Assembly: GCF_018780385.1 (NCBI RefSeq)
Contig: NZ_JADMJO010000033.1
Coordinates: forward strand, 62,001-126,000
Direction of reading: 5' to 3'
Source of the DNA: Hydrogenophaga sp.
GTDB lineage: Bacteria > Pseudomonadota > Gammaproteobacteria > Burkholderiales > Burkholderiaceae_C
Length of the DNA: 64,000 bases
A program made the position numbers and the translations under genes. This document shows, one piece after another, positions 1 to 64,000 of the stretch (its first letter is position 1; the number at the start of each line of letters is the position of its first letter). The notes under the pieces are model-generated. The model made no database searches, was not told the DNA's origin, and worked only from the letters and a program-made list of their open reading frames with translations.

Positions 1-3000
1 GAAGGCCGGGGCCAGGCGCTGGTGCACCGTGACTGGCTGCAGGAGTGCAACGCGGGTTTGATCATGCTCTCTGGCGCTCAGGCGGGCCCGGTGGGTCAGG
101 CGCTGATGCAGGGCGACACGCAGCGTGCGAGTGACCTGGCGCTGCAGCTCTCGACCATGTTCACGCACCGCTTCTACCTGGAGCTGCAGCGTGCCGGCCG
201 CGCCGACGACGAGCGCCATGTGTCGCAGGCGGTGCAACTCGCCGCGCGTCTGCACCTGCCGGTGGTGGCCACGCACCCGGTGCAGTTTCTGGAACCCGAC
301 GGTTACGAGGCGCACGAGGCGCGCGTCTGCATTTCAGAAGGCGAGATCCTGGGCAACAACCGGCGCGTGCGCCGCTTCACCCGCGAGCAGTACTTCAAAA
401 GCGCCGAGCAGATGGAGGCCTTGTTTGCCGACGTGCCCTCGGCGCTGGCCAACACGCTGGAGATTGCCAAGCGCTGCAACCTCACGCTGGTGCTGGGCAA
501 GCCGCAACTGCCCAACTTCCCCACGCCGCTGATCGATGGTGTGCCGATGCCGATGGCGGACTTCTTCCGCGAGTCGTCGTTCGAAGGGCTTGAGGAACGC
601 CTCGCGCACCTGTACCCCGATCCGGCCAAGCGCGATGCCGAGAGGCCGCGCTACGTGGAGCGGCTGGAGTTCGAGATCAACACGATCCTGAACATGGGCT
701 TCCCAGGCTACTTTTTGATCGTGGGCGATTTCATCAACTGGGCCAAGAACAACGGCTGCCCGGTCGGCCCAGGTCGCGGCTCCGGTGCCGGCTCGCTGGT
801 GGCCTATGCGCTGAAGATCACCGACCTTGACCCGCTGCAATACAAGCTGCTGTTCGAACGTTTCCTGAACCCGGAGCGGGTGTCCATGCCCGACTTCGAC
901 ATCGACTTCTGCCAGACCAACCGCGACCGCGTGATCGACTACGTCAAGGACAAGTACGGCAAGGACGCGGTGAGCCAGATCGCCACCTTCGGCACGCTCG
1001 CCGCGCGCGCCGCCATCCGCGACGTGGGCCGCGTGCTCGATTTCTCCTACGGTTTCTGCGACGGCATCTCCAAGCTGATCCCGAACAAGCCTGGCATGTC
1101 GGTCACGCTGCAGTACCCGCCCAACCCGAAAAAGGAGGGCGACAAGAACAACTACGCGATCGAGATGGAGCCGGTGCTGGCCGAGCGCATCGCGAAGGAA
1201 GACGACGTCAAGACGCTGATCGAACTGGCGCAAAAGCTTGAAGGCATGACGCGCAACATCGGCATGCACGCCGGGGGCGTGCTGATCGCGCCGGGCAAGC
1301 TCACCGACTTCTGCCCGCTCTACGCGCAGCCCGGCAGCGACTCGGCGGTGAGCCAGTACGACAAGGACGACGTGGAGGCCATCGGCCTGGTCAAGTTCGA
1401 CTTCTTGGGCCTTGCCACGCTGACCATCCTGGAGATCGCGCGCGAGTTGATCATGAAGCGCCACCCGGGGCAGGAAGGCTTCCGGTTTGAAGACATTCCG
1501 CTCACCGACGCCAAGGTCTACGCGCTGTTTTCGCGCGGGCAGACCGAAGCCGTGTTCCAGTTTGAAAGCCGCGGCATGCAGGGCATGCTGAAAGACGCCA
1601 AGCCTTCGCGCCTGGAAGACCTGATTGCCCTGAACGCGCTGTACCGACCGGGCCCCATGGACCTGATCCCCAGCTTCGTGAACCGCAAACACGGCAAGGA
1701 AGTGATCGAGTACCCGCATCCGCTGGTGGCGGAGATGCTGAGTGAAACCTACGGGATCATGGTCTACCAGGAGCAGGTGATGCAGACCGCGCAGATCCTG
1801 GGGGGCTACTCGCTGGGCGGCGCCGACATGCTGCGCCGCGCGATGGGCAAGAAGAAGGCCGAGGAGATGGCCGAGCACCGCGAGATCTTCCGCGCCGGTG
1901 CGGCGAAGAACGACATCTCGCAGGAGAAGGCCGACGAGATCTTCGACTTGATGGAGAAGTTCGCGGGCTACGGCTTCAACAAATCGCATGCCGCCGCCTA
2001 TTCGCTGCTGGCGTACCACACCGGCTGGCTCAAGGTGCACTACACGGCCGAGTTCTTCTGCGCCAACATGACGGTGGAGATGGACGACACCGACAAGCTC
2101 AAGGTGCTGGTTGATGACGCGCTCAAGATGGGCATGGCATTTGAAGCGCCCGACGTGAACCGCGGCTTCCACCGCTTCGAGCCCATCTCCAACAAGTCGA
2201 TCCGCTACGGCCTGGGCGCCATCAAGGGCACGGGCCAGCAGGCGATCGAGGCCATTGTGGCCGCGCGCGAAGGCCGGGGCGAGGGACCACGGGGCGGAGA
2301 GACGGGCCCATTCAAGAGCCTGTTCGATTTCTGTGTGCGTGTGGACCGCACGCGTTTGAACAAGCGCACGGTGGAAGCGCTGATCAAGGCGGGTGGTTTC
2401 GATTCACTGCACCTCAACCGCGCGGAGCTGCTGGCCTCGGTGGACCGCGCGTTCTCCTTTGCCGCCGCATCGGCTGCCAACGCCGCCCAAGCCGACATCT
2501 TCGGTGACAGCGACCATGGGTCGAGCTCGCAAGACCCCGACCTGGTGGCCACCATGCCCTGGGGTGTGAAGGAACGCCTGACGATGGAGAAGACCGCGAT
2601 CGGCTTCTACTTCTCGGGCCACTTGTTCGACGAGGTCGAGCGCGAGGTGCGCCGCTTCGCCCGCACACCGCTGGGTGACGTGATGGAGAGCCGCGACCCG
2701 GTGATCCTGGCCGGCATCGTGACCGACTTCCGTGTCATCAACGGCCAACGCGGCAAGCTCGCGCTGTTCAAGCTCGATGACAAGACCGGCGTGTTCGAAA
2801 CGAGCGCGGACGAGAACCTGATCAACGCGCACCGCAACCTGTTGAAGGACGACGAGCTCATCATCGTGCAGGCGGTGGCGCAGCCCGACCGCTTCTCGGG
2901 CGGCGTGCGCCTGAAGATCCAGCAGGTGTGGGACCTGGCCGCCGCGCGCTGCCGCTTCGGCAAGTACCTGCGCGTGGCGGTGAACGGCCATGCGCCCGCC

Positions 3001-3216
3001 GTGGCCCAACTCGTGCGCGAGTTCCCGCCCAAGCGGGAGGTGACGGAGCAGGGTGAGCTGGTGCGGGGGTTGCCAGTGCGGCTGCAATTGCTGCGCGAAG
3101 GTGCCCAGTGCGAGTTGCAACTGGATGACCGCGCGCTGTTTTTCCCGACCGATGCGGCGCTGGCCAGCTGGATGGCGCAGGCGCACGAGCAGCGGGCGGA
3201 AATCGTGTTTGACTAG
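1..3216 (+). CDS. dnaE: DNA polymerase III alpha subunit, 5'-truncated by window edge
   Basis: Replicative polymerase catalytic subunit. The frame is open from base 1, so the N-terminal part (roughly the first 100 residues, start of the PHP domain) lies outside the window; about 1071 residues remain of a family length near 1170. The palm motif MPDFDIDFC (about 885-912) carries the catalytic aspartates, and GRGSGAG lies just before it. A helix-hairpin-helix region (near 2350) and a C-terminal OB fold (about 2695-2800) follow in the expected order. It ends in TAG and converges on tolA across a short repeat-bearing gap. Identity is very secure; only the start is missing. Confidence 0.97.
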   Translation, partial: EGRGQALVHRDWLQECNAGLIMLSGAQAGPVGQALMQGDTQRASDLALQLSTMFTHRFYLELQRAGRADDERHVSQAVQLAARLHLPVVATHPVQFLEPDGYEAHEARVCISEGEILGNNRRVRRFTREQYFKSAEQMEALFADVPSALANTLEIAKRCNLTLVLGKPQLPNFPTPLIDGVPMPMADFFRESSFEGLEERLAHLYPDPAKRDAERPRYVERLEFEINTILNMGFPGYFLIVGDFINWAKNNGCPVGPGRGSGAGSLVAYALKITDLDPLQYKLLFERFLNPERVSMPDFDIDFCQTNRDRVIDYVKDKYGKDAVSQIATFGTLAARAAIRDVGRVLDFSYGFCDGISKLIPNKPGMSVTLQYPPNPKKEGDKNNYAIEMEPVLAERIAKEDDVKTLIELAQKLEGMTRNIGMHAGGVLIAPGKLTDFCPLYAQPGSDSAVSQYDKDDVEAIGLVKFDFLGLATLTILEIARELIMKRHPGQEGFRFEDIPLTDAKVYALFSRGQTEAVFQFESRGMQGMLKDAKPSRLEDLIALNALYRPGPMDLIPSFVNRKHGKEVIEYPHPLVAEMLSETYGIMVYQEQVMQTAQILGGYSLGGADMLRRAMGKKKAEEMAEHREIFRAGAAKNDISQEKADEIFDLMEKFAGYGFNKSHAAAYSLLAYHTGWLKVHYTAEFFCANMTVEMDDTDKLKVLVDDALKMGMAFEAPDVNRGFHRFEPISNKSIRYGLGAIKGTGQQAIEAIVAAREGRGEGPRGGETGPFKSLFDFCVRVDRTRLNKRTVEALIKAGGFDSLHLNRAELLASVDRAFSFAAASAANAAQADIFGDSDHGSSSQDPDLVATMPWGVKERLTMEKTAIGFYFSGHLFDEVEREVRRFARTPLGDVMESRDPVILAGIVTDFRVINGQRGKLALFKLDDKTGVFETSADENLINAHRNLLKDDELIIVQAVAQPDRFSGGVRLKIQQVWDLAAARCRFGKYLRVAVNGHAPAVAQLVREFPPKREVTEQGELVRGLPVRLQLLREGAQCELQLDDRALFFPTDAALASWMAQAHEQRAEIVFD

Positions 3217-3260
3217 GAAGCACCCCCTGCGCCGCTGCGCGGCTTCCCCCTGAAGGGGGA
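3216..3260. repeat. GC-rich dispersed intergenic repeat, copy A
   Basis: Begins at the last base of the dnaE stop codon. Its first 36 bases match those of the copy at 61169 at 34 of 36 positions. It contains an inverted pair GGAAGC/GCTTCC followed by CCCCCT/AGGGGG, so it can fold into a hairpin and may serve as a terminator between the convergent dnaE and tolA genes. The remaining bases to 3334 show no gene. Repeats of this kind are known between genes in Comamonadaceae; the function is not established. Confidence 0.6.
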
Positions 3261-3334
3261 CAACGCCTGCGGCCTGGCAGAGCCAGTTCCGCGGCGTTTC
3301 TGGTATGGGGAGGGCGCGCCGGAGAGGTGCTTGA

Positions 3335-4225
3335 TCAGTCCAACGGCCGCAAACCGATCACGAGTGACGGCGGCACGCGCCCATCGGTGTCCTTGGGCAG
3401 GCTGTTGGTGCGGTCGATGGCGCGCAGCACGGCTTCGTCCCAGGCGGCGTTGCCGCTGCTCTTGATGAGCTTGCGCGAGGTGATGGTGCCGTCGGGCGCG
3501 GTGCGCACTTCGACTTCGGCGCGTGGGTTGCCCGGGGCCACGTCAGTGAACACAACATTGGGTTTGATCCGCGCTGCCACCTTGGCGCCATAGCCCGGTG
3601 TGGGGCCGCTGGACTGCTGTGCGGTGCCGGTGCTCTGCGGGCCACCGCTGGCGCCGGCCTGGCCCAGCATGCGGGTGATCTGTTCGTCGCGCAGCTGTGC
3701 GAGGCGCTTCTCGTCCGCGGCCGCGGTCTTGCGTTCCTGCTCGCGTTTCTGGTCGGCCAGTTTCTGTTGACGCTCTTTGTCGTCGGCCGCTTTTTCTGCT
3801 GCGGCCTTTTTCTCCGCTGCAGCCTTCTCGGCGGCCTTCGCAGCCGCCAGCTTTTTGGTTTCCTCCTCGCGCGCCTTCTTCTCGGCCTCAGCCTTCTTCT
3901 TCGCTTGCGCGGTGGCGATCTCGGCTTGGTTCGGTGAAGGCGGCGGTGGGGCGGGTGCTGGCGCCGGGGTGGGCTTGGGCGGCGCAGGTGGGGGTGGTGC
4001 CGGAGGCGGCGGCGGAGGTTCCACCGCACGTGGCGCGGCTTGCTGCGGCAGACGCGACCAGAGCTCTGCCTCGAACGTCACCGGCTCGGCATCGTTCTGC
4101 CAAGACACGCCCCAGGTGAGCGCGATCACGAGCAAGCCGTGCGCGATCAGCGCCAGGCCCATCGGGCCGAGCCAGCGGCCGGTGGTCGGCGGCGCGAGGT
4201 CGAGGTGGTCGGCGGTGGACTGCAT
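3335..4225 (-). CDS. tolA: TolA / TonB-like energy transducer of the Tol-Pal system
   Basis: Inner-membrane protein linking the TolQR motor to the outer membrane, used in envelope constriction and integrity. The 296-residue protein has one N-terminal membrane segment (around 21-38, LALIAHGLLVIALTWGV), a proline-rich stretch, a long charged Lys/Ala/Glu coiled coil, and a C-terminal TonB-type domain ending LVIGLRPLD. The ATG at 4225 is chosen because the longer open frame upstream lies inside tolR in another frame. It starts eight bases after the tolR stop, so tolQ-tolR-tolA form one operon. tolB and pal do not follow; the next gene is the convergent dnaE. Confidence 0.9.
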   Translation of the reverse strand: MQSTADHLDLAPPTTGRWLGPMGLALIAHGLLVIALTWGVSWQNDAEPVTFEAELWSRLPQQAAPRAVEPPPPPPAPPPPAPPKPTPAPAPAPPPPSPNQAEIATAQAKKKAEAEKKAREEETKKLAAAKAAEKAAAEKKAAAEKAADDKERQQKLADQKREQERKTAAADEKRLAQLRDEQITRMLGQAGASGGPQSTGTAQQSSGPTPGYGAKVAARIKPNVVFTDVAPGNPRAEVEVRTAPDGTITSRKLIKSSGNAAWDEAVLRAIDRTNSLPKDTDGRVPPSLVIGLRPLD

Positions 4226-4233
4226 GTCGCTGA

Positions 4234-4677
<444 letters not shown>

Positions 4678-4679
4678 GT

Positions 4680-5378
4680 TCAGTGACCTGACGGCGTTTG
4701 AGTCTGCGCGCCGAGGTTGCGCTGCAGGATGTTGGAGAACTCTTCCATGAAGGTCTCCATCGCGTTGGCCACGCGGTCGATGTCGTGCGCGAAGCGGTTG
4801 TAGAACACGACCGCCGGGATGGCGGCAAACAGGCCGATGGCGGTAGCCACGAGGGCTTCGGCGATGCCGGGTGCCACGGTGGCCAGCGTCACTTGCGCCA
4901 GGGCGGCCAAGCCGGTGAAGGCGTGCATGATGCCCCACACCGTGCCGAACAGGCCCACATAAGGCGAGACCGAGCCGACCGAGGCCAGGAACGAGAGGTT
5001 GGTTTCCAGCACATCGAGTTCGCGCTGGAAGCTCGCGCGCATGGCGCGGCGCGCGCCGTCGAGCAGCGCGCCGTTGTCGGTGATGCGGCGCTCGCGCAGC
5101 TTCTGGTATTCGCGCATGCCGCTGGCGAAGATGCGTTCCATGGGGCCGCCGTGCTTGGCACTCTGGGCTGCGGCGGCATACAGGTCGTTGAGGTTGGTGC
5201 CCGACCAGAACTCGCGCTCGAAGTTATCGTTGTGCGCGCGCACGCGTTTGAGCGAGAACACCTTGCGGAAGATGGCGGCCCAGCTCACCACGGAGACGAC
5301 CATGAGGAGCACCACAACGGCTTGCACCACCCAACTGGCGTTGAGCATCAATTGAACAATGGAGAGATCTTGGTTCAT
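4680..5378 (-). CDS. tolQ: TolQ / ExbB-family proton channel
   Basis: Membrane motor protein of the Tol-Pal system. 232 residues with three predicted membrane helices (about 15-37, 135-157 and 168-190) and a cytoplasmic loop between the first two, the standard TolQ/ExbB topology. Helices two and three hold the family features SPYVGLFGTVWGIM and IAEALVATAIGLFAAIPAV. It is followed two bases later by tolR and preceded by ybgC across a 53-base gap, which matches the usual ybgC-tolQRA order. Confidence 0.94.
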   Translation of the reverse strand: MNQDLSIVQLMLNASWVVQAVVVLLMVVSVVSWAAIFRKVFSLKRVRAHNDNFEREFWSGTNLNDLYAAAAQSAKHGGPMERIFASGMREYQKLRERRITDNGALLDGARRAMRASFQRELDVLETNLSFLASVGSVSPYVGLFGTVWGIMHAFTGLAALAQVTLATVAPGIAEALVATAIGLFAAIPAVVFYNRFAHDIDRVANAMETFMEEFSNILQRNLGAQTQTPSGH

Positions 5379-5431
5379 GCGTGTTCAGAGAAGGCTGGTC
5401 GTGAAGAAGTTTCGTGGGCCGGACAGGTTGC

Positions 5432-5870
<439 letters not shown>

Positions 5871-5872
<2 letters not shown>

Positions 5873-5950
5873 GCTCCCCGCTTCGCGTGGTTCGCTGCCC
5901 CCCCAGGGGGCTGGCCCCGCCTTGGGGCGGCCCGGCGGCGTGGCCGTTGC
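5871..5950. repeat. GC-rich dispersed intergenic repeat, copy B
   Basis: Segment between the aminotransferase and ybgC containing GCTTCGCG-type and CCCCCCAGGGGG inverted pairs plus a GGCCCCGCCTTGGGGCGGCC hairpin. The style resembles the repeats at 3216 and 61169 and intergenic repeats of Comamonadaceae, although it is a different subtype. It touches the proposed ybgC start and, if read through, adds a low-complexity N-terminus. Confidence 0.55.
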
Positions 5951-5967
5951 TGAAGTGTGCGGCAAGC

Positions 5968-7188
5968 TCACAGCGCTTGCTCCAGGCGAGACACAGCTTC
6001 CTGAAGCTGAGCCATCGAATTGGCGGTGGAGAAGCGCAGGTAGCGGCCCGGGTCGGCGTTGCCGAAATCACGCCCGGGCGTGGTGGCCAGTTGGCAGCGG
6101 TTCATGAGCTCGAAGGCCAGCGCCCAGCTACCACCTTCGTCGGGCCGTGCGCCTTGCGGCGGGATACCCCACTGTTTACAAAGAGCGGTCACGTCGGCCC
6201 AGGCGTAGAAGGCGCCATCCGGCATGACCGGTACGTTCAGGCCCAGGCGGTTGAGTTCGGGAATGAAGTAGTCGCGCCGAGCCTTGAACTCGCTGCGTCG
6301 GCGCTCGTATTCGGCCAGGCTGTCGGGCTCGAAGCAGGCCAGCGCCGCATGCTGCGCGATGGTGCTGGCGCAAATGAACAGGTTCTGCGCGAGGCGCTCC
6401 ACCGCAGGCACCAGCGCGGGTGGCAGCACCAGCCAACCCAGGCGCCAGCCGGTCATGTTGAAGTACTTGGAGAAGCTGTTGATGCTGATGACCTCATCGC
6501 CAAGGCCATCTGGCAGACCCAGCGCGCTGTGGCCGAACGCGTCATCAAAGCTCAAGCCGAGGTAGATCTCGTCGACCATCGTCACGCCGCCCTGGGCGCG
6601 CACGAAGCGGGCGATGCGCTCCAGCTCGTCGCGGGCGATCGATGTACCGGTGGGATTGGACGGAGAGGCCAGCAACACGCCGCGTGTGGCCGGGTTCCAG
6701 TGCGCCTCCACCTGTGCCGCGCTGAGTTGAAAGCGCTTGTCGGGGCCACTCGGGATCATCACCGCGCGACCCTCGGCCGCCTGCACGAACTGCCGGTTGC
6801 AGGGGTAACTCGGGTCCGGCATCAGCACTTCGTCACCCGCCTCGATGAGCGTCAGGCAAGCCAGTTGCAGGGCGGCGGAAGCACCAGCGGTGACCACGAT
6901 GCGGCTTGAATCGACCACGAGGCCGAATCGCGAGGCATACCAGCCGCTGATGGCCTCGCGCAAGGTGGGCAGGCCGAGGGCCTGGGTGTACTGGCTGCGC
7001 CCGTCGCGGATCGCACGCTCGGCGGCAGCGGTGACCAGTGGTGGCGCGGTGAAATCGGGCTCGCCGATGTTCAGGTAGATCATCGACCGGTCTCCCGGCT
7101 GTGCGTTCGCCGCCAGGAGAGATGCCGCCTTGGCGAGCTCCATCACGTAGAAGGGTTCGACGCGCTGGGCGCGCTGCGCAATCCTCAC
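5968..7188 (-). CDS. Pyridoxal-phosphate aminotransferase, class I/II (fold type I)
   Basis: Transfers amino groups using PLP; the substrate cannot be told from sequence. 406 residues with the family landmarks [18 protein letters not shown] and the PLP-binding lysine in [15 protein letters not shown]. The GTG at 7188 overlaps the nusB stop as GTGA and gives a natural N-terminus ([20 protein letters not shown]); the open frame further upstream lies inside nusB out of frame. The position between nusB and ybgC suggests cotranscription. It could be an aspartate or alanine/valine-type aminotransferase. Confidence 0.88.
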
Positions 7189-7715
7189 GGTGCGGCGTTC
7201 TTGCGCGGGCCAGGTTTTGACGGCGCAGCGGCCACTTCGGCCGGGCGCAGCTGTGCGGCCAGCTGGTGCAGCACGCCGTTGACGTACTTGTGGCCGTCGG
7301 TACCGCCAAACGATTTGGCCAGTTCGATGCATTCGTTGAGCACCACGCGCCAGGGCACGTCCAGGCAGTGCTGGAATTCGTATGCGCCGATCCACAGCAC
7401 GCCACGCTCAATCGGTGAGAGCTCGACCAATGGGCGATCCAGCAAAGGTGTGATCAGCGTATCCAGCGCGTCCGCCTGTTCGATGCAGCCGTGCAGCAAG
7501 GCGTCGAAGTGCACGCTGTCGCATTTGTGGAAGCCGGCGAGGTCGCGCGTGAAGACGTCGATGTCGCTGGCGGCGTTTCGCCCCACCAGATGCTGGTAGA
7601 TGGCCTGCAGGGCGAATTCCCGGGCGCGGGTGCGGGCCGACTTGTCGGCCGCCTTGCGGCCGATGAGACCGCTCTTGGCTTTTTCGCCCTCGGAGGAGGG
7701 AAGTTCTGTGGACAT
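7185..7715 (-). CDS. nusB: Transcription antitermination factor NusB
   Basis: RNA-binding antitermination factor that with NusE assembles on boxA of rRNA operons. 176 residues, all-helical family, with an N-terminal charged extension and then the typical [19 protein letters not shown] start of the fold and [25 protein letters not shown] near the end. It follows ribH by two bases, the usual ribH-nusB pairing in proteobacteria, and its stop overlaps the aminotransferase GTG. Confidence 0.95.
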
Positions 7716-7717
7716 GT

Positions 7718-8182
7718 TCAGCCTATTTCTTGGAGCAGGTGGGCCATTTCCACCGCCACGCGGGCCGCGTCGCGGCCCTTGTCGGTCTTGCGGGCAATCG
7801 CCTGCTCAAGCGTTTCGGTGGTCAGGATGGCGTTGGCGATGGGGATCTGGTAGTCCAGGGACAGGCGCGTGACGCCTGCCCCCGATTCGTTGGCCACCAG
7901 TTCGAAGTGGTAGGTTTCGCCGCGGATGATGCAACCCAGGGCAATCAGTGCGTCGAAATCGTCGCGCTCGGCCATGGCCTGCAATGCCACGGGCACCTCG
8001 AGTGCGCCCGGCACCTTCACATGCGCGATGTTTTTGTCCTGCACGCCCAGTGCCAGCAGTTCCGCCAGACAAGCGTGGTACAGCGCGTCGGTGATGGGTT
8101 CGTTGAAGCGGGCCTGAACGATCCCGATGCTGAGCTTCTTGCCGTCGAGCAAGTGGGCTGTGCCTTTGTCTGCGCCGAACAT
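7718..8182 (-). CDS. ribH: 6,7-dimethyl-8-ribityllumazine synthase
   Basis: Condenses the ribityl-pyrimidinedione with 3,4-dihydroxybutanone phosphate, the penultimate step of riboflavin synthesis. 154 residues, normal length, with the substrate-binding segments [15 protein letters not shown] and [12 protein letters not shown] (containing the active-site histidine). It lies 36 bases downstream of ribBX and two bases upstream of nusB. Confidence 0.96.
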
Positions 8183-8218
8183 GTGCGGCTCCGTTTCTTG
8201 TTGAATATGTGAATGGGT

Positions 8219-9349
8219 TCAGCCGTTGCGGCTGAGGTAGCCGGTGATTTCCAGACCGTAGCCGGTCATGCTGGGCATGCGGCGCGGGTTGCCCATGAGC
8301 TGCATCTTGTGCACGCCGCAATCACGCAGGATCTGGGCGCCAACGCCGTAGGTGCGCAGGTCCATGCGGCCGCGCTCGGGCGCCTGGGCCGAGCGAGCGG
8401 TGCCTTCAAACTGGGCCAGCAATTGCGCTGCGGTCTCCCCGCAGTTGAGCAGCACGGCCACACCGGCGCCAGCTTCGCTGATGTAGCGCAGGCTGGCTTC
8501 CAGGCTCCAGGAGTGCATGGAGCGACCGACCTCCAGCGCGTCGAGCACCGACAGTGGCTCGTGAACCCGCACGGCCACCGATTGGTCCGGGCCCCATTCA
8601 CCTTTGACGAGTGCCAGGTGCAACGCACCGCTGGGCTCGTCGCTGAAGGCGTGCACCTGGAACTCGCCGAACGCGGTGTTCAGGCTGCGGGCGCCCAGCT
8701 TTTTCACCAGGCATTCGGTGCGGCTGCGGTGTTCGATCAGATCGGCGATGGTGCCGATCTTCAGGCCGTGCTCGGCGGCAAACACCTGGAGGTCCGGCAG
8801 GCGGGCCATCGTGCCGTCGTCCTTCATGATCTCGCAGATCACGGCGCTGGGACTGCAGCCGGCCATGGCGGCCAGATCACAACCGGCTTCTGTGTGGCCG
8901 GCGCGCATGAGCACACCACCCTCGACCGCCTGCAACGGGAAAATGTGGCCGGGTTGCACCAGATCGGTGGCAACGGCGTTGGGCGCCACCGCCACCTGCA
9001 CCGTGCGCGAGCGGTCGGCGGCCGAAATGCCGGTGGTCACGCCCTCGGCGGCTTCGATGGAGATGGTGAAGGCCGTGCCCATCTTGGTCCCGTTGCGCGG
9101 CACCATGGGAGGCAGCTGCAGGCGCTCGCAGCGCTCTTTGGTGAGCGTGAGGCAAATCAGGCCACGGCCGAAGCGGGCCATGAAGTTGATGGCTTCTGGT
9201 GTCACATGGTCGGCGGCGAGCACGAGGTCGCCTTCGTTTTCGCGGTCTTCCTCGTCCACCAGGATCACCATGCGTCCGGCGCGCATGTCGGCCACGATGT
9301 CTTCCACAGGCGAGATGGCCACTGGGGCCAGGGTTTCAGGCGCGTTCAT
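8219..9349 (-). CDS. ribBX: 3,4-dihydroxy-2-butanone-4-phosphate synthase with degenerate GTP cyclohydrolase II domain (RibBX type)
   Basis: The N-terminal RibB domain (about residues 1-205) is intact: [11 protein letters not shown] near residue 32 and HTEAGCDL carry the metal and substrate residues that convert ribulose 5-phosphate to dihydroxybutanone phosphate. The C-terminal half has the GTP cyclohydrolase II fold but lacks the zinc-binding Cys-x10-Cys-x-Cys segment; in its place is [20 protein letters not shown], with no cysteines. Families with this architecture (RibBX) are known to have lost cyclohydrolase activity, so a separate ribA is expected elsewhere in the genome. The start ATG overlaps the ribE stop as ATGA. 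Confidence 0.9.
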
Positions 9350-9990
9350 GCGGTTTCCTTGAGATTGATGTGACCGGCGCTGAGCATGCGCTCCACATAG
9401 CGTGCGACGGTGTCGATTTCCAGATTGACCGGACTTCCGTCGGTCAACTGGCCCAACGCGGTGTTTTGCACCGTGTGGGGAATGAGGTTGATGCTGAATT
9501 CACAGCCGTCGGCACGGTCCTGGATCGAATTGACGGTCAGACTGACGCCGTTGACGGTGATAGAGCCCTTGTAGGCCAGGTATTTTCCGAGGTTCAACGG
9601 CGCGATCACGCGCAGCTCCCAGCTCTCGCCCACCTGCGCAAAGCGGGCCACATGCCCGACGCCGTCCACATGGCCGGAGACGATGTGCCCGCCCAGCCGG
9701 TCGTGGGCTCGCAGGGCTTTCTCCAGATTGACGCAGTAGCCGGCCTGCGCCAGCCCCGTCGTGCGGGCAAGTGACTCGGCCGAGATGTCGATGGTGAAGT
9801 GGTGCTGGGGCAGATCCAGCGAGGTCACGGTCATGCAAGCGCCATTGAGCGCAATGCTGTCGCCCAAGCCGACGTCATCGAGATACCCGGAGGGTGTCTC
9901 GATCGTGAGTCGCTTGCCATGGTCCAAAGAGCTGCCCAGGTCGTGGAGGGCGGCGATGCGCCCCACGCCGGTGATGATGCCGGTAAACAT
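9346..9990 (-). CDS. ribE: Riboflavin synthase alpha chain
   Basis: Dismutates two lumazine molecules into riboflavin and a pyrimidine. 214 residues, made of two similar beta-barrel repeats; the first begins [12 protein letters not shown], the canonical family start, and the second around residue 100 ([12 protein letters not shown]). It heads the ribE-ribBX-ribH-nusB run and follows the last minor-pilin gene by 91 bases. I looked for an FMN riboswitch in that gap and do not see one. Confidence 0.95.
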
Positions 9991-10081
9991 CCGGCTATTT
10001 TCGCAGGGTTTTGCAGCTCGACTGGTTCGTCAGGCTGTCAGCTCCGCTCAGCCTGAGGCAGAGCGATGAATTGGATCGCCT

Positions 10082-10645
10082 CTACGTGCGACATCCCGTC
10101 TTGGTCGGATCGCAGCGGCGGATGCGGCCCGAGTTGGAGTAAACCACTGCAGTGGCACGACCTTCGGGCAGGTAGAACACCACGCTCCCTCCGAGAGCGC
10201 CATCGGTGGTGGTGCGGGGAAAGCCCGCAGGATTGAACATCAGGTAACCGTCCGCCACCGTGCCACGGTCGTCCAGATCATCGTCCTCCTCGCCGTTGTT
10301 CATCACGCCATCGGGGGCCGGTCCCTGCTCGACGACCAAAACGTCGGTGTCCGCCGTGTAGGCCATGTCGCGGTCGATGTCGGCGTACACCCGCCAACCC
10401 CCGACCCAACCCAGATCTTCATTCGTCACCTGCACCAGCGTGTGCCGCGACAAGCGCATGGCGTTGGCCCGGGCCAGTTGCGCTGCGTTGACGAAATTGC
10501 CGGTGACCTGGGCGACAGCGGCATTGCGGGCGAAGGTCTGGTAGCTCGGCACGGCCACCACCATCAACACTGCCGCAATCGAAAGAGTGACCATCAACTC
10601 GATGAGCGTGAATCCGGCAGCGGCGCGGCCTCGTTGTTCCGTCAT
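10082..10645 (-). CDS. fimT: GspH/FimT-family minor pilin, pilus operon 1
   Basis: Type IV prepilin-like protein with a short positively charged leader ending in glycine and then FTLIELMVTLSIAAVLMV, so it should be cleaved by the prepilin peptidase and has Glu5. 187 residues, with a GspH-like C-terminal domain (YLMFNPAGFPR and a late cysteine pair). The start ATG at 10645 overlaps the pilE stop as ATGA. In the two other operons the FimT gene comes first; here it is last. Role inferred from family: priming or tip minor pilin. Confidence 0.82.
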   Translation of the reverse strand: MTEQRGRAAAGFTLIELMVTLSIAAVLMVVAVPSYQTFARNAAVAQVTGNFVNAAQLARANAMRLSRHTLVQVTNEDLGWVGGWRVYADIDRDMAYTADTDVLVVEQGPAPDGVMNNGEEDDDLDDRGTVADGYLMFNPAGFPRTTTDGALGGSVVFYLPEGRATAVVYSNSGRIRRCDPTKTGCRT

Positions 10646-11118
10646 GGCCAGCATGGTTTCAGGGCTGTTGAAGAACTGTTGCAGCGCCGCCGCCCCAGGC
10701 TGTCCACGGCGATCTCGGCGGCAGGGGGGTCGGCCAGCGCGGTGGTGCGAGGCACTGCAAACACCTCGATGCAGTCGCGCACTTCGGGCGTTTCTCCGCC
10801 CACGGCCTGGCACTCGCGCGCTCCGAGCACATGGCTGGCGTCCGCCACGTTTCCCGAACTCGCGGAATGGGTGCGAAACGGGGTGCTGGCCACCCCCGCT
10901 GCGAAAGGCCCCAGGTAAGTGTTGTTCTGTGTCAGGTGGCGTTCTTGCTGTTGCATGAGGTTTGCCAGGGCCGCTCTTGCCTCTGCCCGACGGCCCTTGC
11001 GCACCGATTCCAGGTAGGAGGGGTACGCCAGCGCTCCCAGGATGCCCACGATCGCAACCGTGATCATGAGTTCGATCAAGGTGAAGCCTTTGTGGTGGTG
11101 GATCGTCCCCGCCTTCAT
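10642..11118 (-). CDS. pilE: PilE-like type IV minor pilin, pilus operon 1
   Basis: 158 residues with leader MKAGTIHHHKG, cleavage after Gly, and mature start [28 protein letters not shown] (quoted in part), which has Glu5 and the PilE-type PSY segment. Later cysteines (RECQ, RDCI, RRCN) could form the pilin disulfide. It overlaps the pilY1 stop by ATGA upstream and the fimT start downstream. Such PilE genes next to PilY1 encode minor pilins rather than the major subunit. Confidence 0.85.
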   Translation of the reverse strand: MKAGTIHHHKGFTLIELMITVAIVGILGALAYPSYLESVRKGRRAEARAALANLMQQQERHLTQNNTYLGPFAAGVASTPFRTHSASSGNVADASHVLGARECQAVGGETPEVRDCIEVFAVPRTTALADPPAAEIAVDSLGRRRCNSSSTALKPCWP

Positions 11119-14100
11119 GGCGCAATATCCCGGTGGTTGTGAACCTGGCGCCAGCTCATCCGGCCAACCTGCAAGGTAATGTCGAACTGGTTCGATTGAG
11201 CCGCCGTTCCTTTGGACCCCTGCATCAGGACACCCATGCGGTAGGTCGCCGTGCGACGCCCGCTGGTGCTGCTGCCCGAGACCACGGCATTGCCCCTTTC
11301 CAGCACCATGGGCCCACCCGGCAGACCTACACCGGAGTCCCATGAGGAGCCGCGGCCGGTCAGCACGTCGATATTGAAGCCACGGCCACCACCGTCGCCG
11401 CAAGTGCCGCCCGACGGGCTGAGTGTCGTGAAAATCAGGATCCCACGATCGAGCTGCATCTCTGTCACCTGCCGCTCGCCGGCCGTGCTGGAGAAGTCCA
11501 GCACCCAGCCCTCTCTTTGGCTTTCAGCCGTTCCGTATTGGAAAGCTTCAATGTTCACCGCGCCCAGGGTGTTGATGCTGGCACTTTGCAGACGGCTGCG
11601 ATCGGTGATCGTGCTTGAACTGTCCAGCAGCGCATAAAGCGATGCAGGCGGCGTGGTCGGTGCGCTGTTGTCGGTGACTTCAAGGAACTTGCCAGTGCCA
11701 ACCACAACAAGCCGTTTCCCGCTGAATCCGGTGGCCGCCACCGGTGCCGACGTGATGGGCTGGCGTTTGTCGGTAGAACTCCTCGCTACAAACATCGGGT
11801 TGCGATTTTCGCCCATGGCGTTGACCTGTTCCAGGTTGCTCAATCCGTCGGTAGTGAGGGTGCTGACGCCTTGCTCGCGAAACGACAGGTTCCACACATT
11901 GCCTTGCAGATCACCGGCAAGAATGGCCTCCAGGTTGCCGCTTCCCGGCGTCTGGACGGTTGTGATCTGGATCAAACCCGGCGCGGTGGATGCATCTCCG
12001 GGCGGCAACTCGATGCGCCAGAAGTTCACCCCCTCCTGCCACGGTCGGGACGACGAGGGCTTCGCTTCAAGGTCGATCAGGAAGATCGAGGGATTGGCGT
12101 TGCTGTTGGTGTTTGCATCGCTGCGGTGGTTGTTGACGCCACCGGGCACGATGGCCATCCATTTGTAGGAATCCGTTCCGGCACCAGCGTCGTTCATCCG
12201 CACGCGCGCCACCCGTGGTTTGCCAAGAACATTGCCCAGCGCGGGATGATCTGCGTCCGTGAACTCCCACAGCACGTTGTCCTTGGTGAACCCATCGGGA
12301 TCAGTGACATCGATGGCGAAGATGCCTTGCGCACCTGCGCCTGCACCCGACACCAGCACGCTGCGCCATTGGCCTTCGATCTGGGCCTCTGCTGCTGTGG
12401 GCGTGGCATCCAGCAAGGGGCGGTGGACATAGTTGACGTCGGTTATTGCATGGAGGCGTGGGACGAGAAAGCCCGGGATGTAGGCAAACGCCTCGCTACC
12501 GTCGTCGGCTCGGAAGGCATGGAGCATGCCGTCGTTGGCATTGGCAAACACCACGGGCGTGCGGGTCTTGTTGGTTTCGCGGAAGGCGGCGTAGCCCGTT
12601 CCGCTCAACGTGGGAGTGGGTGCGCCTTGGTACACCAGACCTGCGTTCACCACGCTACCCAGTACCAGCTGGCGGGGACGGAATGGCAGCAAAAGGTTGG
12701 ACCGGCTCTGTTCCTGGCGGCGATCACCCCGCAGGTAGTGCAGGCGGTCCGAGCCCAGGCTGTCGGCGGTGCCTGACGGGTCCCGGTTCAGTGCACTCTT
12801 GTGCGCTGAAGCCAAAGAGCCATCCCACACAAACGGAGAGGGATCCAGCGTGCCCTGCTGCCCCAGGGGAGCGCCCACCACGATGTTGCGATCAGCGCCA
12901 TGGTCAGCCCGCGTGCGCAAGGTCAGCATTTCTGCTGCATCCCATTCGGGGGTGTTTGCCACTGTGACCACTCCTGTGCTGGACGAGAGGCTCAAGGCAA
13001 ACTTGCGAACCCTGCCGCTCCAGTCGTTGGATTCCGGGTTGAAGCTGCCTTGAAACACGGCGGCGGCCTCGTCGCTGCGCAGTTGCTGGGACGAAGCTGC
13101 TCCGCCGGCGATGCTCCTGGTTTCAGTGGCCAGTGACCGGAAGACTTCAGCGATGGAATCCAGGAAGGTTTGCGGATCGCTCACCACGAAGTAGTTCCGC
13201 GCATCGCCATCGGCACGTTGCCAGGATAGATTTTCGCCCGATGCGTAGGGACTGCCCGTATTGCCAGTGAGGCTGTCGTCGAAGCCGCCATATTTGGCCG
13301 CCAGAAAGAGCTGCGTGCCTCGACGCAGGGTGGCGTTGGAGCCAGTGGTGTTGTAGGAGTTGACGTCGATGGAAAAGGTGCTGATGCGGGCCTTGGGCAG
13401 ATCTGTGCGGAAGCTTTGCGTGTTGGCGAAATGCGCCAAACCAGCCATCAAGTAGGAGCCCGTCGACTCAACGACGACGTTGGTCGCGATGTTGGACAAA
13501 TCCACACGGTAGGGATCGTTCAGTGAAATGTTGAAGGCTTTTTGCGCTTTACCGGTGCTGTCGGTGTAGCTCACCCCCAGGTTGGCTTCAAACGAACCCA
13601 CCACGTTGGTCCACTTTTCCACGTCAAGTGGCACAGGCTCTTCTTCAGAGGCTCGAATGCCGTCGCCGCCGCGTATCTTTTTGTTGCCTGGCAGGTAGCG
13701 ATCGCCGTGCGTGAAGGCATCGGCGATGGCCAGTACGTTGTTGCGCAGGCAACTGCGCCCTTCTCCCGTGTTGTCTTTGAAACCCGTAAATGGGTCCGTC
13801 CACGTCCGGTACGCAGGAAAGTTTTCCGCCAACGATCGGTCACTGGCTGACGTGCCGCTGAGTCCGGCGGTGGCCAACGGCGTGGGCTGTTGGCCCTGCA
13901 GATAGCGGAAGGCCTCGTAGTAGAGCTCGCTCAAAGGGTCCCAGTCCTTGGTCGTGCCGAGTGCATCGGGATCGAGAGCGCTGAAGCCGTTGATGTAGGT
14001 GATGGCGCCCGACTGGCCATAGCCCTGATCGCCGTAGTCGGCGTGGCCCAACTGGGGATTGCGGTTGAAAACCCCGGTCACGGAATCCCATTCGCTGTGT

Positions 14101-15149
14101 GGATTCGTGGCGGCCATCAGATCGAAATTGGCATCGAACTGCTTCGAGCCGAGGTACTTCAAAGGTGTCCGCATCACACCGCCGTAGCGGAAATAGTTGT
14201 CGTCGTTCAGGTAAGAGAAAACACTCACCCGAACGTTGTCGGAGTTGACCTGGAATTGCCCGACAGGTTTGAAAAAGGTACCACCGCTGGCGTTTTGGTA
14301 TGGAAAGCACAGGCCGCTCCAACGACGGGTCGTCTGGTTCTGGAGCATCGGGCGGTTGGCGGCGCTGTTGGCATCGCACACCATGACGCGGGTTAGGTAA
14401 AACCGCCCCTGAGAGGTATCACCATGCCTGACCAGCCGGTCACTTTGGGCGTTCGCAACACCAAAGGGATTCAGGCAATCCGTGCCCCCGTCGTTCTCCT
14501 TGGCGAAATACACCCGGTTGATGCAATTGCGGATGAAAATGCCATCTGTGAATTCACTGGCCGCAAAAGGTGTGCGCAGTGCGATTTGATCCGTGCGAAG
14601 ACGCTTCAAGGGGAAGAATGGCCCGGAGTACGAAGAACCAGGCAGATAGGCCCTCTCGAGGATGGTTCTGCCAGCGCCTGTGCCTTCGTCGAATACACGG
14701 GTCCCTCCCGTCAGGCCGTACCGCATGATGTCGATGGCCGACGTGGTGGCCCAATTGAGAAAGTTGCCATCGAACGACTGGCCGCTAGGGCAGGCTGCAT
14801 CAATGGTGCTTTTGGCGCTGCTGTAGGAAAAGTACTCGCCAGTGATTCCACTGGCTGTGACATTGGCGTAGCAAACCATGTGGTCGTAGTAGCCGATGTA
14901 CTTTCGATTTGGATTGAAATCGTTGAGATCGCCGGGGGAGGATGTGTAGGCAGATCCTAAGGTAGGCGTTTCCACCGACAGGGCCAGTATGAGGTTGGCC
15001 TTGGCCTTCGATCCGTTCAGGTACAGGGGATCGTTGGGCAGCGAAACCAAAGGCGTAGTAGTGGTCTCTTGGTTGAATGCCAGGCCTGCCACGGTGGCCA
15101 CTGCTACGCAGAGCACGATGCCCCAGACTTTTCGAGCGATGTTCGCCAC
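11115..15149 (-). CDS. pilY1: PilY1-type pilus tip protein, operon 1 (no visible metal site)
   Basis: Large exported tip/adhesin-type protein, 1344 residues, with an N-terminal signal segment (WGIVLCVAVATVAGLAF) and a C-terminal beta-propeller containing the family signatures ANANDGMLHAFRADDGSEAF, IFAIDVTDP and GDLQGNVWNL. The N-terminal half shares YYDxxxCY and FLNWATTSAIDIMRYGLTGG-like segments with the operon 3 protein, not with operon 2. No DxSxS MIDAS is seen, and the place just before GDLQG, where the other two copies have an EF-hand-like loop, reads TPGSGNLEAILA with no aspartates. C-terminus ends in MSWRQVHNHRDIAP. It starts three bases beyond pilX. Confidence 0.88.
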   Translation of the reverse strand: MANIARKVWGIVLCVAVATVAGLAFNQETTTTPLVSLPNDPLYLNGSKAKANLILALSVETPTLGSAYTSSPGDLNDFNPNRKYIGYYDHMVCYANVTASGITGEYFSYSSAKSTIDAACPSGQSFDGNFLNWATTSAIDIMRYGLTGGTRVFDEGTGAGRTILERAYLPGSSYSGPFFPLKRLRTDQIALRTPFAASEFTDGIFIRNCINRVYFAKENDGGTDCLNPFGVANAQSDRLVRHGDTSQGRFYLTRVMVCDANSAANRPMLQNQTTRRWSGLCFPYQNASGGTFFKPVGQFQVNSDNVRVSVFSYLNDDNYFRYGGVMRTPLKYLGSKQFDANFDLMAATNPHSEWDSVTGVFNRNPQLGHADYGDQGYGQSGAITYINGFSALDPDALGTTKDWDPLSELYYEAFRYLQGQQPTPLATAGLSGTSASDRSLAENFPAYRTWTDPFTGFKDNTGEGRSCLRNNVLAIADAFTHGDRYLPGNKKIRGGDGIRASEEEPVPLDVEKWTNVVGSFEANLGVSYTDSTGKAQKAFNISLNDPYRVDLSNIATNVVVESTGSYLMAGLAHFANTQSFRTDLPKARISTFSIDVNSYNTTGSNATLRRGTQLFLAAKYGGFDDSLTGNTGSPYASGENLSWQRADGDARNYFVVSDPQTFLDSIAEVFRSLATETRSIAGGAASSQQLRSDEAAAVFQGSFNPESNDWSGRVRKFALSLSSSTGVVTVANTPEWDAAEMLTLRTRADHGADRNIVVGAPLGQQGTLDPSPFVWDGSLASAHKSALNRDPSGTADSLGSDRLHYLRGDRRQEQSRSNLLLPFRPRQLVLGSVVNAGLVYQGAPTPTLSGTGYAAFRETNKTRTPVVFANANDGMLHAFRADDGSEAFAYIPGFLVPRLHAITDVNYVHRPLLDATPTAAEAQIEGQWRSVLVSGAGAGAQGIFAIDVTDPDGFTKDNVLWEFTDADHPALGNVLGKPRVARVRMNDAGAGTDSYKWMAIVPGGVNNHRSDANTNSNANPSIFLIDLEAKPSSSRPWQEGVNFWRIELPPGDASTAPGLIQITTVQTPGSGNLEAILAGDLQGNVWNLSFREQGVSTLTTDGLSNLEQVNAMGENRNPMFVARSSTDKRQPITSAPVAATGFSGKRLVVVGTGKFLEVTDNSAPTTPPASLYALLDSSSTITDRSRLQSASINTLGAVNIEAFQYGTAESQREGWVLDFSSTAGERQVTEMQLDRGILIFTTLSPSGGTCGDGGGRGFNIDVLTGRGSSWDSGVGLPGGPMVLERGNAVVSGSSTSGRRTATYRMGVLMQGSKGTAAQSNQFDITLQVGRMSWRQVHNHRDIAP

Positions 15150-15152
15150 GGC

Positions 15153-15743
15153 TTACTCCTTGCGAAAGAACATTTGCAGCATCACCTGGATTTCCTCGCG
15201 CGGGCCGAAGCCCACGGCCGTGACCCGGTACAGATTGCGCGGAGCGCCCTCGTTGCCGCCAGGTGTGGGGTCGGGGATGAGTTCGATGAGATAACGCGGT
15301 GTCCGCGCGGGCTGCACGCCACTGGTGCCCGCCGCGTACTGCCGGCCTGTGTAGTCGCCAAAAGCCACGGTGCGGTTGGTGTCCGTGAAGCTGACGGTTG
15401 ACCAGATCGGGCTTTCGCCGGCGCTCGCGGGCAAACACATGCCCACGGTGGTGCTGCCGGTGCTGCACCCCTCTTCGAAGCCAGCGATGGAGGTGGGGGA
15501 GAAGAGGCTCGAGCGGGTGGAGCCCGGGCCCCGGATGTCCAACTCGGCGTCGAGCAGGGCCGCTTCGGCGGCCTGGAATGCGATCAAGCGGTCACGGTCG
15601 TAGCGGCTGCTGCGTTCGGACATGAGGACCAGTTGGGAAGCCGCGACCCCGAGCAGACTGGCGATCACCAGCAGCACCAGCGTGGCGATCAGGGAAAAGC
15701 CCCGCTCGCGCTTGGCGGAGGAATGCGTGAAGGGCCGCTTCAT
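15153..15743 (-). CDS. pilX: PilX-type minor pilin, pilus operon 1
   Basis: 196 residues. Leader ends RERG and the mature protein begins FSLIATLVLLVIASLLGV, with Ala at position 5 instead of Glu, as is usual for PilX/GspK-like minor pilins, which cap the pseudopilus tip. The helix is followed by the PilX signature IAFQAAEAALLDAE. The start overlaps the pilW stop as ATGA, and pilY1 follows. Confidence 0.85.
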   Translation of the reverse strand: MKRPFTHSSAKRERGFSLIATLVLLVIASLLGVAASQLVLMSERSSRYDRDRLIAFQAAEAALLDAELDIRGPGSTRSSLFSPTSIAGFEEGCSTGSTTVGMCLPASAGESPIWSTVSFTDTNRTVAFGDYTGRQYAAGTSGVQPARTPRYLIELIPDPTPGGNEGAPRNLYRVTAVGFGPREEIQVMLQMFFRKE

Positions 15744-16753
15744 GGCATGGTCAGGTCATTGCGCAAATGCACAGTGAAGCTGTGCAATGTGCGTAAGCGC
15801 CCATCGGCCGGAGTCACCAACACACTGCCAACATCGTTGACATCAGCGAAGGTGGTGCCCAATGGCCAGAAGGTCTTGGCGGCGACTTCGACAGCAGAAC
15901 CGACAGGACCGCGGACGACCAAGCCGACACGCACGGCCCGAACGCGCCGCCAGTTGGCTCGTGTGGCGGAGGCATCACCTGCCACCGTGAGCTGGTCGGC
16001 GCGCAACCAGCGATCGGCCACACTGTCGTTGGTGTTTGCCGCTGGTGCAACCCCTGGTTCCACCGCATCGGTGCCATACAGCACCTGAAAACTCTCGACA
16101 CCTTCTACCAGTGGCCTTGAGTCTTTCCAGGCACCGCTGTAGGTGGCGCAGCTCAGCGAGGCTTCACCGCTGTCGCTGTTTCTGGACACGTGGAAAAGGC
16201 TGATCGACCGTTCTTCAAGCTTGGCAGTGGGGGGCGCTGCTTCGGCACCCCCACCGCAGTTGAGCATTGTGCGATCACCGGTGGCAGCGTTGCTCGCTGC
16301 GCTCATGCCTTGGAACCGGATCACCAGAATGTCGCTGCCGTTGAGGCAGGTCGTGGTGGTGTCGCTGCCGCATTTGTCGGGTCGATCGTCGTTGGTGATG
16401 TCGGTGCTGGTGCTCAGCTTCTGGTCGGACGGGACGGCATAGAACGCGTTGTCCCAGCCAAAAATGTCGGGTTCGAGGTCGATCGCGGAGTTCTGAAGCC
16501 GCGCCACCGATTGCAGGTTGGCTTGTGGGTTTCCCCAGTCCTCATAGCCAGCTTGAAGGATCACCGACGTCAGCAGTTCGGTGGCCAGGCGCACCTTGTC
16601 TCGGGCCGCCGAACCGTGGTCCACCGCATTGAATCCCCGACTGGCGCTGAAAAGAAGCCCGATGGCCACGAGCACTAGAAGCAGACCCAGGGTCATGGAC
16701 ACCAACAGTTCGACCAGCGAAAGGCCGCGTTGCTTGATGCGGGTGCCTTTCAT
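15740..16753 (-). CDS. pilW: PilW-type minor pilin, pilus operon 1
   Basis: 337 residues. Leader ends KQRG, mature start LSLVELLVSMTLGLLLVLV with Glu5. PilW proteins join PilV and PilX in the priming complex that starts pilus assembly and presents PilY1. The internal part holds a Cys-rich segment (RPDKCGS, TTCLNGSDI) and the C-terminal region ends in HSFTVHLRNDLTMP. Overlaps pilV upstream and pilX downstream by ATGA. Confidence 0.85.
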   Translation of the reverse strand: MKGTRIKQRGLSLVELLVSMTLGLLLVLVAIGLLFSASRGFNAVDHGSAARDKVRLATELLTSVILQAGYEDWGNPQANLQSVARLQNSAIDLEPDIFGWDNAFYAVPSDQKLSTSTDITNDDRPDKCGSDTTTTCLNGSDILVIRFQGMSAASNAATGDRTMLNCGGGAEAAPPTAKLEERSISLFHVSRNSDSGEASLSCATYSGAWKDSRPLVEGVESFQVLYGTDAVEPGVAPAANTNDSVADRWLRADQLTVAGDASATRANWRRVRAVRVGLVVRGPVGSAVEVAAKTFWPLGTTFADVNDVGSVLVTPADGRLRTLHSFTVHLRNDLTMP

Positions 16754-17349
16754 GACGCACTGCCCGCTGTGACCGGGATCACAACAAGTGGGCTGGATGC
16801 AGCCGATCCAAAAATCAAGGTGCCTTTGGTGTTGATGCGCGTCCAGGCGATCTTGGCCACCAACACATCACCCGTGTCGTCGCAGTCCCATTCGGCTGCG
16901 CCAGTGGTGGCGTGAAAAGGGGTGCTGTCAAAGCAGATGCGAACGCGCGGAGAGGGCAGCTCGGACTGCAGCCGCCCCATCCATTCATGGACCTGCCATT
17001 GCGCGTTGCTCAGGCGTTGCGCGTCCGTGTTGCCGGAGCACGTGTCCACCCGACAGTTGACCGGTGGCGCTACCAAGGCTCCCGAGTCATGGTCGATCAA
17101 GTAGGGATTGGCCGTCGGCAGGGTATTGAGCGCGACCCGGTGGTTGCCACGCATGGCTTCGGCCAATTCCCCGGCCAGCGCGGCGGCGACCACTTGGTAG
17201 CGCGTCTGCGTGTTGGCTTGCAACGCTGCCGCCTGCATGCCCGCTGACCCCAGCATCCCGATGCTCAGGATGATGATGGTGACCAGGACTTCAATCAGGC
17301 TGAAGCCCGCTTGGTGCGTGCATGGGGATATGTGAGGTGCTGAGGACAT
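16750..17349 (-). CDS. pilV: PilV-type minor pilin, pilus operon 1
   Basis: 199 residues; leader ends HQAG, mature start FSLIEVLVTIIILSIGMLG with Glu5, followed by the typical PilV pattern of AxLQAN and ELAEAMR. It is the first gene of operon 1, preceded by a 176-base non-coding gap after pilE of operon 2. ATG at 17349 is preferred to the in-frame GTG two codons upstream because the conserved leader GCTAGAGTG..GGC runs directly up to the ATG. Confidence 0.83.
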   Translation of the reverse strand: MSSAPHISPCTHQAGFSLIEVLVTIIILSIGMLGSAGMQAAALQANTQTRYQVVAAALAGELAEAMRGNHRVALNTLPTANPYLIDHDSGALVAPPVNCRVDTCSGNTDAQRLSNAQWQVHEWMGRLQSELPSPRVRICFDSTPFHATTGAAEWDCDDTGDVLVAKIAWTRINTKGTLIFGSAASSPLVVIPVTAGSAS

Positions 17350-17400
17350 GCCCACACTCTAGCTTCAAAAATGAATTTTAAAGTGGCATAGGTTGGCAGC
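17350..17400 (-). promoter_or_regulatory. Conserved leader/promoter region of pilus operon 1
   Basis: Read on the minus strand, this gap has CTGCCA, six bases, GCCACTT, TAAAATTCA and then GCTAGAGTGTGGGC directly before the pilV ATG. The same blocks in the same order and almost the same spacing precede fimT of operon 2. TAAAAT could be a -10 element, but I find no good -35 at 16-18 bases. Conservation in front of different first genes argues for shared control. The rest of the gap to 17525 shows nothing recognisable. Confidence 0.45.
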
Positions 17401-17525
17401 CTTACACCGTGCTTTGTAGGTTAAATTAATACTTCATTCGACGTGCTGGCCTGTGGTCGGTAGTTGCGTTGAGGCGTCGAAAGGCGGACACACAACTTGC
17501 CGTAAGGCTTGGAAATCGTTGCGCT

Positions 17526-17954
17526 TTACCGGTTCCAGCACTCCATCGGCCCCAGCGGAACTGGCACCTCGACGGTAGGAGCTTGCGCTCTTGTGCCAGC
17601 CTGATCGGTCCGGAAGGACGCGCACCGGTCACTTGACTGAGCAGCATTGGGCGTCGCCGTCAAGGTGTAGCCAATGCCGTTGGAAACGGCAACGATGTTG
17701 TAGCGCCCACCCTCGACGAACAGCACGCCGGGTGGAATGGCGGCTGTGAGCGGGTAGGTGCCTTGCGCCGTGGCGGTGCGCTCCATCCACTGGGCAGCCT
17801 GCAAAAGCGCCGCGCGTGCATTGGCGCGGTGGCTTCGCATCACATACTCGTTGTAGCTGGGCAAAGCCACCGCCGCGAGCAACGCCACCACAGCCACCGC
17901 GATCATCAGTTCGATCAACGTGAATCCGCGGTTTGGGCGGCGGAAACAGGACAT
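17526..17954 (-). CDS. pilE: PilE-like type IV minor pilin, pilus operon 2
   Basis: 142 residues; leader [10 protein letters not shown], mature start [19 protein letters not shown] with Glu5, then [21 protein letters not shown] cysteine pair (RCAS and MECW) sits near the end as in pilin disulfide loops. The ATG overlaps the pilY1 TGA as TGATG. An upstream extension of the frame lies inside pilY1 out of frame and is not coding. Confidence 0.85.
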
Positions 17955-20900
17955 CAGCGCACCTCCCGCCAGTCGGCGCGGGCGCCTCGGCTGTTGCCAA
18001 GCTGCAGTTTGCCGCGCGGGATACAGCCACTGCCTCCGCATGCTTGCACCGAGCCCGGGCCATTGACGACGTTCGTACCGAGCTCGCCGCTACCCTCATA
18101 GCCCTGGTTGCTGACGTTGAAAAAATCAACGTCCTGAAGGCCATCGATACCCACGAGCTCGTCCGACGCCACCAGCACACTCGTGGCATTTTTCATGTTC
18201 ATGCTGGCATCGCTGCTGAAGAACACAGGCGAAGAAGAGGGGCGGCCAGTGATCATGTTCAGCACGGTCATCCTGGCCTGCCCGGCGGCGGTCTGAGGGT
18301 CGCAACTTTCGCCACCCGCGGTGGGGGACGGAGCCATGCTGGGGATGATCACCCGCTGGCCTTGCAGGGGGCTTGGCGGATTGAGCACGCGCTCACCACT
18401 GAGCGGAAGATCCATGAACCAACCGCGTTTCGCGGTGTTGTCGGTGCGCGAATACGAAATGGTGTTGTCGGAGGAGTTGGAGTAGATCGTGTCGACCATG
18501 TCGCCGTCTGTCTCTGTTTGGGTCACCGCCGTGGTGATGCTCTGTTGCACCAGCCCATCACGACCCGCCGTTATGGGCTGCGCGTCGGCCAGCTGGAGCA
18601 GTTTGGCCTCCGTGTCGAGAGCATCGATGATGGGAGTGAACTTGCTTTTGTCCCAGACGGAGTAGATCGTCTGTACAGCGGCGCTGGCCGGGTCGCTCGC
18701 CTGCATGTTCTGGCCGGTGCCGAACATGACCTGGGTTCCGCCCATGGGGTGGGCCATGATCAAAGGTGCGGTGGTGATCGGTTGCACGGTCGACGCGGCG
18801 TCTCGGGCAACGAAGAGCGGTTTGCAGGCGGTCGAGTCCTTGCAGGGCTGCGCGGCACCGTCCCAGGCGCTGACGCCCCAGTCGGTGTCGCTCTTGCTGG
18901 AGAGGTCGAATTTCCACAATTGCCCCTTCAGATCACCCGCGTAGGCGATGTCGATCATGCCATTGGCGTTGAGGTCGACCAGTCGAGGCGGTGCCAGGCC
19001 ATTCGATGCACTGGTGGTGGAGTTGGCGACGATGCGCAGCAGGCTGCGATCTCCATCCAGGTACTGGATCAGCAACACCGGCCGCTCATTGAAGCTGTTC
19101 ACGCCATTGCCCAGCACCACGGCCCAGCGCTTGTTGTTGAGCTTGACTATCTGTTCGCTGCGGCCGCCGGACAAGGTGTCGGTCACTGGCGCGCCGTAAA
19201 TGTGGCCAACGTCCTGATGGTCGTCGAATGCACCAGTGGAGTTGCCGGGAAATGTTCGATCCAACCAGACCGAGGTGTTGGTCACATTGGTGGGGTCGGT
19301 GACGTCCGCCACGAAAAAGCCACGGCCGCCTCCCCCCAGCCCGCTAACCAGAACCGTTCGCCAATTGGGGGTGGGCGGCGTGCTTGCGTTGGCGACCCAG
19401 CTGGTATCGACATCGCCGGTGAATGGGTGTCCGTCCACGAAGTGGCGGTGGGTGTATTGGGGCAAGGTGTAGTCGCGCAGGCCAGCGTATGCAGCGCGCG
19501 GCACATAGGCAAAGCGTTCTGCACCTGTGGCACCGTCAAAGGCGTGCAGCATGCCGCCGTTGGCGCCGATATAGACCGTGTCTGGCCGGTTGATGTGCGT
19601 CGAGCGGAAGCTGGCGTGACCGGCATGCTCGAACTTCAGCCGCTTTGGAGCAGCCACCGTCCAAAGATTGGAGTTCACGACCGTGCCCATGCGGGACGCC
19701 CGCTGGCGAAAGCTGCCGGCCGGTGCCTCGCGTGACCGGTCTCCGCGAAGGTAGTCCACCCTTTGCCCGCCCACGGTGGCGGTGTCGGAGCCGCGCAAAG
19801 CAGTTTGTTGCTCTGAGCTCAGCGATGTCCAGTTGAAGTTGATGCCTGCTGCGCCCGAATGCGAGAGGATGCGCCGGTCTGCCCAGTTCAGCCCGGTCGC
19901 ATCGAGTTTGGAGGACGCCGTCCAGATGGGCAGCGTATCCACCGTTCGCGTGGCCGCGCTGATCTTGTAGGCTTCCACGTCACCGCTGAAGCGCTCCATG
20001 TCGTAGCTGGCGAGGTATATGCGGCCATCGGTGCGAAGTTGCGTTGAGTTCGCGGCGATGCTCACGCGAGCCTGCCCGTTCTCCGAGGAAAGACCCTCCA
20101 GGATGCCCTTGAACGCGTTCACCAGAGACTGAGCATCGGGCGCCGGAATGAAACGGCCACGGCTGTTGAGTGCCGTGTGCCACAGGTCGGCCTTGCGCGC
20201 GTCGGCGCGAATTTCATAGTTGGCGTCACCGTCGCAAGGAAGGTTGCCTGCTCCACTGACCGACGCGTTGCAGAAAGGCGTGACCCAGATCTTGTCTCCC
20301 CGGATGAGTGGGGCAAGACCTGAGAAGGTGTCGCCCATCCAGGTGGGATAGGACGTGTTCGTTGACCATTGGGCAGCGCTTTTGAATCCGATGGTGTAGG
20401 TCACCATGTGTTGCCATGTGGCGGGATTGTTGCGGGGGTTCCAGTAGCTCTCCAGTTCGGCGGGTGCACTGGTTGTGCCGAAGTTTTGCTCGGAAAACTG
20501 CTCGGCCGGCACCGGTTTGAGATGGTTGGGAATACTGGGCTGCAGGTCGCGTGACCAGTAGTAGAAGGCGAGATCAGACAATGTGCTCAGCGTGGAACTG
20601 CCCCAGGTGTCGCGGTAGAGGCGGGTCTGCGTGTTGGTAGAGGCGACGGAATAGAGCGTGCCGTCGGGCAAAACAGTTTCGGTTCCGTCTGCATTGCCGC
20701 CGCGAACAATGCGTGTGCCGGGCGGGCCGGAGGTATCGCGTTCGCCCGAGGCCCAGGAGTGGCCGTACTCTCCGTCGGTCATGAGGATGTGGTACGACCT
20801 GCGGCACGACAACACAGGCAACTCTTCGGTGCCAGGATGAGCAGCCCATGGACTGTTGGTGCCCAAACCCGTGGCGCTGAGATACTGGCCTGCGTTGTCC

Positions 20901-21319
20901 ATCATGAAGTGAGAGGGCGTGCCTCGCACGATGGCGATCGAATCGACCCAGTTGAAGAAGTTGGTTCGGTGTTGCCCGGCAAGTCGTCGCATGCCGTTGT
21001 ACCCTCGGCAGATGCCCGTGGTGCTGGTGCTGCTTCCGGGAATGGTGTTGCAGCCATGCATGGATTGCCATGCCAGGCGGATCTGGTCGTCGGGAAGGTT
21101 GCTCGCGGCGAAGGTGGTTTTGAGCGCGGTGCGCAGTTCGGCAACCCCGGTGGAGCCCATGCTGGTGGAGTTGTCCACCGAGACGATGATGTTGGGCGCC
21201 GGGTCCCGGGCCAGTGTGGGTGGTGCCTGAGAGAGCAACAGGGGTGCCGCCACGACGGCCTGACTGAATCCGGCGATGGTCAGAGCGGCAGCGCGCGGGG
21301 TGAACGTAAAGGATGGCAT
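17954..21319 (-). CDS. pilY1: PilY1-type pilus tip protein, operon 2 (VWA/MIDAS type)
   Basis: 1121 residues, the shortest of the three. After a signal segment the protein has a von Willebrand A-like domain with an intact MIDAS motif D48-N-S50-T-S52 ([13 protein letters not shown]). The C-terminal propeller has [27 protein letters not shown] and an EF-hand-like loop D782-L-N784-A-N786-G-M-I-D790 just before [11 protein letters not shown]. The C-terminus ends [11 protein letters not shown]-bearing PilY1 proteins are known as mechanosensitive adhesins and c-di-GMP signalling factors in Pseudomonas; the role here is inferred. It follows pilX by 15 bases. Confidence 0.9.
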
Positions 21320-21334
21320 GGCGGTTTCTCGCTT

Positions 21335-22048
21335 TCAGTCGAAATCTCTTTCGAGGTACGGAACGAACACGGAGCGCAACCGCACCTGGGTGCCGGGTTT
21401 TCGGCCCTGCACATGAGCCGTGATGCGGTAGACAAATGGGTGATCGGCAACGGGCAACTGGGTGGAAGTCGCGATTCCCTCGTTGGTGAAAATCTCGGGA
21501 TGGCGAAAAACTTCAACCCAGTACCGCGCCTGCCCCGCCGTGAGCAGGGGGTTGCCGGCCGCACCCGGGGTCGCACCTGTGAACTGCCCATAGCTCGCAC
21601 CCGCCGCCTGCATGTTGGCCAACTGGGCGGTCCATGCACCAGCGGTCTCGAGCTGGGTTGTGGTCTCCGGAAGGCAAATGCCCTGTCTGCAGATGCCCAT
21701 AAAACCTGGTGCCAAACGGGCCGCAATGATGTCCAGGTCGTCTTCGCCTTTGCCGAACGGGAAATACGCTGCGTTCGCTGCGCGGCACCCGGTGAAGGTT
21801 GCGTTCCCCGCGCAGGATTGGCCATTGGACTGACGGCCGCTGATGTCCATTTCGGCGTCGCGAATCAGGGCTTCGGCGGCGGCGAATGCGCGCTCGTGAT
21901 CGCTTTCACTGCCCACCAGTTTTTCGTTGAGCCAACCCACGCGGTTGCTGGCCAGCAGCACGAAGGTGGTGAGCAACAGCATCACCATGACAACCACCAA
22001 CGCAATGCCGCGCTGGGATGAAGCGTGCTGGCGAGGGCAGGGTTTCAT
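21335..22048 (-). CDS. pilX: PilX-type minor pilin, pilus operon 2
   Basis: 237 residues. Leader ends SSQRG, mature start IALVVVMVMLLLTTFVLLA, with Val at position 5 in place of Glu, as in PilX/GspK proteins. The conserved AFAAAEALIRDAEMDI follows the helix. Start ATG at 22048 overlaps the pilW stop (ATGA); the longer frame upstream is inside pilW. Contains several cysteine pairs (QSCAGN, TGCRA, GICRQGICLPE). Confidence 0.85.
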   Translation of the reverse strand: MKPCPRQHASSQRGIALVVVMVMLLLTTFVLLASNRVGWLNEKLVGSESDHERAFAAAEALIRDAEMDISGRQSNGQSCAGNATFTGCRAANAAYFPFGKGEDDLDIIAARLAPGFMGICRQGICLPETTTQLETAGAWTAQLANMQAAGASYGQFTGATPGAAGNPLLTAGQARYWVEVFRHPEIFTNEGIATSTQLPVADHPFVYRITAHVQGRKPGTQVRLRSVFVPYLERDFD

Positions 22049-22812
22049 AGTGCGATGTTCCTGAGGCTGAACACCCGCACGAACACACGGCGGATGCGGC
22101 CATCGTCGGCGATGACTTCGCCATTGCGGCAACCTGCGATGTTCTGACCGGTGTGGCCACCGACCTGACCTGCCATGCGCAGGCACACCATGATCGCTTC
22201 CACCGAGTTCCACTCGGTTTCGGTCCAGGTTGCGTTTGCGTCCTGGTATTGCAGGTTGCCGTTGGTGCGCCTGCCGTAGCGCACTTGAAAGTCTTCAACG
22301 CCTGCGATCAACGGTCCGGGGGTGGCGTTGCCGGAGCCCAGGCAGCGCAGGTTTTGGTCGACAAGTTCGAATCGGTTTTCGATGTCCACATTGGCTGCCA
22401 CGTTTTGTCCCAGGCAGTCCACCGCGTTCAGTGAAACTTCGCTGTCGTGGCTGATTTCGAGGATATCGGGGTCGTCGTCACCACCATCAGTTCCTTGCAG
22501 AGGCTGTGGCTCCAGTGAGCTCCCGTAACCTGCAAACTTGTCCGTGAATGTGACTAGGCCAGGGCTGTTGTCGATCAACCTCACGGCACCCGCCTGACGA
22601 ATGTGGTGGCCGATGGAGCGAAATGCCATGGCCGCGTCCTGTTGAAGCCGTGTGCTGTCACCCACGGTGGCCGAGGCCGATCGGGTGGAGCCAAAGCTGC
22701 TGACAGCGACCACCGACACGATGGCGCCGATCGCCAGTCCCACCAGCAATTCGATCAAACCCACGCCAGATTCACGCGCAGGGCGTTGGGCGACACGTGA
22801 TTGCGGTTTCAT
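22045..22812 (-). CDS. pilW: PilW-type minor pilin, pilus operon 2
   Basis: 255 residues with leader ending ESG and mature start VGLIELLVGLAIGAIVSVV (Glu5 present). Later LRCLGSG and IAGVEDFQVRYG match the PilW C-terminal pattern, and the end VFVRVFSLRNIAL is the usual PilW tail. ATG at 22812 overlaps the pilV stop as ATGA. Confidence 0.85.
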   Translation of the reverse strand: MKPQSRVAQRPARESGVGLIELLVGLAIGAIVSVVAVSSFGSTRSASATVGDSTRLQQDAAMAFRSIGHHIRQAGAVRLIDNSPGLVTFTDKFAGYGSSLEPQPLQGTDGGDDDPDILEISHDSEVSLNAVDCLGQNVAANVDIENRFELVDQNLRCLGSGNATPGPLIAGVEDFQVRYGRRTNGNLQYQDANATWTETEWNSVEAIMVCLRMAGQVGGHTGQNIAGCRNGEVIADDGRIRRVFVRVFSLRNIAL

Positions 22813-23414
22813 GGCCGTATGTAGACAAGGTGGCATGTGAAATTCACCGGACAAGTGAAGCCAGCCATACCGGTGCCCACAGCACCGGCGGCGTCGGTCA
22901 CGGCATCGGCGCGTGTGAAAAGGGCATCTTCCGCGTCGGTCGCCAAGGCTTTGTTCTTGCCCTCCAATTCCGTCCAGCGCACCAACACGCCGAACTGGTT
23001 GGTGTCGGTGTTGGAGCGGAACACCTGGGCGTCGCCGCTGGGCAGCAACGTGGCCACATTCAGCTTCCAGGCCCGCAGGTCAAAGGCGGCGAGTTGGGTC
23101 CCATTGCAGGCCGTGGCCAGGCAGTCGGCGCCTGCAGCGGCCGGCGCTCCCCAGAGGGTTTCGTACGGGTTGGGTGTTGGATTGGTTTGGCGGACGATCG
23201 CATTGCTCTGCATGCGCTCGGCCAGATCGTTGGCCATCTGCACGGCGACCGCTCGTGCGTTGCTGTTGCGCGACTCCGTGAGTGCGCTCACCTGCAGTCT
23301 GGCCAAACCCAGCACGCCCAGTGAGAGCACCAACAAGGCCACGAGCGCCTCGATCATGGCGATACCGTGCTGCCTTGAGGAAACGCAACGGTGCATGGGG
23401 GGCTTCATCATCAT
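22809..23414 (-). CDS. pilV: PilV-type minor pilin, pilus operon 2
   Basis: 201 residues beginning with three methionines; the first (23414) overlaps the fimT stop as ATGA. Leader ends RQHG, mature start IAMIEALVALLVLSLGVLG with Glu5, followed by LARLQVSALTES and NDLAERMQSN. Cysteines at DCLATACNG and near the C-terminus (FTCPVNFTCH) are typical of PilV. Confidence 0.84.
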   Translation of the reverse strand: MMMKPPMHRCVSSRQHGIAMIEALVALLVLSLGVLGLARLQVSALTESRNSNARAVAVQMANDLAERMQSNAIVRQTNPTPNPYETLWGAPAAAGADCLATACNGTQLAAFDLRAWKLNVATLLPSGDAQVFRSNTDTNQFGVLVRWTELEGKNKALATDAEDALFTRADAVTDAAGAVGTGMAGFTCPVNFTCHLVYIRP

Positions 23415-23962
23415 GGGCACGCCATCGCGCCGTCCACTGCTCGAATCCGGCCGCTCCGAGCTAGGCAAACTGCTACACCGTCAGCCGCATTGAATCCAGC
23501 ACCCGAAGGGAAAATGTCGATACGAGCGATCGGTGGATGACCGAAGCGACTGATGGTGACTATCGAAGCGCCAGGTGGTCTGCGAAGACTCACTCCAGGC
23601 TTTCCCTGCACCACGTGCAGGACGGGCTCACCTGCGTTGAGCGTGCCGTTGCCATTGAGGTCTGCAAATGCAGTCCAGCCGCAATCCCAATCGAGGGGCG
23701 CCTGAACCTGAGGGCAGGGGTCGGTACGGCGAAGCACAACGCTTTGCCCACGCGAGATGGCCTCCACACGGGCATTGGCAAGGGACGCCTGCAATTCCTC
23801 GCGCATCGATTCCACGCGCATGCGGCGCAGCATGTCGGCAAAACTGGGCGCTGCCAATGCCGCCAAGACCCCCAACATGGCGACAACAACCATCAGCTCA
23901 ATCAGCGTCAAGCCTTTGGAGCGAAGCGGATCGACAAGAGGGGAGGTATTCAACCGAAACAT
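23411..23962 (-). CDS. fimT: GspH/FimT-family minor pilin, pilus operon 2
   Basis: 183 residues; leader MFRLNTSPLVDPLRSKG, mature start LTLIELMVVVAMLGVLAAL with Glu5, then the GspH-like domain with ARVEAISRGQSVVLRR and GWTAFADLNGNGTLNAGE. First gene of operon 2; ATG at 23962 follows the conserved leader GCTAGAGTGCCGGC directly. No strong Shine-Dalgarno is visible besides GAGTG in that leader. Confidence 0.84.
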   Translation of the reverse strand: MFRLNTSPLVDPLRSKGLTLIELMVVVAMLGVLAALAAPSFADMLRRMRVESMREELQASLANARVEAISRGQSVVLRRTDPCPQVQAPLDWDCGWTAFADLNGNGTLNAGEPVLHVVQGKPGVSLRRPPGASIVTISRFGHPPIARIDIFPSGAGFNAADGVAVCLARSGRIRAVDGAMACP

Positions 23963-24014
23963 GCCGGCACTCTAGCAGGCATGTTTGAATACTTAAGTGC
24001 CGAACGGATGGCAG
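23963..24014 (-). promoter_or_regulatory. Conserved leader/promoter region of pilus operon 2
   Basis: On the minus strand: CTGCCA, seven bases, GGCACTT, AAGTATTCA, then GCTAGAGTGCCGGC up to the fimT ATG. It is the counterpart of the operon 1 leader (12 of the last 14 bases identical, upstream blocks conserved with one- or two-base spacing differences). Further upstream the minus strand is AT-rich with TATAGT at 24044-24049, a possible -10 that lacks a convincing -35. Confidence 0.45.
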
Positions 24015-24040
24015 TAAGTAAATGGAAGACAGGAGGATTG

Positions 24041-24066
24041 AATACTATATTTGCAGTATTTTTTTT
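24041..24066 (+). terminator. Weak terminator-like hairpin on the plus strand
   Basis: AATACT, eight-base loop, AGTATT, then a run of T. On the plus strand this is a hairpin plus T-tract, but the stem is short and AT-rich and no plus-strand gene lies upstream. On the minus strand, the direction of the neighbouring genes, there is no T-tract after the stem. It may instead be an A-tract upstream element for the operon 2 promoter. Confidence 0.25.
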
Positions 24067-24121
24067 CGTTGGCTAGGTCGTGTGAAAGGCTGAACGATCG
24101 GCTGCGAGGCCCTTCGATGGT

Positions 24122-25279
24122 TCAACCCTGCTCGGTTTGGAGGAAGGCGTCTCGTCCTTGCACCCGGGCAACGATGCGGAGGTCATCTCCCTCTCTATCC
24201 ACCGATGTGAAGTTCAATTTGATGCCGTCCTTCAACTGCTGCAGCGGCCCGAAACTGGAAACTCCTGCACCGGCTCCGAGCAGTTTGGGCGCAAGGTAGA
24301 CCAGCAGTTCGTCCACCAAGCCCTCACGCAGGAACGACCCGTTGAGCTTGCTCCCCGCTTCCACATGCAGTTCGTTCACCTCGCGTTTTGCCAGATCGCG
24401 CAGCAAGGCGTGCAGATCCACCTTGTTGCTGGCACCGGGCAGGTGAGTGAGGAGGGCGCCGCGTTCCCGCAACGCCACTTCTTTTCTGGGATCAAGTGCC
24501 GCGTGATAGATCCACACTTGGCGTGGTAGCCCCCCAGCCAAAGGCTCGAACAGGCGAGCAGTCACGGGCGTGCTGAGATCGCTGTCCACCACCACCAGAT
24601 GAGGTTGCCTGGAGACCTCGGGTAGCCTCACGTCAAGCCGCGGGTCGTCCTGGAGCACCGTGCCGATTCCGGTAAGCACGGCGCAGGCACGCGCCCGCCA
24701 AGCGTGCCCGTCTTCGCGGGCTCGCTCGCCTGTTATCCACTGGCTCACGCCGTTATCGAGCGCGCTCGTGCCATCCAGCGAGGCCGCCATCTTCATGCGC
24801 ACCCACGGGATGCCGCGGACCATGCGGCTGAAGAAGCCGATGTTGAGTTCGCGGGAGGCCCGTGCGGCGTCGCTATGGGGGGGCAGCAGCTCCACGGCGA
24901 TGCCTGCCGACCTCAGGCGAGCAAGTCCTTGCCCGGCCACCAACGGGTTGGGGTCGGTGGAGGCCACTACCACCTTGCCGATCTTGGCTGCGATCAAGGC
25001 ATCACAGCAGGGCGGCGTGCGACCGTGGTGAGAGCAGGGTTCCAGTGTGACAAAGGCCATGGCACCTGCTGTGTCGTGACCGTTTTTCCGGGCATCTCGA
25101 AGCGCCACGATTTCGGCGTGTGGGCCGCCAGTTTCCTGTGTGTGTCCCAGTCCGATCGCCAGTCCATTTTCGGATTGAATCACGCAGCCAACCCGAGGGT
25201 TCGGGTTGGACAACCGGATCGAATTCAGAGCCAGCGCAAGTGCTCTGTCCATCGCCGGGCCACCAAGCAGGTCAGTCAC
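24122..25279 (-). CDS. ribD: Bifunctional riboflavin deaminase/reductase
   Basis: Carries out the second and third steps of riboflavin synthesis: deamination of the pyrimidine, then NADPH reduction of the ribose. N-terminal deaminase domain with the zinc motif GPHAEIVAL and [13 protein letters not shown]-terminal reductase with MKMAASLDG and [11 protein letters not shown]. The GTG at 25279 overlaps the pilE stop of operon 3 as GTGA and gives 385 residues; an ATG eight codons later (25258-25250 region, MDRALALAL) is an alternative. ribD thus appears to be translated as the last gene of a pilus operon, about 14 kb from ribE. Confidence 0.93.
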
Positions 25280-25752
25280 CGCCAGCAAGCGGCATCTTGT
25301 GCAGCCGTGGTGGGCGCCGCATCTTTGGTTCCTCGTTGATCCAACGTGAGCGTGCCACAGGTGGTGTCCCCCGCTTGCGGACCTCCGGGCACGGCCTGCA
25401 TTTGATAAGCGTTGGTTGCTGGAGCCGCGACAAAAGAGAAGGTATAGCTGGCACCAAGCTCGGCACGACATCCCAGCGCTGGTAGCTGCGCGGAGGTTAC
25501 GGCAGTTGCACATCCCGTGCCGGTGGTGTTGTAGGCAAGGCATGTGGTGTAGTTGCGCTCCATCCACTGGGCCAGTTCCAGCATGCAGCCTGCAGCCACC
25601 GCACGGCGCGTTTTCAGAACGTGTGATTGGTAGGAAGGGTAGGCAATGGACGCGAGGATGCCCACGATGGCCACAACGATCATGAGTTCCATCAGTGTGA
25701 AGCCTCGCTGGCTCCCGACGGATGCGAGAGTGCTGATGCGACTGGGTTTCAT
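25276..25752 (-). CDS. pilE: PilE-like type IV minor pilin, pilus operon 3
   Basis: 158 residues; leader ends GSQRG, mature start [19 protein letters not shown] with Glu5, followed by [20 protein letters not shown]. Cysteines at TTCLAY, TGCATA, GCRAE and a pair near the C-terminus (TTCGTL, AACW) suggest disulfides. It lies 45 bases beyond pilY1 and overlaps the ribD GTG. Confidence 0.86.
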
Positions 25753-25797
25753 GGGCAGTGTCCAGCGTTGAATGTGTGTGTCAGTGAGGCCATGGTA

Positions 25798-28700
25798 TCA
25801 ATCCCGAACGATTTCCCGCCAGGACAGTCGGCCCTTGAGCGAGCCTGGACCTGAGTTGGGGCCGCCACCGCCAGGGATATTGACGCGAACGTCGTCAACT
25901 ATGCCCTCCGATCCACCGACGGCAAGGCGGTCGCCCACCAAGATCACCTCGCCCGGCATACCCACTCCCAGGTCGATGGATCCGATGTACGGCTCACCCG
26001 TCCCACCCGTCCCACCCGTCCCACCCGTCCCACCCGCGACATCATCGAGGAAATCACCGTTGTCGTTGACGTCAAAGAACGGAAAAGTGAGGCGAGCGCA
26101 AGTGAACGGATTGACGGCGTTCAGGAAGCCAATGCCACCTGATACACATTGATCGATCACCGGAATGATCGAGCTCCCGATCAATGTGGTTTCCGCAAGC
26201 GAGAACAGCCGCGAAGACGAAACCATTCTCTCGCCGGCGGCAGGGAGATCGATAAAACAACCCCTCTTGCTGGCCATGTCGCCTGCGGCGGATGCCTCGA
26301 TCACCCGAACGGGTTTGCCAGCAAAGGTGGAGCTTGCAGATATGGTTCTTTGGACCAGATCGGATCGCACCGGCGCAGATAGCGTCGCGCTCTCGTCGAT
26401 CACGCTGTACCAGGTCTGGGCGTCTGTGTTGGTGGGGTCTCCGGTCTGGAAGTAGCTGCCGGTGCCAAAAAACACAAAGCGTTTGGTGAAGTTGATGTCG
26501 GTCGACACGTTGTTGGTGGCCACGGTGATGGGGGCTGTGATCGGTTGGCGTTTTCCGGCCGAATCACTGGCCACAAAGATGGGTAGACCGCCGTTTGCGA
26601 TGCTCCATGACGCTGTGGTTGAACTGGAAACATCAAACTTCCACAAGTTGCCCTTCAGATCGCCCGAGTAAATGACATCCACCAGGCCATCGTTGTTGGA
26701 GTCGAACAGGCCTGGAGTGGCCATCCCGTTGTCGCTGCCGGCGAGCGTGTCGAACTTGCGGATAACCGCACCTGTGGCGAGGTCGAGGATGTAGAGCACG
26801 GCACGACCATTGGTGCTGTTGTAGCCGTTGCCCACGATCACAACCCAGGTGCCGCCGTTCATGCGCGCAATGACGGGGCGGCCCAGCATGTACCCCAGGT
26901 CTCCATCCGTTGTTCCGTTGAATCTCTCCCATTTGATGTCCGTGGCGCTGAAGCTAGTGGGAGTCGAGACGTCGAGCGCAAACAGGCCTTTGCCACCGCG
27001 TCCCAGTGCGCTGACCAGATAGTTGCTGCTGAGGCTGGGAGCTTTGCTCGACACGGCGATATCTCCATCAACGTAGTACTCGTGGGCAACGTTGAAATTG
27101 GGATCCGCCAGGTTCTTGAGTCTGGGCATCACGCTGCTGGGAATGTGCGCGAAGAGTTCGGTGCCCGTTTTTGAGTCGAAGGCATGCAGCATGCCGTCAT
27201 TGGCGCCCACATAGACCGTGTTCGTGTCCTTCACGAACACGGGAGAGGAATGGGAAATGTCACCGAGAACCGTCGTAGACGCACGGTCACGCAGTGCGCC
27301 GCCGTTCTGAATTTCCGATGTTCTTACCCCTGTGACGTAGTCGAACAGCGTTTCATTTCCGCTGAAGAGCGCTTTTTCAGTTGGGGACAAAGATCTCCAG
27401 GTGAAGATTTCCCCCTTGGTGCCCGAGTGGTAGTAAATTTTGCGCGCCGTTGCTGCCGGGATGCCTGCTGCAGCATTCCATAACGGGCTTGTACCGACAC
27501 CCGCAGTGCTGACAGGATAGGCCGCAAGGTCACCGGACCATCGCATGCTGTTGAAGGTGGCCTGATACACCAGCGCATCGGTGGAGAGCACCGTGCTGTT
27601 GGCAATGATGTTGCCACCGCTTCCGCTGCTCTCGATGATGTTGTCGAAAGCGCGCTTCAATGCCTCGCGCAGTTTCAACGGGTTCTGCACCAGAAAGTAG
27701 GTGTCGGGCACGCCGTTGTTGTCTGCATCCCACTCCAGGCGCAGATTGGGTGCGTCGATGTTGTCCCGATTGATGAAGCCGCCGTACTTGGCGGCATACC
27801 ACAACGGGTCGCGCAAAAGACTGGCGCTGCTGCCGTCGGGCGTGAACACATAGGGTTTGACGGGCGAGCTGATGGTGGGCAACGTGGAACACGCCGACGG
27901 TGGCGTGGCCACATCGCAGTAGCCTGGATCGCGCTGAACCGTGTCGAAAGGAACGTTGAGGAAGTAGCTCGGCGCGCTGCTCTCATCCCGGGCGACCAGG
28001 TACACGCCGTCCTTGGTGGTCCCGGAGATCACATAGCCCATCACCTGTTGAATGCCACCAGCCTGGTAGGTGGGCGTTACCGTCACCGACAAGGTGTTGT
28101 CCACATTGGCTTGCACCACGTACCTGGCGATGGCGTCCATGTCGTGGTCGCCGCCTTGTTCCACGTCTTCAAAGTTGATCAGGAACTCCGCGTAGTAACG
28201 ACCACCATTGATACTGGTATCGAAGACGCTTTTCGTGTCTTTGGGGTCACTCGCGTTGGCGATGGTTTCGACAAAAAAGTCAACGATCTGGTTGGTGGGT
28301 TGATAGTCACCCTTCGCTGCCGAGATGCTCGATCCGGAAACCGATTTGGAAAAGGGCACGACGTTGATCGATTTGCCGTTGGGGAGCCAGGCTTCAATGC
28401 GTGGCAGCGGTGAACTCAGCGCCACCACGTAGGTGTCGATCGACTGCTTGTCCTTCAGGGTCGGACGCAGGTCGGTGGTCTTGGCATGGTAGGCCACCGA
28501 GGCCGAGTAGTAGCTGCCCTGCTTGGTCGGCTCCTCGGGCGCCAGGCCGCGGATGGAGCCCAACGAAGTGACGGTCTTGGCGGTGGGCGCTGCGTCGTAG
28601 CTGGACGCGAGAGCACTTGACTGTCCAATGAAGCGCAATCCTGTGATGTTGGATTCGACCGAAGTGATGGTGTTGCCGCGTGTGGAAACGTCGAGGCCTG

Positions 28701-30150
28701 TCAGATCTCCGGTGTAGCTGTTGAAGACGCTGCCAGGCACCGAGTCTGAGTCGAACGACGGGTTGATGTCCGAAATCGCCAGGAAGTTGGCCCGTGAGCA
28801 GTAGGGCGCATTGGCAGCGCTGGTGCTCTCATAGGGATCGTCCCAGGTCACGCTGCTCAGGCCGACCTGCGTGTCCATCGTGCTGGAAACGTTGAAACTG
28901 CTGGTGGGCGTCTTTGTACCCGAGAAGTATCGGGTAGCCTCGTACATCATTTCGGCGATCGGGTTGCCCCAGTCGACGAGCTGTCCTTCCGTGGCAGCCT
29001 TGGCCGAGTCCGCGTATGGACTGGATTTCCAGTACTCACCATTGCTGGTACTTTGGTTGAAGCCGCGGATGCGCAGCGCGTTGAACGTGTTGACGATCTT
29101 GGCGTCCACCAAAAACTGTCCGGTGTTTGGGTTGATTTCGTTGGCAAACGAAGACACCACTTTGCGCAAGCGCCCGCCCGACATGTGCTGGTCGTAACTG
29201 CCACCCAGCAAACCGAACAGCATGCTCTCGTTTTCACCGTATTCGTGGAGCAGTCCGAATGGCTTGTAAGTCTTGACAGTGCCGTTGACGTACTCCTTGC
29301 AGTCGGTCATGAATGTGCCGACGCAAACCTTGGCACGCACGGTGAAGTTCTGCTCTGCGCCCGTGCCTGTGGGGAACGCGCCCGATGCCAAGGTGTCGTG
29401 CAGGACAGGGCGTTCCTTGGACGCCCATTCATAGACACGCTTGTTGTCACCGACCTCGGTGCGGATGCGCAGGAGTGGTGGCAGGTTGCTGCAGTTGTTC
29501 AGGGTGGCGCAGCTCACATCCCGGTTGGCGGTCAGGTTGCCAAAGAAGTGCCGCTTGGTGGTGGCGGTCGGCTCACTAAGCGGCGTGTAGTCGCCGATCT
29601 TGTAGCCGTGGCTGCTGTGATACTCCTTGCCCCAGCTGTGGGCGTCCTGCGGGATGTAGCTGCGCCTGAGGACCGTTTCGGTGGTGGTATCCACATCACG
29701 CGTGCCACCGTAAAGCACCTTCTTCAATGCATCGATCCGGCTGGTGGTGATGTAGTTGAGCCAGTTGCCTGACCAGCGCCCGGGGCTGTCTCTGAAACTG
29801 CACACACCCGCTACCGCGGTTGCAACGGGCTGGAACAGCTCCTGGTTTTTGTCGGTGTTCGTAACGTACTGGTAGCAAAGCTTGGAGTCGTACAGGCCGT
29901 AGTATTCAATGCCGGGTTTGAAGTGGGTGTCCAGCGTGCCGTCACCGTTGATGTCACTGGCGTCGTTGTAAGCCTCGTAGAAGAACTTGTGATCCTTGCT
30001 GGCGACCAGCATGGTCATGGGGCGGGCACTGACCGTGGCACCCAAGGGCTTGGATGGCCAGATGAGGGCGCTGACGCTCAGATTGGTCGTGGCGATGGCC
30101 ATCACGGCCAGCACCTTCAATCCCAGATTGCAACGTTCAAACGCATTCAT
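25798..30150 (-). CDS. pilY1: PilY1-type pilus tip protein, operon 3 (two EF-hand-like loops)
   Basis: 1450 residues, the largest copy. The N-terminus has a signal segment and then an EF-hand-like loop D66-I-N68-G-D70-G-T-L-D74, before IEYYGLYDSKLCY and WLNYITTSRIDALKKVLYGG, features shared with the operon 1 protein. No MIDAS is seen. The C-terminal propeller has VYVGANDGMLHAFDSKTGTE, ALDVSTP and a second loop D1150-S-N1152-N-D1154-G-L-V-D1158 before GDLKGNLWKFD. A Gly-Gly-Thr repeat occurs near residue 1375, and the C-terminus ends LSWREIVRD. It starts 18 bases after pilX. Confidence 0.9.
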   Translation of the reverse strand: MNAFERCNLGLKVLAVMAIATTNLSVSALIWPSKPLGATVSARPMTMLVASKDHKFFYEAYNDASDINGDGTLDTHFKPGIEYYGLYDSKLCYQYVTNTDKNQELFQPVATAVAGVCSFRDSPGRWSGNWLNYITTSRIDALKKVLYGGTRDVDTTTETVLRRSYIPQDAHSWGKEYHSSHGYKIGDYTPLSEPTATTKRHFFGNLTANRDVSCATLNNCSNLPPLLRIRTEVGDNKRVYEWASKERPVLHDTLASGAFPTGTGAEQNFTVRAKVCVGTFMTDCKEYVNGTVKTYKPFGLLHEYGENESMLFGLLGGSYDQHMSGGRLRKVVSSFANEINPNTGQFLVDAKIVNTFNALRIRGFNQSTSNGEYWKSSPYADSAKAATEGQLVDWGNPIAEMMYEATRYFSGTKTPTSSFNVSSTMDTQVGLSSVTWDDPYESTSAANAPYCSRANFLAISDINPSFDSDSVPGSVFNSYTGDLTGLDVSTRGNTITSVESNITGLRFIGQSSALASSYDAAPTAKTVTSLGSIRGLAPEEPTKQGSYYSASVAYHAKTTDLRPTLKDKQSIDTYVVALSSPLPRIEAWLPNGKSINVVPFSKSVSGSSISAAKGDYQPTNQIVDFFVETIANASDPKDTKSVFDTSINGGRYYAEFLINFEDVEQGGDHDMDAIARYVVQANVDNTLSVTVTPTYQAGGIQQVMGYVISGTTKDGVYLVARDESSAPSYFLNVPFDTVQRDPGYCDVATPPSACSTLPTISSPVKPYVFTPDGSSASLLRDPLWYAAKYGGFINRDNIDAPNLRLEWDADNNGVPDTYFLVQNPLKLREALKRAFDNIIESSGSGGNIIANSTVLSTDALVYQATFNSMRWSGDLAAYPVSTAGVGTSPLWNAAAGIPAATARKIYYHSGTKGEIFTWRSLSPTEKALFSGNETLFDYVTGVRTSEIQNGGALRDRASTTVLGDISHSSPVFVKDTNTVYVGANDGMLHAFDSKTGTELFAHIPSSVMPRLKNLADPNFNVAHEYYVDGDIAVSSKAPSLSSNYLVSALGRGGKGLFALDVSTPTSFSATDIKWERFNGTTDGDLGYMLGRPVIARMNGGTWVVIVGNGYNSTNGRAVLYILDLATGAVIRKFDTLAGSDNGMATPGLFDSNNDGLVDVIYSGDLKGNLWKFDVSSSTTASWSIANGGLPIFVASDSAGKRQPITAPITVATNNVSTDINFTKRFVFFGTGSYFQTGDPTNTDAQTWYSVIDESATLSAPVRSDLVQRTISASSTFAGKPVRVIEASAAGDMASKRGCFIDLPAAGERMVSSSRLFSLAETTLIGSSIIPVIDQCVSGGIGFLNAVNPFTCARLTFPFFDVNDNGDFLDDVAGGTGGTGGTGGTGEPYIGSIDLGVGMPGEVILVGDRLAVGGSEGIVDDVRVNIPGGGGPNSGPGSLKGRLSWREIVRD
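25995..26036. repeat. 9-bp tandem repeat inside pilY1 of operon 3
   Basis: Unit CACCCGTCC repeated four full times plus six bases, perfect throughout. On the coding strand it encodes (Gly-Gly-Thr)n. Because the unit is a multiple of three, copy-number change would alter the length of a flexible linker near the C-terminus without breaking the frame. Confidence 0.9.
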
Positions 30151-30168
30151 GTTCTAACTCCCAAAAAT

Positions 30169-30705
30169 TCAGTCCGTGCCGTACACCGACTGCAACATGA
30201 CAGCGGCTCGGTCGTTCCCCGCATTGCTGCGAGCGGTGATGCGGTAACGTTTGCAGTTGGTGGCGGCGCTGGCGTTCTGGGCACACGGAAAGGTGTTGCC
30301 CAGGTATTCGATGAAGTACTGCGGGGTGACGCTCAAGGCGCCGCTTTCCACGGCGGTGGCTGTCTGCCAACCGGTGAAGGTGGCATCCTGCCAGCGCGGC
30401 GTGGCAGTGGACACCGGTGTGCTGCACACGCCCGCAGTGCAACCGCTCAGGGCCGCGGGCGTCGGAATCGTTGTCTGCACGATTCCCTCTGCCTCGCGCA
30501 GTGCCGCTTCGGCGGCTTGGAACGATACGCTTCTGTCAAAGGTGTGAGCGGTCATCTTCTCTTCGAGCGTGACCGTGCGCATGGCGCTGAGTCCCACCAG
30601 CGTCATGACGACGAGCAGGATGAGGGCAACGATCAAAGCCACACCGCTTTGGCGGCGGCGTGATGCTGGACATTGGCGGGACGGGTTGCGCATGGTTTTC
30701 ATCAC
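30169..30705 (-). CDS. pilX: PilX-type minor pilin, pilus operon 3
   Basis: 178 residues; leader ends RRQSG, mature start VALIVALILLVVMTLVGLS with Val at position 5 (no Glu5), then MTAHTFDRSVSFQAAEAALR, the PilX hallmark. Cysteines at SGCTAGVC and later at FPCAQ, TNCK. Start ATG at 30705 overlaps the pilW stop as ATGA. Confidence 0.87.
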   Translation of the reverse strand: MMKTMRNPSRQCPASRRRQSGVALIVALILLVVMTLVGLSAMRTVTLEEKMTAHTFDRSVSFQAAEAALREAEGIVQTTIPTPAALSGCTAGVCSTPVSTATPRWQDATFTGWQTATAVESGALSVTPQYFIEYLGNTFPCAQNASAATNCKRYRITARSNAGNDRAAVMLQSVYGTD

Positions 30706-31775
30706 GACGATCGATTGCGCAGGTTCACCACATGGATGAGCTCGCGCGATACGGGCTGCTGGTTGGTGCCCAGCACGTTGACGGTTTCAAGCACGAGACG
30801 CATGCGCACGGCAATGACTTCGTTGGCCGCGGCGGTGGACCAATCGGTCGCGGCTGTGGCCACCGACCACGTTGTGTCCAGGTTGCTGGTCGCCTTGTTG
30901 CGGAACAGGTAGTCAATCTGCATGTCGACCACGCCTTCGGCAATTTCATCGAATGCGTCCAGCGGCCCACTCGATGGCGGCGGGCTGATGCGCCTGACGC
31001 GAAAGAGCGAACGCCCGCCCCGTCCGTTGTTCCCGACGTACCAGACGCCAACATTCAAGGGGGTGACGAACCCCCCTTCCTTGAAGGTCTTCCCGGTCCC
31101 AAGGCTCGTGCAGACCGTGGGGAAACCCAGACCCTTGCTGCAGTTGCCCGGGGCGGGACTGGAGACGCCCGTGTTGTGCACGATGGTCGTGTTGGTTCCC
31201 GGTGATGAGTTGGTGATCTGCAGCACGGCTGCGGAGTCCGGGTCGCACACCATCACGATCATGCCCTCTGCCAGGCCATGATTCACCGTGGCCATCTCAA
31301 GCGAGGCAGCCGTCGGGTTGTGGTTGGTGATGACGGGGCCATCCTGCTCGTCACTGCTGAACACCAGAATGGCGTCGGTGCCTGCGACGCGCTCGGTGGC
31401 CGCCGTTCCCGTGGCCACAATGCCGGTCGCTGCTTGAGTTTCATCAAATCCACGGACCGTGCCGGCTTCCAGGCTGGACGACCACTGCGTCGCCTTGTCA
31501 TTGAGCACGTTGGCCACTTGCTGTGCTCCACAGGGGTTGCCGCCTGCCTGACGGATTTCCCGCGCCATCAACTCGAACGAAATACGTGCATTCTCTTGCA
31601 GTCGGCCGAGGTTCTCGTTTGTTCGAAAGGACTGCTGGTTCGATACAAAGACGCTGATCACTCCGCCGATGATGACCAGTCCCAACACCATGGCGATCAT
31701 CAACTCGATCAAGGTGTAGCCAGTTTGCTTGCGCAGTCGCATCATCTGGGGCGCGGGGGAGGCGGAGGAAGTCAT
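30702..31775 (-). CDS. pilW: PilW-type minor pilin, pilus operon 3
   Basis: 357 residues, longest of the three PilW copies. Leader ends KQTG, mature start [19 protein letters not shown] with Glu5, then LGRLQENARISFELMAREIR, a strong PilW match. C-terminal RELIHVVNLRNRSS is the typical tail. ATG at 31775 overlaps the pilV stop; the open frame upstream is inside pilV. Confidence 0.87.
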   Translation of the reverse strand: MTSSASPAPQMMRLRKQTGYTLIELMIAMVLGLVIIGGVISVFVSNQQSFRTNENLGRLQENARISFELMAREIRQAGGNPCGAQQVANVLNDKATQWSSSLEAGTVRGFDETQAATGIVATGTAATERVAGTDAILVFSSDEQDGPVITNHNPTAASLEMATVNHGLAEGMIVMVCDPDSAAVLQITNSSPGTNTTIVHNTGVSSPAPGNCSKGLGFPTVCTSLGTGKTFKEGGFVTPLNVGVWYVGNNGRGGRSLFRVRRISPPPSSGPLDAFDEIAEGVVDMQIDYLFRNKATSNLDTTWSVATAATDWSTAAANEVIAVRMRLVLETVNVLGTNQQPVSRELIHVVNLRNRSS

Positions 31776-32275
31776 AGGCGGCTGGTGGTGGTTATGCGTT
31801 GCGCGGCCAGTCCGCCCGCGCGGCTGTCGTCCCAAGTGATCTGTACGGTACACAGGCCGCTCACATCGCAGTTGATGGCTGCGCATGTGGCATCCGTATC
31901 GCCCAGGCTGCGTTTGAGACTCACGATCCAATCCTTGCGATTGTTGTCGGCCAAAGTGGCGCCAGTGATGGATCCATCGCTGCAGACTGAGTCGATCACG
32001 CCTCCAGCGCCGACCGGCCCCGTGTTGTAGTTTTGCAAGATCGCGTTGGGTCGATCGGCGCGCATCGCGTCGAGCATGTAGTAGCTGAGCATCACGGCCT
32101 GACCCCGCGCATAACTGCTCTGATTGGTCTTGAGGGCGTTGGCCTGCAGACCTGCCATGCCGAGCAGTCCGAGTGCCAGTATGAGTACCGCGACGAGCAC
32201 TTCAATCAGGCTCGCGCCTTGCTGAAGCCTTTTCCGTTTGGCTGATGGCTTGAGGTGAATGCTGTATTTCTTCAT
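31772..32275 (-). CDS. pilV: PilV-type minor pilin, pilus operon 3
   Basis: 167 residues; leader ends RLQQG, mature start ASLIEVLVAVLILALGLLG with Glu5, then MAGLQANALKTNQSSYARGQ and MLDAMRADR, close to well-studied PilV proteins. The C-terminal Cys-containing ITWDDSRAGG segment is also typical. Overlaps fimT (ATGA). Confidence 0.87.
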   Translation of the reverse strand: MKKYSIHLKPSAKRKRLQQGASLIEVLVAVLILALGLLGMAGLQANALKTNQSSYARGQAVMLSYYMLDAMRADRPNAILQNYNTGPVGAGGVIDSVCSDGSITGATLADNNRKDWIVSLKRSLGDTDATCAAINCDVSGLCTVQITWDDSRAGGLAAQRITTTSRL

Positions 32276-32880
32276 GACAGAGGGCATGTGGCGGCGACGC
32301 TGGATGGTGTAGTCGTGAATAGGCGGCCTGTAGTGCTGATGTCAACATCGCGAGCCCGAGCCGCGTTGGACAGTGCTCCCGAGGTGTTGCAGACGCGTAT
32401 CCGACCGGACTGCGCCGTGCCGTTCATCAACTTGGGTTGGCCATCGGCAGCGTAGGAAACAAAGTCGTTCATGCCGGTGGGGCCTGCAAGCACAATGCCC
32501 GCCGCTGAAGCCGCGCCCGTGACCAAGATGACTTCGCCGGTGTCCACGGACGCGTCCGTACCCGCGCGAATGGGATCTGTGTACACGATCCAGCCTTGAG
32601 ACCAGTTGCCTGCGGTGGTGCACTGTGTCCCGTTGCTGCTCTTGCAGACGGTGACCCTTGATCCCCGTCGAATGGCCTCGCTTCGGGCGGCAGACAAGGC
32701 ACTCACAAGATCATTGGTTGTTGTGGTCAGCCGGCTGGAAGCGACGGCGGATTGGAAACTCGGCACTGCCACCGCCAACAGGATCGCCAAGATGACGACT
32801 CCGACCATCAGTTCGATCATGGTCACGCCGCGCTGGCGAAGCGGTGCACCGTTGGGTATGTGGGTAAGTGAATGTGTCAC
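32272..32880 (-). CDS. fimT: GspH/FimT-family minor pilin, pilus operon 3
   Basis: 202 residues from a GTG at 32880; no other suitable start precedes the leader, which ends RQRG. Mature start VTMIELMVGVVILAILLAV has Glu5, followed by SAARSEAIRRGSRVTVCKS, the GspH/FimT signature. First gene of operon 3, behind a 277-base gap that holds its likely promoter. Confidence 0.86.
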   Translation of the reverse strand: MTHSLTHIPNGAPLRQRGVTMIELMVGVVILAILLAVAVPSFQSAVASSRLTTTTNDLVSALSAARSEAIRRGSRVTVCKSSNGTQCTTAGNWSQGWIVYTDPIRAGTDASVDTGEVILVTGAASAAGIVLAGPTGMNDFVSYAADGQPKLMNGTAQSGRIRVCNTSGALSNAARARDVDISTTGRLFTTTPSSVAATCPLS

Positions 32881-32933
32881 GCCGAGATTCTCAGCTTGAT
32901 GCCCCGATTGACCTTGGACAGACGCCGAAGTGC

Positions 32934-33003
32934 GTCCTGCGCAGGACAGACGGTCGCTATGTGTGAAGCATTCTTTTTTTACGAAGGGAATACGTTCAAC
33001 GTA
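32934..33003 (-). promoter_or_regulatory. Candidate promoter and palindromic operators of pilus operon 3
   Basis: Between nrdR and fimT. TTGAAC (minus strand, 32999-32994) and AAGAAT (32975-32970) are separated by 18 bases and could be -35 and -10. The -35 lies inside a 13-base palindrome, TACGTTCAACGTA (32991-33003), and a perfect 14-base palindrome, GTCCTGCGCAGGAC (32934-32947), follows downstream of the -10, close to the expected transcript start. No other feature is seen in this 277-base gap. The promoter match is modest; the palindromes are exact. Confidence 0.4.
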
Positions 33004-33157
33004 CTATTTTTGATCGGGCGGCGTGATTAGTTTTATGAGGCTACAAAGCCGAAAGAAACCATGAAGAATGATTGCTTTGTTGTTACATGTGTTCATTCCG
33101 CCTGGGTGGGCCTTCCCGCGGCGTGAAATTACTCACGGAGGCGCCACCGGCGCCCTT

Positions 33158-33607
33158 TCAACGCCGCACTTCGTCCACCAACGCCCGAAACTCGTCGATG
33201 TCCTCGAAGCTGCGGTACACGCTGGCAAAGCGCACATAAGCCACCTTGTCGAGCTTTTTGAGCTCGCGCATCACCATCTCGCCCAGGCGGTTGGCGGCCA
33301 CCTCCCGGTTGCCCAGGTTGAGCAGCTTCTCTTCAATGCGCTCGATGGCTGCATCAACCTGCTCCGTGCTGACGGGGCGCTTGCGCAGCGCCAGGGAAAA
33401 CGAAGCACGCAGCTTGTCCGGCGCGTAGTCCACCCGGCGACCGTCCTTCTTCACCACCGCCGGAAAACTGACCTCAGGCCGTTCGTAGGTGGTGAAGCGC
33501 TTCTCGCATTGGCCGCATTGGCGCCGGCGCCGAATGAAGTCCGCGTCTTCCGACACCCGGGTCTCGACAACCTGGGTTTCAAGGTGACCGCAGAAGGGGC
33601 ATTTCAT
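33158..33607 (-). CDS. nrdR: Transcriptional repressor NrdR
   Basis: Zinc-ribbon/ATP-cone repressor of ribonucleotide reductase genes. 149 residues, typical length. The zinc ribbon has C3-x-x-C6 and C31-x-x-C34, followed by the ATP-cone beginning around [14 protein letters not shown]. It starts 18 bases after glyA, the usual glyA-nrdR pair in betaproteobacteria. Confidence 0.97.
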
Positions 33608-33625
33608 CGGGCCGGGCTCAGAGGG

Positions 33626-34870
33626 TCAGCGGTAGACGGGGAAGCGGGCGGTCAGGGCGTTGACCTTGGCACGCACTGCTTCGATGTTGGCCGCGTCGCG
33701 CGGGTTGTCGAGCACATCGGCGATCAGGTTGGCAGTGATGCGAGCTTCCTCGTCCTTGAAGCCGCGGGTGGTCATGGCCGGGGTGCCGATGCGCACGCCG
33801 CTGGTAACCATGGGTTTCTCGGGATCGTTGGGAATGGCGTTCTTGTTGATGGTCATGTGCGCACTGCCCAACACGGCTTCGGCTTCCTTGCCAGTGATGC
33901 CTTTGGCACGCAGATCGACCAGCATGACGTGGCTTTCGGTTCGCCCGCTGACGATGCGTAAACCGCGCAATGTCAGCGTTTCGGCGACGATGCGTGCATT
34001 TGTCAGCACTTGCTGCTGGTAGGTCTTGAATTCCGGTGCCAGTGCTTCCTTGAAGGCCACTGCCTTGGCGGCGATCACGTGCATCAGCGGGCCGCCTTGC
34101 AGGCCGGGGAAGATGGCGCTGTTGATGGCCTTTTCGTGTTGCGCCTTCATCAGGATGATGCCGCCGCGCGGACCACGCAGGCTTTTGTGGGTGGTGGAGG
34201 TGACCACGTCAGCGTGGGGCACCGGGTTGGGGTAGATGCCAGCCGCGATCAGGCCAGCGTAGTGGGCCATGTCGACCATGAAGATGGCGCCCACGTCCTT
34301 CGCGACCTTGGCGAAGCGCTCGAAATCGATGCGCAGGCTGTAGGCCGACGCGCCGGCGATGATGAGCTTGGGTTTTGTCTCGTGTGCCCTTCGCTCCATG
34401 GCGTCGTAGTCGATCTCTTCCTTGTCGTTGAGGCCGTAGGAGACCACGTTGAACCACTTGCCGCTCATGTTGAGCGCCATGCCGTGGGTGAGGTGGCCGC
34501 CTTCGGCCAGGCTCATGCCCATGATGGTGTCGCCGGGTTTGAGGAAGGCGAGGAAGACAGCTTCGTTGGCCGAGGCGCCGCAGTGGGGTTGCACGTTGGC
34601 CGCATCGGCACCAAAGATCTTCTTCACGCGGTCAATGGCCAGCTGCTCGGCAATGTCGACGAACTCGCAGCCACCGTAGTAGCGCTTGCCGGGGTAGCCC
34701 TCGGCGTATTTGTTCGTGAGTTGAGTGCCTTGAGCGGCCATCACCGCGGGCGAGGCGTAGTTCTCGCTGGCGATCAGCTCGATGTGATGTTCCTGGCGGG
34801 TGTTTTCGGCCTGAATGGCTGCGAACAGCTCGGGATCGGTTTGCTCGATGAGAATGGTGCGGTCGAACAT
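33626..34870 (-). CDS. glyA: Serine hydroxymethyltransferase
   Basis: PLP enzyme interconverting serine and glycine with transfer of a one-carbon unit to tetrahydrofolate. 414 residues, with [27 protein letters not shown] and the PLP lysine in [16 protein letters not shown]. Spacing from a Shine-Dalgarno AGAAGGA supports the ATG at 34870. The leader contains a ZTP-type riboswitch, which fits a gene of one-carbon metabolism. Confidence 0.98.
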
Positions 34871-34892
34871 GGCAGTCCTTCTAGAGGTGAAT

Positions 34893-35047
34893 CCTTGTGC
34901 ATTGACAAGGGCTGCCCAGGCGAACGGCTGAACACCCGCGCTGCATCAGCAGGGGTGGCACGCTTCCCAGTGGTTGTCCCGGCCGCAGATCGATGTTGGG
35001 TGTGATCGGGCAGGGGGGCCACGTCAGCGGCAGACCTCACGGATCAG
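34893..35047 (-). ncRNA. ZMP/ZTP (pfl) riboswitch upstream of glyA
   Basis: Minus-strand leader of glyA. It contains the two hallmark segments of the pfl motif: CCACTGGGAAGCGTGCC (34973-34957) and CCGTTCGCCTGGGCAG (around 34928-34912). An upstream GTGG can pair with the CCAC. Between the aptamer and the Shine-Dalgarno is the hairpin CCTTGT-CAATGC-ACAAGG (34910-34893), a likely expression platform. ZTP riboswitches sense the purine intermediate ZMP/ZTP, which builds up when 10-formyl-tetrahydrofolate is short, and are known upstream of glyA. The 5' boundary is approximate. Confidence 0.75.
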
Positions 35048-35140
35048 ATCGTGGGTTGCGCGCCTATCGCCAGTTGCGTACTCGGTGAGTTTAGCCGAGG
35101 GGCATGAGGCTCACCGCCCAATGCCATAAAACCCGGACGC

Positions 35141-36037
35141 TCAGGATTGCGCCAGAGGGGTCGTTTGCGGCGTGGTGGCAGGAGCCGCGGGGCCGGCCTC
35201 GAGTTCAGTGCCGGGTGCGACGACTGGGGCGGGAGTCGGGGCCGGCGCCACCACATTGGTGGGGCGTGCCTGCGGAATGTAGCGCTGCAGCGGCTTGCCC
35301 AGGGCCACGCTCTGGATGCGCATGTGCTCGGACATCACTTTGTCGATGTACCAGCCGCCATCGGAGGTGACCGCGCCCACATACAGGCGCAGGCCGCCTT
35401 CAACCGATCCTGCGCGCTTGATGCAGTCCTGCAGCACCCGCACGCCCACCCGCAGGTTGGACACCGGGTCGAAAGCGGCGAGCTGGCCACCGAAGTCTTC
35501 GTACTTGTCGGTGTGCACACGGGTCAACACCTGCATCAGTCCCTGAGCACCCACGGGGCTTTGGGCGAACGGATTGAAGCGGGACTCGACGGCCATGACG
35601 GCCAGAATCAGCGTGGGGTCCAATTTGGCTTTCTCGCCGATCTCGAACGCCTCGGCGACCAGAGCGCCCAGGGGCTCAGGCGCGACACGGTACTTGCGGC
35701 TGAGCCAATAGGTCACGTTGGCCTGCTGCTTGGGCAGATCCCCGATATGTGCCGCAGTCACGCGGTCGATGGCGGAAGGCTCCACGGCGATCAGGGGCTC
35801 TTCCAGGGCGGCTTCCTGGCGCTGCAGCAGCCAGCCCAGCAGTTGCTGTTCGGCGCTCTGGCGCAGGTCGGCCCGCGCGCTCAGCACGATCAGGCCCACG
35901 GCGAACAAGGTGCCCAGCAGGGCGACGCTGTTGCGCGTGATGTCGAGAAAGCCGCAGTAGGTGTCACCCAGCGTGGCTTTGAGGGATGCCACGACACCTG
36001 AGGTGCTCTTGTGTGGCGAGGTCGTGAAGGTTGTCAT
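35141..36037 (-). CDS. Lytic transglycosylase, SLT domain
   Basis: Probable peptidoglycan-cleaving enzyme. 298 residues: a membrane anchor near residues 38-55 (SVALLGTLFAVGLIVLSA), then a central SLT/lysozyme-like domain with the catalytic glutamate in AVMAVESRFNP and the following SPVGAQGLMQVL, then a Pro/Ala-rich tail. It lies beyond the glyA leader on the same strand and probably has its own promoter. Substrate class is from family; cellular role unknown. Confidence 0.87.
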   Translation of the reverse strand: MTTFTTSPHKSTSGVVASLKATLGDTYCGFLDITRNSVALLGTLFAVGLIVLSARADLRQSAEQQLLGWLLQRQEAALEEPLIAVEPSAIDRVTAAHIGDLPKQQANVTYWLSRKYRVAPEPLGALVAEAFEIGEKAKLDPTLILAVMAVESRFNPFAQSPVGAQGLMQVLTRVHTDKYEDFGGQLAAFDPVSNLRVGVRVLQDCIKRAGSVEGGLRLYVGAVTSDGGWYIDKVMSEHMRIQSVALGKPLQRYIPQARPTNVVAPAPTPAPVVAPGTELEAGPAAPATTPQTTPLAQS

Positions 36038-36439
36038 GTGTCGCTCCGGTCATGGCCGCCACCGATATGAGTCGGCTCGGCTGGGTGAGGTCGCCGTCGA
36101 AGGCTGGACAAATGGGTCTGGCGATCAACTTAGCCGGGGAGGGCAGCGTTCGGGGATTGCCTTGGAGGGCAAAGTTGGCGGATGTTAGGGGGTTATAAAT
36201 ACTCAGTCAATGTTTAAATGTCAATTCAAAGCTACTTTTGGTTATGAACAAACGGTTGCAATGACCGCTCAAGCGGTTCGCTAGCGGGAAACCCAGTGCC
36301 CGCAGGGCTTGCAGGCGCGAATAGCGAATTTAACCGTTCATCGGTTCAAGCCCACCTTTCACGTCGCAAAACGGGGTTTCGGGTCTCCTGAATAGGCTTG
36401 AGAGGCGTGATTGAAAAGCTTCATGGGCGATCCGACCGA

Positions 36440-36624
36440 CTTGTCTTGCCGCAGGAGGGACCCGGGAGTACGCTTGGCGTGCCAGTCGTGATGACCGGCA
36501 TCAGCCGACCCAGCGGTGTAGCCGCATGACGGCCCCCAACGGGAGCAATCTGTTGCTTCCAGGCTGGAGAGACATCAAACTCCCTCCGCCAAAACAGACG
36601 GCATGAGCATTCAAGCCCGCCGTC
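36440..36624 (+). ncRNA. Candidate structured RNA or 5' leader upstream of the DUF748 gene
   Basis: Inside a 707-base gap with no gene (36038-36744). A long-range stem GCaGGAGGGA/TCCCTCC-GC (36451-36460 with 36581-36589) encloses three local hairpins: GCCAGTC-GTGAT-GACCGGC (36481-36499), GCGG-TGTAG-CCGC (36513-36525) and GGGAGCAA-TCTG-TTGCTTCC (36541-36560). A further GACGG/CCGTC pair (36597-36623) leads straight into a strong terminator. This could be an sRNA or an attenuating riboswitch for the gene at 36745. I could not match it to 6S, SRP, tmRNA, RNase P or known riboswitch consensus from memory. The rest of the gap holds AT-rich sequence (36180-36260) and a small palindrome, ACCGCTCAAGCGGT (36264-36277). 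Confidence 0.45.
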
Positions 36625-36660
36625 AACCCCGGCAGACCTCGTCTGTCGGGGTTTCTTGTT
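36625..36660 (+). terminator. Strong intrinsic terminator 85 bases before the DUF748 gene
   Basis: CCCCGGCAGAC-CTC-GTCTGTCGGGG followed by TTTCTTGTTT, an 11-bp nearly perfect GC-rich stem with a T-rich tail on the plus strand. No plus-strand coding gene ends upstream within 36 kb (the last is dnaE), so it must end a non-coding transcript or act as a conditional terminator. Confidence 0.8.
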
Positions 36661-36744
36661 TCTGGGCTCCTTCGGTAGATGAAGTGCAACGCGACCTGAG
36701 TTCGGAGACACTGGCGCAATGCTTTTCGCCCACACCCCGCGCCC

Positions 36745-39700
36745 ATGAGCAACCGCTCTTCCAGTCTCCCGTCCAACCCGTGGCTCAGACGTCTGATTTG
36801 GGCCGTTCTGGGTGTGATGTTGCTGTGGCTGGTCACATGGCTGGCGGTGCCCGCGCTCCTGAAATGGCAGCTGCAAAAGCAAGCCAGCCAAGCCTTGGGT
36901 CGCCATGTGACGGTGCAACGGGTGGATTTCCGGCCTTGGTCGCTGGAGCTGTCGGTGGAGGGAGTGCGCATGGCCACCGCCCAGGGCGATGGGGAGCAAC
37001 TGTCGGTGGCCCGGCTCTATCTGAACGCCGAGCTGCAGTCGATCCTGCGGCTGGCGCCCGTGATCGATGCCTTGAAGATCGAGCAACCGCGTCTGGCAAT
37101 GCGCCACCTGGGTGGCGGGCGCTACGACGTGGACGACATCGTGCAGCGTCTGCGTGTGCCGCCGTCAGATCCCGCGAGCGAACCCGCACGGTTTGCGCTG
37201 TTCAACATCGAGCTGGCCGGTGGCGAATTCACCTTGGTGGACGACACGGTGGGCGTGACCCACCAGTTGCGGGGTCTGGCGCTGAGCGTGCCGTTTCTGA
37301 GCAACCTGGCTTCGCGCCGCGAGGTGGTGACCGAGCCACGTCTGGCCTTCGAGCTCAACGGCAGCGCTTTTGATTCGCGTGCAGCCTCCACCCCGTTTGC
37401 CCCCGATCGCGAAACCGATGCCAGCCTGTCGATTCCTGCACTCGATCTGGCGCCCTATTTCCCTTACTGGCCCGCGGCCTGGACCCTCAAACCCGAGGCG
37501 GGGGTCCTGAATCTGAACCTGAAACTGGCCTTTGTGCAGCGCGACGTGCCGCAGGTGTGGCTCTCGGGCGATGTCGCGCTCACGGTGTTGAAACTGGTGG
37601 AACGTGCGCCAGGCGGTGGCGCAACGGGCGTTTTGTCGTGGGAGCGCCTGGACGTGAAACTCAACCGGGTCGAGCCGCTGGCGCGCAGGATGGATCTGGC
37701 GGCCATCGAACTGAAGGCGCCGAACCTGACCGTCTCGCGTGATGCCCACGGGCAACTCAACCTGGCCCGCCTGGCCAGCGGCTTCGGGTCGACAGCGCCA
37801 CTGGTGCCGGCTGGGGCCCAGGCGCCAGCGGCGCCACCCGTGCCTTGGGAAATCCAGCTCGGCAGGTTGGATGTGGAGGGCGGACGCGTTCAATGGCGCG
37901 ACGATGCAGTGAATCCCCGGACCGAGATGGCGCTGGATGCGTTGCGCTTGCAAACCAGCGGGCTGAGCTGGCCGGTGCGTGCGCCGATGCCTTTCGAGGT
38001 GTCGGCGCAACTCGACCAGACCACCATCAACGTGAAGGGCACCGCTACCGACGTCACTGCGCAAGCGGAGCTGTCTCTGGGAGACATTCCCCTGGAGCGT
38101 TTCGCTCCTTATATATCCAGCGCGCTCAAACCTGCCTTGCAAGGACGGCTGGGCGCTGAAGGTCGAGTCGAGTGGCAAGCCGCGCAGGGCGATCGGCCCA
38201 TGGGCCTGCAATTGATGGCCGCCCGGATCGACCTCAACGAGTTGAAACTCGGGCCAACCCGGCAACCCCTGGCCAGCTTGAAGCGTTTGCTGATGGAAGA
38301 CCTGCGGATCGATCTTGCCCAGCGCAGCGTCGACATGGGCAGCCTGACCCTCACCCAGCCCCAGTTGAGGGTGCAGCGGGAGGCCAATGGCAGCTGGATG
38401 TTCGAGCCCTGGCTGGTGGCGACAACCTCTCCAGTCAGCAGATCAACCGCAGGTCCCGCCGGGCAGGCGACCCCCTGGCGCGCAGGTCTGACCACCTTGC
38501 AAATCGCGGGTGGTTCGGTCGGATTTGTCGACCGCATGCCTGCGCGCCCGGTGACGCTGGCCATCTCCAATCTGCAACTGGACCTCAAGGGTCTTCGGCC
38601 GCTGGACGTGGACCAGAAAGACATGGCGTTGTCGGTCAAGGCCAGGGTGGGTGCTGGCCCGTCCAGCCAGGTTGCGCCTGGCCAGATCTCGGTGGCCGGT
38701 GCCTTGCGTCTGCCCGCGCCGGGGGGTGCGGGCATGCGGCTGGACGCCCGGGTCCAGGCCGAACGCCTGCCCGCGCACGCGCTGGAGCCTTACTTTGCCG
38801 ATCGCCTCAACCTCGAGCTGCTGCGTGCCGACGCAAGCTACCGGGGGACGGTGAAAGCCAGCCTGCCCGGTGGCGCCCTGGCTCTCAACCTGCAGGGCGA
38901 CGCCGCGCTGGATGAACTGGCTGCCAATACCTTGTCGCCCGCTGAAGATCTGTTGGCCTGGAAGTCGCTGCAGGTGCGCGGCCTGCAGCTTGCCCTGGTG
39001 CCCGGGCAGGCAACCAAGGTGGCGGTGCGCGAAACGGTGCTCACCGACTATTTCGCCCGCCTGATCATTGACGAGGCCGGCAAGATCAACCTGCAAGGCC
39101 TGTTCAACCCACCCGGGGAGGCACCCCGTGCCGAACAGGTGCCGCCGCAGACCACCGCGGCCGCCAGCGGGCCCGGGCCCGACATCCGCATGGGTCCGAT
39201 CAGTCTGGTCAATGGCCGTGTGCGGTTTTCCGACCGCTTCATCAAGCCCAACTACACCGCCAATCTGAGCGAACTCACCGGAAGCCTGGGCGCTTTCTCC
39301 AACGCAAAACCGGCCGGCGCCGCACCGGAGCTGGCGGCTTTGTCCTTGCGCGGGCGCGCCGAGGGCACGGCCGCGCTGGAGATCGACGGCCAACTCAACC
39401 CGCTGGCGCAGCCGCTGGCACTCGACATCAAAGGCCGCGTGCGCAACCTGGAGTTGCCGCCGCTGTCGCCCTACACGGTGAAGTACGCCGGTTACGGCAT
39501 CGAGCGCGGCAAGCTCAGCGTGGACGTGGCCTACAAGATCGATCCCGACGGCCGGCTCAGTGCGAGCAACCAGATCGTGCTCAACCAGCTCAGCTTTGGT
39601 GACCGCGTGGCCGGCAGTGAAGCGCCCAACCTGCCGGTGAAGCTGGCGGTGGCGTTGCTGGCTGATCGCAACGGCGTGATCGACATCAACCTGCCGGTGA

Positions 39701-40380
39701 GCGGTTCGATCAACGACCCCCAGTTCCGCTTGGCGCCGATCATCTTCAAGCTCATCTTCAACCTGATCGGCAAGGCCATCACCGCGCCGTTCTCGTTGAT
39801 CGCCAGTGCGTTCGGCGGGGGTGCGGAGGCGCCCAGCCAGGTGGTGTTTGCGCCGGGCAGTGCGGTGCTGGCACCCGAAAACCAGCAGCGGCTGGAATCG
39901 GTGGCCAAAGCGTTGACCGACCGCCCCGCACTGCAGATCACGGTGGTGGGACACAGCGATCTGGAGGCCGAGCGCAGCGGCTACCAGCGCAGCCGGCTCG
40001 ACGAACGCGTGCTGGCCGAGAAGCGCCGGGCCCTGGCGCGCGAGGGCAAGCCGATCCCCGACACGCTGGCGGTGTCTGCCGACGAATACCCGGCGCTGCT
40101 CAAAGAGGTGTACCGGCGCGCCGACATCCCCAAGCCGCGCAACCTGATCGGCATGGCCAAAGACATTGCGCAGCCCGAGATGGAGGCCTTGCTGCTGGCT
40201 TCGATACCGGTCACGCCCGACGCGCTGCGCGATCTCGCGGTGGCGCGTGGGCAGGCGGTGAAAGACTTTCTGGCCAGCCGGTCCCTGCCCGAGGACCGCA
40301 TGTTTCTGGGCGCGCCGCAGCTGGCCCGCCAGGGCGATGACTGGCGGCCGCAAGCCGAACTGCGTCTGGCACCGCGCTGA
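36745..40380 (+). CDS. AsmA-like DUF748 protein with C-terminal OmpA-like region
   Basis: 1211 residues. An N-terminal membrane anchor (about 13-40, RLIWAVLGVMLLWLVTWLAV) is followed by a very long periplasmic beta-rich body of the DUF748/AsmA type (YVNAD-like repeats, ALKIEQPRLAMRHLGGGRYD). The last 180 residues contain an OmpA-like segment (VVFAPGSAVLAPENQQRLES, ITVVGHSDLEAERSGYQRSR). AsmA-family proteins bridge inner and outer membranes for phospholipid transport; the function of this member is not known. It follows the terminator and RNA candidate described above. Confidence 0.82.
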   Translation: MSNRSSSLPSNPWLRRLIWAVLGVMLLWLVTWLAVPALLKWQLQKQASQALGRHVTVQRVDFRPWSLELSVEGVRMATAQGDGEQLSVARLYLNAELQSILRLAPVIDALKIEQPRLAMRHLGGGRYDVDDIVQRLRVPPSDPASEPARFALFNIELAGGEFTLVDDTVGVTHQLRGLALSVPFLSNLASRREVVTEPRLAFELNGSAFDSRAASTPFAPDRETDASLSIPALDLAPYFPYWPAAWTLKPEAGVLNLNLKLAFVQRDVPQVWLSGDVALTVLKLVERAPGGGATGVLSWERLDVKLNRVEPLARRMDLAAIELKAPNLTVSRDAHGQLNLARLASGFGSTAPLVPAGAQAPAAPPVPWEIQLGRLDVEGGRVQWRDDAVNPRTEMALDALRLQTSGLSWPVRAPMPFEVSAQLDQTTINVKGTATDVTAQAELSLGDIPLERFAPYISSALKPALQGRLGAEGRVEWQAAQGDRPMGLQLMAARIDLNELKLGPTRQPLASLKRLLMEDLRIDLAQRSVDMGSLTLTQPQLRVQREANGSWMFEPWLVATTSPVSRSTAGPAGQATPWRAGLTTLQIAGGSVGFVDRMPARPVTLAISNLQLDLKGLRPLDVDQKDMALSVKARVGAGPSSQVAPGQISVAGALRLPAPGGAGMRLDARVQAERLPAHALEPYFADRLNLELLRADASYRGTVKASLPGGALALNLQGDAALDELAANTLSPAEDLLAWKSLQVRGLQLALVPGQATKVAVRETVLTDYFARLIIDEAGKINLQGLFNPPGEAPRAEQVPPQTTAAASGPGPDIRMGPISLVNGRVRFSDRFIKPNYTANLSELTGSLGAFSNAKPAGAAPELAALSLRGRAEGTAALEIDGQLNPLAQPLALDIKGRVRNLELPPLSPYTVKYAGYGIERGKLSVDVAYKIDPDGRLSASNQIVLNQLSFGDRVAGSEAPNLPVKLAVALLADRNGVIDINLPVSGSINDPQFRLAPIIFKLIFNLIGKAITAPFSLIASAFGGGAEAPSQVVFAPGSAVLAPENQQRLESVAKALTDRPALQITVVGHSDLEAERSGYQRSRLDERVLAEKRRALAREGKPIPDTLAVSADEYPALLKEVYRRADIPKPRNLIGMAKDIAQPEMEALLLASIPVTPDALRDLAVARGQAVKDFLASRSLPEDRMFLGAPQLARQGDDWRPQAELRLAPR

Positions 40381-40501
40381 TCGAACCTCCGGCCAAGACC
40401 CGATCAGGTCCGTAAGGTGGCGCGCACTCGAACAGCGGCGACAATACGCGTTTGCCGCGCCGCTCTGGCGCGGCCTCTGTCTTGATTGAACTGACGCCTC
40501 C

Positions 40502-43261
40502 ATGTCGCTGTTTTCCCTGCGCAAGTCTTCCTCATCCCCTCAAGCTTCCCTACCTGCCGTGAACACGCCCACCCCTTCCAAGTCCGCAGCTGCTGCGGCC
40601 CATCCCCTGGACGCCGTGACCGGTGGAGCGTTTTCCGCGCCCACCTCGGGCGAGCGCGCTGCGCGCATCCGCGAGTGGCTCGCCACGGAGCCGGGCCTGG
40701 AGCAGATGAACGAGGTCTACAAGGAGTTGTCCAACCGCGACCGCGGTGCAGCCAAGCCCCTGAAGGAAAAGCTCGACGAGCAGAAACGCTTGAAGTCGCA
40801 GGAGCAGATGGCGGTGGAGTGGGCGCAGAAAGCGCAGGCCCTGCTGGACCATTCGCGCCTGAACCTGGCCGACGCGCTGGCTTGGCAGCGCGATGCCGCC
40901 CGCGCGGGCGCGCCGCTCTCGCGTGAGCCTCTGGCCACGCTGCGCCAGGCGCTGGCCGAGCGCGTCAAAGCCATCGAAGACCTGCAACACCGTGTGCAGG
41001 TGGAGCGTGAGGCCGCGGTGTTGATCGCGCAACGCATCGAGGTGCTGTCCACCAAACCCTGGCGCGAAGCCCAGCACAGCGCCCAGACGTTGCAGGCCGA
41101 TGTCGCCCAGTGGCAGGAGCAGGCCAGCGGCCTGGCGCAGGACCCGCAATGGGCCAGCGTGGACGTGAAGTTCCCGCCCATGCTTGACGCCTCGCGCAAG
41201 CAATTGCAACTGGTGTGGGACGCGTTCGAAGCGGCCCTGGCTCAGGCTGTGGCCGCAGACGCCGATGCGCAAGCGCCGCTGCCCGCCGTACCCGTGTGGG
41301 CCGACGAGCTGCGCGTGGCGCGCGGCGGCGAAGCCGCTGCCGTGGCCGAGAAGCCCGCGGTGGACACGCAAGCCCAGCAAGAGCGCCGCGCCCGCGTGAG
41401 CACCGAACTCGGCCATGCGCTGGATGTGCTGGAGCGCGAACTCGCCGAAGGCCATGGCAAGGCCACGCCCAAGGCCGCTGCCGACGTGCGCGCCGTGCTC
41501 AAGGCCAACGGTCGTTTCGTCAGCGCCGCGCTCGACGCACGCGCCCACGCGGCACTGAGCCAAGCCGGCGAACTTGAAGGCTGGCAGCGCTGGCGCGCCG
41601 ACCAACTGCGCGAAGAACTCGTGGCCAAGGCCGAAGCCTTGCTGCAAGCGCCCGAAGGCCAGCGCCTTGGCGGCCGCAAGATGCAGGAGACCCTGCGCGG
41701 CCTGCGCGACCAATGGAAGACCACCGACCAGGGTGGCCAGCCCAACCACGCCTTGTGGAAGCGTTTTGACGAAGCCTGCACCGAGGCCCACAAGCTGGTG
41801 GAAGCCTGGCTGGTGCAGGTGCGCCAGCAGGCCGAAGCCCACAAGACACAGCGCCTGGCCATCATTGCCGAATTGAGGGCATGGACCGAAGCGCACGCTG
41901 GCAACACCGACTGGAAATCCCAGGTGCGCGCGCTGCACACGTTCTCGGAGCGCTGGCGCGAAGCCGGCCACATGAGTGAAAAGGCGTTTGCCGAAATGCA
42001 GCCGCAGTGGAAAGACGCCATGCACGCGGCCCACGCGGGCCTGGAAGCCGCGCAGGCCGAGAGCACGGCACGCCGCAAGGCACTGATTGAAGAAGCCACC
42101 GCGCTGGGCGCTGCGCCCATGTTGCGCATCGATGCGGTGAAGGCGCTGCAGCAGCGCTGGCAGGCCGAAGCGCATGCGGTCCCGCTGGAGCGCAAGCACG
42201 AGCAGAAACTCTGGGAAGCTTTCCGCCAGCCGATCGACGAGGCGTTCGCGCGCAAGAGCACCGAGCGCGAGAAGGCCACCACGTCGCTCAACGCGCATGA
42301 CCAGCGCGTGCTCGACGCGTCGCGTGCGCTGGAGCAAGCCAGCGCGAGCGGCGATGCGCAGCGCATTCGCGCGGCCATGCACGAACTCGAGTCGGCGCTG
42401 GCCGGCCGGCCGCCTGCGGTCGAGTCCGCGCCCGTCGCCGTTGCCGCTGCTGAGAAAGCCGCGCCGAGCGAGTCCGTTGTGGAGCCTGCAGAGCCCGCGA
42501 CCGAAGCGGTCGACGAAGCTGGCGAAGCCGATGAAGCCGAAGCGAGCGGCGCCGAGGTGGCCGCCCCGGCTGAACCGGTGGCGCCAGCCAAACCCGCTGC
42601 ACCGCCCAAGAAGCTGGTGGCCATGCGCGGTGACGACCGTCCCGGCATGAAGAAGGCCGAACCCGCCGGCCGCGATGCGCGCGGTGGTCGCCCCGACTCG
42701 CGCCGCGACGGTGGTGCTGGTCGGCCAGATTCGCGTGGCCCCCGCGATGCCCGTGGCCCGGGTGCAGCAGCCCCGTGGCGCGACGAGCGCGAGCAGCGTG
42801 GCCCGCGTCTGGGCGACGCGGCGTTCCGCGCCCAGCGCCAAGCCATCGAATCGGCCGAGGCCAGCTTGCGCAAGCTCGCAGCGCAAGCCCACGGCGAAGT
42901 GCTCACGCAGCTCATGACGGCGTGGGAGAAGCGCGATGCCGAGCAGATGCCCACGGCCCAGGTGCTGGGCTCGCGCGTGAGCGCGGCCAGCCGCGGTGCG
43001 TGGTCAGCCGCCGTGTCCAAGGCCGCCGGCGCGTTGCCGGCTGAAACTTTGTTGCGCCTGGAGATGGCCGCAGAAGTGCCCACACCAGCCGAACACCTGA
43101 GCGAACGCCGCATGCTGCAACTGCAGTTGCTCACGCGCCGCCACGCGGCGGCACCGAGTGAAACCTGGGTTGAGGATGTGGCTGGCGTGCTCGCATCGCC
43201 GTTTGATGCGTCGGCTGCCCGCCGTCTTCAAACCGTGTTGAAGGTATTGCTCAAGCGCTGA
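40502..43261 (+). CDS. DUF349 domain protein
   Basis: 919 residues, mostly alpha-helical and rich in Ala, Glu, Arg and Gln, with repeated DUF349-type units (patterns such as LRDQWKTTDQGGQPNHALWKRF and LQQRWQAE..PLERKHEQKLWEAF). A disordered Ala/Pro/Glu and Arg/Gly segment lies near residues 640-760. The family is widespread in proteobacteria without an agreed function. The 121-base gap upstream contains a possible -10 (GACAAT, 40440-40445) and a hairpin GCCGCGCC-GCTCT-GGCGCGGC (40454-40474) that would sit in the 5' UTR. Confidence 0.85.
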   Translation: MSLFSLRKSSSSPQASLPAVNTPTPSKSAAAAAHPLDAVTGGAFSAPTSGERAARIREWLATEPGLEQMNEVYKELSNRDRGAAKPLKEKLDEQKRLKSQEQMAVEWAQKAQALLDHSRLNLADALAWQRDAARAGAPLSREPLATLRQALAERVKAIEDLQHRVQVEREAAVLIAQRIEVLSTKPWREAQHSAQTLQADVAQWQEQASGLAQDPQWASVDVKFPPMLDASRKQLQLVWDAFEAALAQAVAADADAQAPLPAVPVWADELRVARGGEAAAVAEKPAVDTQAQQERRARVSTELGHALDVLERELAEGHGKATPKAAADVRAVLKANGRFVSAALDARAHAALSQAGELEGWQRWRADQLREELVAKAEALLQAPEGQRLGGRKMQETLRGLRDQWKTTDQGGQPNHALWKRFDEACTEAHKLVEAWLVQVRQQAEAHKTQRLAIIAELRAWTEAHAGNTDWKSQVRALHTFSERWREAGHMSEKAFAEMQPQWKDAMHAAHAGLEAAQAESTARRKALIEEATALGAAPMLRIDAVKALQQRWQAEAHAVPLERKHEQKLWEAFRQPIDEAFARKSTEREKATTSLNAHDQRVLDASRALEQASASGDAQRIRAAMHELESALAGRPPAVESAPVAVAAAEKAAPSESVVEPAEPATEAVDEAGEADEAEASGAEVAAPAEPVAPAKPAAPPKKLVAMRGDDRPGMKKAEPAGRDARGGRPDSRRDGGAGRPDSRGPRDARGPGAAAPWRDEREQRGPRLGDAAFRAQRQAIESAEASLRKLAAQAHGEVLTQLMTAWEKRDAEQMPTAQVLGSRVSAASRGAWSAAVSKAAGALPAETLLRLEMAAEVPTPAEHLSERRMLQLQLLTRRHAAAPSETWVEDVAGVLASPFDASAARRLQTVLKVLLKR

Positions 43262-43282
43262 ATCCGTCGCCCACCAGCATGC

Positions 43283-43319
43283 AAAGGCCCATGCAGACTC
43301 AGTCTGCGCGGGCCTTTTT
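43283..43319. terminator. Terminator between DUF349 gene and convergent mtfA
   Basis: AAAGGCCC and GGGCCTTTTT enclose an inner stem GCAGAC-TCA-GTCTGC, giving a long hairpin with a T-tract on the plus strand. It overlaps the last codons of mtfA on the other strand and could work in both directions. Confidence 0.8.
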
Positions 43320-44177
43320 CATGGGGCGGGACGCAGGTCTGAAAAAGCCGTCGTACAGCACCACCAGCGCCGGAAACTCTTGCGCGAACCGGTCACGGCT
43401 CACGAAGTAGGCTTCGCACGTGACGGCAAAGAACTCGGCGGGGTCCTTGGCGGCGTAGTCGTCGAGCCAGGGGCGCTCGGCGCCGAAGCGTTCCGCCATG
43501 GTCACGGCTTCCCGGAAATCGTCGAACGCGACCTGCATGGTCTGGCGCCACAAGCTTCTCGCCTCAGTGCTACTGCGTGTGTCCATGAACTCCTTGGGCA
43601 AGGGCGGTGCGCCGTCCGGATGCTCGCCGAGCGAGATGCCGCGCATGTCCATCTTGTGCACGAACTCGTGGATCACGACATTGCTGCCGCTCTCGGCCGC
43701 CACGCTTGCATGAGCGACTTCTTCCCAGCTCAGCATCAGCGGGCCGCGGTCCATGGCTTCACCGGCCAGCACTTCGTCGTAGTGGTGCACCACGCCAGCC
43801 CCGTCGGTGGTCTTGCGCCGTGCCACGACGGCACCGGGCTGCACCACGATGCCGACGAAATCGCCGTACCAGTCGAGCAGCTTCAGCGGATCACGCACTG
43901 CTTCGCCGGATGTGCCGTGCATGTGCAGCAGCGGCAGGCAGGCTTGCGCTGCGATGGCGAGGGCCATCGCATCGGTGAGGGCAAGCCCATTGGCACCGTG
44001 GAACTCTTTCTCAACCAGGAAGTGGGTGCACAGCAGGCGCAGGCGCGCGCGCTCTTCGCGGTCGAGCACCGACAGAAACGGGTGGGCGGCGAGGGTGGAT
44101 TGCCAGAGCGCGTCGGGCACCGGTGTCGGCTGGCGCAGCGAGCGCGGCAGCAGGCGCTGGAGCAGAGCGATCATCAC
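43299..44177 (-). CDS. mtfA: MtfA-family zinc metallopeptidase (M90)
   Basis: Cytoplasmic zinc peptidase related to MtfA, which in E. coli binds and inactivates the Mlc repressor of sugar transport. 292 residues with the zinc motif HEFVHKMD and a downstream glutamate in AAKDPAEFFAVTCEAYF. Whether Mlc regulation exists in this organism is unknown. Start overlaps the lpxH stop as ATGA; last gene of the operon starting at 48777. Confidence 0.87.
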   Translation of the reverse strand: MMIALLQRLLPRSLRQPTPVPDALWQSTLAAHPFLSVLDREERARLRLLCTHFLVEKEFHGANGLALTDAMALAIAAQACLPLLHMHGTSGEAVRDPLKLLDWYGDFVGIVVQPGAVVARRKTTDGAGVVHHYDEVLAGEAMDRGPLMLSWEEVAHASVAAESGSNVVIHEFVHKMDMRGISLGEHPDGAPPLPKEFMDTRSSTEARSLWRQTMQVAFDDFREAVTMAERFGAERPWLDDYAAKDPAEFFAVTCEAYFVSRDRFAQEFPALVVLYDGFFRPASRPMKKARAD

Positions 44178-44986
44178 AGCGGCAGTGGGATGCGGCGCAG
44201 CCCCCGGGCGTCGAGTCGCAGCACCTCTGCGCGTGGCGGTTGAGCGGCGGCATCCCAGTCGCTGAGCACCACGCGCTGCAGGCCGTCGCCCAGAGCGTGT
44301 TCGGCCGGGCGGTGGGTGTGGCCGTGAATCAGGGTGTGGGCGCCGGCGGCCAGCAGGGAGTCACGTGCTGCGGTGGTGTCCACATCGGCCCACAGGCTGG
44401 GATCGCCCGCGGTGCTGCGTTTGCGCGCCTCGCTCTGCTCGCGCAGACCGCGGGCTATTGCCGTGCGTTCGGCCAAAGGGCGGGCCAGGAACTCGCGCTG
44501 CCACGCCGTCTGACGAACCTGCTTGCGAAAACGCATGTAGTCGGTGTCTGCCAGGCACAACGCGTCACCGTGGCTGAGCAGCCAGTGCTGGCCCAGGAAG
44601 TCGAGTGCGGTCGGATCGCTCAATCCCTGCATGCCGCAGGCCTTGAGGCCTTCGGCACCCAGCAGGAAATCGCGGTTGCCGGCCATGAAATACACGGGGG
44701 TGTGCAGGCTGAAAGCCTTGAGGGCATCGGCGCAAGCGCGCCAGAAGGTCTGGTCGGTGGAGGCGCTTGAATCAAGCACGTCGTCACCCACCCATACCTC
44801 GAACAGGTCGCCCAGGATGAAGAGGGCGTCGGCCTGTTCATGCGCGGGGCGCTGCAGAAAAGCGCGCCAGACCTCAAAGGTCTTCGGCTCGCCAGGCTGC
44901 AGGTGCAGGTCTGAAATGAACTCGACCGCTTGCCAGTGCGCGGGTGCGCGCAGCTGGGCAGAGCGGTCGGGAGAGGGGGCGGACAT
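44174..44986 (-). CDS. lpxH: UDP-2,3-diacylglucosamine pyrophosphatase
   Basis: Hydrolyses UDP-diacylglucosamine to lipid X in lipid A synthesis at the inner membrane. Calcineurin-like metallophosphoesterase motifs are complete: FISDLHL, GDLFEVWVGDD, GNRD, LSHGD and HGHTHRP. 270 residues from ATG 44986; a GTG at 45025 that overlaps the ppiB stop would add 13 residues of Pro/Ala/Gly sequence and cannot be excluded. Confidence 0.92.
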   Translation of the reverse strand: MSAPSPDRSAQLRAPAHWQAVEFISDLHLQPGEPKTFEVWRAFLQRPAHEQADALFILGDLFEVWVGDDVLDSSASTDQTFWRACADALKAFSLHTPVYFMAGNRDFLLGAEGLKACGMQGLSDPTALDFLGQHWLLSHGDALCLADTDYMRFRKQVRQTAWQREFLARPLAERTAIARGLREQSEARKRSTAGDPSLWADVDTTAARDSLLAAGAHTLIHGHTHRPAEHALGDGLQRVVLSDWDAAAQPPRAEVLRLDARGLRRIPLPL

Positions 44987-45021
44987 CAGGCCAGGGGCTG
45001 CCAGGGGCAACGCCCCCGGGG

Positions 45022-45534
45022 TCACAGAGCGATGGCTTTTTCGATCACCACATCGTCCTTCGGCACGTCGTCGTGGAAGCCCTTGCGGCCGGTGGGCAGC
45101 CCTTCGATCTTCTTGACGATCTCAGCGCCCGAAACCACCTTGCCAAACACGGCATAACCCCAACCCTGCGCGCTGGGCGCGGTGTGGTTGAGGAAACCGT
45201 TGTTGGACACGTTGATGAAGAACTGCGCGGTGGCCGAGTGCGGGTCGCTGGTGCGCGCCATGGCCAGGGTGTAGGTGTCGTTCTTCAGGCCGTTGGTGGC
45301 CTCGTTGGCGATCGGCGCGTCGGTCGGCTTCTGGGTCATGCCGGGTTCGAAGCCGCCGCCTTGCACCATGAAACCGGGGATGACGCGGTGGAACACGGTG
45401 TTGTTGTAGTGGCCCTTGTTCACGTAGGCCAGGAAGTTGGCGGCGGACAGGGGGGCTTTTTCAGCGTCGAGTTCGATCGTGATGACACCGTGACCGGTGA
45501 TGTGCAGTTCGACTTGGGGGTTGGCCATGGTCAT
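45022..45534 (-). CDS. ppiB: Cytoplasmic cyclophilin-type peptidyl-prolyl isomerase
   Basis: Catalyses cis-trans isomerisation of proline bonds. 170 residues, no signal peptide; cyclophilin motifs [28 protein letters not shown] and [10 protein letters not shown]. Start ATG at 45534 overlaps the ppiA stop; a second Met two codons later (45528) is the more usual family start. Confidence 0.94.
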
Positions 45535-46226
45535 TTCTCCAGGGTGGCTTTGAGGATGGTGATGGGGGTTTTGGGTACGTCGGAGGGAAACGGGCCACCG
45601 GAGCCGGTCGGGGTTTCCTTGATCTTGTTGACCACGTCCATGCCCGAGACGACTTTGCCGAACACGGTGTAGCCGTAGAGCTCGCCGGCGTTGAGCAGGC
45701 TCGCGCGCGGCACGTCTTTGTAGATCTTGCCGCGGTACTCGAACTGGGGCACCGGGTCGCCGGGGGGAATCGGGGTGGGATCGAGGAAGGCGTTGTCCTG
45801 GACGTTGATGAAGAACTGTGACGATGCAGACTGCGGGTCGTTGGTGCGTGCCATCGCCACCGTGCCGACCGTGTTGCGCGGGCCGCCACGCTGCAGCGCA
45901 GCCTGGCCTTCATGCGCCACGGGCGCGCGGGTGGACTTTTGTTTGTAGCTGGCGTCAAAGCCACCACCCTGCACCATGAAGTTGCTGATCACGCGATGAA
46001 ACACCGTGCCGTCGTAGTGCTTGTCCTTCACGTACTGAAGGAAATTCTCGACCGTCTTGGGGGCCTTGTCAGGGTAGAGCTCCAGCACGATGTCACCCAT
46101 GGAGGTTGTGAGCTTCACGCGGGGTGCTGCGTTTTGAGCCAGGGAGGGCAACCAGGCCAAGGAAGCTGCCACGGCGAGGGCGCCGAGCACTCCACGGCGC
46201 AGCGGCTTGGGGGCTTGCATTGTCAT
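45531..46226 (-). CDS. ppiA: Periplasmic cyclophilin-type peptidyl-prolyl isomerase
   Basis: 231 residues with a signal peptide ([22 protein letters not shown]) and the cyclophilin core [38 protein letters not shown]. It is the exported partner of the cytoplasmic copy immediately downstream. The ATG overlaps the preceding TGA as TGATG; the long open frame upstream lies inside the L,D-transpeptidase gene and is not coding. Confidence 0.93.
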
Positions 46227-47701
46227 CAGAGGGTTCCTTCGAAAAAGATGGTCCAGCGGTCGCTTTCGCGGATCCAGTACTGGCGCTTGGTCACGCCGCG
46301 GCTCTGGCCGGCGGCGACCTCGCCGAACGTAACGATGCGGGTGTCCTCGGTGTCGTTCCAGCGCAGGACCGACAGGTCCTTGATCGCCAATTCGCGCGGA
46401 CCCGTGGTGCGCAGTTCGCCTTCCACCTTGGGCCACCATTGAGCCAGATCGCGCCCCTGGGTCGAGAAGCGGGTTGAATAAAACCCTTTGAGCTCGGTCA
46501 GATTGCCTTCGCTCCGGCTGCGGCGCCAGGCCTCCAGCACGCTTTCGAACTGCTCGCGGTCGCTGCTCAGAGCGTCGGGTTGGACCCACTGCAATCCGGG
46601 TGCAATGACCACCGGTGTGGTGCGAATCTGCACCGTGGCGAGCACGCGCTCGAGGTCCGGGTTGGACAGCACGACACACCCGTCCGACGCCTGTGGGGCA
46701 CGCACGAACTGGTCGCTGGGCGTGCCGTGCAGCCAGATGCCGCTACCGGTCTTGCCACGCTGCACGTCGAGCGGGTTGGGGTAGTTGATGGGCAGGGCGC
46801 CCACGCCGTAGAGGTCGGGCAGATCGGCCGGGTTCAGGCTGCTGGTGATGTAGTACACGCCCAGCGGCGTGCGCTTGTCGCCCTCGACGGCCTTTTCAAT
46901 GCCGGACAGGCCCACCGAGATGTAGAAGTCCGCGACCAGCCGCAGCCTGGGCTGGCGGTCAGCATCGGGGCTGGAGCGCGCCGGGTTGAGATTTTCGAAC
47001 AGGTACAAGCGCGAGCGCGATGCGTCGATGGCAATGGCGTGGCGGCTCTGAGGTGCGAGCGTGAGGAACTGGGAGGGAATGCTGCCTTCGGGCGGACGCT
47101 CGGTGAGTGCCAGCAAGCGGCGGCGCGACTCTTCGCGCAGCGTGGACAGCTGTTGGCTGGCGGCCAGGGCCTTGGTGTCGGGCACGTCACCGAGCTGGCG
47201 CACGGGCCGGGCCTGCAGGCTCAGCAGGTCGCCGTGCACCAGGTGGGCCAGCTGAAAGTTGGGGTGGTCCTTGACCAGTTTGTCGGCAAGCGCGAGCGCC
47301 TCGCGGTGCTGGCCCTGGCTGATCAGTTGGTAAATCCCGATCAGGCGCGCTTCGGCCTGCCCCAGCATCGGCTTGACGGCATCGAATCGGGCAGGGGTCA
47401 GGCTGGTTGTCTGCAGGCCCGAGGGATTGACCGGCAACTGGCTGCGCGCCGCGTCTTGAACGTGGGCCATGGCCTGGTTGAGCAGCGAGGGCTCGGTGGT
47501 GTCGAGGGATGTGACTGGACCAGGGCTGTTGGCCCGTGACACGTCTTGCCGGCCGGCGTTGATGAGCACGACCAGCAACACGCAGCCCGCCAGCGCGCCC
47601 AACCCCCAGGCGGCGCGTCGGCTCATGCCCGCTCCTTGTCCCAGCAGACCCGCGGGCACACTGGCATGACCGCGTTGACCCATCCTCCGACCGGCCATCA
47701 A
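46226..47701 (-). CDS. L,D-transpeptidase with C-terminal Cds6-like domain
   Basis: Peptidoglycan L,D-transpeptidase (YkuD fold), forming 3-3 cross-links or attaching proteins. 491 residues: membrane anchor near residues 28-48, a helical region, then YkuD with IWLHGTP and the catalytic cysteine near residue 342 in SDGCVVLS. The final 110 residues form an NTF2/SnoaL-like Cds6-type domain ending KRQYWIRESDRWTIFFEGTL. Start overlaps the upstream TPR gene by ATGA. Confidence 0.9.
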   Translation of the reverse strand: MMAGRRMGQRGHASVPAGLLGQGAGMSRRAAWGLGALAGCVLLVVLINAGRQDVSRANSPGPVTSLDTTEPSLLNQAMAHVQDAARSQLPVNPSGLQTTSLTPARFDAVKPMLGQAEARLIGIYQLISQGQHREALALADKLVKDHPNFQLAHLVHGDLLSLQARPVRQLGDVPDTKALAASQQLSTLREESRRRLLALTERPPEGSIPSQFLTLAPQSRHAIAIDASRSRLYLFENLNPARSSPDADRQPRLRLVADFYISVGLSGIEKAVEGDKRTPLGVYYITSSLNPADLPDLYGVGALPINYPNPLDVQRGKTGSGIWLHGTPSDQFVRAPQASDGCVVLSNPDLERVLATVQIRTTPVVIAPGLQWVQPDALSSDREQFESVLEAWRRSRSEGNLTELKGFYSTRFSTQGRDLAQWWPKVEGELRTTGPRELAIKDLSVLRWNDTEDTRIVTFGEVAAGQSRGVTKRQYWIRESDRWTIFFEGTL

Positions 47702-48777
47702 GAGCCCGTGGATTCGCGCACGATCAGCCAGCGGTTGCCGCTCTTGACCATATCGAGCGTTTTGCGGCTGGTGACGTTGAGGGTATCGGAGGTGTAGTCC
47801 TGGCGAAACCGGGCGGTGGCCTTGTCAGCGTTGACCGTGACCTCCAGATCGCTCACGTCCACCCCGATGCGGGTGCGAGGTTCGATGCGGGCACGGCGAT
47901 CCGACTCCCAGGCCTTGCGGGCCTGGCCGCCGGGTGGAGCGAAGCTGCTGGCGTAGGCGCCAAGGTAGCCGCTCATGTCCTTGGAGGACCATGCGCCAGC
48001 CCAGGCGCGCACGGCCGCCTCGACTTCACGCTGGGCATCGGCCGCCACTGCGGGCGCAGGCGGTGCGGCGGCGGGGGCCGCAGCGGGGCTGGCCGGTTTG
48101 GTGACCGCCACCACGGGCGCCGGGCTGGTCGGTTTGGCCGCTGCCGGAGCGCTGGCAGGTGCCGCAGCCACCGAAGCCGCCGCAGCACCCGAGCGGGTGT
48201 CGGCGGCAAACAGGTTGCGGATCAGGCTGAGCTTGGGGGCCACCGCCGGGTTGGTGCCGTCAAGTTGCAGCGCCTTGCTGTAGGCCTGGCTGGCAAGTTT
48301 GGCGTACACATCGCCCAGGTTCTCGTGGGCGGTGGCGTAGCTCGGGTTGGTGCGGATCGCCATCTCGAGCGCGGCGCGCGCCTTGTCGAACTGGCTCTGG
48401 CCGGCGTAGAGCACGGCGAGGTTGTTGTAAGGCTCGGGCAGTTCGGGGAAGTCTTCGGTGAGCTTGCTGAAGGTGGTGATCGCGTCTTGTGTCTTGCCGC
48501 TCTCGGTGAGGATCACGCCCTTGAGGAAGCGCATCTGCGGATCGCGCGCCTTGCCCACCAGGTACTGATCGGCCTTGGACAGAGCCTCGGCCAGTTGGCC
48601 ACTGCGCAACAGGCGGTTGACTTCGGCGTACTCCTCGTTCTGCGCCATGGCCATCGACGTGCCCAGACCGATCGCCACAGCCACTGCCAGGCAGCGCAAA
48701 CGCGAGGCCATGCCGGAGCGAACCACGAAGGGAGAGGTACCACGCAGGGTGGTTTGAAGATTCACAGGGTGGGACAT
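47698..48777 (-). CDS. Exported TPR protein with C-terminal Cds6-like domain
   Basis: 359 residues: an N-terminal signal segment (LRCLAVAVAIGLGTSMAMAQ), TPR repeats (about 60-200, e.g. LPEPYNNLAVLYAGQSQFDKA), an Ala/Pro-rich linker, and a C-terminal NTF2-like domain similar in outline to that of the L,D-transpeptidase next door. Likely periplasmic and a partner of that enzyme (inference). ATG at 48777 is chosen; a second Met at 48711 directly before the signal sequence is an alternative start. First gene of the envelope operon; the 260-base gap to cysS must hold both divergent promoters. Confidence 0.82.
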   Translation of the reverse strand: MSHPVNLQTTLRGTSPFVVRSGMASRLRCLAVAVAIGLGTSMAMAQNEEYAEVNRLLRSGQLAEALSKADQYLVGKARDPQMRFLKGVILTESGKTQDAITTFSKLTEDFPELPEPYNNLAVLYAGQSQFDKARAALEMAIRTNPSYATAHENLGDVYAKLASQAYSKALQLDGTNPAVAPKLSLIRNLFAADTRSGAAAASVAAAPASAPAAAKPTSPAPVVAVTKPASPAAAPAAAPPAPAVAADAQREVEAAVRAWAGAWSSKDMSGYLGAYASSFAPPGGQARKAWESDRRARIEPRTRIGVDVSDLEVTVNADKATARFRQDYTSDTLNVTSRKTLDMVKSGNRWLIVRESTGS

Positions 48778-49037
48778 GGGACCTCGGAGAGCGAACCTGG
48801 GCCACCGAAAGTCGGTTGCATCCAGCGACACGTTGATCGAAGGCCCGATGTTGCATGGCACGCAGCATCGGGCTGGATATACTGGCGCATTGTATCTGAG
48901 GGGTCTGTTTCTCATGGCTGATCCAGACCGCCAGCAGCACCCCGCGTGGCCTGTGTGACACAGGTCGGCCGCACCAGTTGCCGCGTCAGGTTTTCCACCC
49001 CGTTTCGCCGCGCAGAACCCGTGCCCGCTTTCCCGAC

Positions 49038-50426
49038 ATGACCCTGAAAATCCACAACACGCTCACGCGCCGCCTGGAGGACTTCCAGCCCATCGAACCC
49101 GGTCATGTGCGCATGTACGTCTGCGGCATGACGATCTACGACCTGTGCCACATCGGCCACGCCCGCATGATGATGGCGTTTGACGTGGTGCAGCGCTGGC
49201 TGAAGGTGAGCGGCTACCGCGTGACCTACGTGCGCAACATCACCGACATCGACGACAAGATCATCAAACGCGCGGTCGAGCGCGGCATCACGCTGCGCGC
49301 CCTCACCGACGAGATGACCGCCGCCATGCACCAGGACATCGGCCTGCTGGGCATCGAACCCCCGAGTCTGGAGCCGCGCGCCACCGAGTACGTGCCGCAG
49401 ATGCTTTCGCTGATCGACACGCTGCAGCAGAAGGGTCTGGCCTACCAGGCCGACAACGGCGACGTGAACTTCGCGGTGCGCAAGTTCGAGGGCTACGGCA
49501 AGCTCTCCGGCAAGTCGCTCGACGATCTGCGTGCCGGCGAGCGCGTGGCCGTGGCCAGCGACAAGAACGACCCGCTGGACTTCGTGCTCTGGAAATCGGC
49601 CAAACCCGACGAGCCGGCCGAAGCTCAATGGGCCAGCGCTTACGGTGCGGGTCGCCCGGGCTGGCACATTGAATGCTCGGCCATGAGCTGCGCCACGCTG
49701 GGCGAGACCTTCGACATCCACGGCGGTGGCGCCGACCTGCAGTTTCCGCACCACGAAAACGAGATCGCCCAAAGCGAAGGCGCCACCGGCCAACCCCTGG
49801 CGCGCTTCTGGATGCACAACGGATTCGTGCGGGTGGACAACGAGAAGATGTCCAAGAGCCTGGGCAACTTCTTCACCATCCGCGAGGTGCTGGCCAAGTA
49901 CGACCCCGAAACGGTGCGCTTCTTCATCCTGCGAGCGCACTACCGCAGCGCGCTGAACTACAGCGATGTTCACCTGGACGACGCCCGTGGCGCGCTCAAA
50001 CGGCTTTACACCGCGTTGTCGCTGGTGCCGGCCGCGCCCAGGACCCAGATCGACTGGAGCCAACCGCACGCGCAGCGTTTTCGCGCCGCGATGGACGAGG
50101 ATTTCGGTACGCCCGAGGCGGTGGCCGTGCTGTTCGAGTTGGCCGGTGAGGTCAACCGCGGCAAGGACCCCGCGGTGGCGGGTTTGCTGAAAGCACTGGG
50201 CGGCACCTTGGGTCTGCTGCAGGCCGATCCTGCGACCTACCTGCAGGGCGGGGCAGGGTCGACCGACGGTCTGGATGAAGCAAGCATTGCCACGCAGATT
50301 GCCGCGCGCGTTGCCGCCAAGCAAGCCAAAGACTTCGCCGAGGCCGATCGCATCCGCAAGGTCTTGCTGGAGCAGGGCGTCGTGCTGAAGGACAGTCCTG
50401 CCGGCACCACCTGGGAACGCGCCTGA
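49038..50426 (+). CDS. cysS: Cysteinyl-tRNA synthetase
   Basis: Charges tRNA-Cys. 462 residues from ATG 49038, preferred because [12 protein letters not shown] is the standard family start; a longer frame from 48978 adds 20 Arg/Pro-rich residues. HIGH signature is present as CHIGHARM and KMSKS as [11 protein letters not shown]; the zinc ligands include CGMTIYD and [15 protein letters not shown] at about 48887 is a possible -10. Stop overlaps the next start as TGATG. Confidence 0.96.
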
Positions 50427-51076
50427 TGGCCACGACCATCCTGCCCGACGTGGGCCCCGATGCGCCCGACTACTGGTTGGAGGCCTGCCGCCACCTCATG
50501 AAGCGCGACCGCGTGATGAAGAAGCTCATCCCGCAGCACGGCGGCGTGAGCTTGCAGTCGCGCGGGGATGCGTTCGTGACGCTGGCGCGCAGCATCGTGG
50601 GACAGCAGATCTCGGTGAAGGCGGCGCAGTCGGTCTGGGACCGGTTTGCCGTGCTGCCCAAGAAGATGGTGCCCGCCCAGGTGCTCAAGCTCAAGGTCGA
50701 CGACATGCGCGCGGCCGGCTTGTCGGCCCGCAAGGTCGAGTACCTGGTGGACCTGGCGCTGCACTTTGCCAATGACCAGGTGCACGTGAAAGCTTGGGCG
50801 GAGATGGACGACGAGGCCATCATTGCCGAGCTGGTGGCCATCCGCGGCATTGGCCGCTGGACGGCCGAGATGTTCCTCATCTTCCACCTCATGCGGCCCA
50901 ACGTACTACCGCTGGACGACATTGGTCTGCAGAACGGCATCAGCCGCTGTTACTTTTCGGGGGAACCGGTGAGCCGCAGTGAAATCCGCGAAGTGGCGAG
51001 TTCATGGGCCCCTTTCAGCAGCGTCGCGACTTGGTATATTTGGCGCTCTCTCGACCCGGCCCCGGTCGCTTACTGA
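50426..51076 (+). CDS. DNA-3-methyladenine glycosylase, AlkA-type (HhH-GPD)
   Basis: Base-excision repair glycosylase removing alkylated purines. 216 residues, short form lacking the AlkA N-terminal domain. Helix-hairpin-helix [15 protein letters not shown] is followed by [10 protein letters not shown], carrying the catalytic aspartate. Coupled to cysS by TGATG overlap. Similar proteins in betaproteobacteria sit in the same cysS-accA context. Confidence 0.9.
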
Positions 51077-51179
51077 ACCCGATACGTCGTTGACACCCGC
51101 GCCCGATGCATTCGGGCCGTGGCCCGATGTCCTGATGACAGGACACTGGCTTCGCACCACAAGACCACAGGAGTCCACC

Positions 51180-52181
51180 TTGGCCAAAAAGAACTTTCTC
51201 GACTTCGAGCTGCCCATTGCCGAACTCGAAACCAAGATCGAGGAACTGCGCTACGTGCAGACGGAATCCGCAGTCGACATCTCCGAAGAAATCGAACAGC
51301 TCGCCGGCAAAAGCCTGCAGCTCACCAAAGACATCTACAGCAGCCTCACGCCGTGGCAGATCACCAAGATCGCGCGCCACGCCGACCGGCCCTACACGCT
51401 GGACTATGTGCGCGAGATTTTCACGCACTTCGTCGAGCTGCACGGCGACCGCCATTTCTCCGACGACCTGAGCATCGTCGGCGGCCTGGCCCGCTTCAAT
51501 GGCCAGCCCTGCATGGTGCTGGGCCATCAGAAAGGCCGCGACACGAAAGAGCGTGGCCTGCGCAACTTCGGCATGACCAAACCCGAGGGCTACCGCAAGG
51601 CGCTGCGCCTGATGAAGCTGGCCGAAAAATTCCGCCTGCCGGTCTTCACCTTTGTCGACACGCCCGGCGCGTACCCCGGCATCGACGCCGAAGAGCGCGG
51701 TCAGTCCGAAGCCATCGGCCGCAACATCTTCGAGATGGCGCAGCTCGAGGTGCCCATCATCTCCACCATCATTGGCGAAGGTGGCTCGGGCGGCGCACTG
51801 GCCATTTCCGTGGCCGACCAGGTGCTCATGCTGCAGTACTCGGTGTACTCGGTGATCAGCCCGGAAGGCTGCGCCTCCATCCTCTGGAAAACGAGCGACC
51901 GCGCCAGCGATGCGGCCGATGCGCTGGGGATCACCGCGCACCGCCTCAAGGCGCTGGGCCTGGTCGACAAGATCGTCAACGAGCCGGTGGGCGGTGCACA
52001 CCGCGACCACAAGCAGATGGCGGCTTTCCTCAAGCGCGCGCTGGGCGATGCGTGGCGCCAGGTGACCGACCTCAAGGTCAAGGAACTGGTGGACCGCCGC
52101 TATGCGCGCCTCAACAGCTATGGCCGCTACACCGACACCAAGGCCGACAGCAAGACCGACGCCAAGAGCGACAAGCGCTGA
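51180..52181 (+). CDS. accA: Acetyl-CoA carboxylase carboxyltransferase subunit alpha
   Basis: Alpha half of the carboxyltransferase that makes malonyl-CoA for fatty acid synthesis. 333 residues with [28 protein letters not shown] and [10 protein letters not shown]. The start is TTG at 51180, preceded by AGGAG with six-base spacing; no ATG fits the conserved [13 protein letters not shown] start. The Asp/Lys/Thr tail ([15 protein letters not shown]) is a lineage extension. TTTCAG-16-TATATT (51013-51040), inside the preceding gene, is a weak promoter candidate. Confidence 0.95.
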
Positions 52182-52182
52182 C

Positions 52183-53157
52183 GTGACCCGCAGCACCGCA
52201 CCCGCCAACCCCTGCGAGCAGGCGTTGGCACGATGGTGCGAACGCTGCGCTCCCAAGCTGATGAAGGTGGCGGTGGCCTACAGCGCCGGCGCCGATTCCA
52301 CCGCCTTGCTGCTCGCTGCGCACCAACGGTGGCCCGCCCATGTGGTGGCACTGCATGTGCACCACGGCCTGCAGGCAGCGGGCGACGACTTTGAGCGTCA
52401 CGCCCGCCAGTTTTGCACGCAGCACGGCATTGCACTGCAAGTGGAGCATGTGCAGGCCGCGCACGAGCCCGGACAGAGCCCGGAAGACGCGGCGCGCCTG
52501 GCCCGGTATGCCGCGCTGGCGCGCATGGCCCGGGACGCCCGCGCCGATGGCGTGCTGCTCGGACAACACGCCGACGACCAGGCCGAGACACTGCTGCTCG
52601 CGCTGAGCCGCGGCGCAGGGCTGCCAGGAATGGCCTCCATGCCCGAACACTTCGAGCGCGCGGGCATGCGCTTCGGTCGGCCCTTGCTTGACGTGTCGGC
52701 CAGCGACTTGCGTGCGTGGTTGCTGGCGCAAGGACACGCCTTCATGGACGACCCCAGCAACACCGACACGCGCTTCACCCGCAACCGCATCCGTGCCCTG
52801 CTGATGCCCGCGTGGGAAGCCTGCTTTCCAGGATTTCGGCCCATGCTGGCGCGCAGTGCCCGCCACGCAGCGCAAGCACAGCGCTTGCTTGATGAGCTTG
52901 CTGCTCTGGATTTGTCGCACACCGGCATGCCACCGCAGATCGCGCGCTTGCAATCGCTCTCGCGCGATCGTCAGGCCAACGCGCTGCGCCACTGGCTGCG
53001 CACGAGCGCCGGTGTGGCCGCGGCCACCGCGCAGCTGGACGAGCTGCTCGATCAGATCGCAGACTGCAACACGCGTGGCCACCGCATCCACATCAAGGTG
53101 GGTCCGGGCCATGTGGAGCGCATCGGAGTGAGTCTCGGGTACACCCCCGCCCTATAA
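52183..53157 (+). CDS. tilS: tRNA(Ile)-lysidine synthetase
   Basis: Modifies cytidine 34 of tRNA-Ile to lysidine so that it reads AUA. 324 residues from a GTG two bases after the accA stop. The ATP-binding PP-loop reads S34-A-G-A-D-S39 instead of the usual SGGxDS, a conservative change of the second residue. HVHHGLQ, GQHADDQAETLLLALSRGAG and FMDDPSNTDTRFTRNRIR are otherwise normal. The stop codon TAA is part of a TATAAT that may serve lysC. Confidence 0.92.
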   Translation: MTRSTAPANPCEQALARWCERCAPKLMKVAVAYSAGADSTALLLAAHQRWPAHVVALHVHHGLQAAGDDFERHARQFCTQHGIALQVEHVQAAHEPGQSPEDAARLARYAALARMARDARADGVLLGQHADDQAETLLLALSRGAGLPGMASMPEHFERAGMRFGRPLLDVSASDLRAWLLAQGHAFMDDPSNTDTRFTRNRIRALLMPAWEACFPGFRPMLARSARHAAQAQRLLDELAALDLSHTGMPPQIARLQSLSRDRQANALRHWLRTSAGVAAATAQLDELLDQIADCNTRGHRIHIKVGPGHVERIGVSLGYTPAL

Positions 53158-53158
53158 T
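53153..53158 (+). promoter_or_regulatory. Candidate -10 element for lysC overlapping the tilS stop
   Basis: A perfect TATAAT 56 bases before the lysC start. No convincing -35 is visible at 16-18 bases upstream (sequence around 53130 is GAGTCT), so activity is uncertain. The hairpin GCCGGCGGCGCAGCCGGC-like sequence follows in the leader. Confidence 0.35.
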
Positions 53159-53213
53159 TGCGGGCTTTGCCCGGCGGCGCAGCCGGCGCTTCCAACCCAA
53201 CCAATCCAACCCG

Positions 53214-54494
53214 ATGGCCTTGATAGTTCACAAGTACGGCGGCACCTCCATGGGGTCGACCGAGCGCATCCGCAACGTCGCCAAACGCGTGGCCAAGTGG
53301 CACCGCGCCGGTCACCAGTTGGTCGTCGTGCCCAGTGCCATGAGCGGCGAGACCAACCGCCTGCTCGGTCTGGCCAAGGAACTCGCACCGAGCAAGGCCA
53401 CCACCGCCTACAGCCGCGAACTCGACATGCTGGCCTCCACCGGCGAGCAGGCTTCTTCGGCCCTGCTGGCCATCGCGCTGCAGGCCGAGGGTCTGGAGTC
53501 GGTGAGTTACGCCGGCTGGCAGGTGCCCATCAAGACCAACAGCGCTTTCACCAAGGCCCGCATCGAGTCGATTGACGATGTGCGTATCCGCGCCGACCTC
53601 ACGGCTGGCAAGGTCGTCATCGTCACCGGTTTCCAGGGCATCGATCCCGAAGGCCACATCACCACGCTGGGCCGTGGTGGCAGCGACACCTCGGCCGTGG
53701 CCGTGGCGGCCGCACTCAAGGCAGCCGAGTGCCTGATCTACACCGACGTGGATGGCGTCTACACCACCGACCCGCGCGTGGTGCCCGAAGCGCGCCGCCT
53801 CAAGCGAGTGAGCTTTGAAGAGATGCTGGAGATGGCCAGCATGGGCAGCAAGGTGCTGCAGATCCGTTCGGTGGAATTTGCTGGCAAGTACAAGGTGCCT
53901 TTGCGCGTGCTCTCCAGCTTCACGCCCTGGGACATCGACCTGAATGAAGAAGCCGCCTCCGGCACCCTGATCACTTTTGAGGAAGAAGAAACCATGGAAC
54001 AAGCCGTCGTTTCCGGCATCGCGTTCAACCGCGACGAAGCCAAGATCTCCGTGCTCGGCGTGCCCGACACCCCCGGCATCGCCTACCAGATTCTGGGGGC
54101 GGTGGCCGACGCCAACATCGAAGTCGACGTGATCATCCAGAACCTGAGCAAGGACGGCAAGACCGACTTCAGTTTCACGGTGCACCGCAACGATTTCCAG
54201 AAGACCATGGACCTGCTCAAGGCCAAGGTCGTGCCCGCACTGGGTGCCGCCGAGGTGGTGGGCGATGCGCGCATCTGCAAGGTCAGCATCGTGGGCATCG
54301 GCATGCGCAGCCATGTGGGCGTGGCCAGCCGCATGTTCAAGTGCCTGAGCACCGAGGGCATCAACATCCAGATGATCTCCACGTCCGAGATCAAGACCTC
54401 GGTGGTGATCGACGAGAAATACATGGAACTCGCCGTGCGTTCGCTGCACCGCGAATTCGACCTTGACCAGACCGCGGACACCATCACCGGCTGA
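53214..54494 (+). CDS. lysC: Aspartokinase
   Basis: Phosphorylates aspartate, the first step to lysine, threonine and methionine. 426 residues, monofunctional type: kinase domain with KYGGTSMG and GRGGSDTSAVAVAAAL, then two ACT domains (about 265-340 and 345-415) that bind feedback inhibitors. An in-frame internal start (EEETMEQAVVSG) is like the one used for a beta subunit in Bacillus-type enzymes, but use here is unproven. Confidence 0.96.
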   Translation: MALIVHKYGGTSMGSTERIRNVAKRVAKWHRAGHQLVVVPSAMSGETNRLLGLAKELAPSKATTAYSRELDMLASTGEQASSALLAIALQAEGLESVSYAGWQVPIKTNSAFTKARIESIDDVRIRADLTAGKVVIVTGFQGIDPEGHITTLGRGGSDTSAVAVAAALKAAECLIYTDVDGVYTTDPRVVPEARRLKRVSFEEMLEMASMGSKVLQIRSVEFAGKYKVPLRVLSSFTPWDIDLNEEAASGTLITFEEEETMEQAVVSGIAFNRDEAKISVLGVPDTPGIAYQILGAVADANIEVDVIIQNLSKDGKTDFSFTVHRNDFQKTMDLLKAKVVPALGAAEVVGDARICKVSIVGIGMRSHVGVASRMFKCLSTEGINIQMISTSEIKTSVVIDEKYMELAVRSLHREFDLDQTADTITG

Positions 54495-54547
54495 TGCCTC
54501 GGCCCAGAGGGAAGGCCAGGTGAGTTGAGGCATAATACGCAGCTTCC

Positions 54548-54640
54548 GGAGCGATGACCGAGTGGCCGAAGGTGCTCCCCTGCTAAGGGAGTATGGGGTG
54601 TAGAGCCTCATCGAGGGTTCGAATCCCTCTCGCTCCGCCA
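54548..54640 (+). tRNA. tRNA-Ser (anticodon GCT)
   Basis: 93 bases with encoded CCA. Acceptor stem GGAGCGA pairs with TCGCTCC, discriminator G, then CCA. Anticodon stem CTCCC/GGGAG encloses CTGCTAA, giving anticodon GCT. A long variable arm (TATGGGGTGTAGAGCCTCA) marks it as a class II serine tRNA, and GGGTTCGAATCCC is the T arm. Confidence 0.97.
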
Positions 54641-54646
54641 GACACC

Positions 54647-54678
54647 AAGCCCCACCGCCATTGGCTGTGGGGCTTTTT
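54647..54678 (+). terminator. Terminator after tRNA-Ser
   Basis: AAGCCCCAC and GTGGGGCTT form a 9-bp stem with an 11-base loop, followed by TTTTT. Placed seven bases after the tRNA CCA end. Confidence 0.88.
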
Positions 54679-54733
54679 CACGTCCGGCCCAGGCCACGTG
54701 CCGCTGTATGACCGCCAAGCAAGGACCCCTGCG

Positions 54734-56482
54734 ATGACCGCTTCCCTCGCGCCCGCCGACCAGATGCAGCTGGCCGTGCACTTCCATTCGCAAGGCCAGC
54801 TCGACAGCGCCCGGACGTTGTACGAGGGTGTGCTGCGCCAGATTCCCAACGACTTCGGCGTGCGTTACCACCTGGGGCTGCTCGAGTCGCAGGCTGGTGA
54901 TGTGGAGCGCGCTGCGGTTCACTTCGGCCGTGCGGCGCAGGCCAACCCGCACAACGCCGACGCACAGAACAACCTGGCGTTCACCTTGCAGCAACTGGGC
55001 CGAGAAGCCGAGGCGCTGGTGGCCTACGAGCAGGCGCAGGCGCTGCGGCCTGACGATGCCGACATCGCGATCAACCTGGGCCTGTTGCACAAGCAGTTGC
55101 AGCAACTGCCGCAGGCCCTGGCCTGCCTTGAGCGCGCGCTGCAGGCGCATCCGCGGCATGTCGCGCTGCTGTGCAACCGGGGCAACGTGTTGCAGCTGCT
55201 GGGTCGGCAGACCGATGCGCTGGCCAGCTACGAGCAGGCGCTGGCGGTGGAACCCGACAACCCGGTGGTGCTGTGCAACTTCAGCAACGCACTGGGCGAA
55301 CTGGCACGCTACGAAGAAGCCCTGGCCAGCGCCGAGCGAGCCACCCGTGCCCACCCCGCACACGCCCAGGCCTGGGTCGAGCGGGGCGGTGCGCTCAAGC
55401 TGCTGGACCGCACGGACGAGGCGGTGGCGAGTTTCGAGAGAGCCCTCGCGCTTCAGCCCGACATGGTGCAGGCCCACACCAGCCTGGCGGCCACCGTGCT
55501 CAGCGACAGCGTGGACACGCCACGCGTGATCGAGACCGGGCGCAGGAGCCTCGCGGTGTACTTGCAAACCACGTGGCAGTCGCCCCGGCTTCGACACACG
55601 GGTGTGAGCTTCAGCACCTTCAAGCTCAAGCACGATGTGCAACAGGCGCGCTGGCTGCAGCAGCACGGTCATGACGTGCCGGGCCTGGCCGGCTTCCTCA
55701 AGACCGGCGAGGCCTTGTTGAAACAGGTGCAGGACGCCGCAACGACCCGTGCCGTGCGTGTCTCCCCCGTCGAGCTCGCACGCATGCAGGCGTATCTCGG
55801 CGCCAGCTGGTTGCACGCCATGCCGTCGATGCCCGATGTGCTCAACCCGGACAACGACTGGCGCGCGCTCGAAGAGGCCTACCTGGCCGGCACGCCCGAG
55901 ATTTTGACCATTGACAACTTCCTCACGGAGACCGCGCTCAAGGCCTTCCAGGATTTCGCGCACGCCTCGCGCGTGTGGCACGGCGAGTACGCCAACAGCT
56001 ACCTGGGCGCCTTCGCCAACCGCGGTTTCAACAGCCCGCTGCACCTGCAACTGGCCCGCGAGCTCAAGCAACGCATGCCCCGCGTGTTCCAGGACTACCT
56101 GCTCACGCAGCTATGGGGCTTCAAGTACGAGCCCGCGGTCACGCGCGGCATCAACGTGCACGCCGATTTCGCCAAGGTCAACCTGAACTTCTGGATTGCC
56201 CCCAGCGAACACAACCTCGACCCCGACAGTGGTGGGCTGAAGGTGTACGACGCGCCCGCACCCGAAGACTGGACCTTCGAGCAATACAACATCGACAGCA
56301 CGCGGATCTACAGCTTCCTGCAGCAACACGAGGCGAAGTGCGTCACCGTGCCGCACCGCTGCAACCGTGCCGTGCTGTTCAACTCGGCGCTGTTTCACGA
56401 AACGGACACCATCCGTTTTGTCGACAGCTACGAGAGCCGCCGCGTCAACATGACTTACCTCTTTGGCCGACAGTTGCGCTGA
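54734..56482 (+). CDS. TPR protein with C-terminal 2-oxoglutarate/Fe(II) oxygenase-like domain
   Basis: 582 residues. About eight TPR units fill residues 10-270 (e.g. ADAQNNLAFTLQQLGREAEA). The C-terminal 200 residues match the fold of putative 2OG-Fe(II) oxygenases: iron ligands H476-A-D478 in INVHADFAKVNLNFWI and distal H555 in LFHETDTIRF, with an arginine in ESRRVNMTYLF to bind 2-oxoglutarate. It may hydroxylate a protein or small molecule; the substrate is unknown. AAGGA lies eight bases before ATG 54734; the frame upstream runs through the tRNA and is not coding. The next gene follows without a gap. Confidence 0.8.
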   Translation: MTASLAPADQMQLAVHFHSQGQLDSARTLYEGVLRQIPNDFGVRYHLGLLESQAGDVERAAVHFGRAAQANPHNADAQNNLAFTLQQLGREAEALVAYEQAQALRPDDADIAINLGLLHKQLQQLPQALACLERALQAHPRHVALLCNRGNVLQLLGRQTDALASYEQALAVEPDNPVVLCNFSNALGELARYEEALASAERATRAHPAHAQAWVERGGALKLLDRTDEAVASFERALALQPDMVQAHTSLAATVLSDSVDTPRVIETGRRSLAVYLQTTWQSPRLRHTGVSFSTFKLKHDVQQARWLQQHGHDVPGLAGFLKTGEALLKQVQDAATTRAVRVSPVELARMQAYLGASWLHAMPSMPDVLNPDNDWRALEEAYLAGTPEILTIDNFLTETALKAFQDFAHASRVWHGEYANSYLGAFANRGFNSPLHLQLARELKQRMPRVFQDYLLTQLWGFKYEPAVTRGINVHADFAKVNLNFWIAPSEHNLDPDSGGLKVYDAPAPEDWTFEQYNIDSTRIYSFLQQHEAKCVTVPHRCNRAVLFNSALFHETDTIRFVDSYESRRVNMTYLFGRQLR

Positions 56483-57397
56483 ATGGCCTTGACCACCCCT
56501 CCTGCCGCGGCCTTGAGCCGCTTCGCATTCGCCACCCTGTTGCTCATCGCCCTGATGATGGGCGCCAACCATGTGGCGGCCCGTCTGGCCTTCGACAATG
56601 GTGTGAGTGTGGCCACCGCGGTGGTGTTCCGCAGCGGTGTCACGGCCCTGGTGGTCGGCTTGCTTCTGCTGCTGTACCGCGTGCCGGTGCGTCTGCAGGC
56701 GCGCCACCGCAAGGCCCTGGTCTCCATCGGTCTGTTGGTGGGTGTGCAGAGCCTGTGTCTCTATGCCTCGGTGGCGCGGTTGCCGGTGGCGCTGGCCTTG
56801 TTGGCCTTCAACACCTATCCGCTGTGGACGGCGCTGTGGGCGCGCGTGGTTTACGGGCAGCGGCCACAGCCACGCGTGTTGCGTGCCATGCCGGTGATGC
56901 TGCTCGGCCTGGCGCTGGCGCTCGATGTGTCGGGCGCGGCCTCCGGGCTGGGCGCCTCGGGGCACTGGGCGCAGATCGGCGTGGGGGTGGCATTTGCCCT
57001 GACGGCGGCGGCCACCTTTGGTCTGGCCCTCGTGATCACACAGCACGAGACCGAGGGTCTCGACGGTCGCCTGCGCACTGCCACCACCATGTCCATCGTG
57101 GGTGTCATGGCCCTGATCGCCTGTGGCTTGCAGGGCGGCCTGGCGTTGCCGCAAGCCCCGATGGGCTGGTGGGGGCTGTTCGGCTTGACGGTGCTCTACG
57201 GGACGGCTTTCACCATCATGTTCACCGTGTTGCCCAAGCTCGGTGTGGTGGGCAACTCGGCCATCATGAACATCGAACCCATCTTCGCGCTGGTGCTGGC
57301 GTGGGCGATCCTGGGGCAGTCGATTGCAGCGGTGCAGGTGGCGGGCGGTCTGCTGGTGGTGGCCACGGTCATGTGGCTGGGGTTGCGAAAAGCCTGA
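56483..57397 (+). CDS. EamA-family (DMT superfamily) transporter
   Basis: 304 residues with ten predicted membrane helices in two EamA repeats (first about 12-140, second about 160-303); conserved AFNTYPLWTALWARVVYGQ ends the first repeat and NIEPIFALVLAWAILGQS lies in the second. Such proteins export amino acids or metabolites; substrate unknown. The start ATG follows the oxygenase stop directly. Confidence 0.88.
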   Translation: MALTTPPAAALSRFAFATLLLIALMMGANHVAARLAFDNGVSVATAVVFRSGVTALVVGLLLLLYRVPVRLQARHRKALVSIGLLVGVQSLCLYASVARLPVALALLAFNTYPLWTALWARVVYGQRPQPRVLRAMPVMLLGLALALDVSGAASGLGASGHWAQIGVGVAFALTAAATFGLALVITQHETEGLDGRLRTATTMSIVGVMALIACGLQGGLALPQAPMGWWGLFGLTVLYGTAFTIMFTVLPKLGVVGNSAIMNIEPIFALVLAWAILGQSIAAVQVAGGLLVVATVMWLGLRKA

Positions 57398-57414
57398 AGG
57401 CCGCAGCGCCGGGC

Positions 57415-57879
57415 CTAGTCCAGATCGTCGAGCGACGCGCTCCAGCGGTCGTTCCATCCGGACTTGGATGGCTCATCCTTCAACCCGTCAATGTCGCGCC
57501 GGTCCCGTTTGGTCGGCCGACCCATGGTCTGGCTGTGCGCGGGCTCGGGTGCCAGGCGGCGCATCTCGGCGTTGGCTGCGCGTTGTGCCAGCGATGCCGC
57601 TGTTTCCTCATAGAGCAGGGCGGCCACCGGCGCTGCCGCGCGCACGCCGCTCAAGCCCCGCACAACGACCGTGCGCACTTCATGGCCGATGCGCAGCTCC
57701 AGCGTGTCGCCGGTCTTCACGTCCTTGGACGGTTTTGCCAGCTGGCCGTTGAGCCTGACGCGACCCTTGTCAATTTCCTCGCTGCTCAGGCCCCGCGTCT
57801 TGTAGAAGCGCGCGGCCCAGAGCCATTTGTCGAGACGGACCTTGACGGACTGCGGTTCGGTGGTGGTGGCGGGTTTCAT
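57415..57879 (-). CDS. hslR: S4-domain RNA-binding protein, Hsp15/HslR family
   Basis: 154 residues with an S4 domain (VRLDKWLWAARFYKTRGLSS..IDKGRVRLNG) and a basic C-terminal tail. HslR/Hsp15 binds stalled 50S subunits carrying nascent chains and rescues them in heat stress. The start overlaps the tctE stop as ATGA, so it is likely cotranscribed with tctDE; the functional link is unclear. Confidence 0.88.
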   Translation of the reverse strand: MKPATTTEPQSVKVRLDKWLWAARFYKTRGLSSEEIDKGRVRLNGQLAKPSKDVKTGDTLELRIGHEVRTVVVRGLSGVRAAAPVAALLYEETAASLAQRAANAEMRRLAPEPAHSQTMGRPTKRDRRDIDGLKDEPSKSGWNDRWSASLDDLD

Positions 57880-59327
57880 GCAGAGGGGTTGGGTGGGGCC
57901 AGTGGCAGGCGCACGGTGGCATCCAGCCCACGCACCTGACCCGATTGTGTGCGGTTGTCCAGATCGATCGCGCCGCCGAGCGACTGCACGATCTCGCGGC
58001 AGATCGCCAGGCCCAGCCCCGAGCCCGCCGCGCTGCTGCCCTGCCGATGTTCGGTGGCAAACGGCTGGAACAGGCGCTCGCGCAGCGCGATCGAGATGCC
58101 CGGGCCTTCGTCGCTGATGGTGAGGGCGGCGGTCTGGGCATCCGTCACCAGCGCCACGGTCAGCGCCGAGCCCGCTGGCGTGTTCTTGATGGCGTTGTGC
58201 AGCAGGTTGCGGCTGAGTTCACGCAGCGCCCATTCGTGGGCGCGCACGGGTGCGGGTTGTGTGGTGATGGAAAAATCGAGTGCGCGCTCGGCGATGAGCG
58301 CCGAGAGGTCGAGCGCGACCAGGCGCACCAGGGCCGACCAGTCGTGCACGGGCGCGCTCTTTTCCTGGCGCAGTTGCTCCACCTTGGCCAGCGCGAGCAT
58401 CTGGTTGGCCAGCTCGGTGGCGCGCTGCACCGTGTGGCCGATCTCCTCCAGCGCCTGAAGCGGCTCCACATCGCCACGCTGCGCCGATTGCACCTGCGTC
58501 TTGAGCACAGCCAGCGGCGTGCGCAGCTGGTGCGAGGTGTCGCGCACAAAACGCTTCTGGTGTTCCAGCAGGTGCGAGAGGCGCTGCATGTGCTGGTTGG
58601 TCGCGTCCAGCAACGGCAGCAGTTCGCGCGGCGCGCCTTCGGTGGGCAGGGGCGACAGGTCGTTTTCGCTGCGCATGCCCAGCGCATGGCTGATCGCGCG
58701 CACCGGGCGCGTGGCGCGTTGCACCACGAACACCACCACCAGCGCGATCACCAGCACCAGCGCGGCCTGCCGCCAGAGTGTGTCGATCAGGATCTGACGG
58801 GCCAGTGTCTCGCGCAGCTCCAGCGTCTCGGCCACCTGGATGGTGGCCATGCCCTGCTCGTACACGCCCGAGACCGGTTGCAGCAGCACGGCCATGCGCA
58901 CCGGCACGCCGCGGTACTCGTCGTCGTAGAAGTTCACCAGCGCGGCATAGAGGTTTTCTTGCGGGATGTCGCGCCGCCATGGCGGCATGTCGTCGAAGCC
59001 CGAGACCATCTCGCCCTGCAGGCCGCTCACGCGGTAGTAGATGCGGCTGCGGTTGTCGGCTTCGAAGGCCTCCAGGGCCGAGTAGAGCAGGGTGGATTCG
59101 ATCCGGACGTCGTTGCCCGAGCCTGTGACCCGCAGCTGTTCACCGAGCGACTTGGCGGTGGCGAGCAAGGTGCGGTCGTAGGCGGTGTCGGCCGCGTCCA
59201 GGGCCTGGCGGTACAGCACCAGGGTGTTGATCAGCAGGAAGGCAAACACCGGCAGCAGGATGCCGAGCAACAGGGTGCGGCGCAGCGAGAGGGCATGCGG
59301 CCGGTGAGCCGTGGTGGGCTGGGGCAT
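57876..59327 (-). CDS. tctE: Sensor histidine kinase of the Tct system
   Basis: Membrane kinase of the tricarboxylate-responsive TctDE pair. 483 residues: two membrane helices (about 15-37 and 185-207) flank a periplasmic sensor domain; then HAMP-like linker, the phospho-acceptor H266 in RDTSHQLRTPLAVLK, and the ATP-binding boxes NLLHNAIKNTP, ISDEGPGI and GSGLGLAI. Assignment as TctE rests on family resemblance and on its place opposite tctCBA. Overlaps tctD as TGATG. Confidence 0.88.
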   Translation of the reverse strand: MPQPTTAHRPHALSLRRTLLLGILLPVFAFLLINTLVLYRQALDAADTAYDRTLLATAKSLGEQLRVTGSGNDVRIESTLLYSALEAFEADNRSRIYYRVSGLQGEMVSGFDDMPPWRRDIPQENLYAALVNFYDDEYRGVPVRMAVLLQPVSGVYEQGMATIQVAETLELRETLARQILIDTLWRQAALVLVIALVVVFVVQRATRPVRAISHALGMRSENDLSPLPTEGAPRELLPLLDATNQHMQRLSHLLEHQKRFVRDTSHQLRTPLAVLKTQVQSAQRGDVEPLQALEEIGHTVQRATELANQMLALAKVEQLRQEKSAPVHDWSALVRLVALDLSALIAERALDFSITTQPAPVRAHEWALRELSRNLLHNAIKNTPAGSALTVALVTDAQTAALTISDEGPGISIALRERLFQPFATEHRQGSSAAGSGLGLAICREIVQSLGGAIDLDNRTQSGQVRGLDATVRLPLAPPNPSA

Positions 59328-60013
59328 CAGCTGTCGGCCTTGAGCAGGTAGCCCAGACCGCGCAAGGTGACCAGCTGTGCGCCGGTGTGGGCGATCTTCT
59401 TGCGCAGGCGGTAGGCCACCACCTCGATGGCTTCTGGCTGCACGTGGCTTTCACCAGGAAACACCAGCTCGAACAGGCGCTCCTTGGCGATCGCGTGCCC
59501 CGGCTTGCCGAGCAGGGCTTGCAGCATGGACAACTCGCGCGGCGCCAGCTCCATGGGCTGTCCTGCGAAGTACACCGCGCCGCTGTCTTTTTCCACGTGC
59601 ATGCCGCACCACACCGGCGCGCGGCCGGCGGCGCCCAGCGCGCTGTCGGCGTTGCCCGAACGGCGCACCAGCGCGCGCAGACGCGCTTCCAGTTCGTCGA
59701 GGTCAAAAGGCTTGGGCAGGTAGTCGTCGGCGCCGGTGTTGAGGCCCAGGATCCGGTCGCCCACCGTGCCACGCGCGGTGAGGATGATCACCGGCGTTTC
59801 CAGGCCCGCGGCGCGCGCCTGGCTGAGCACCTCCAGGCCGTCCATGCCGGGCAGGCTGAGGTCGAGCAACACCGCGTCGGGCAGACTGGCCTGCCACAGG
59901 GCCAGCGCGCGTGCGCCGTCCTCGCAACTGAGCACCTGCACGCCGCGCCGCTCGAAGCTGCGCCGCAGGGTGGTCTGCATCGTGGCGTTGTCTTCGATCA
60001 GCAGCACTTTCAT
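59327..60013 (-). CDS. tctD: OmpR-family response regulator of the Tct system
   Basis: DNA-binding regulator paired with TctE. 228 residues from ATG 60013 (a GTG two codons earlier is possible). Receiver domain with acidic pocket E7-D8, phosphorylated D51 (LLDLSLPG) and the lysine in LPKPFD; C-terminal winged helix with ELSMLQALLGKPG and EVVAYRLRKKI. It is divergent from tctC, whose promoter it probably controls. Confidence 0.88.
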   Translation of the reverse strand: MKVLLIEDNATMQTTLRRSFERRGVQVLSCEDGARALALWQASLPDAVLLDLSLPGMDGLEVLSQARAAGLETPVIILTARGTVGDRILGLNTGADDYLPKPFDLDELEARLRALVRRSGNADSALGAAGRAPVWCGMHVEKDSGAVYFAGQPMELAPRELSMLQALLGKPGHAIAKERLFELVFPGESHVQPEAIEVVAYRLRKKIAHTGAQLVTLRGLGYLLKADS

Positions 60014-60111
60014 GGCCACCGATTATGGGCGGCTGGCGTTTCGCTCATGCAGGGCAAGGATGCGGTGTTGTTCGGCTTGCGTCACCGTTTTTGATCCTTT
60101 GAGACCCGCCA

Positions 60112-60197
60112 TCCTAGGGTTTGTCCTAGGGCGGCGGACAGCGAACTGACAGCGCTCGGTCGCAAGATACGATCGTCAGATCACTCACAGCAGGAGA
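60112..60197 (+). promoter_or_regulatory. tctD/tctC divergent control region: repeated CCTAGGG operator, promoter and RBS
   Basis: Two direct copies of TCCTAGGG (60112-60119 and 60124-60131), each containing the palindrome CCTAGG, with a four-base spacer, form a 12-bp period suited to a dimeric OmpR-family regulator. Downstream, CTGACA (60146-60151), 16 bases, TACGAT (60168-60173) is a plausible -35/-10, and CAGGAGA (60191-60197) is the tctC Shine-Dalgarno. Operator assignment is inference. Confidence 0.5.
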
Positions 60198-60203
60198 CAC
60201 ACC

Positions 60204-61163
60204 ATGCGCCGCGACACATTCCTCAAATCCCTGGCCGCACTGGCCGCTGCCGGTGCGTTGCCCAACGCCGCCTGGGCCAATGCCAACATCAAGATGATGA
60301 TCCCCGCCAACCCCGGCGGCGGCTGGGACGGCACGGGCCGCGCGCTCGGCGAAGCCCTGCGCGATGCGGGCGTGGCCTCCTCGGTCACGTTCGAGAACAA
60401 GGGCGGTGCGGCCGGCGCCATCGGCCTCGCCCAGTTCTACAACGCCAGCAAGGGCGACCCGAACGCGCTGATGGTGATGGGCGCCGTCATGCTCGGCGGC
60501 ATCATCACCGGCAAGCCGCCGGTGTCCATCACGCAGCTCACGCCCATTGCGCGCCTGACCACCGAATACAACGTGTTCGTGCTGCCGTCCAACTCGCCCT
60601 ACAAGACCATGAAGGACGTGGTCGAGCAGCTCAAGAAGGACCCGGGCAGCATCAAGTGGGGCGGCGGTTCGCGCGGCGCCACCGAGCACATCGCGGCAGC
60701 GCAGATCGCGCAGTCGGTTGGCGTGCCGGCTGCCAAGATCAACTACGTGCCGTTCCGTGGCGGCGGTGAAGCGGTCGCCGCGATCCTGGGTGGCAACGTC
60801 ACCGTGGGCGGCAGCGGCTACAGCGAGTTCCAGCAGTACATCGACAGCGGCAAGATGCGCGCGATCGCCGTCACCTCGGCGCAGCGCGTCAAGGGCATCG
60901 ATGTGCCCACGCTGAAAGAGCAGGGCATCGACGTGGAGATCGGCAACTGGCGCGGCGTTTATGGCGCGCCCGGCATCACCCAGGCTCAGCGCGACGCACT
61001 CACCGCCATGGTTGTTAAAGCCACGCAGAGCAAGGCCTGGGCCGCAGCCATGGAGAAGAACAACTGGACGCCCGCGCTGCTGACCGGCAAGGCCTTCGAC
61101 GACTTCGTGGACAAGGACTTCTCGTCGCTGCGAGCGACGATGGTCCGCGCCGGCATGGTCTAA
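60204..61163 (+). CDS. tctC: Tripartite tricarboxylate transporter binding protein (Bug family)
   Basis: Periplasmic high-affinity substrate-binding protein delivering citrate-like carboxylates to TctAB. 319 residues with a signal peptide (FLKSLAALAAAGALPNAAWA) and the Bug fold landmarks IPANPGGGWDGTGRAL and FENKGGAAGAIG near the N-terminus, YVPFRGGGEAVAAILGG in the middle. The immediate neighbours tctB and tctA fix the system; the actual substrate is unknown. Confidence 0.93.
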   Translation: MRRDTFLKSLAALAAAGALPNAAWANANIKMMIPANPGGGWDGTGRALGEALRDAGVASSVTFENKGGAAGAIGLAQFYNASKGDPNALMVMGAVMLGGIITGKPPVSITQLTPIARLTTEYNVFVLPSNSPYKTMKDVVEQLKKDPGSIKWGGGSRGATEHIAAAQIAQSVGVPAAKINYVPFRGGGEAVAAILGGNVTVGGSGYSEFQQYIDSGKMRAIAVTSAQRVKGIDVPTLKEQGIDVEIGNWRGVYGAPGITQAQRDALTAMVVKATQSKAWAAAMEKNNWTPALLTGKAFDDFVDKDFSSLRATMVRAGMV

Positions 61164-61168
61164 AAATC

Positions 61169-61310
61169 GGAAGCACCCCCTGCGCCGCTTTGCGGCTTCC
61201 CCCTCTCTGGCGCGCCTTCGGCGCTGGGAGGGGGGCGGCATCTTGGGCCGGCGGAGCCGGACCCTCGATGCCCCTGGAGGGGCTTCCTCTCTCGCTCTGG
61301 GCTCAGCAAT
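61169..61310. repeat. GC-rich dispersed intergenic repeat, copy C, inside the tct operon
   Basis: Fills the 153-base gap between tctC and tctB. The first 36 bases match the copy at 3216 at 34 of 36 positions. Several inverted pairs follow (GGAAGC/GCTTCC, GGCGC/GCGCC, CCGGCGGAGCCGG, CCCCTGGAGGGG). In this place a folded transcript may protect or separate the tctC message from tctBA, as REP-like elements do; this is inference. Confidence 0.6.
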
Positions 61311-61316
61311 ACCGAT

Positions 61317-61841
61317 ATGAACAACGACACCTCACCCACACCCAACCACCGCCCTGGCCAGCTCGCCATGGGCATCGGTGCCCTCATCGTGGCGGCGGTG
61401 CTCGCGTGGGGCGCGATGGCCATCCCGTCCGACGCCGGGTATGCGGGCGTGGGCCCCAATTTCCTGCCCTGGGTGATCAGCGCGGCGCTGGGCCTGTGCG
61501 GCGTGATGCTGATCCGCGAGGTGCTCACCGGCGGCTACCGCCAGATGGAGGAGCCTTCCGGTGCGCCGCGCGGCGACTGGCGCGCATTGGCCTGGGTGTC
61601 GGCCGGTGTGCTGCTCAATGCCTCGCTGATCACGACCATTGGCTTCATCCTGAGCTGCTCGCTGTGTTTCGTGCTCGCGGTGCGCGGCCTGCGCTCCAGC
61701 GAGGGCAAGCCCGGTGGCGATCTTCGCCAGACCGTCAAGGACGCCGTCACCGGCATGCTGATCGCGGCACCCGTGTTCTGGCTCTTCACCAAACTGCTGG
61801 CCGTGAACCTGCCCGGCATCACCGCCAGCGGCTGGATCTGA
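61317..61841 (+). CDS. tctB: Tripartite tricarboxylate transporter small membrane subunit
   Basis: 174 residues with four predicted membrane helices (around 18-36, 48-67, 90-118 and 140-160), the topology of TctB. It pairs with TctA to form the permease. Starts five bases after the repeat, with no clear Shine-Dalgarno, and precedes tctA by four bases. Confidence 0.9.
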   Translation: MNNDTSPTPNHRPGQLAMGIGALIVAAVLAWGAMAIPSDAGYAGVGPNFLPWVISAALGLCGVMLIREVLTGGYRQMEEPSGAPRGDWRALAWVSAGVLLNASLITTIGFILSCSLCFVLAVRGLRSSEGKPGGDLRQTVKDAVTGMLIAAPVFWLFTKLLAVNLPGITASGWI

Positions 61842-61845
61842 CACC

Positions 61846-63339
61846 ATGATGGACACCCTCAACCAACTGCTCGGCGGCTTCGCCACCGCCGGCACCCCCA
61901 TCAACCTGCTGTGGGCCTTCGCCGGCTGCGCGCTGGGCACGGCCATCGGCGTGCTGCCCGGCCTGGGCCCGGCCGTGACCGTGGCCATGCTGCTGCCCAT
62001 CACCGGCCAGGTCGAGCCGACGGCCTCGATGATCTTCTTCGCAGGTATCTACTACGGCGCCATGTACGGTGGCTCGACCACCTCGATCCTGCTCAACACA
62101 CCGGGCGAGACTGGCACCATGGTCACCGCGCTCGAAGGCTTCAAGATGGCCAAGAGCGGGCGCGCGGGCGCGGCGCTGGCCAGCGCGGCCATCGGGTCGT
62201 TCGTGGCCGGCAGCATCGCCACCATCCTGGTCACGCTGTTCGCGCCCATCCTGGCGCAATTCGCCGTGCAGCTGGGCCCGCCCGAGTATTTCTGTTTGAT
62301 GCTGCTGGCCTTCACCACGGTGAGCGCCGTGCTCGGCCAGAGCACGCTGCGTGGCCTCACGGCGCTGTTCTTCGGCCTGGCGCTGGGCCTCATCGGAATC
62401 GACCAGATCACCGCCCAGGTGCGCTACACCGCCGGTGTGCTTGAGTTCATGGACGGCATCGAGGTGGTGCTGGTGGCCGTGGGTCTGTTTGCCGTGGCCG
62501 AGGCGCTCTACAACGCGCTCTATGAGGGCCGCAGCCCGGCCTTCATGAACAAGATGACCCGCGCCCACATGACGCGCAGCGAATGGCGCCGTTCCTGGCC
62601 GGCGTGGCTGCGCGGCACGGCCATCGGTTTTCCGTTCGGCACCATCCCGGCCGGCGGCACAGAAATCCCCACTTTTCTGAGCTACGCCATGGAGCGCAAG
62701 CTGGCCTCACCCGAGCACAAGGCCGAGTTCGGCACCACCGGCGCCATCGAAGGTGTGGCCGGCCCCGAGGCGGCGAACAACGCGGCCGTCACCGGCACGC
62801 TGGTGCCGTTGCTCACGCTGGGCATCCCCACCTCGGTCACGGCGGCCATTCTGCTGAGCGCGCTGCAGAACTACGGCATCAACGCCGGCCCGCAGCTGTT
62901 CCAGACATCGTCCAATCTGGTGTGGGCGCTGATCGCTTCGCTCTACATCGGCAACGTGATGCTGCTCGTGCTCAACCTGCCGATGGTGGGTCTGTGGGTC
63001 AAGCTCTTGAAGATCCCGCGCCCGCAGCTCTACGCGGGCATCCTGATCTTCGCCACGGTGGGTGTTTACGGCATGCGCCAGAGCGCGTTTGATCTGTTCC
63101 TCATGTACGGCCTGGGCCTGCTCGGCGTGGTGATGCGCCGCTACGACTTCCCTACCGCGCCGGTGATCGTGGGCCTGATCCTGGGCCCCATGGCCGAGGC
63201 GCAGATGCGCAATGCGCTGTCCATTGGCGAAGGCAGCTGGATGGTATTCCTGCAGCGTCCGATGTCGGCCACGTTGCTGGCCGTGGTGGTGATGGTGCTG
63301 CTGGTGCCTCGGCTGCTGGCGCGGCGCGTAGTTGCCTGA
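61846..63339 (+). CDS. tctA: Tripartite tricarboxylate transporter large membrane subunit
   Basis: Main permease subunit. 497 residues with about twelve membrane helices and the TctA family signatures [37 protein letters not shown] and [20 protein letters not shown] (a duplicated inverted half). Follows tctB directly. Confidence 0.95.
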
Positions 63340-63448
63340 GGGTCACCTCGCGGGCTCGTGAGCGCATGGCGCTCTGCTCCGTGGTCGCCGATGACCGGAC
63401 CAGCCAGCGAAAACCAGACGCTGTCGAAGACAACCCAGAAGGGGCAGA

Positions 63449-63463
63449 TACCCACCAGGGGTA
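63449..63463 (+). promoter_or_regulatory. Inverted repeat just upstream of the sigma54 activator gene
   Basis: TACCC-ACCAG-GGGTA lies 11 bases before the proposed ATG. It could be an operator or a small hairpin covering the ribosome-binding region. Nothing else is recognised in 63340-63473. Confidence 0.25.
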
Positions 63464-63473
63464 CCATTCAAGA

Positions 63474-64000
63474 ATGATCCGGGACAACCGCCTGCCGCGC
63501 GACGCGCAAAGCATTCTTGAACTGGCCGCGAGGTCGATGTTCGATCTGTTTGCCAACGCCAGCGAAGGCATGATGCTGGTGGACCGCGACGCGCGCGTGG
63601 TCTGGATCAACGACCAGTACCGCCGCTTCCTGCCCGCGCTGGGCTTCGAGCGCGAGGAAGACTTCGTGGGCCACCCGGTCTCGCGTGTGGTGCAGAACAC
63701 GCAGATGCACCAGGTGCTGGCCACCGGCAAACCCATCCTCATCGACCTCTTGACCAACAAGGCCGGCACCTTCGTGGTCAGCCGCATTCCCTTGCGCGAC
63801 GACGCGGGTGAGGTCATCGGCGTGCTGGGCATCGTGCTGTTCGACCACCCCGAAACCACGCTGCAGCCACTCATCAGCAAGTTCGCGCGGCTGGAGCAGG
63901 ACCTGAGCGACGCGAGGCGTGAACTCGCCAGCCAGCGCCGTACCAAGTACACCTTCGCCAGCTTCGTGGGCAGCAGCGTCGCCGCACTCGAAGTGAAACG
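63474..64000 (+). CDS. PAS-domain sigma54-dependent activator, 3'-truncated by window edge
   Basis: The frame is open from ATG 63474 to the window end (175 residues). An N-terminal PAS domain (about 20-130: ASEGMMLVDRDARVVWINDQ, IPLRDDAGEVIGVLGIVLF) is followed by a coiled coil (ARLEQDLSDARRELASQRRT), then YTFASFVGSSVAALEVKR, which is how PAS-linked sigma54 activators of this group lead into the AAA+ domain. The AAA+ and Fis-type HTH domains lie outside the window. It directly follows tctCBA on the same strand and may control it or a neighbouring catabolic operon. Confidence 0.75.
   Translation, partial: MIRDNRLPRDAQSILELAARSMFDLFANASEGMMLVDRDARVVWINDQYRRFLPALGFEREEDFVGHPVSRVVQNTQMHQVLATGKPILIDLLTNKAGTFVVSRIPLRDDAGEVIGVLGIVLFDHPETTLQPLISKFARLEQDLSDARRELASQRRTKYTFASFVGSSVAALEVK

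Follow-up and report, generated by a model that had tools for sequence, protein, structure and literature searches.

The window analysed here is a 64,000-nt stretch of a Hydrogenophaga genome, and all coordinates are positions within it. Between nrdR and ribE lie three sets of pilus genes, each with Pfam matches for FimT/GspH, PilV, PilW, PilX, PilY1 and PilE, as the first-pass annotation had proposed. That annotation also described eighteen consecutive minus-strand genes; the number and the strand hold, but the genes are not consecutive, because ribD sits between set 3 and set 2. We refer to the interval from nrdR to ribD as slot A and to that from ribD to ribE as slot B. In this genome a type-3 cassette occupies slot A, and slot B contains two cassettes, one of type 2 and then one of type 1. 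The features of the locus are as follows.

33158..33607, (-): nrdR, upstream border of slot A; 149-aa ORF, NrdR-type sequence
32272..32880, (-): FimT3, GspH-type minor pilin of set 3; PF12019 71.9 bits, N_methyl 32.8; GRIR at 159
31772..32287, (-): PilV3, set 3; N_methyl 24.7 bits, Tt1218-like 14.4 (under its cut-off)
30702..31775, (-): PilW3, set 3; PF16074 34.5 bits, scored on a longer ORF reaching 31931
30169..30705, (-): PilX3, set 3; PF14341 60.7 bits, PF13681 58.6 bits
25798..30150, (-): PilY1 of set 3, type 3, 1450 aa; PF05567 168.2 bits, 3hx6 alignment
25276..25752, (-): PilE3, ComP_DUS-type minor pilin of set 3; PF16732 73.9 bits
24122..25252, (-): ribD, divider of slot A and slot B; RibD_C 158.6 bits
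23969..23999, (-): leader motif ahead of set 2, CACTT..ATTCA..TAGAGT, 6 nt before ATG
23411..23962, (-): FimT2, set 2; PF12019 50.7 bits; GRIR at 171
22809..23414, (-): PilV2, set 2; PF22150 28.9 bits
22045..22812, (-): PilW2, set 2; PF16074 38.6 bits
21335..22048, (-): PilX2, set 2; PF14341 32.8 bits, PF13681 32.6 bits
17954..21319, (-): PilY1 of set 2, type 2, 1121 aa; PF05567 150.4 bits
17526..17954, (-): PilE2, set 2; PF16732 77 bits
17356..17385, (-): leader motif ahead of set 1, resembling that of set 2
16750..17349, (-): PilV1, set 1; N_methyl 33.9 bits; probable ATG start, favoured over GTG at 17355
15740..16753, (-): PilW1, set 1; PF16074 95.5 bits
15153..15743, (-): PilX1, set 1; PF13681 57.6 bits, PF14341 54.6 bits
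11115..15149, (-): PilY1 of set 1, type 1, 1344 aa; PF05567 101.3 bits
10642..11118, (-): PilE1, set 1; PF16732 44.7 bits
10082..10645, (-): FimT1, set 1, last gene; PF12019 36.7 bits; GRIR at 173
9346..9990, (-): ribE, downstream border of slot B; Lum_binding 145.5 bits

The array spans ~23 kb and is interrupted by ribD alone. All eighteen pilus reading frames are intact, neighbouring genes overlap by 4 bases at 9 of the 15 within-set junctions, and all six families of a tip operon (FimU/FimT, PilV, PilW, PilX, PilE and PilY1) are encoded together in every set. Sets 2 and 3 run T-V-W-X-Y1-E, and set 1 runs V-W-X-Y1-E-T, with FimT last; here PilE1 lies in a different frame beneath an over-long FimT1 ORF (10082-11125), FimT1 proper being 10082-10645. 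The order in sets 2 and 3 is that of the fimU-pilVWXY1E tip operon of Pseudomonas aeruginosa, which is present there in a single copy as against three sets here.

Matches to FimT, PilW, PilX, PilY1 and PilE models exceeded their cut-offs in all three sets, with profile-search E-values for PilY1 as low as 3.7e-49. Together with the 4-base overlaps and the occurrence of orthologous sets in other genomes, these values indicate more than a chance resemblance. The assignment of PilV is weaker, as N_methyl was above cut-off for PilV1 and PilV3 and the Tt1218-like model only for PilV2. The fifteen prepilin leaders predicted earlier are indeed present at the N-terminus of all fifteen small proteins, that of PilW3 (G|YTLIEL) having been read by eye since the motif pattern did not catch it; the residue at +5 is Glu in twelve and Ala or Val in the three PilX. 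Each PilY1 carries the C-terminal beta-propeller domain (PF05567), and the P. aeruginosa PilY1 propeller (3hx6) is the best solved-structure match of all three (E = 9.5e-38, 1.9e-52 and 9.2e-58 for sets 1, 2 and 3). All three FimT proteins contain the motif GRIR. We note that G[RK]xR occurs near the C-terminus in 91 of 175 FimT frames, so that GRxR is not distinctive, and that the mature FimT1 protein carries a net charge of roughly -6.

Calcium loop and MIDAS motif distinguish the PilY1 types. Set 3 PilY1 has the calcium loop DSNNDGLVD at 1150 and no N-terminal MIDAS, set 2 PilY1 has a MIDAS (DNSTS at 49) and the loop DLNANGMID at 782, and set 1 PilY1 has neither. At the P. aeruginosa site the strict calcium motif 1, Dx(D/N)xDGxxD, is fitted by set 3 alone, set 2 having Asn for Asp at position 5. 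By PilY1 type, the relaxed loop motif was found in 0/21 type 1, 15/15 type 2 and 10/16 type 3 proteins, and MIDAS in 0/20, 9/14 and 0/16, respectively. These motifs suggest that tip 3 would respond to calcium at the propeller loop, that tip 2 probably would too, and that tip 1 would not; a canonical metal-binding vWA head would be expected in tip 2 only. AlphaFold2 models of the N-terminal parts of the set 1 and set 3 PilY1, built from 8-row alignments, had mean pLDDT of 32.7 and 33.1 and were unusable.

We surveyed the nrdR-ribD-ribE interval in relatives, whose loci were scanned with a ribD alignment. (A scan of named genomes with set 1 PilY1 alone gave 10 pattern matches, none confirmed by tblastn.) The slot counts exclude nine of the 145 distinct loci, namely L071 (no ribD), L101 and L107-L113 (located elsewhere in genus genomes), together with the incomplete intervals at 8 of the 52 loci from the genus and at 42 of the 84 others. 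Among the 44 complete genus-group intervals, a single intact set is present in 32, two in seven, none in four and three in just one, that of the present genome; outside the genus group there was no triple array in 42 complete intervals. The earlier expectation of one set beside the rib genes as the norm for this group, with three adjacent sets being unusual, is thus upheld. Four genus genomes have three PF05567 matches, the third in G029 and G060 being one gene split in pieces. Another of the four, G061, has two ribD and two ribE genes, and its second locus (L101) was dropped as probable contamination.

The content, slot and orientation of the cassettes vary between relatives, and contents differ even among close kin as judged by flanking genes. 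Some intervals hold decayed remains. Between ribD and ribE, G015 retains PilE2 and fragments of PilV1, PilY1 and FimT1, a decayed set 2-set 1 junction; the slot B cassettes of G029 (a PilY fragment), G019 (PilY2 starting only at residue 344) and G044 (PilY absent, PilX incomplete) have decayed as well.

Several lines of evidence indicate that the three sets did not arise from one another in place. In a PilY1 tree of 133 rows (quick FastTree and short IQ-TREE runs; branches are long, and four rows are half empty), the three sets occupy three distinct clades, all of which include relatives from other genomes, and each PilY1 is 51-68% identical over its full length to one in another genome, as compared with 27-34% to its neighbours. 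These findings rule out recent duplication, as had been argued from protein divergence. They also contradict local duplication followed by divergence, in which a single ancestral set gave rise in situ to two further copies and these then took on special roles. The identical gene content and head-to-tail arrangement of the sets would fit such a history, but the gene order of set 1 is the one usual in its clade rather than that of its neighbours, and the inheritance of the other cassette genes tells against it too. Under a strict gap rule that kept out the genes of neighbouring cassettes, a cassette gene had its nearest relative from another locus in a cassette sharing its PilY1 type in 376 of 383 tests, whereas shuffled type labels gave a same-type nearest relative in 14-15 of 72-80 per family. 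The sets therefore travel as blocks, and we regard local duplication as highly improbable. Trees, slot counts and co-inheritance all show whole blocks replacing one another at a fixed chromosomal position, the cassettes being diverged types whose genes are inherited together as matched units. For all six genes of set 1 the best full-length match is slot A of Polaromonas jejuensis. We do not claim a recent transfer of set 1 from Polaromonas, as identity is 51% for PilY1 and 65% for ribD, which is no greater closeness than type-3 PilY1 shows inside the genus (64-65%, with ribD at 70-73%), and P. jejuensis is not clearly closer to set 1 than vertical descent would give.

We think it probable that this locus encodes three alternative tip and priming complexes for one type IVa pilus, stacked by block exchange. 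The nrdR-ribD-ribE interval of Comamonadaceae would serve as an exchange site for whole six-gene minor-pilin/PilY1 cassettes, with slot A usually occupied by one cassette and slot B additionally used in part of Hydrogenophaga. Each set would build its own complex of FimT, PilV, PilW, PilX, PilE and PilY1, each complex would prime the same PilB/PilM machine and then sit at the pilus tip, and the set expressed would decide which tip a cell's pili bear. Three diverse, complete sets at a block-swapping locus thus suggest that the pilus may carry different tips. The decayed sets of relatives also fit a passing state in a process of gain and loss, with cassettes arriving and leaving by recombination, a single one in service and the rest being lost, as seen in G015, G019 and G044; the fourth decayed slot B cassette, in G029, and the rarity of the triple array (1 of 44 intervals) agree with this. 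In the present genome, however, all eighteen frames are open, and in all three sets amino-acid-changing differences per site are fewer than silent ones relative to orthologues, with dN/dS of 0.14-0.32 for sets 2 and 3 (rough values, because silent sites are near saturation). All three sets are therefore intact and conserved in protein sequence. The decayed G015 fragments yield similar ratios, so the test is compatible with recent disuse, and we consider passing accumulation an unlikely alternative.

The sets might instead serve two filaments, such as one pilus driven by PilB and another that is driven by TfpB or takes up DNA. The genome encodes seven T2SSE-type ATPases; of the six named, one is above the PilB cut-off, one above that of TfpB and three above that of the PilT family. 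A second extension ATPase leaves room for a second filament, and GRIR in all three FimT could hint at DNA uptake, but that motif is of a common kind, FimT1 is negatively charged, and in Acinetobacter baylyi PilB and TfpB are described as two extension motors of one pilus (PMC8213720). Moreover, the genome has a single PilM gene, and the contig of the window has no T2SSE match, no PilM match and no N_methyl match beyond the sets. We therefore judge two filaments very unlikely. With one PilM and, among the ATPases named, one at PilB level, the shared pilus put forward by the first-pass annotation is likely.

Precedents exist in Myxococcus and Xylella, with three PilY1 each, and in Acinetobacter, with cassette replacement. 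Myxococcus xanthus is described as having three minor pilin/PilY1 sets (clusters 1-3) alongside a single major pilin and a single machine; either cluster 1 or cluster 3 by itself is enough for pili to form, and the minor pilin/PilY1 complex primes the pilus and is a component of it (PMC7541494). The likeness lies in the three sets of minor pilins plus a PilY1. In contrast to the M. xanthus clusters, for which no PilE is named (PMC7541494), each Hydrogenophaga set has one, and the sets are packed in one 23-kb array at a fixed locus whose content varies among relatives. Xylella fastidiosa is reported to have PilY1-1 to -3, FimT1-3 and two sets of PilE, PilV, PilW and PilX, mostly as operons in two genome regions rather than one array, and the phenotypes of its paralogues varied and were mostly opposing; its authors invoke duplication and neofunctionalisation, whereas the Hydrogenophaga sets are separate types with relatives elsewhere (PMC9956873). 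An exchangeable cassette of tip genes is also known in the T4aP cassette of Acinetobacter baumannii, which is reported to have comC, fimU and pilV variants with variant vWA heads and to have been replaced at least twice (PMC10374093). That replacement was within one genus (PMC10374093), whereas here there is side-by-side addition as well as replacement, across genera and in two slots.

If this reading is correct, the type IV pilus tip is a plug-in part, whole matched complexes moving between genera at one chromosomal address with the machine unchanged, and tip complexes can be collected side by side. The nrdR-ribD-ribE locus of Comamonadaceae would then offer a natural library with six or more types of tip, in which tip type could be linked to calcium and surface behaviour, and which minor-pilin sets a given machine accepts would become testable.

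A scan of 16700-33300 for promoters and terminators found sites no commoner than in shuffles (2 versus 3.7; 11 versus 14.9). A short leader, CACTT-ATTCA-TAGAGT, lies six bases before the ATG both ahead of sets 2 and 1 and, in several relatives, at the head of slot B. It is a possible promoter, in which case the message would be almost leaderless. We offer only tentatively, and with more doubt than conviction, the idea that slot B is an expression-linked exchange site, where incoming cassettes joined behind the leader would bring a new tip prewired to the same control, and the array would let a lineage keep several tips and switch between them. The leader is present before the slot-B head whichever gene comes next.

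The triple array of pilus genes in the window is real, although two of its details had to be corrected. Open reading frames and Pfam scans place 18 minus-strand pilus genes between nrdR and ribE, in three sets that each contain FimT/GspH, PilV, PilW, PilX, PilY1 and PilE (a digit after a protein name gives its set). The first-pass annotation had described these as 18 consecutive genes; the number and the three full sets stand, but ribD stands between set 3 and set 2, and FimT is the last gene of set 1. Slot A denotes nrdR to ribD and slot B ribD to ribE.

Order of genes, sets and border gaps
33158–33607, nrdR
Slot A, minus strand, set 3
Gap PilE3 to ribD, 23 bases
24122–25252, ribD
Gap ribD to set 2, 159 bases
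Slot B, minus strand, set 2
Gap set 2 to set 1, 170 bases
Slot B, minus strand, set 1
Gap set 1 to ribE, 91 bases
9346–9990, ribE

Genes overlap by 4 bases at 9 of the 15 junctions within sets, where the biggest gap is 45 bases, and PilE1 lies beneath an over-long FimT1 open reading frame, in another frame. As had been claimed, all fifteen pilins carry a prepilin leader (that of PilW3 seen by eye). Position +5 is Glu in 12 of them and, in the three PilX, Ala or Val. The only PF05567 matches in the whole genome at E 0.001 are the window's three PilY1. G+C content is 58–60% at 26001–30000 and 13001–15000 (the PilY1 of sets 3 and 1), versus about 64–68% in most of the flanks.

We surveyed the nrdR-ribD-ribE locus using profiles from the window's proteins (the six pilus families, nrdR, ribD, ribE), mapped on 160 loci and the window (145 distinct). 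The sample was non-random: 20 loci came via set-1 PilY1, 60 from the genus group (around ribD or PilY1), and the other 80 were the best ribD matches. The genus group of 67 genomes is Hydrogenophaga in the GTDB sense, as the ribD proteins of 16 fetched genus loci are identical to named records, including Hydrogenophaga pseudoflava, H. flava, H. intermedia and H. borbori. Intact PilY1, defined as a frame of 900 aa or more, were counted before and after ribD. The whole interval was visible in 44 of 52 genus loci (window included), with before/after counts of 1/0 in 26, 1/1 in 6, 0/1 in 6, 0/0 in 4, 2/0 in 1 and 1/2 in 1, the last being the window alone. Outside the genus group 42 of 84 loci were complete (1/0 in 32, 0/0 in 10), and all 42 lacked pilus genes after ribD. 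Thus, in this interval, one set is normal, two are no rarity within the genus, and three were seen once (1/44, and 0/42 outside the genus), which bears out the earlier view that one set near the rib genes is the norm and three adjacent sets are unusual. Three PilY1 per genome are not unheard of in a wider family sample: PF05567 matched in 325 of 399 genomes, and by hand count 38 of the 399 had at least three matches; at most that many have three or more genes, since split pieces are among the matches.

Cassettes of the form T-E-(T)-W-X-V or t-E-W-X-V occupy the same locus in L104 (genus) and in L125, L143, L163, L169, L180, L184 and L186 (other Comamonadaceae). With 0.6–1.6 kb before V and no recognized PilY1 (L186 also lacks a recognized X), they may represent a tip set that lacks PilY1 or is very divergent. 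Genome G061 has two ribD and two ribE genes (contigs C57 and C83); its C57 locus, with a PilY1 nearly identical to that of Polaromonas loci, is probably contamination.

Recent duplication had been judged unlikely, and we rejected the reading of the three sets as duplicates: their PilY1 share 27–34% identity, and in a FastTree tree (133 rows, 671 columns) sets 3, 2 and 1 fall into separate clades of 16, 15 and 21 rows, each with support of 100. These clades are called types 3, 2 and 1; together with types 4–6 they hold 84 of the 133 rows. The other five families were tested for the type of cassette that holds the nearest relative at another locus: in 376 of 383 tests it shared the PilY1 type (14–15 of 72–80 per family with shuffled labels), indicating that cassettes evolve as matched blocks. 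PilE between types 4 and 5 accounts for four of the seven exceptions; at one locus (L064, genome G028) slot A holds one cassette of each of these two types, between which PilE seems to have been swapped. The best full-length match for all six set-1 genes is slot A of Polaromonas jejuensis (L139; 39–59% identity), fragments in genome G015 being closer for PilV1, PilY1 and FimT1. Block exchange explains the array better than the unspecified divergence first proposed. In Acinetobacter, a tip cassette is described as replaced at least twice (PMC10374093). In the open-licence PMC literature we found no paper combining pilY1 with ribD and minor pilin, none combining Hydrogenophaga with type IV pili and PilY1, and none with nrdR alongside two other subject terms; matches to exchange terms concerned, by title, other subjects.

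A tree built from the flanking proteins (nrdR, ribD, ribE) joins the window to G029 (support 95), inside a five-member clade (99).

Arrangements in the five-member clade
Window: type 3 before ribD, types 2 and 1 after
G055: type 3 before ribD, type 2 after
G022: type 3, followed by a lone PilE2 and by a type-2 cassette from another sub-branch
G015: type 3, then PilE2 and set 1 fragments
G029: type-6 cassette in inverted orientation, followed by a PilE2-like gene and a fragment of PilY1 grouping with type 5

The order in G015 is ribD, PilE2, PilV1 (residues 8–56, 84%), PilY1 (480–1019, 69%), FimT1 (46–186, 81%), ribE. This stretch is a shortened version of the array that sets 2 and 1 form in the window, implying that the array predates the window's genome and can be lost. 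Type 2 is found in slot A of G001, G023, G024, G043 and G061 as well as in slot B, and types 1 and 6 in both orientations. The lone PilE2 directly after ribD in L056 and L054 resembles the scar of a lost type-2 cassette.

CACTT-ATTCA-TAGAGT blocks lie at 23969–23999 before FimT2 and at 17356–17385 before PilV1, ending six bases before ATG. The mutual alignment of these two leaders beats 100 of 100 shuffles (38 versus at most 31); when set-1 heads of the window and G015 were compared with five post-ribD sequences of the clade, 5 of 10 comparisons exceeded all shuffles and 5 did not. The hexamer TANA[GA]T, 5–7 bases before ATG or GTG, precedes 14 of 265 listed cassette heads (256 distinct, nine L107–L113 heads without it being doubled) and none of 407 internal genes. 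The 14 comprise seven slot-B type-2 heads, the lone PilE2 of G015 and of G022, set 1, two slot-A type-2 heads and two others; it is missing from the slot-B type-2 heads of G051, G009 and G065 and from every listed type-1 head except set 1. This distribution points to a type-2-like leader in front of set 1. The leader of sets 2 and 1 may be a promoter, as for a nearly leaderless message; a general promoter scan did not pick these blocks.

All 18 pilus genes of the window have open reading frames. Against orthologues, sets 2 and 3 give dN of 0.19–0.37 and dS of 0.77–1.68, and set 1 against P. jejuensis gives dN of 0.37–0.67 with dS from 0.97 to saturated, which speaks for past protein-level selection on the sets. 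However, the decayed G015 fragments show similar ratios (dN 0.09–0.23, dS 0.74–1.13), so dN/dS says little about the recent past.

Motif 1 of PMC13190605 is the calcium loop of P. aeruginosa PilY1, and is described there in only one of the PilY1 of X. fastidiosa. The set 3 sequence DSNNDGLVD aligns with this loop, set 2 has DLNANGMID (Asn at position 5), and a motif search found no loop in set 1 PilY1.

Calcium motif by PilY1 type (strict; relaxed)
Type 1: 0/21; 0/21
Type 2: 8/15; 15/15
Type 3: 7/16; 10/16
Type 4: 4/4; 4/4
Type 5: 0/19; 0/19
Type 6: 7/9; 8/9

Untyped rows had the strict motif in 14 of 49. The N-terminal MIDAS motif DxSxS, scored in PilY1 frames of 900 aa or more, occurs in types 2 (9/14), 5 (16/17) and 6 (1/7) and was not found in types 1 (0/20), 3 (0/16) or 4 (0/4); the window's sets thus combine three different site patterns. 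All three window FimT carry GRIR near the C-terminus. A DNA-binding role is ascribed to one X. fastidiosa FimT (PMC9956873). In our survey, however, G[RK]xR lies near the C-terminus in 91 of 175 frames of FimT, and the net charge of mature FimT1 is about −6, so we do not extend that role to the window's FimT.

The genome has one PilM gene and 22 N_methyl matches, 13 of them in the window's sets. Of seven T2SSE-type ATPase matches, six were classed.

ATPase matches by model
Over PilB cut-off: one (803 versus 676 bits)
Over TfpB cut-off: one (871 versus 850 bits)
Over PilT-family cut-off (319): three
Over no cut-off: one (best model GspE)

PilB and TfpB are described as both serving one pilus in A. 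baylyi (PMC8213720); with the single PilM and the named ATPases, this precedent makes it likely that the three sets share one pilus. Pilin-like genes stand at contig ends of the window's genome (N_methyl matches at C11:124965 and C16:1), which may mean that the assembly is interrupted at the major pilin region. It is plausible that the sets form three working tips. M. xanthus is described as having three clusters of minor pilin and PilY1 genes, either cluster 1 or cluster 3 being enough by itself (PMC7541494), and X. fastidiosa as carrying three PilY1 together with paralogous sets whose phenotypes differ (PMC9956873).
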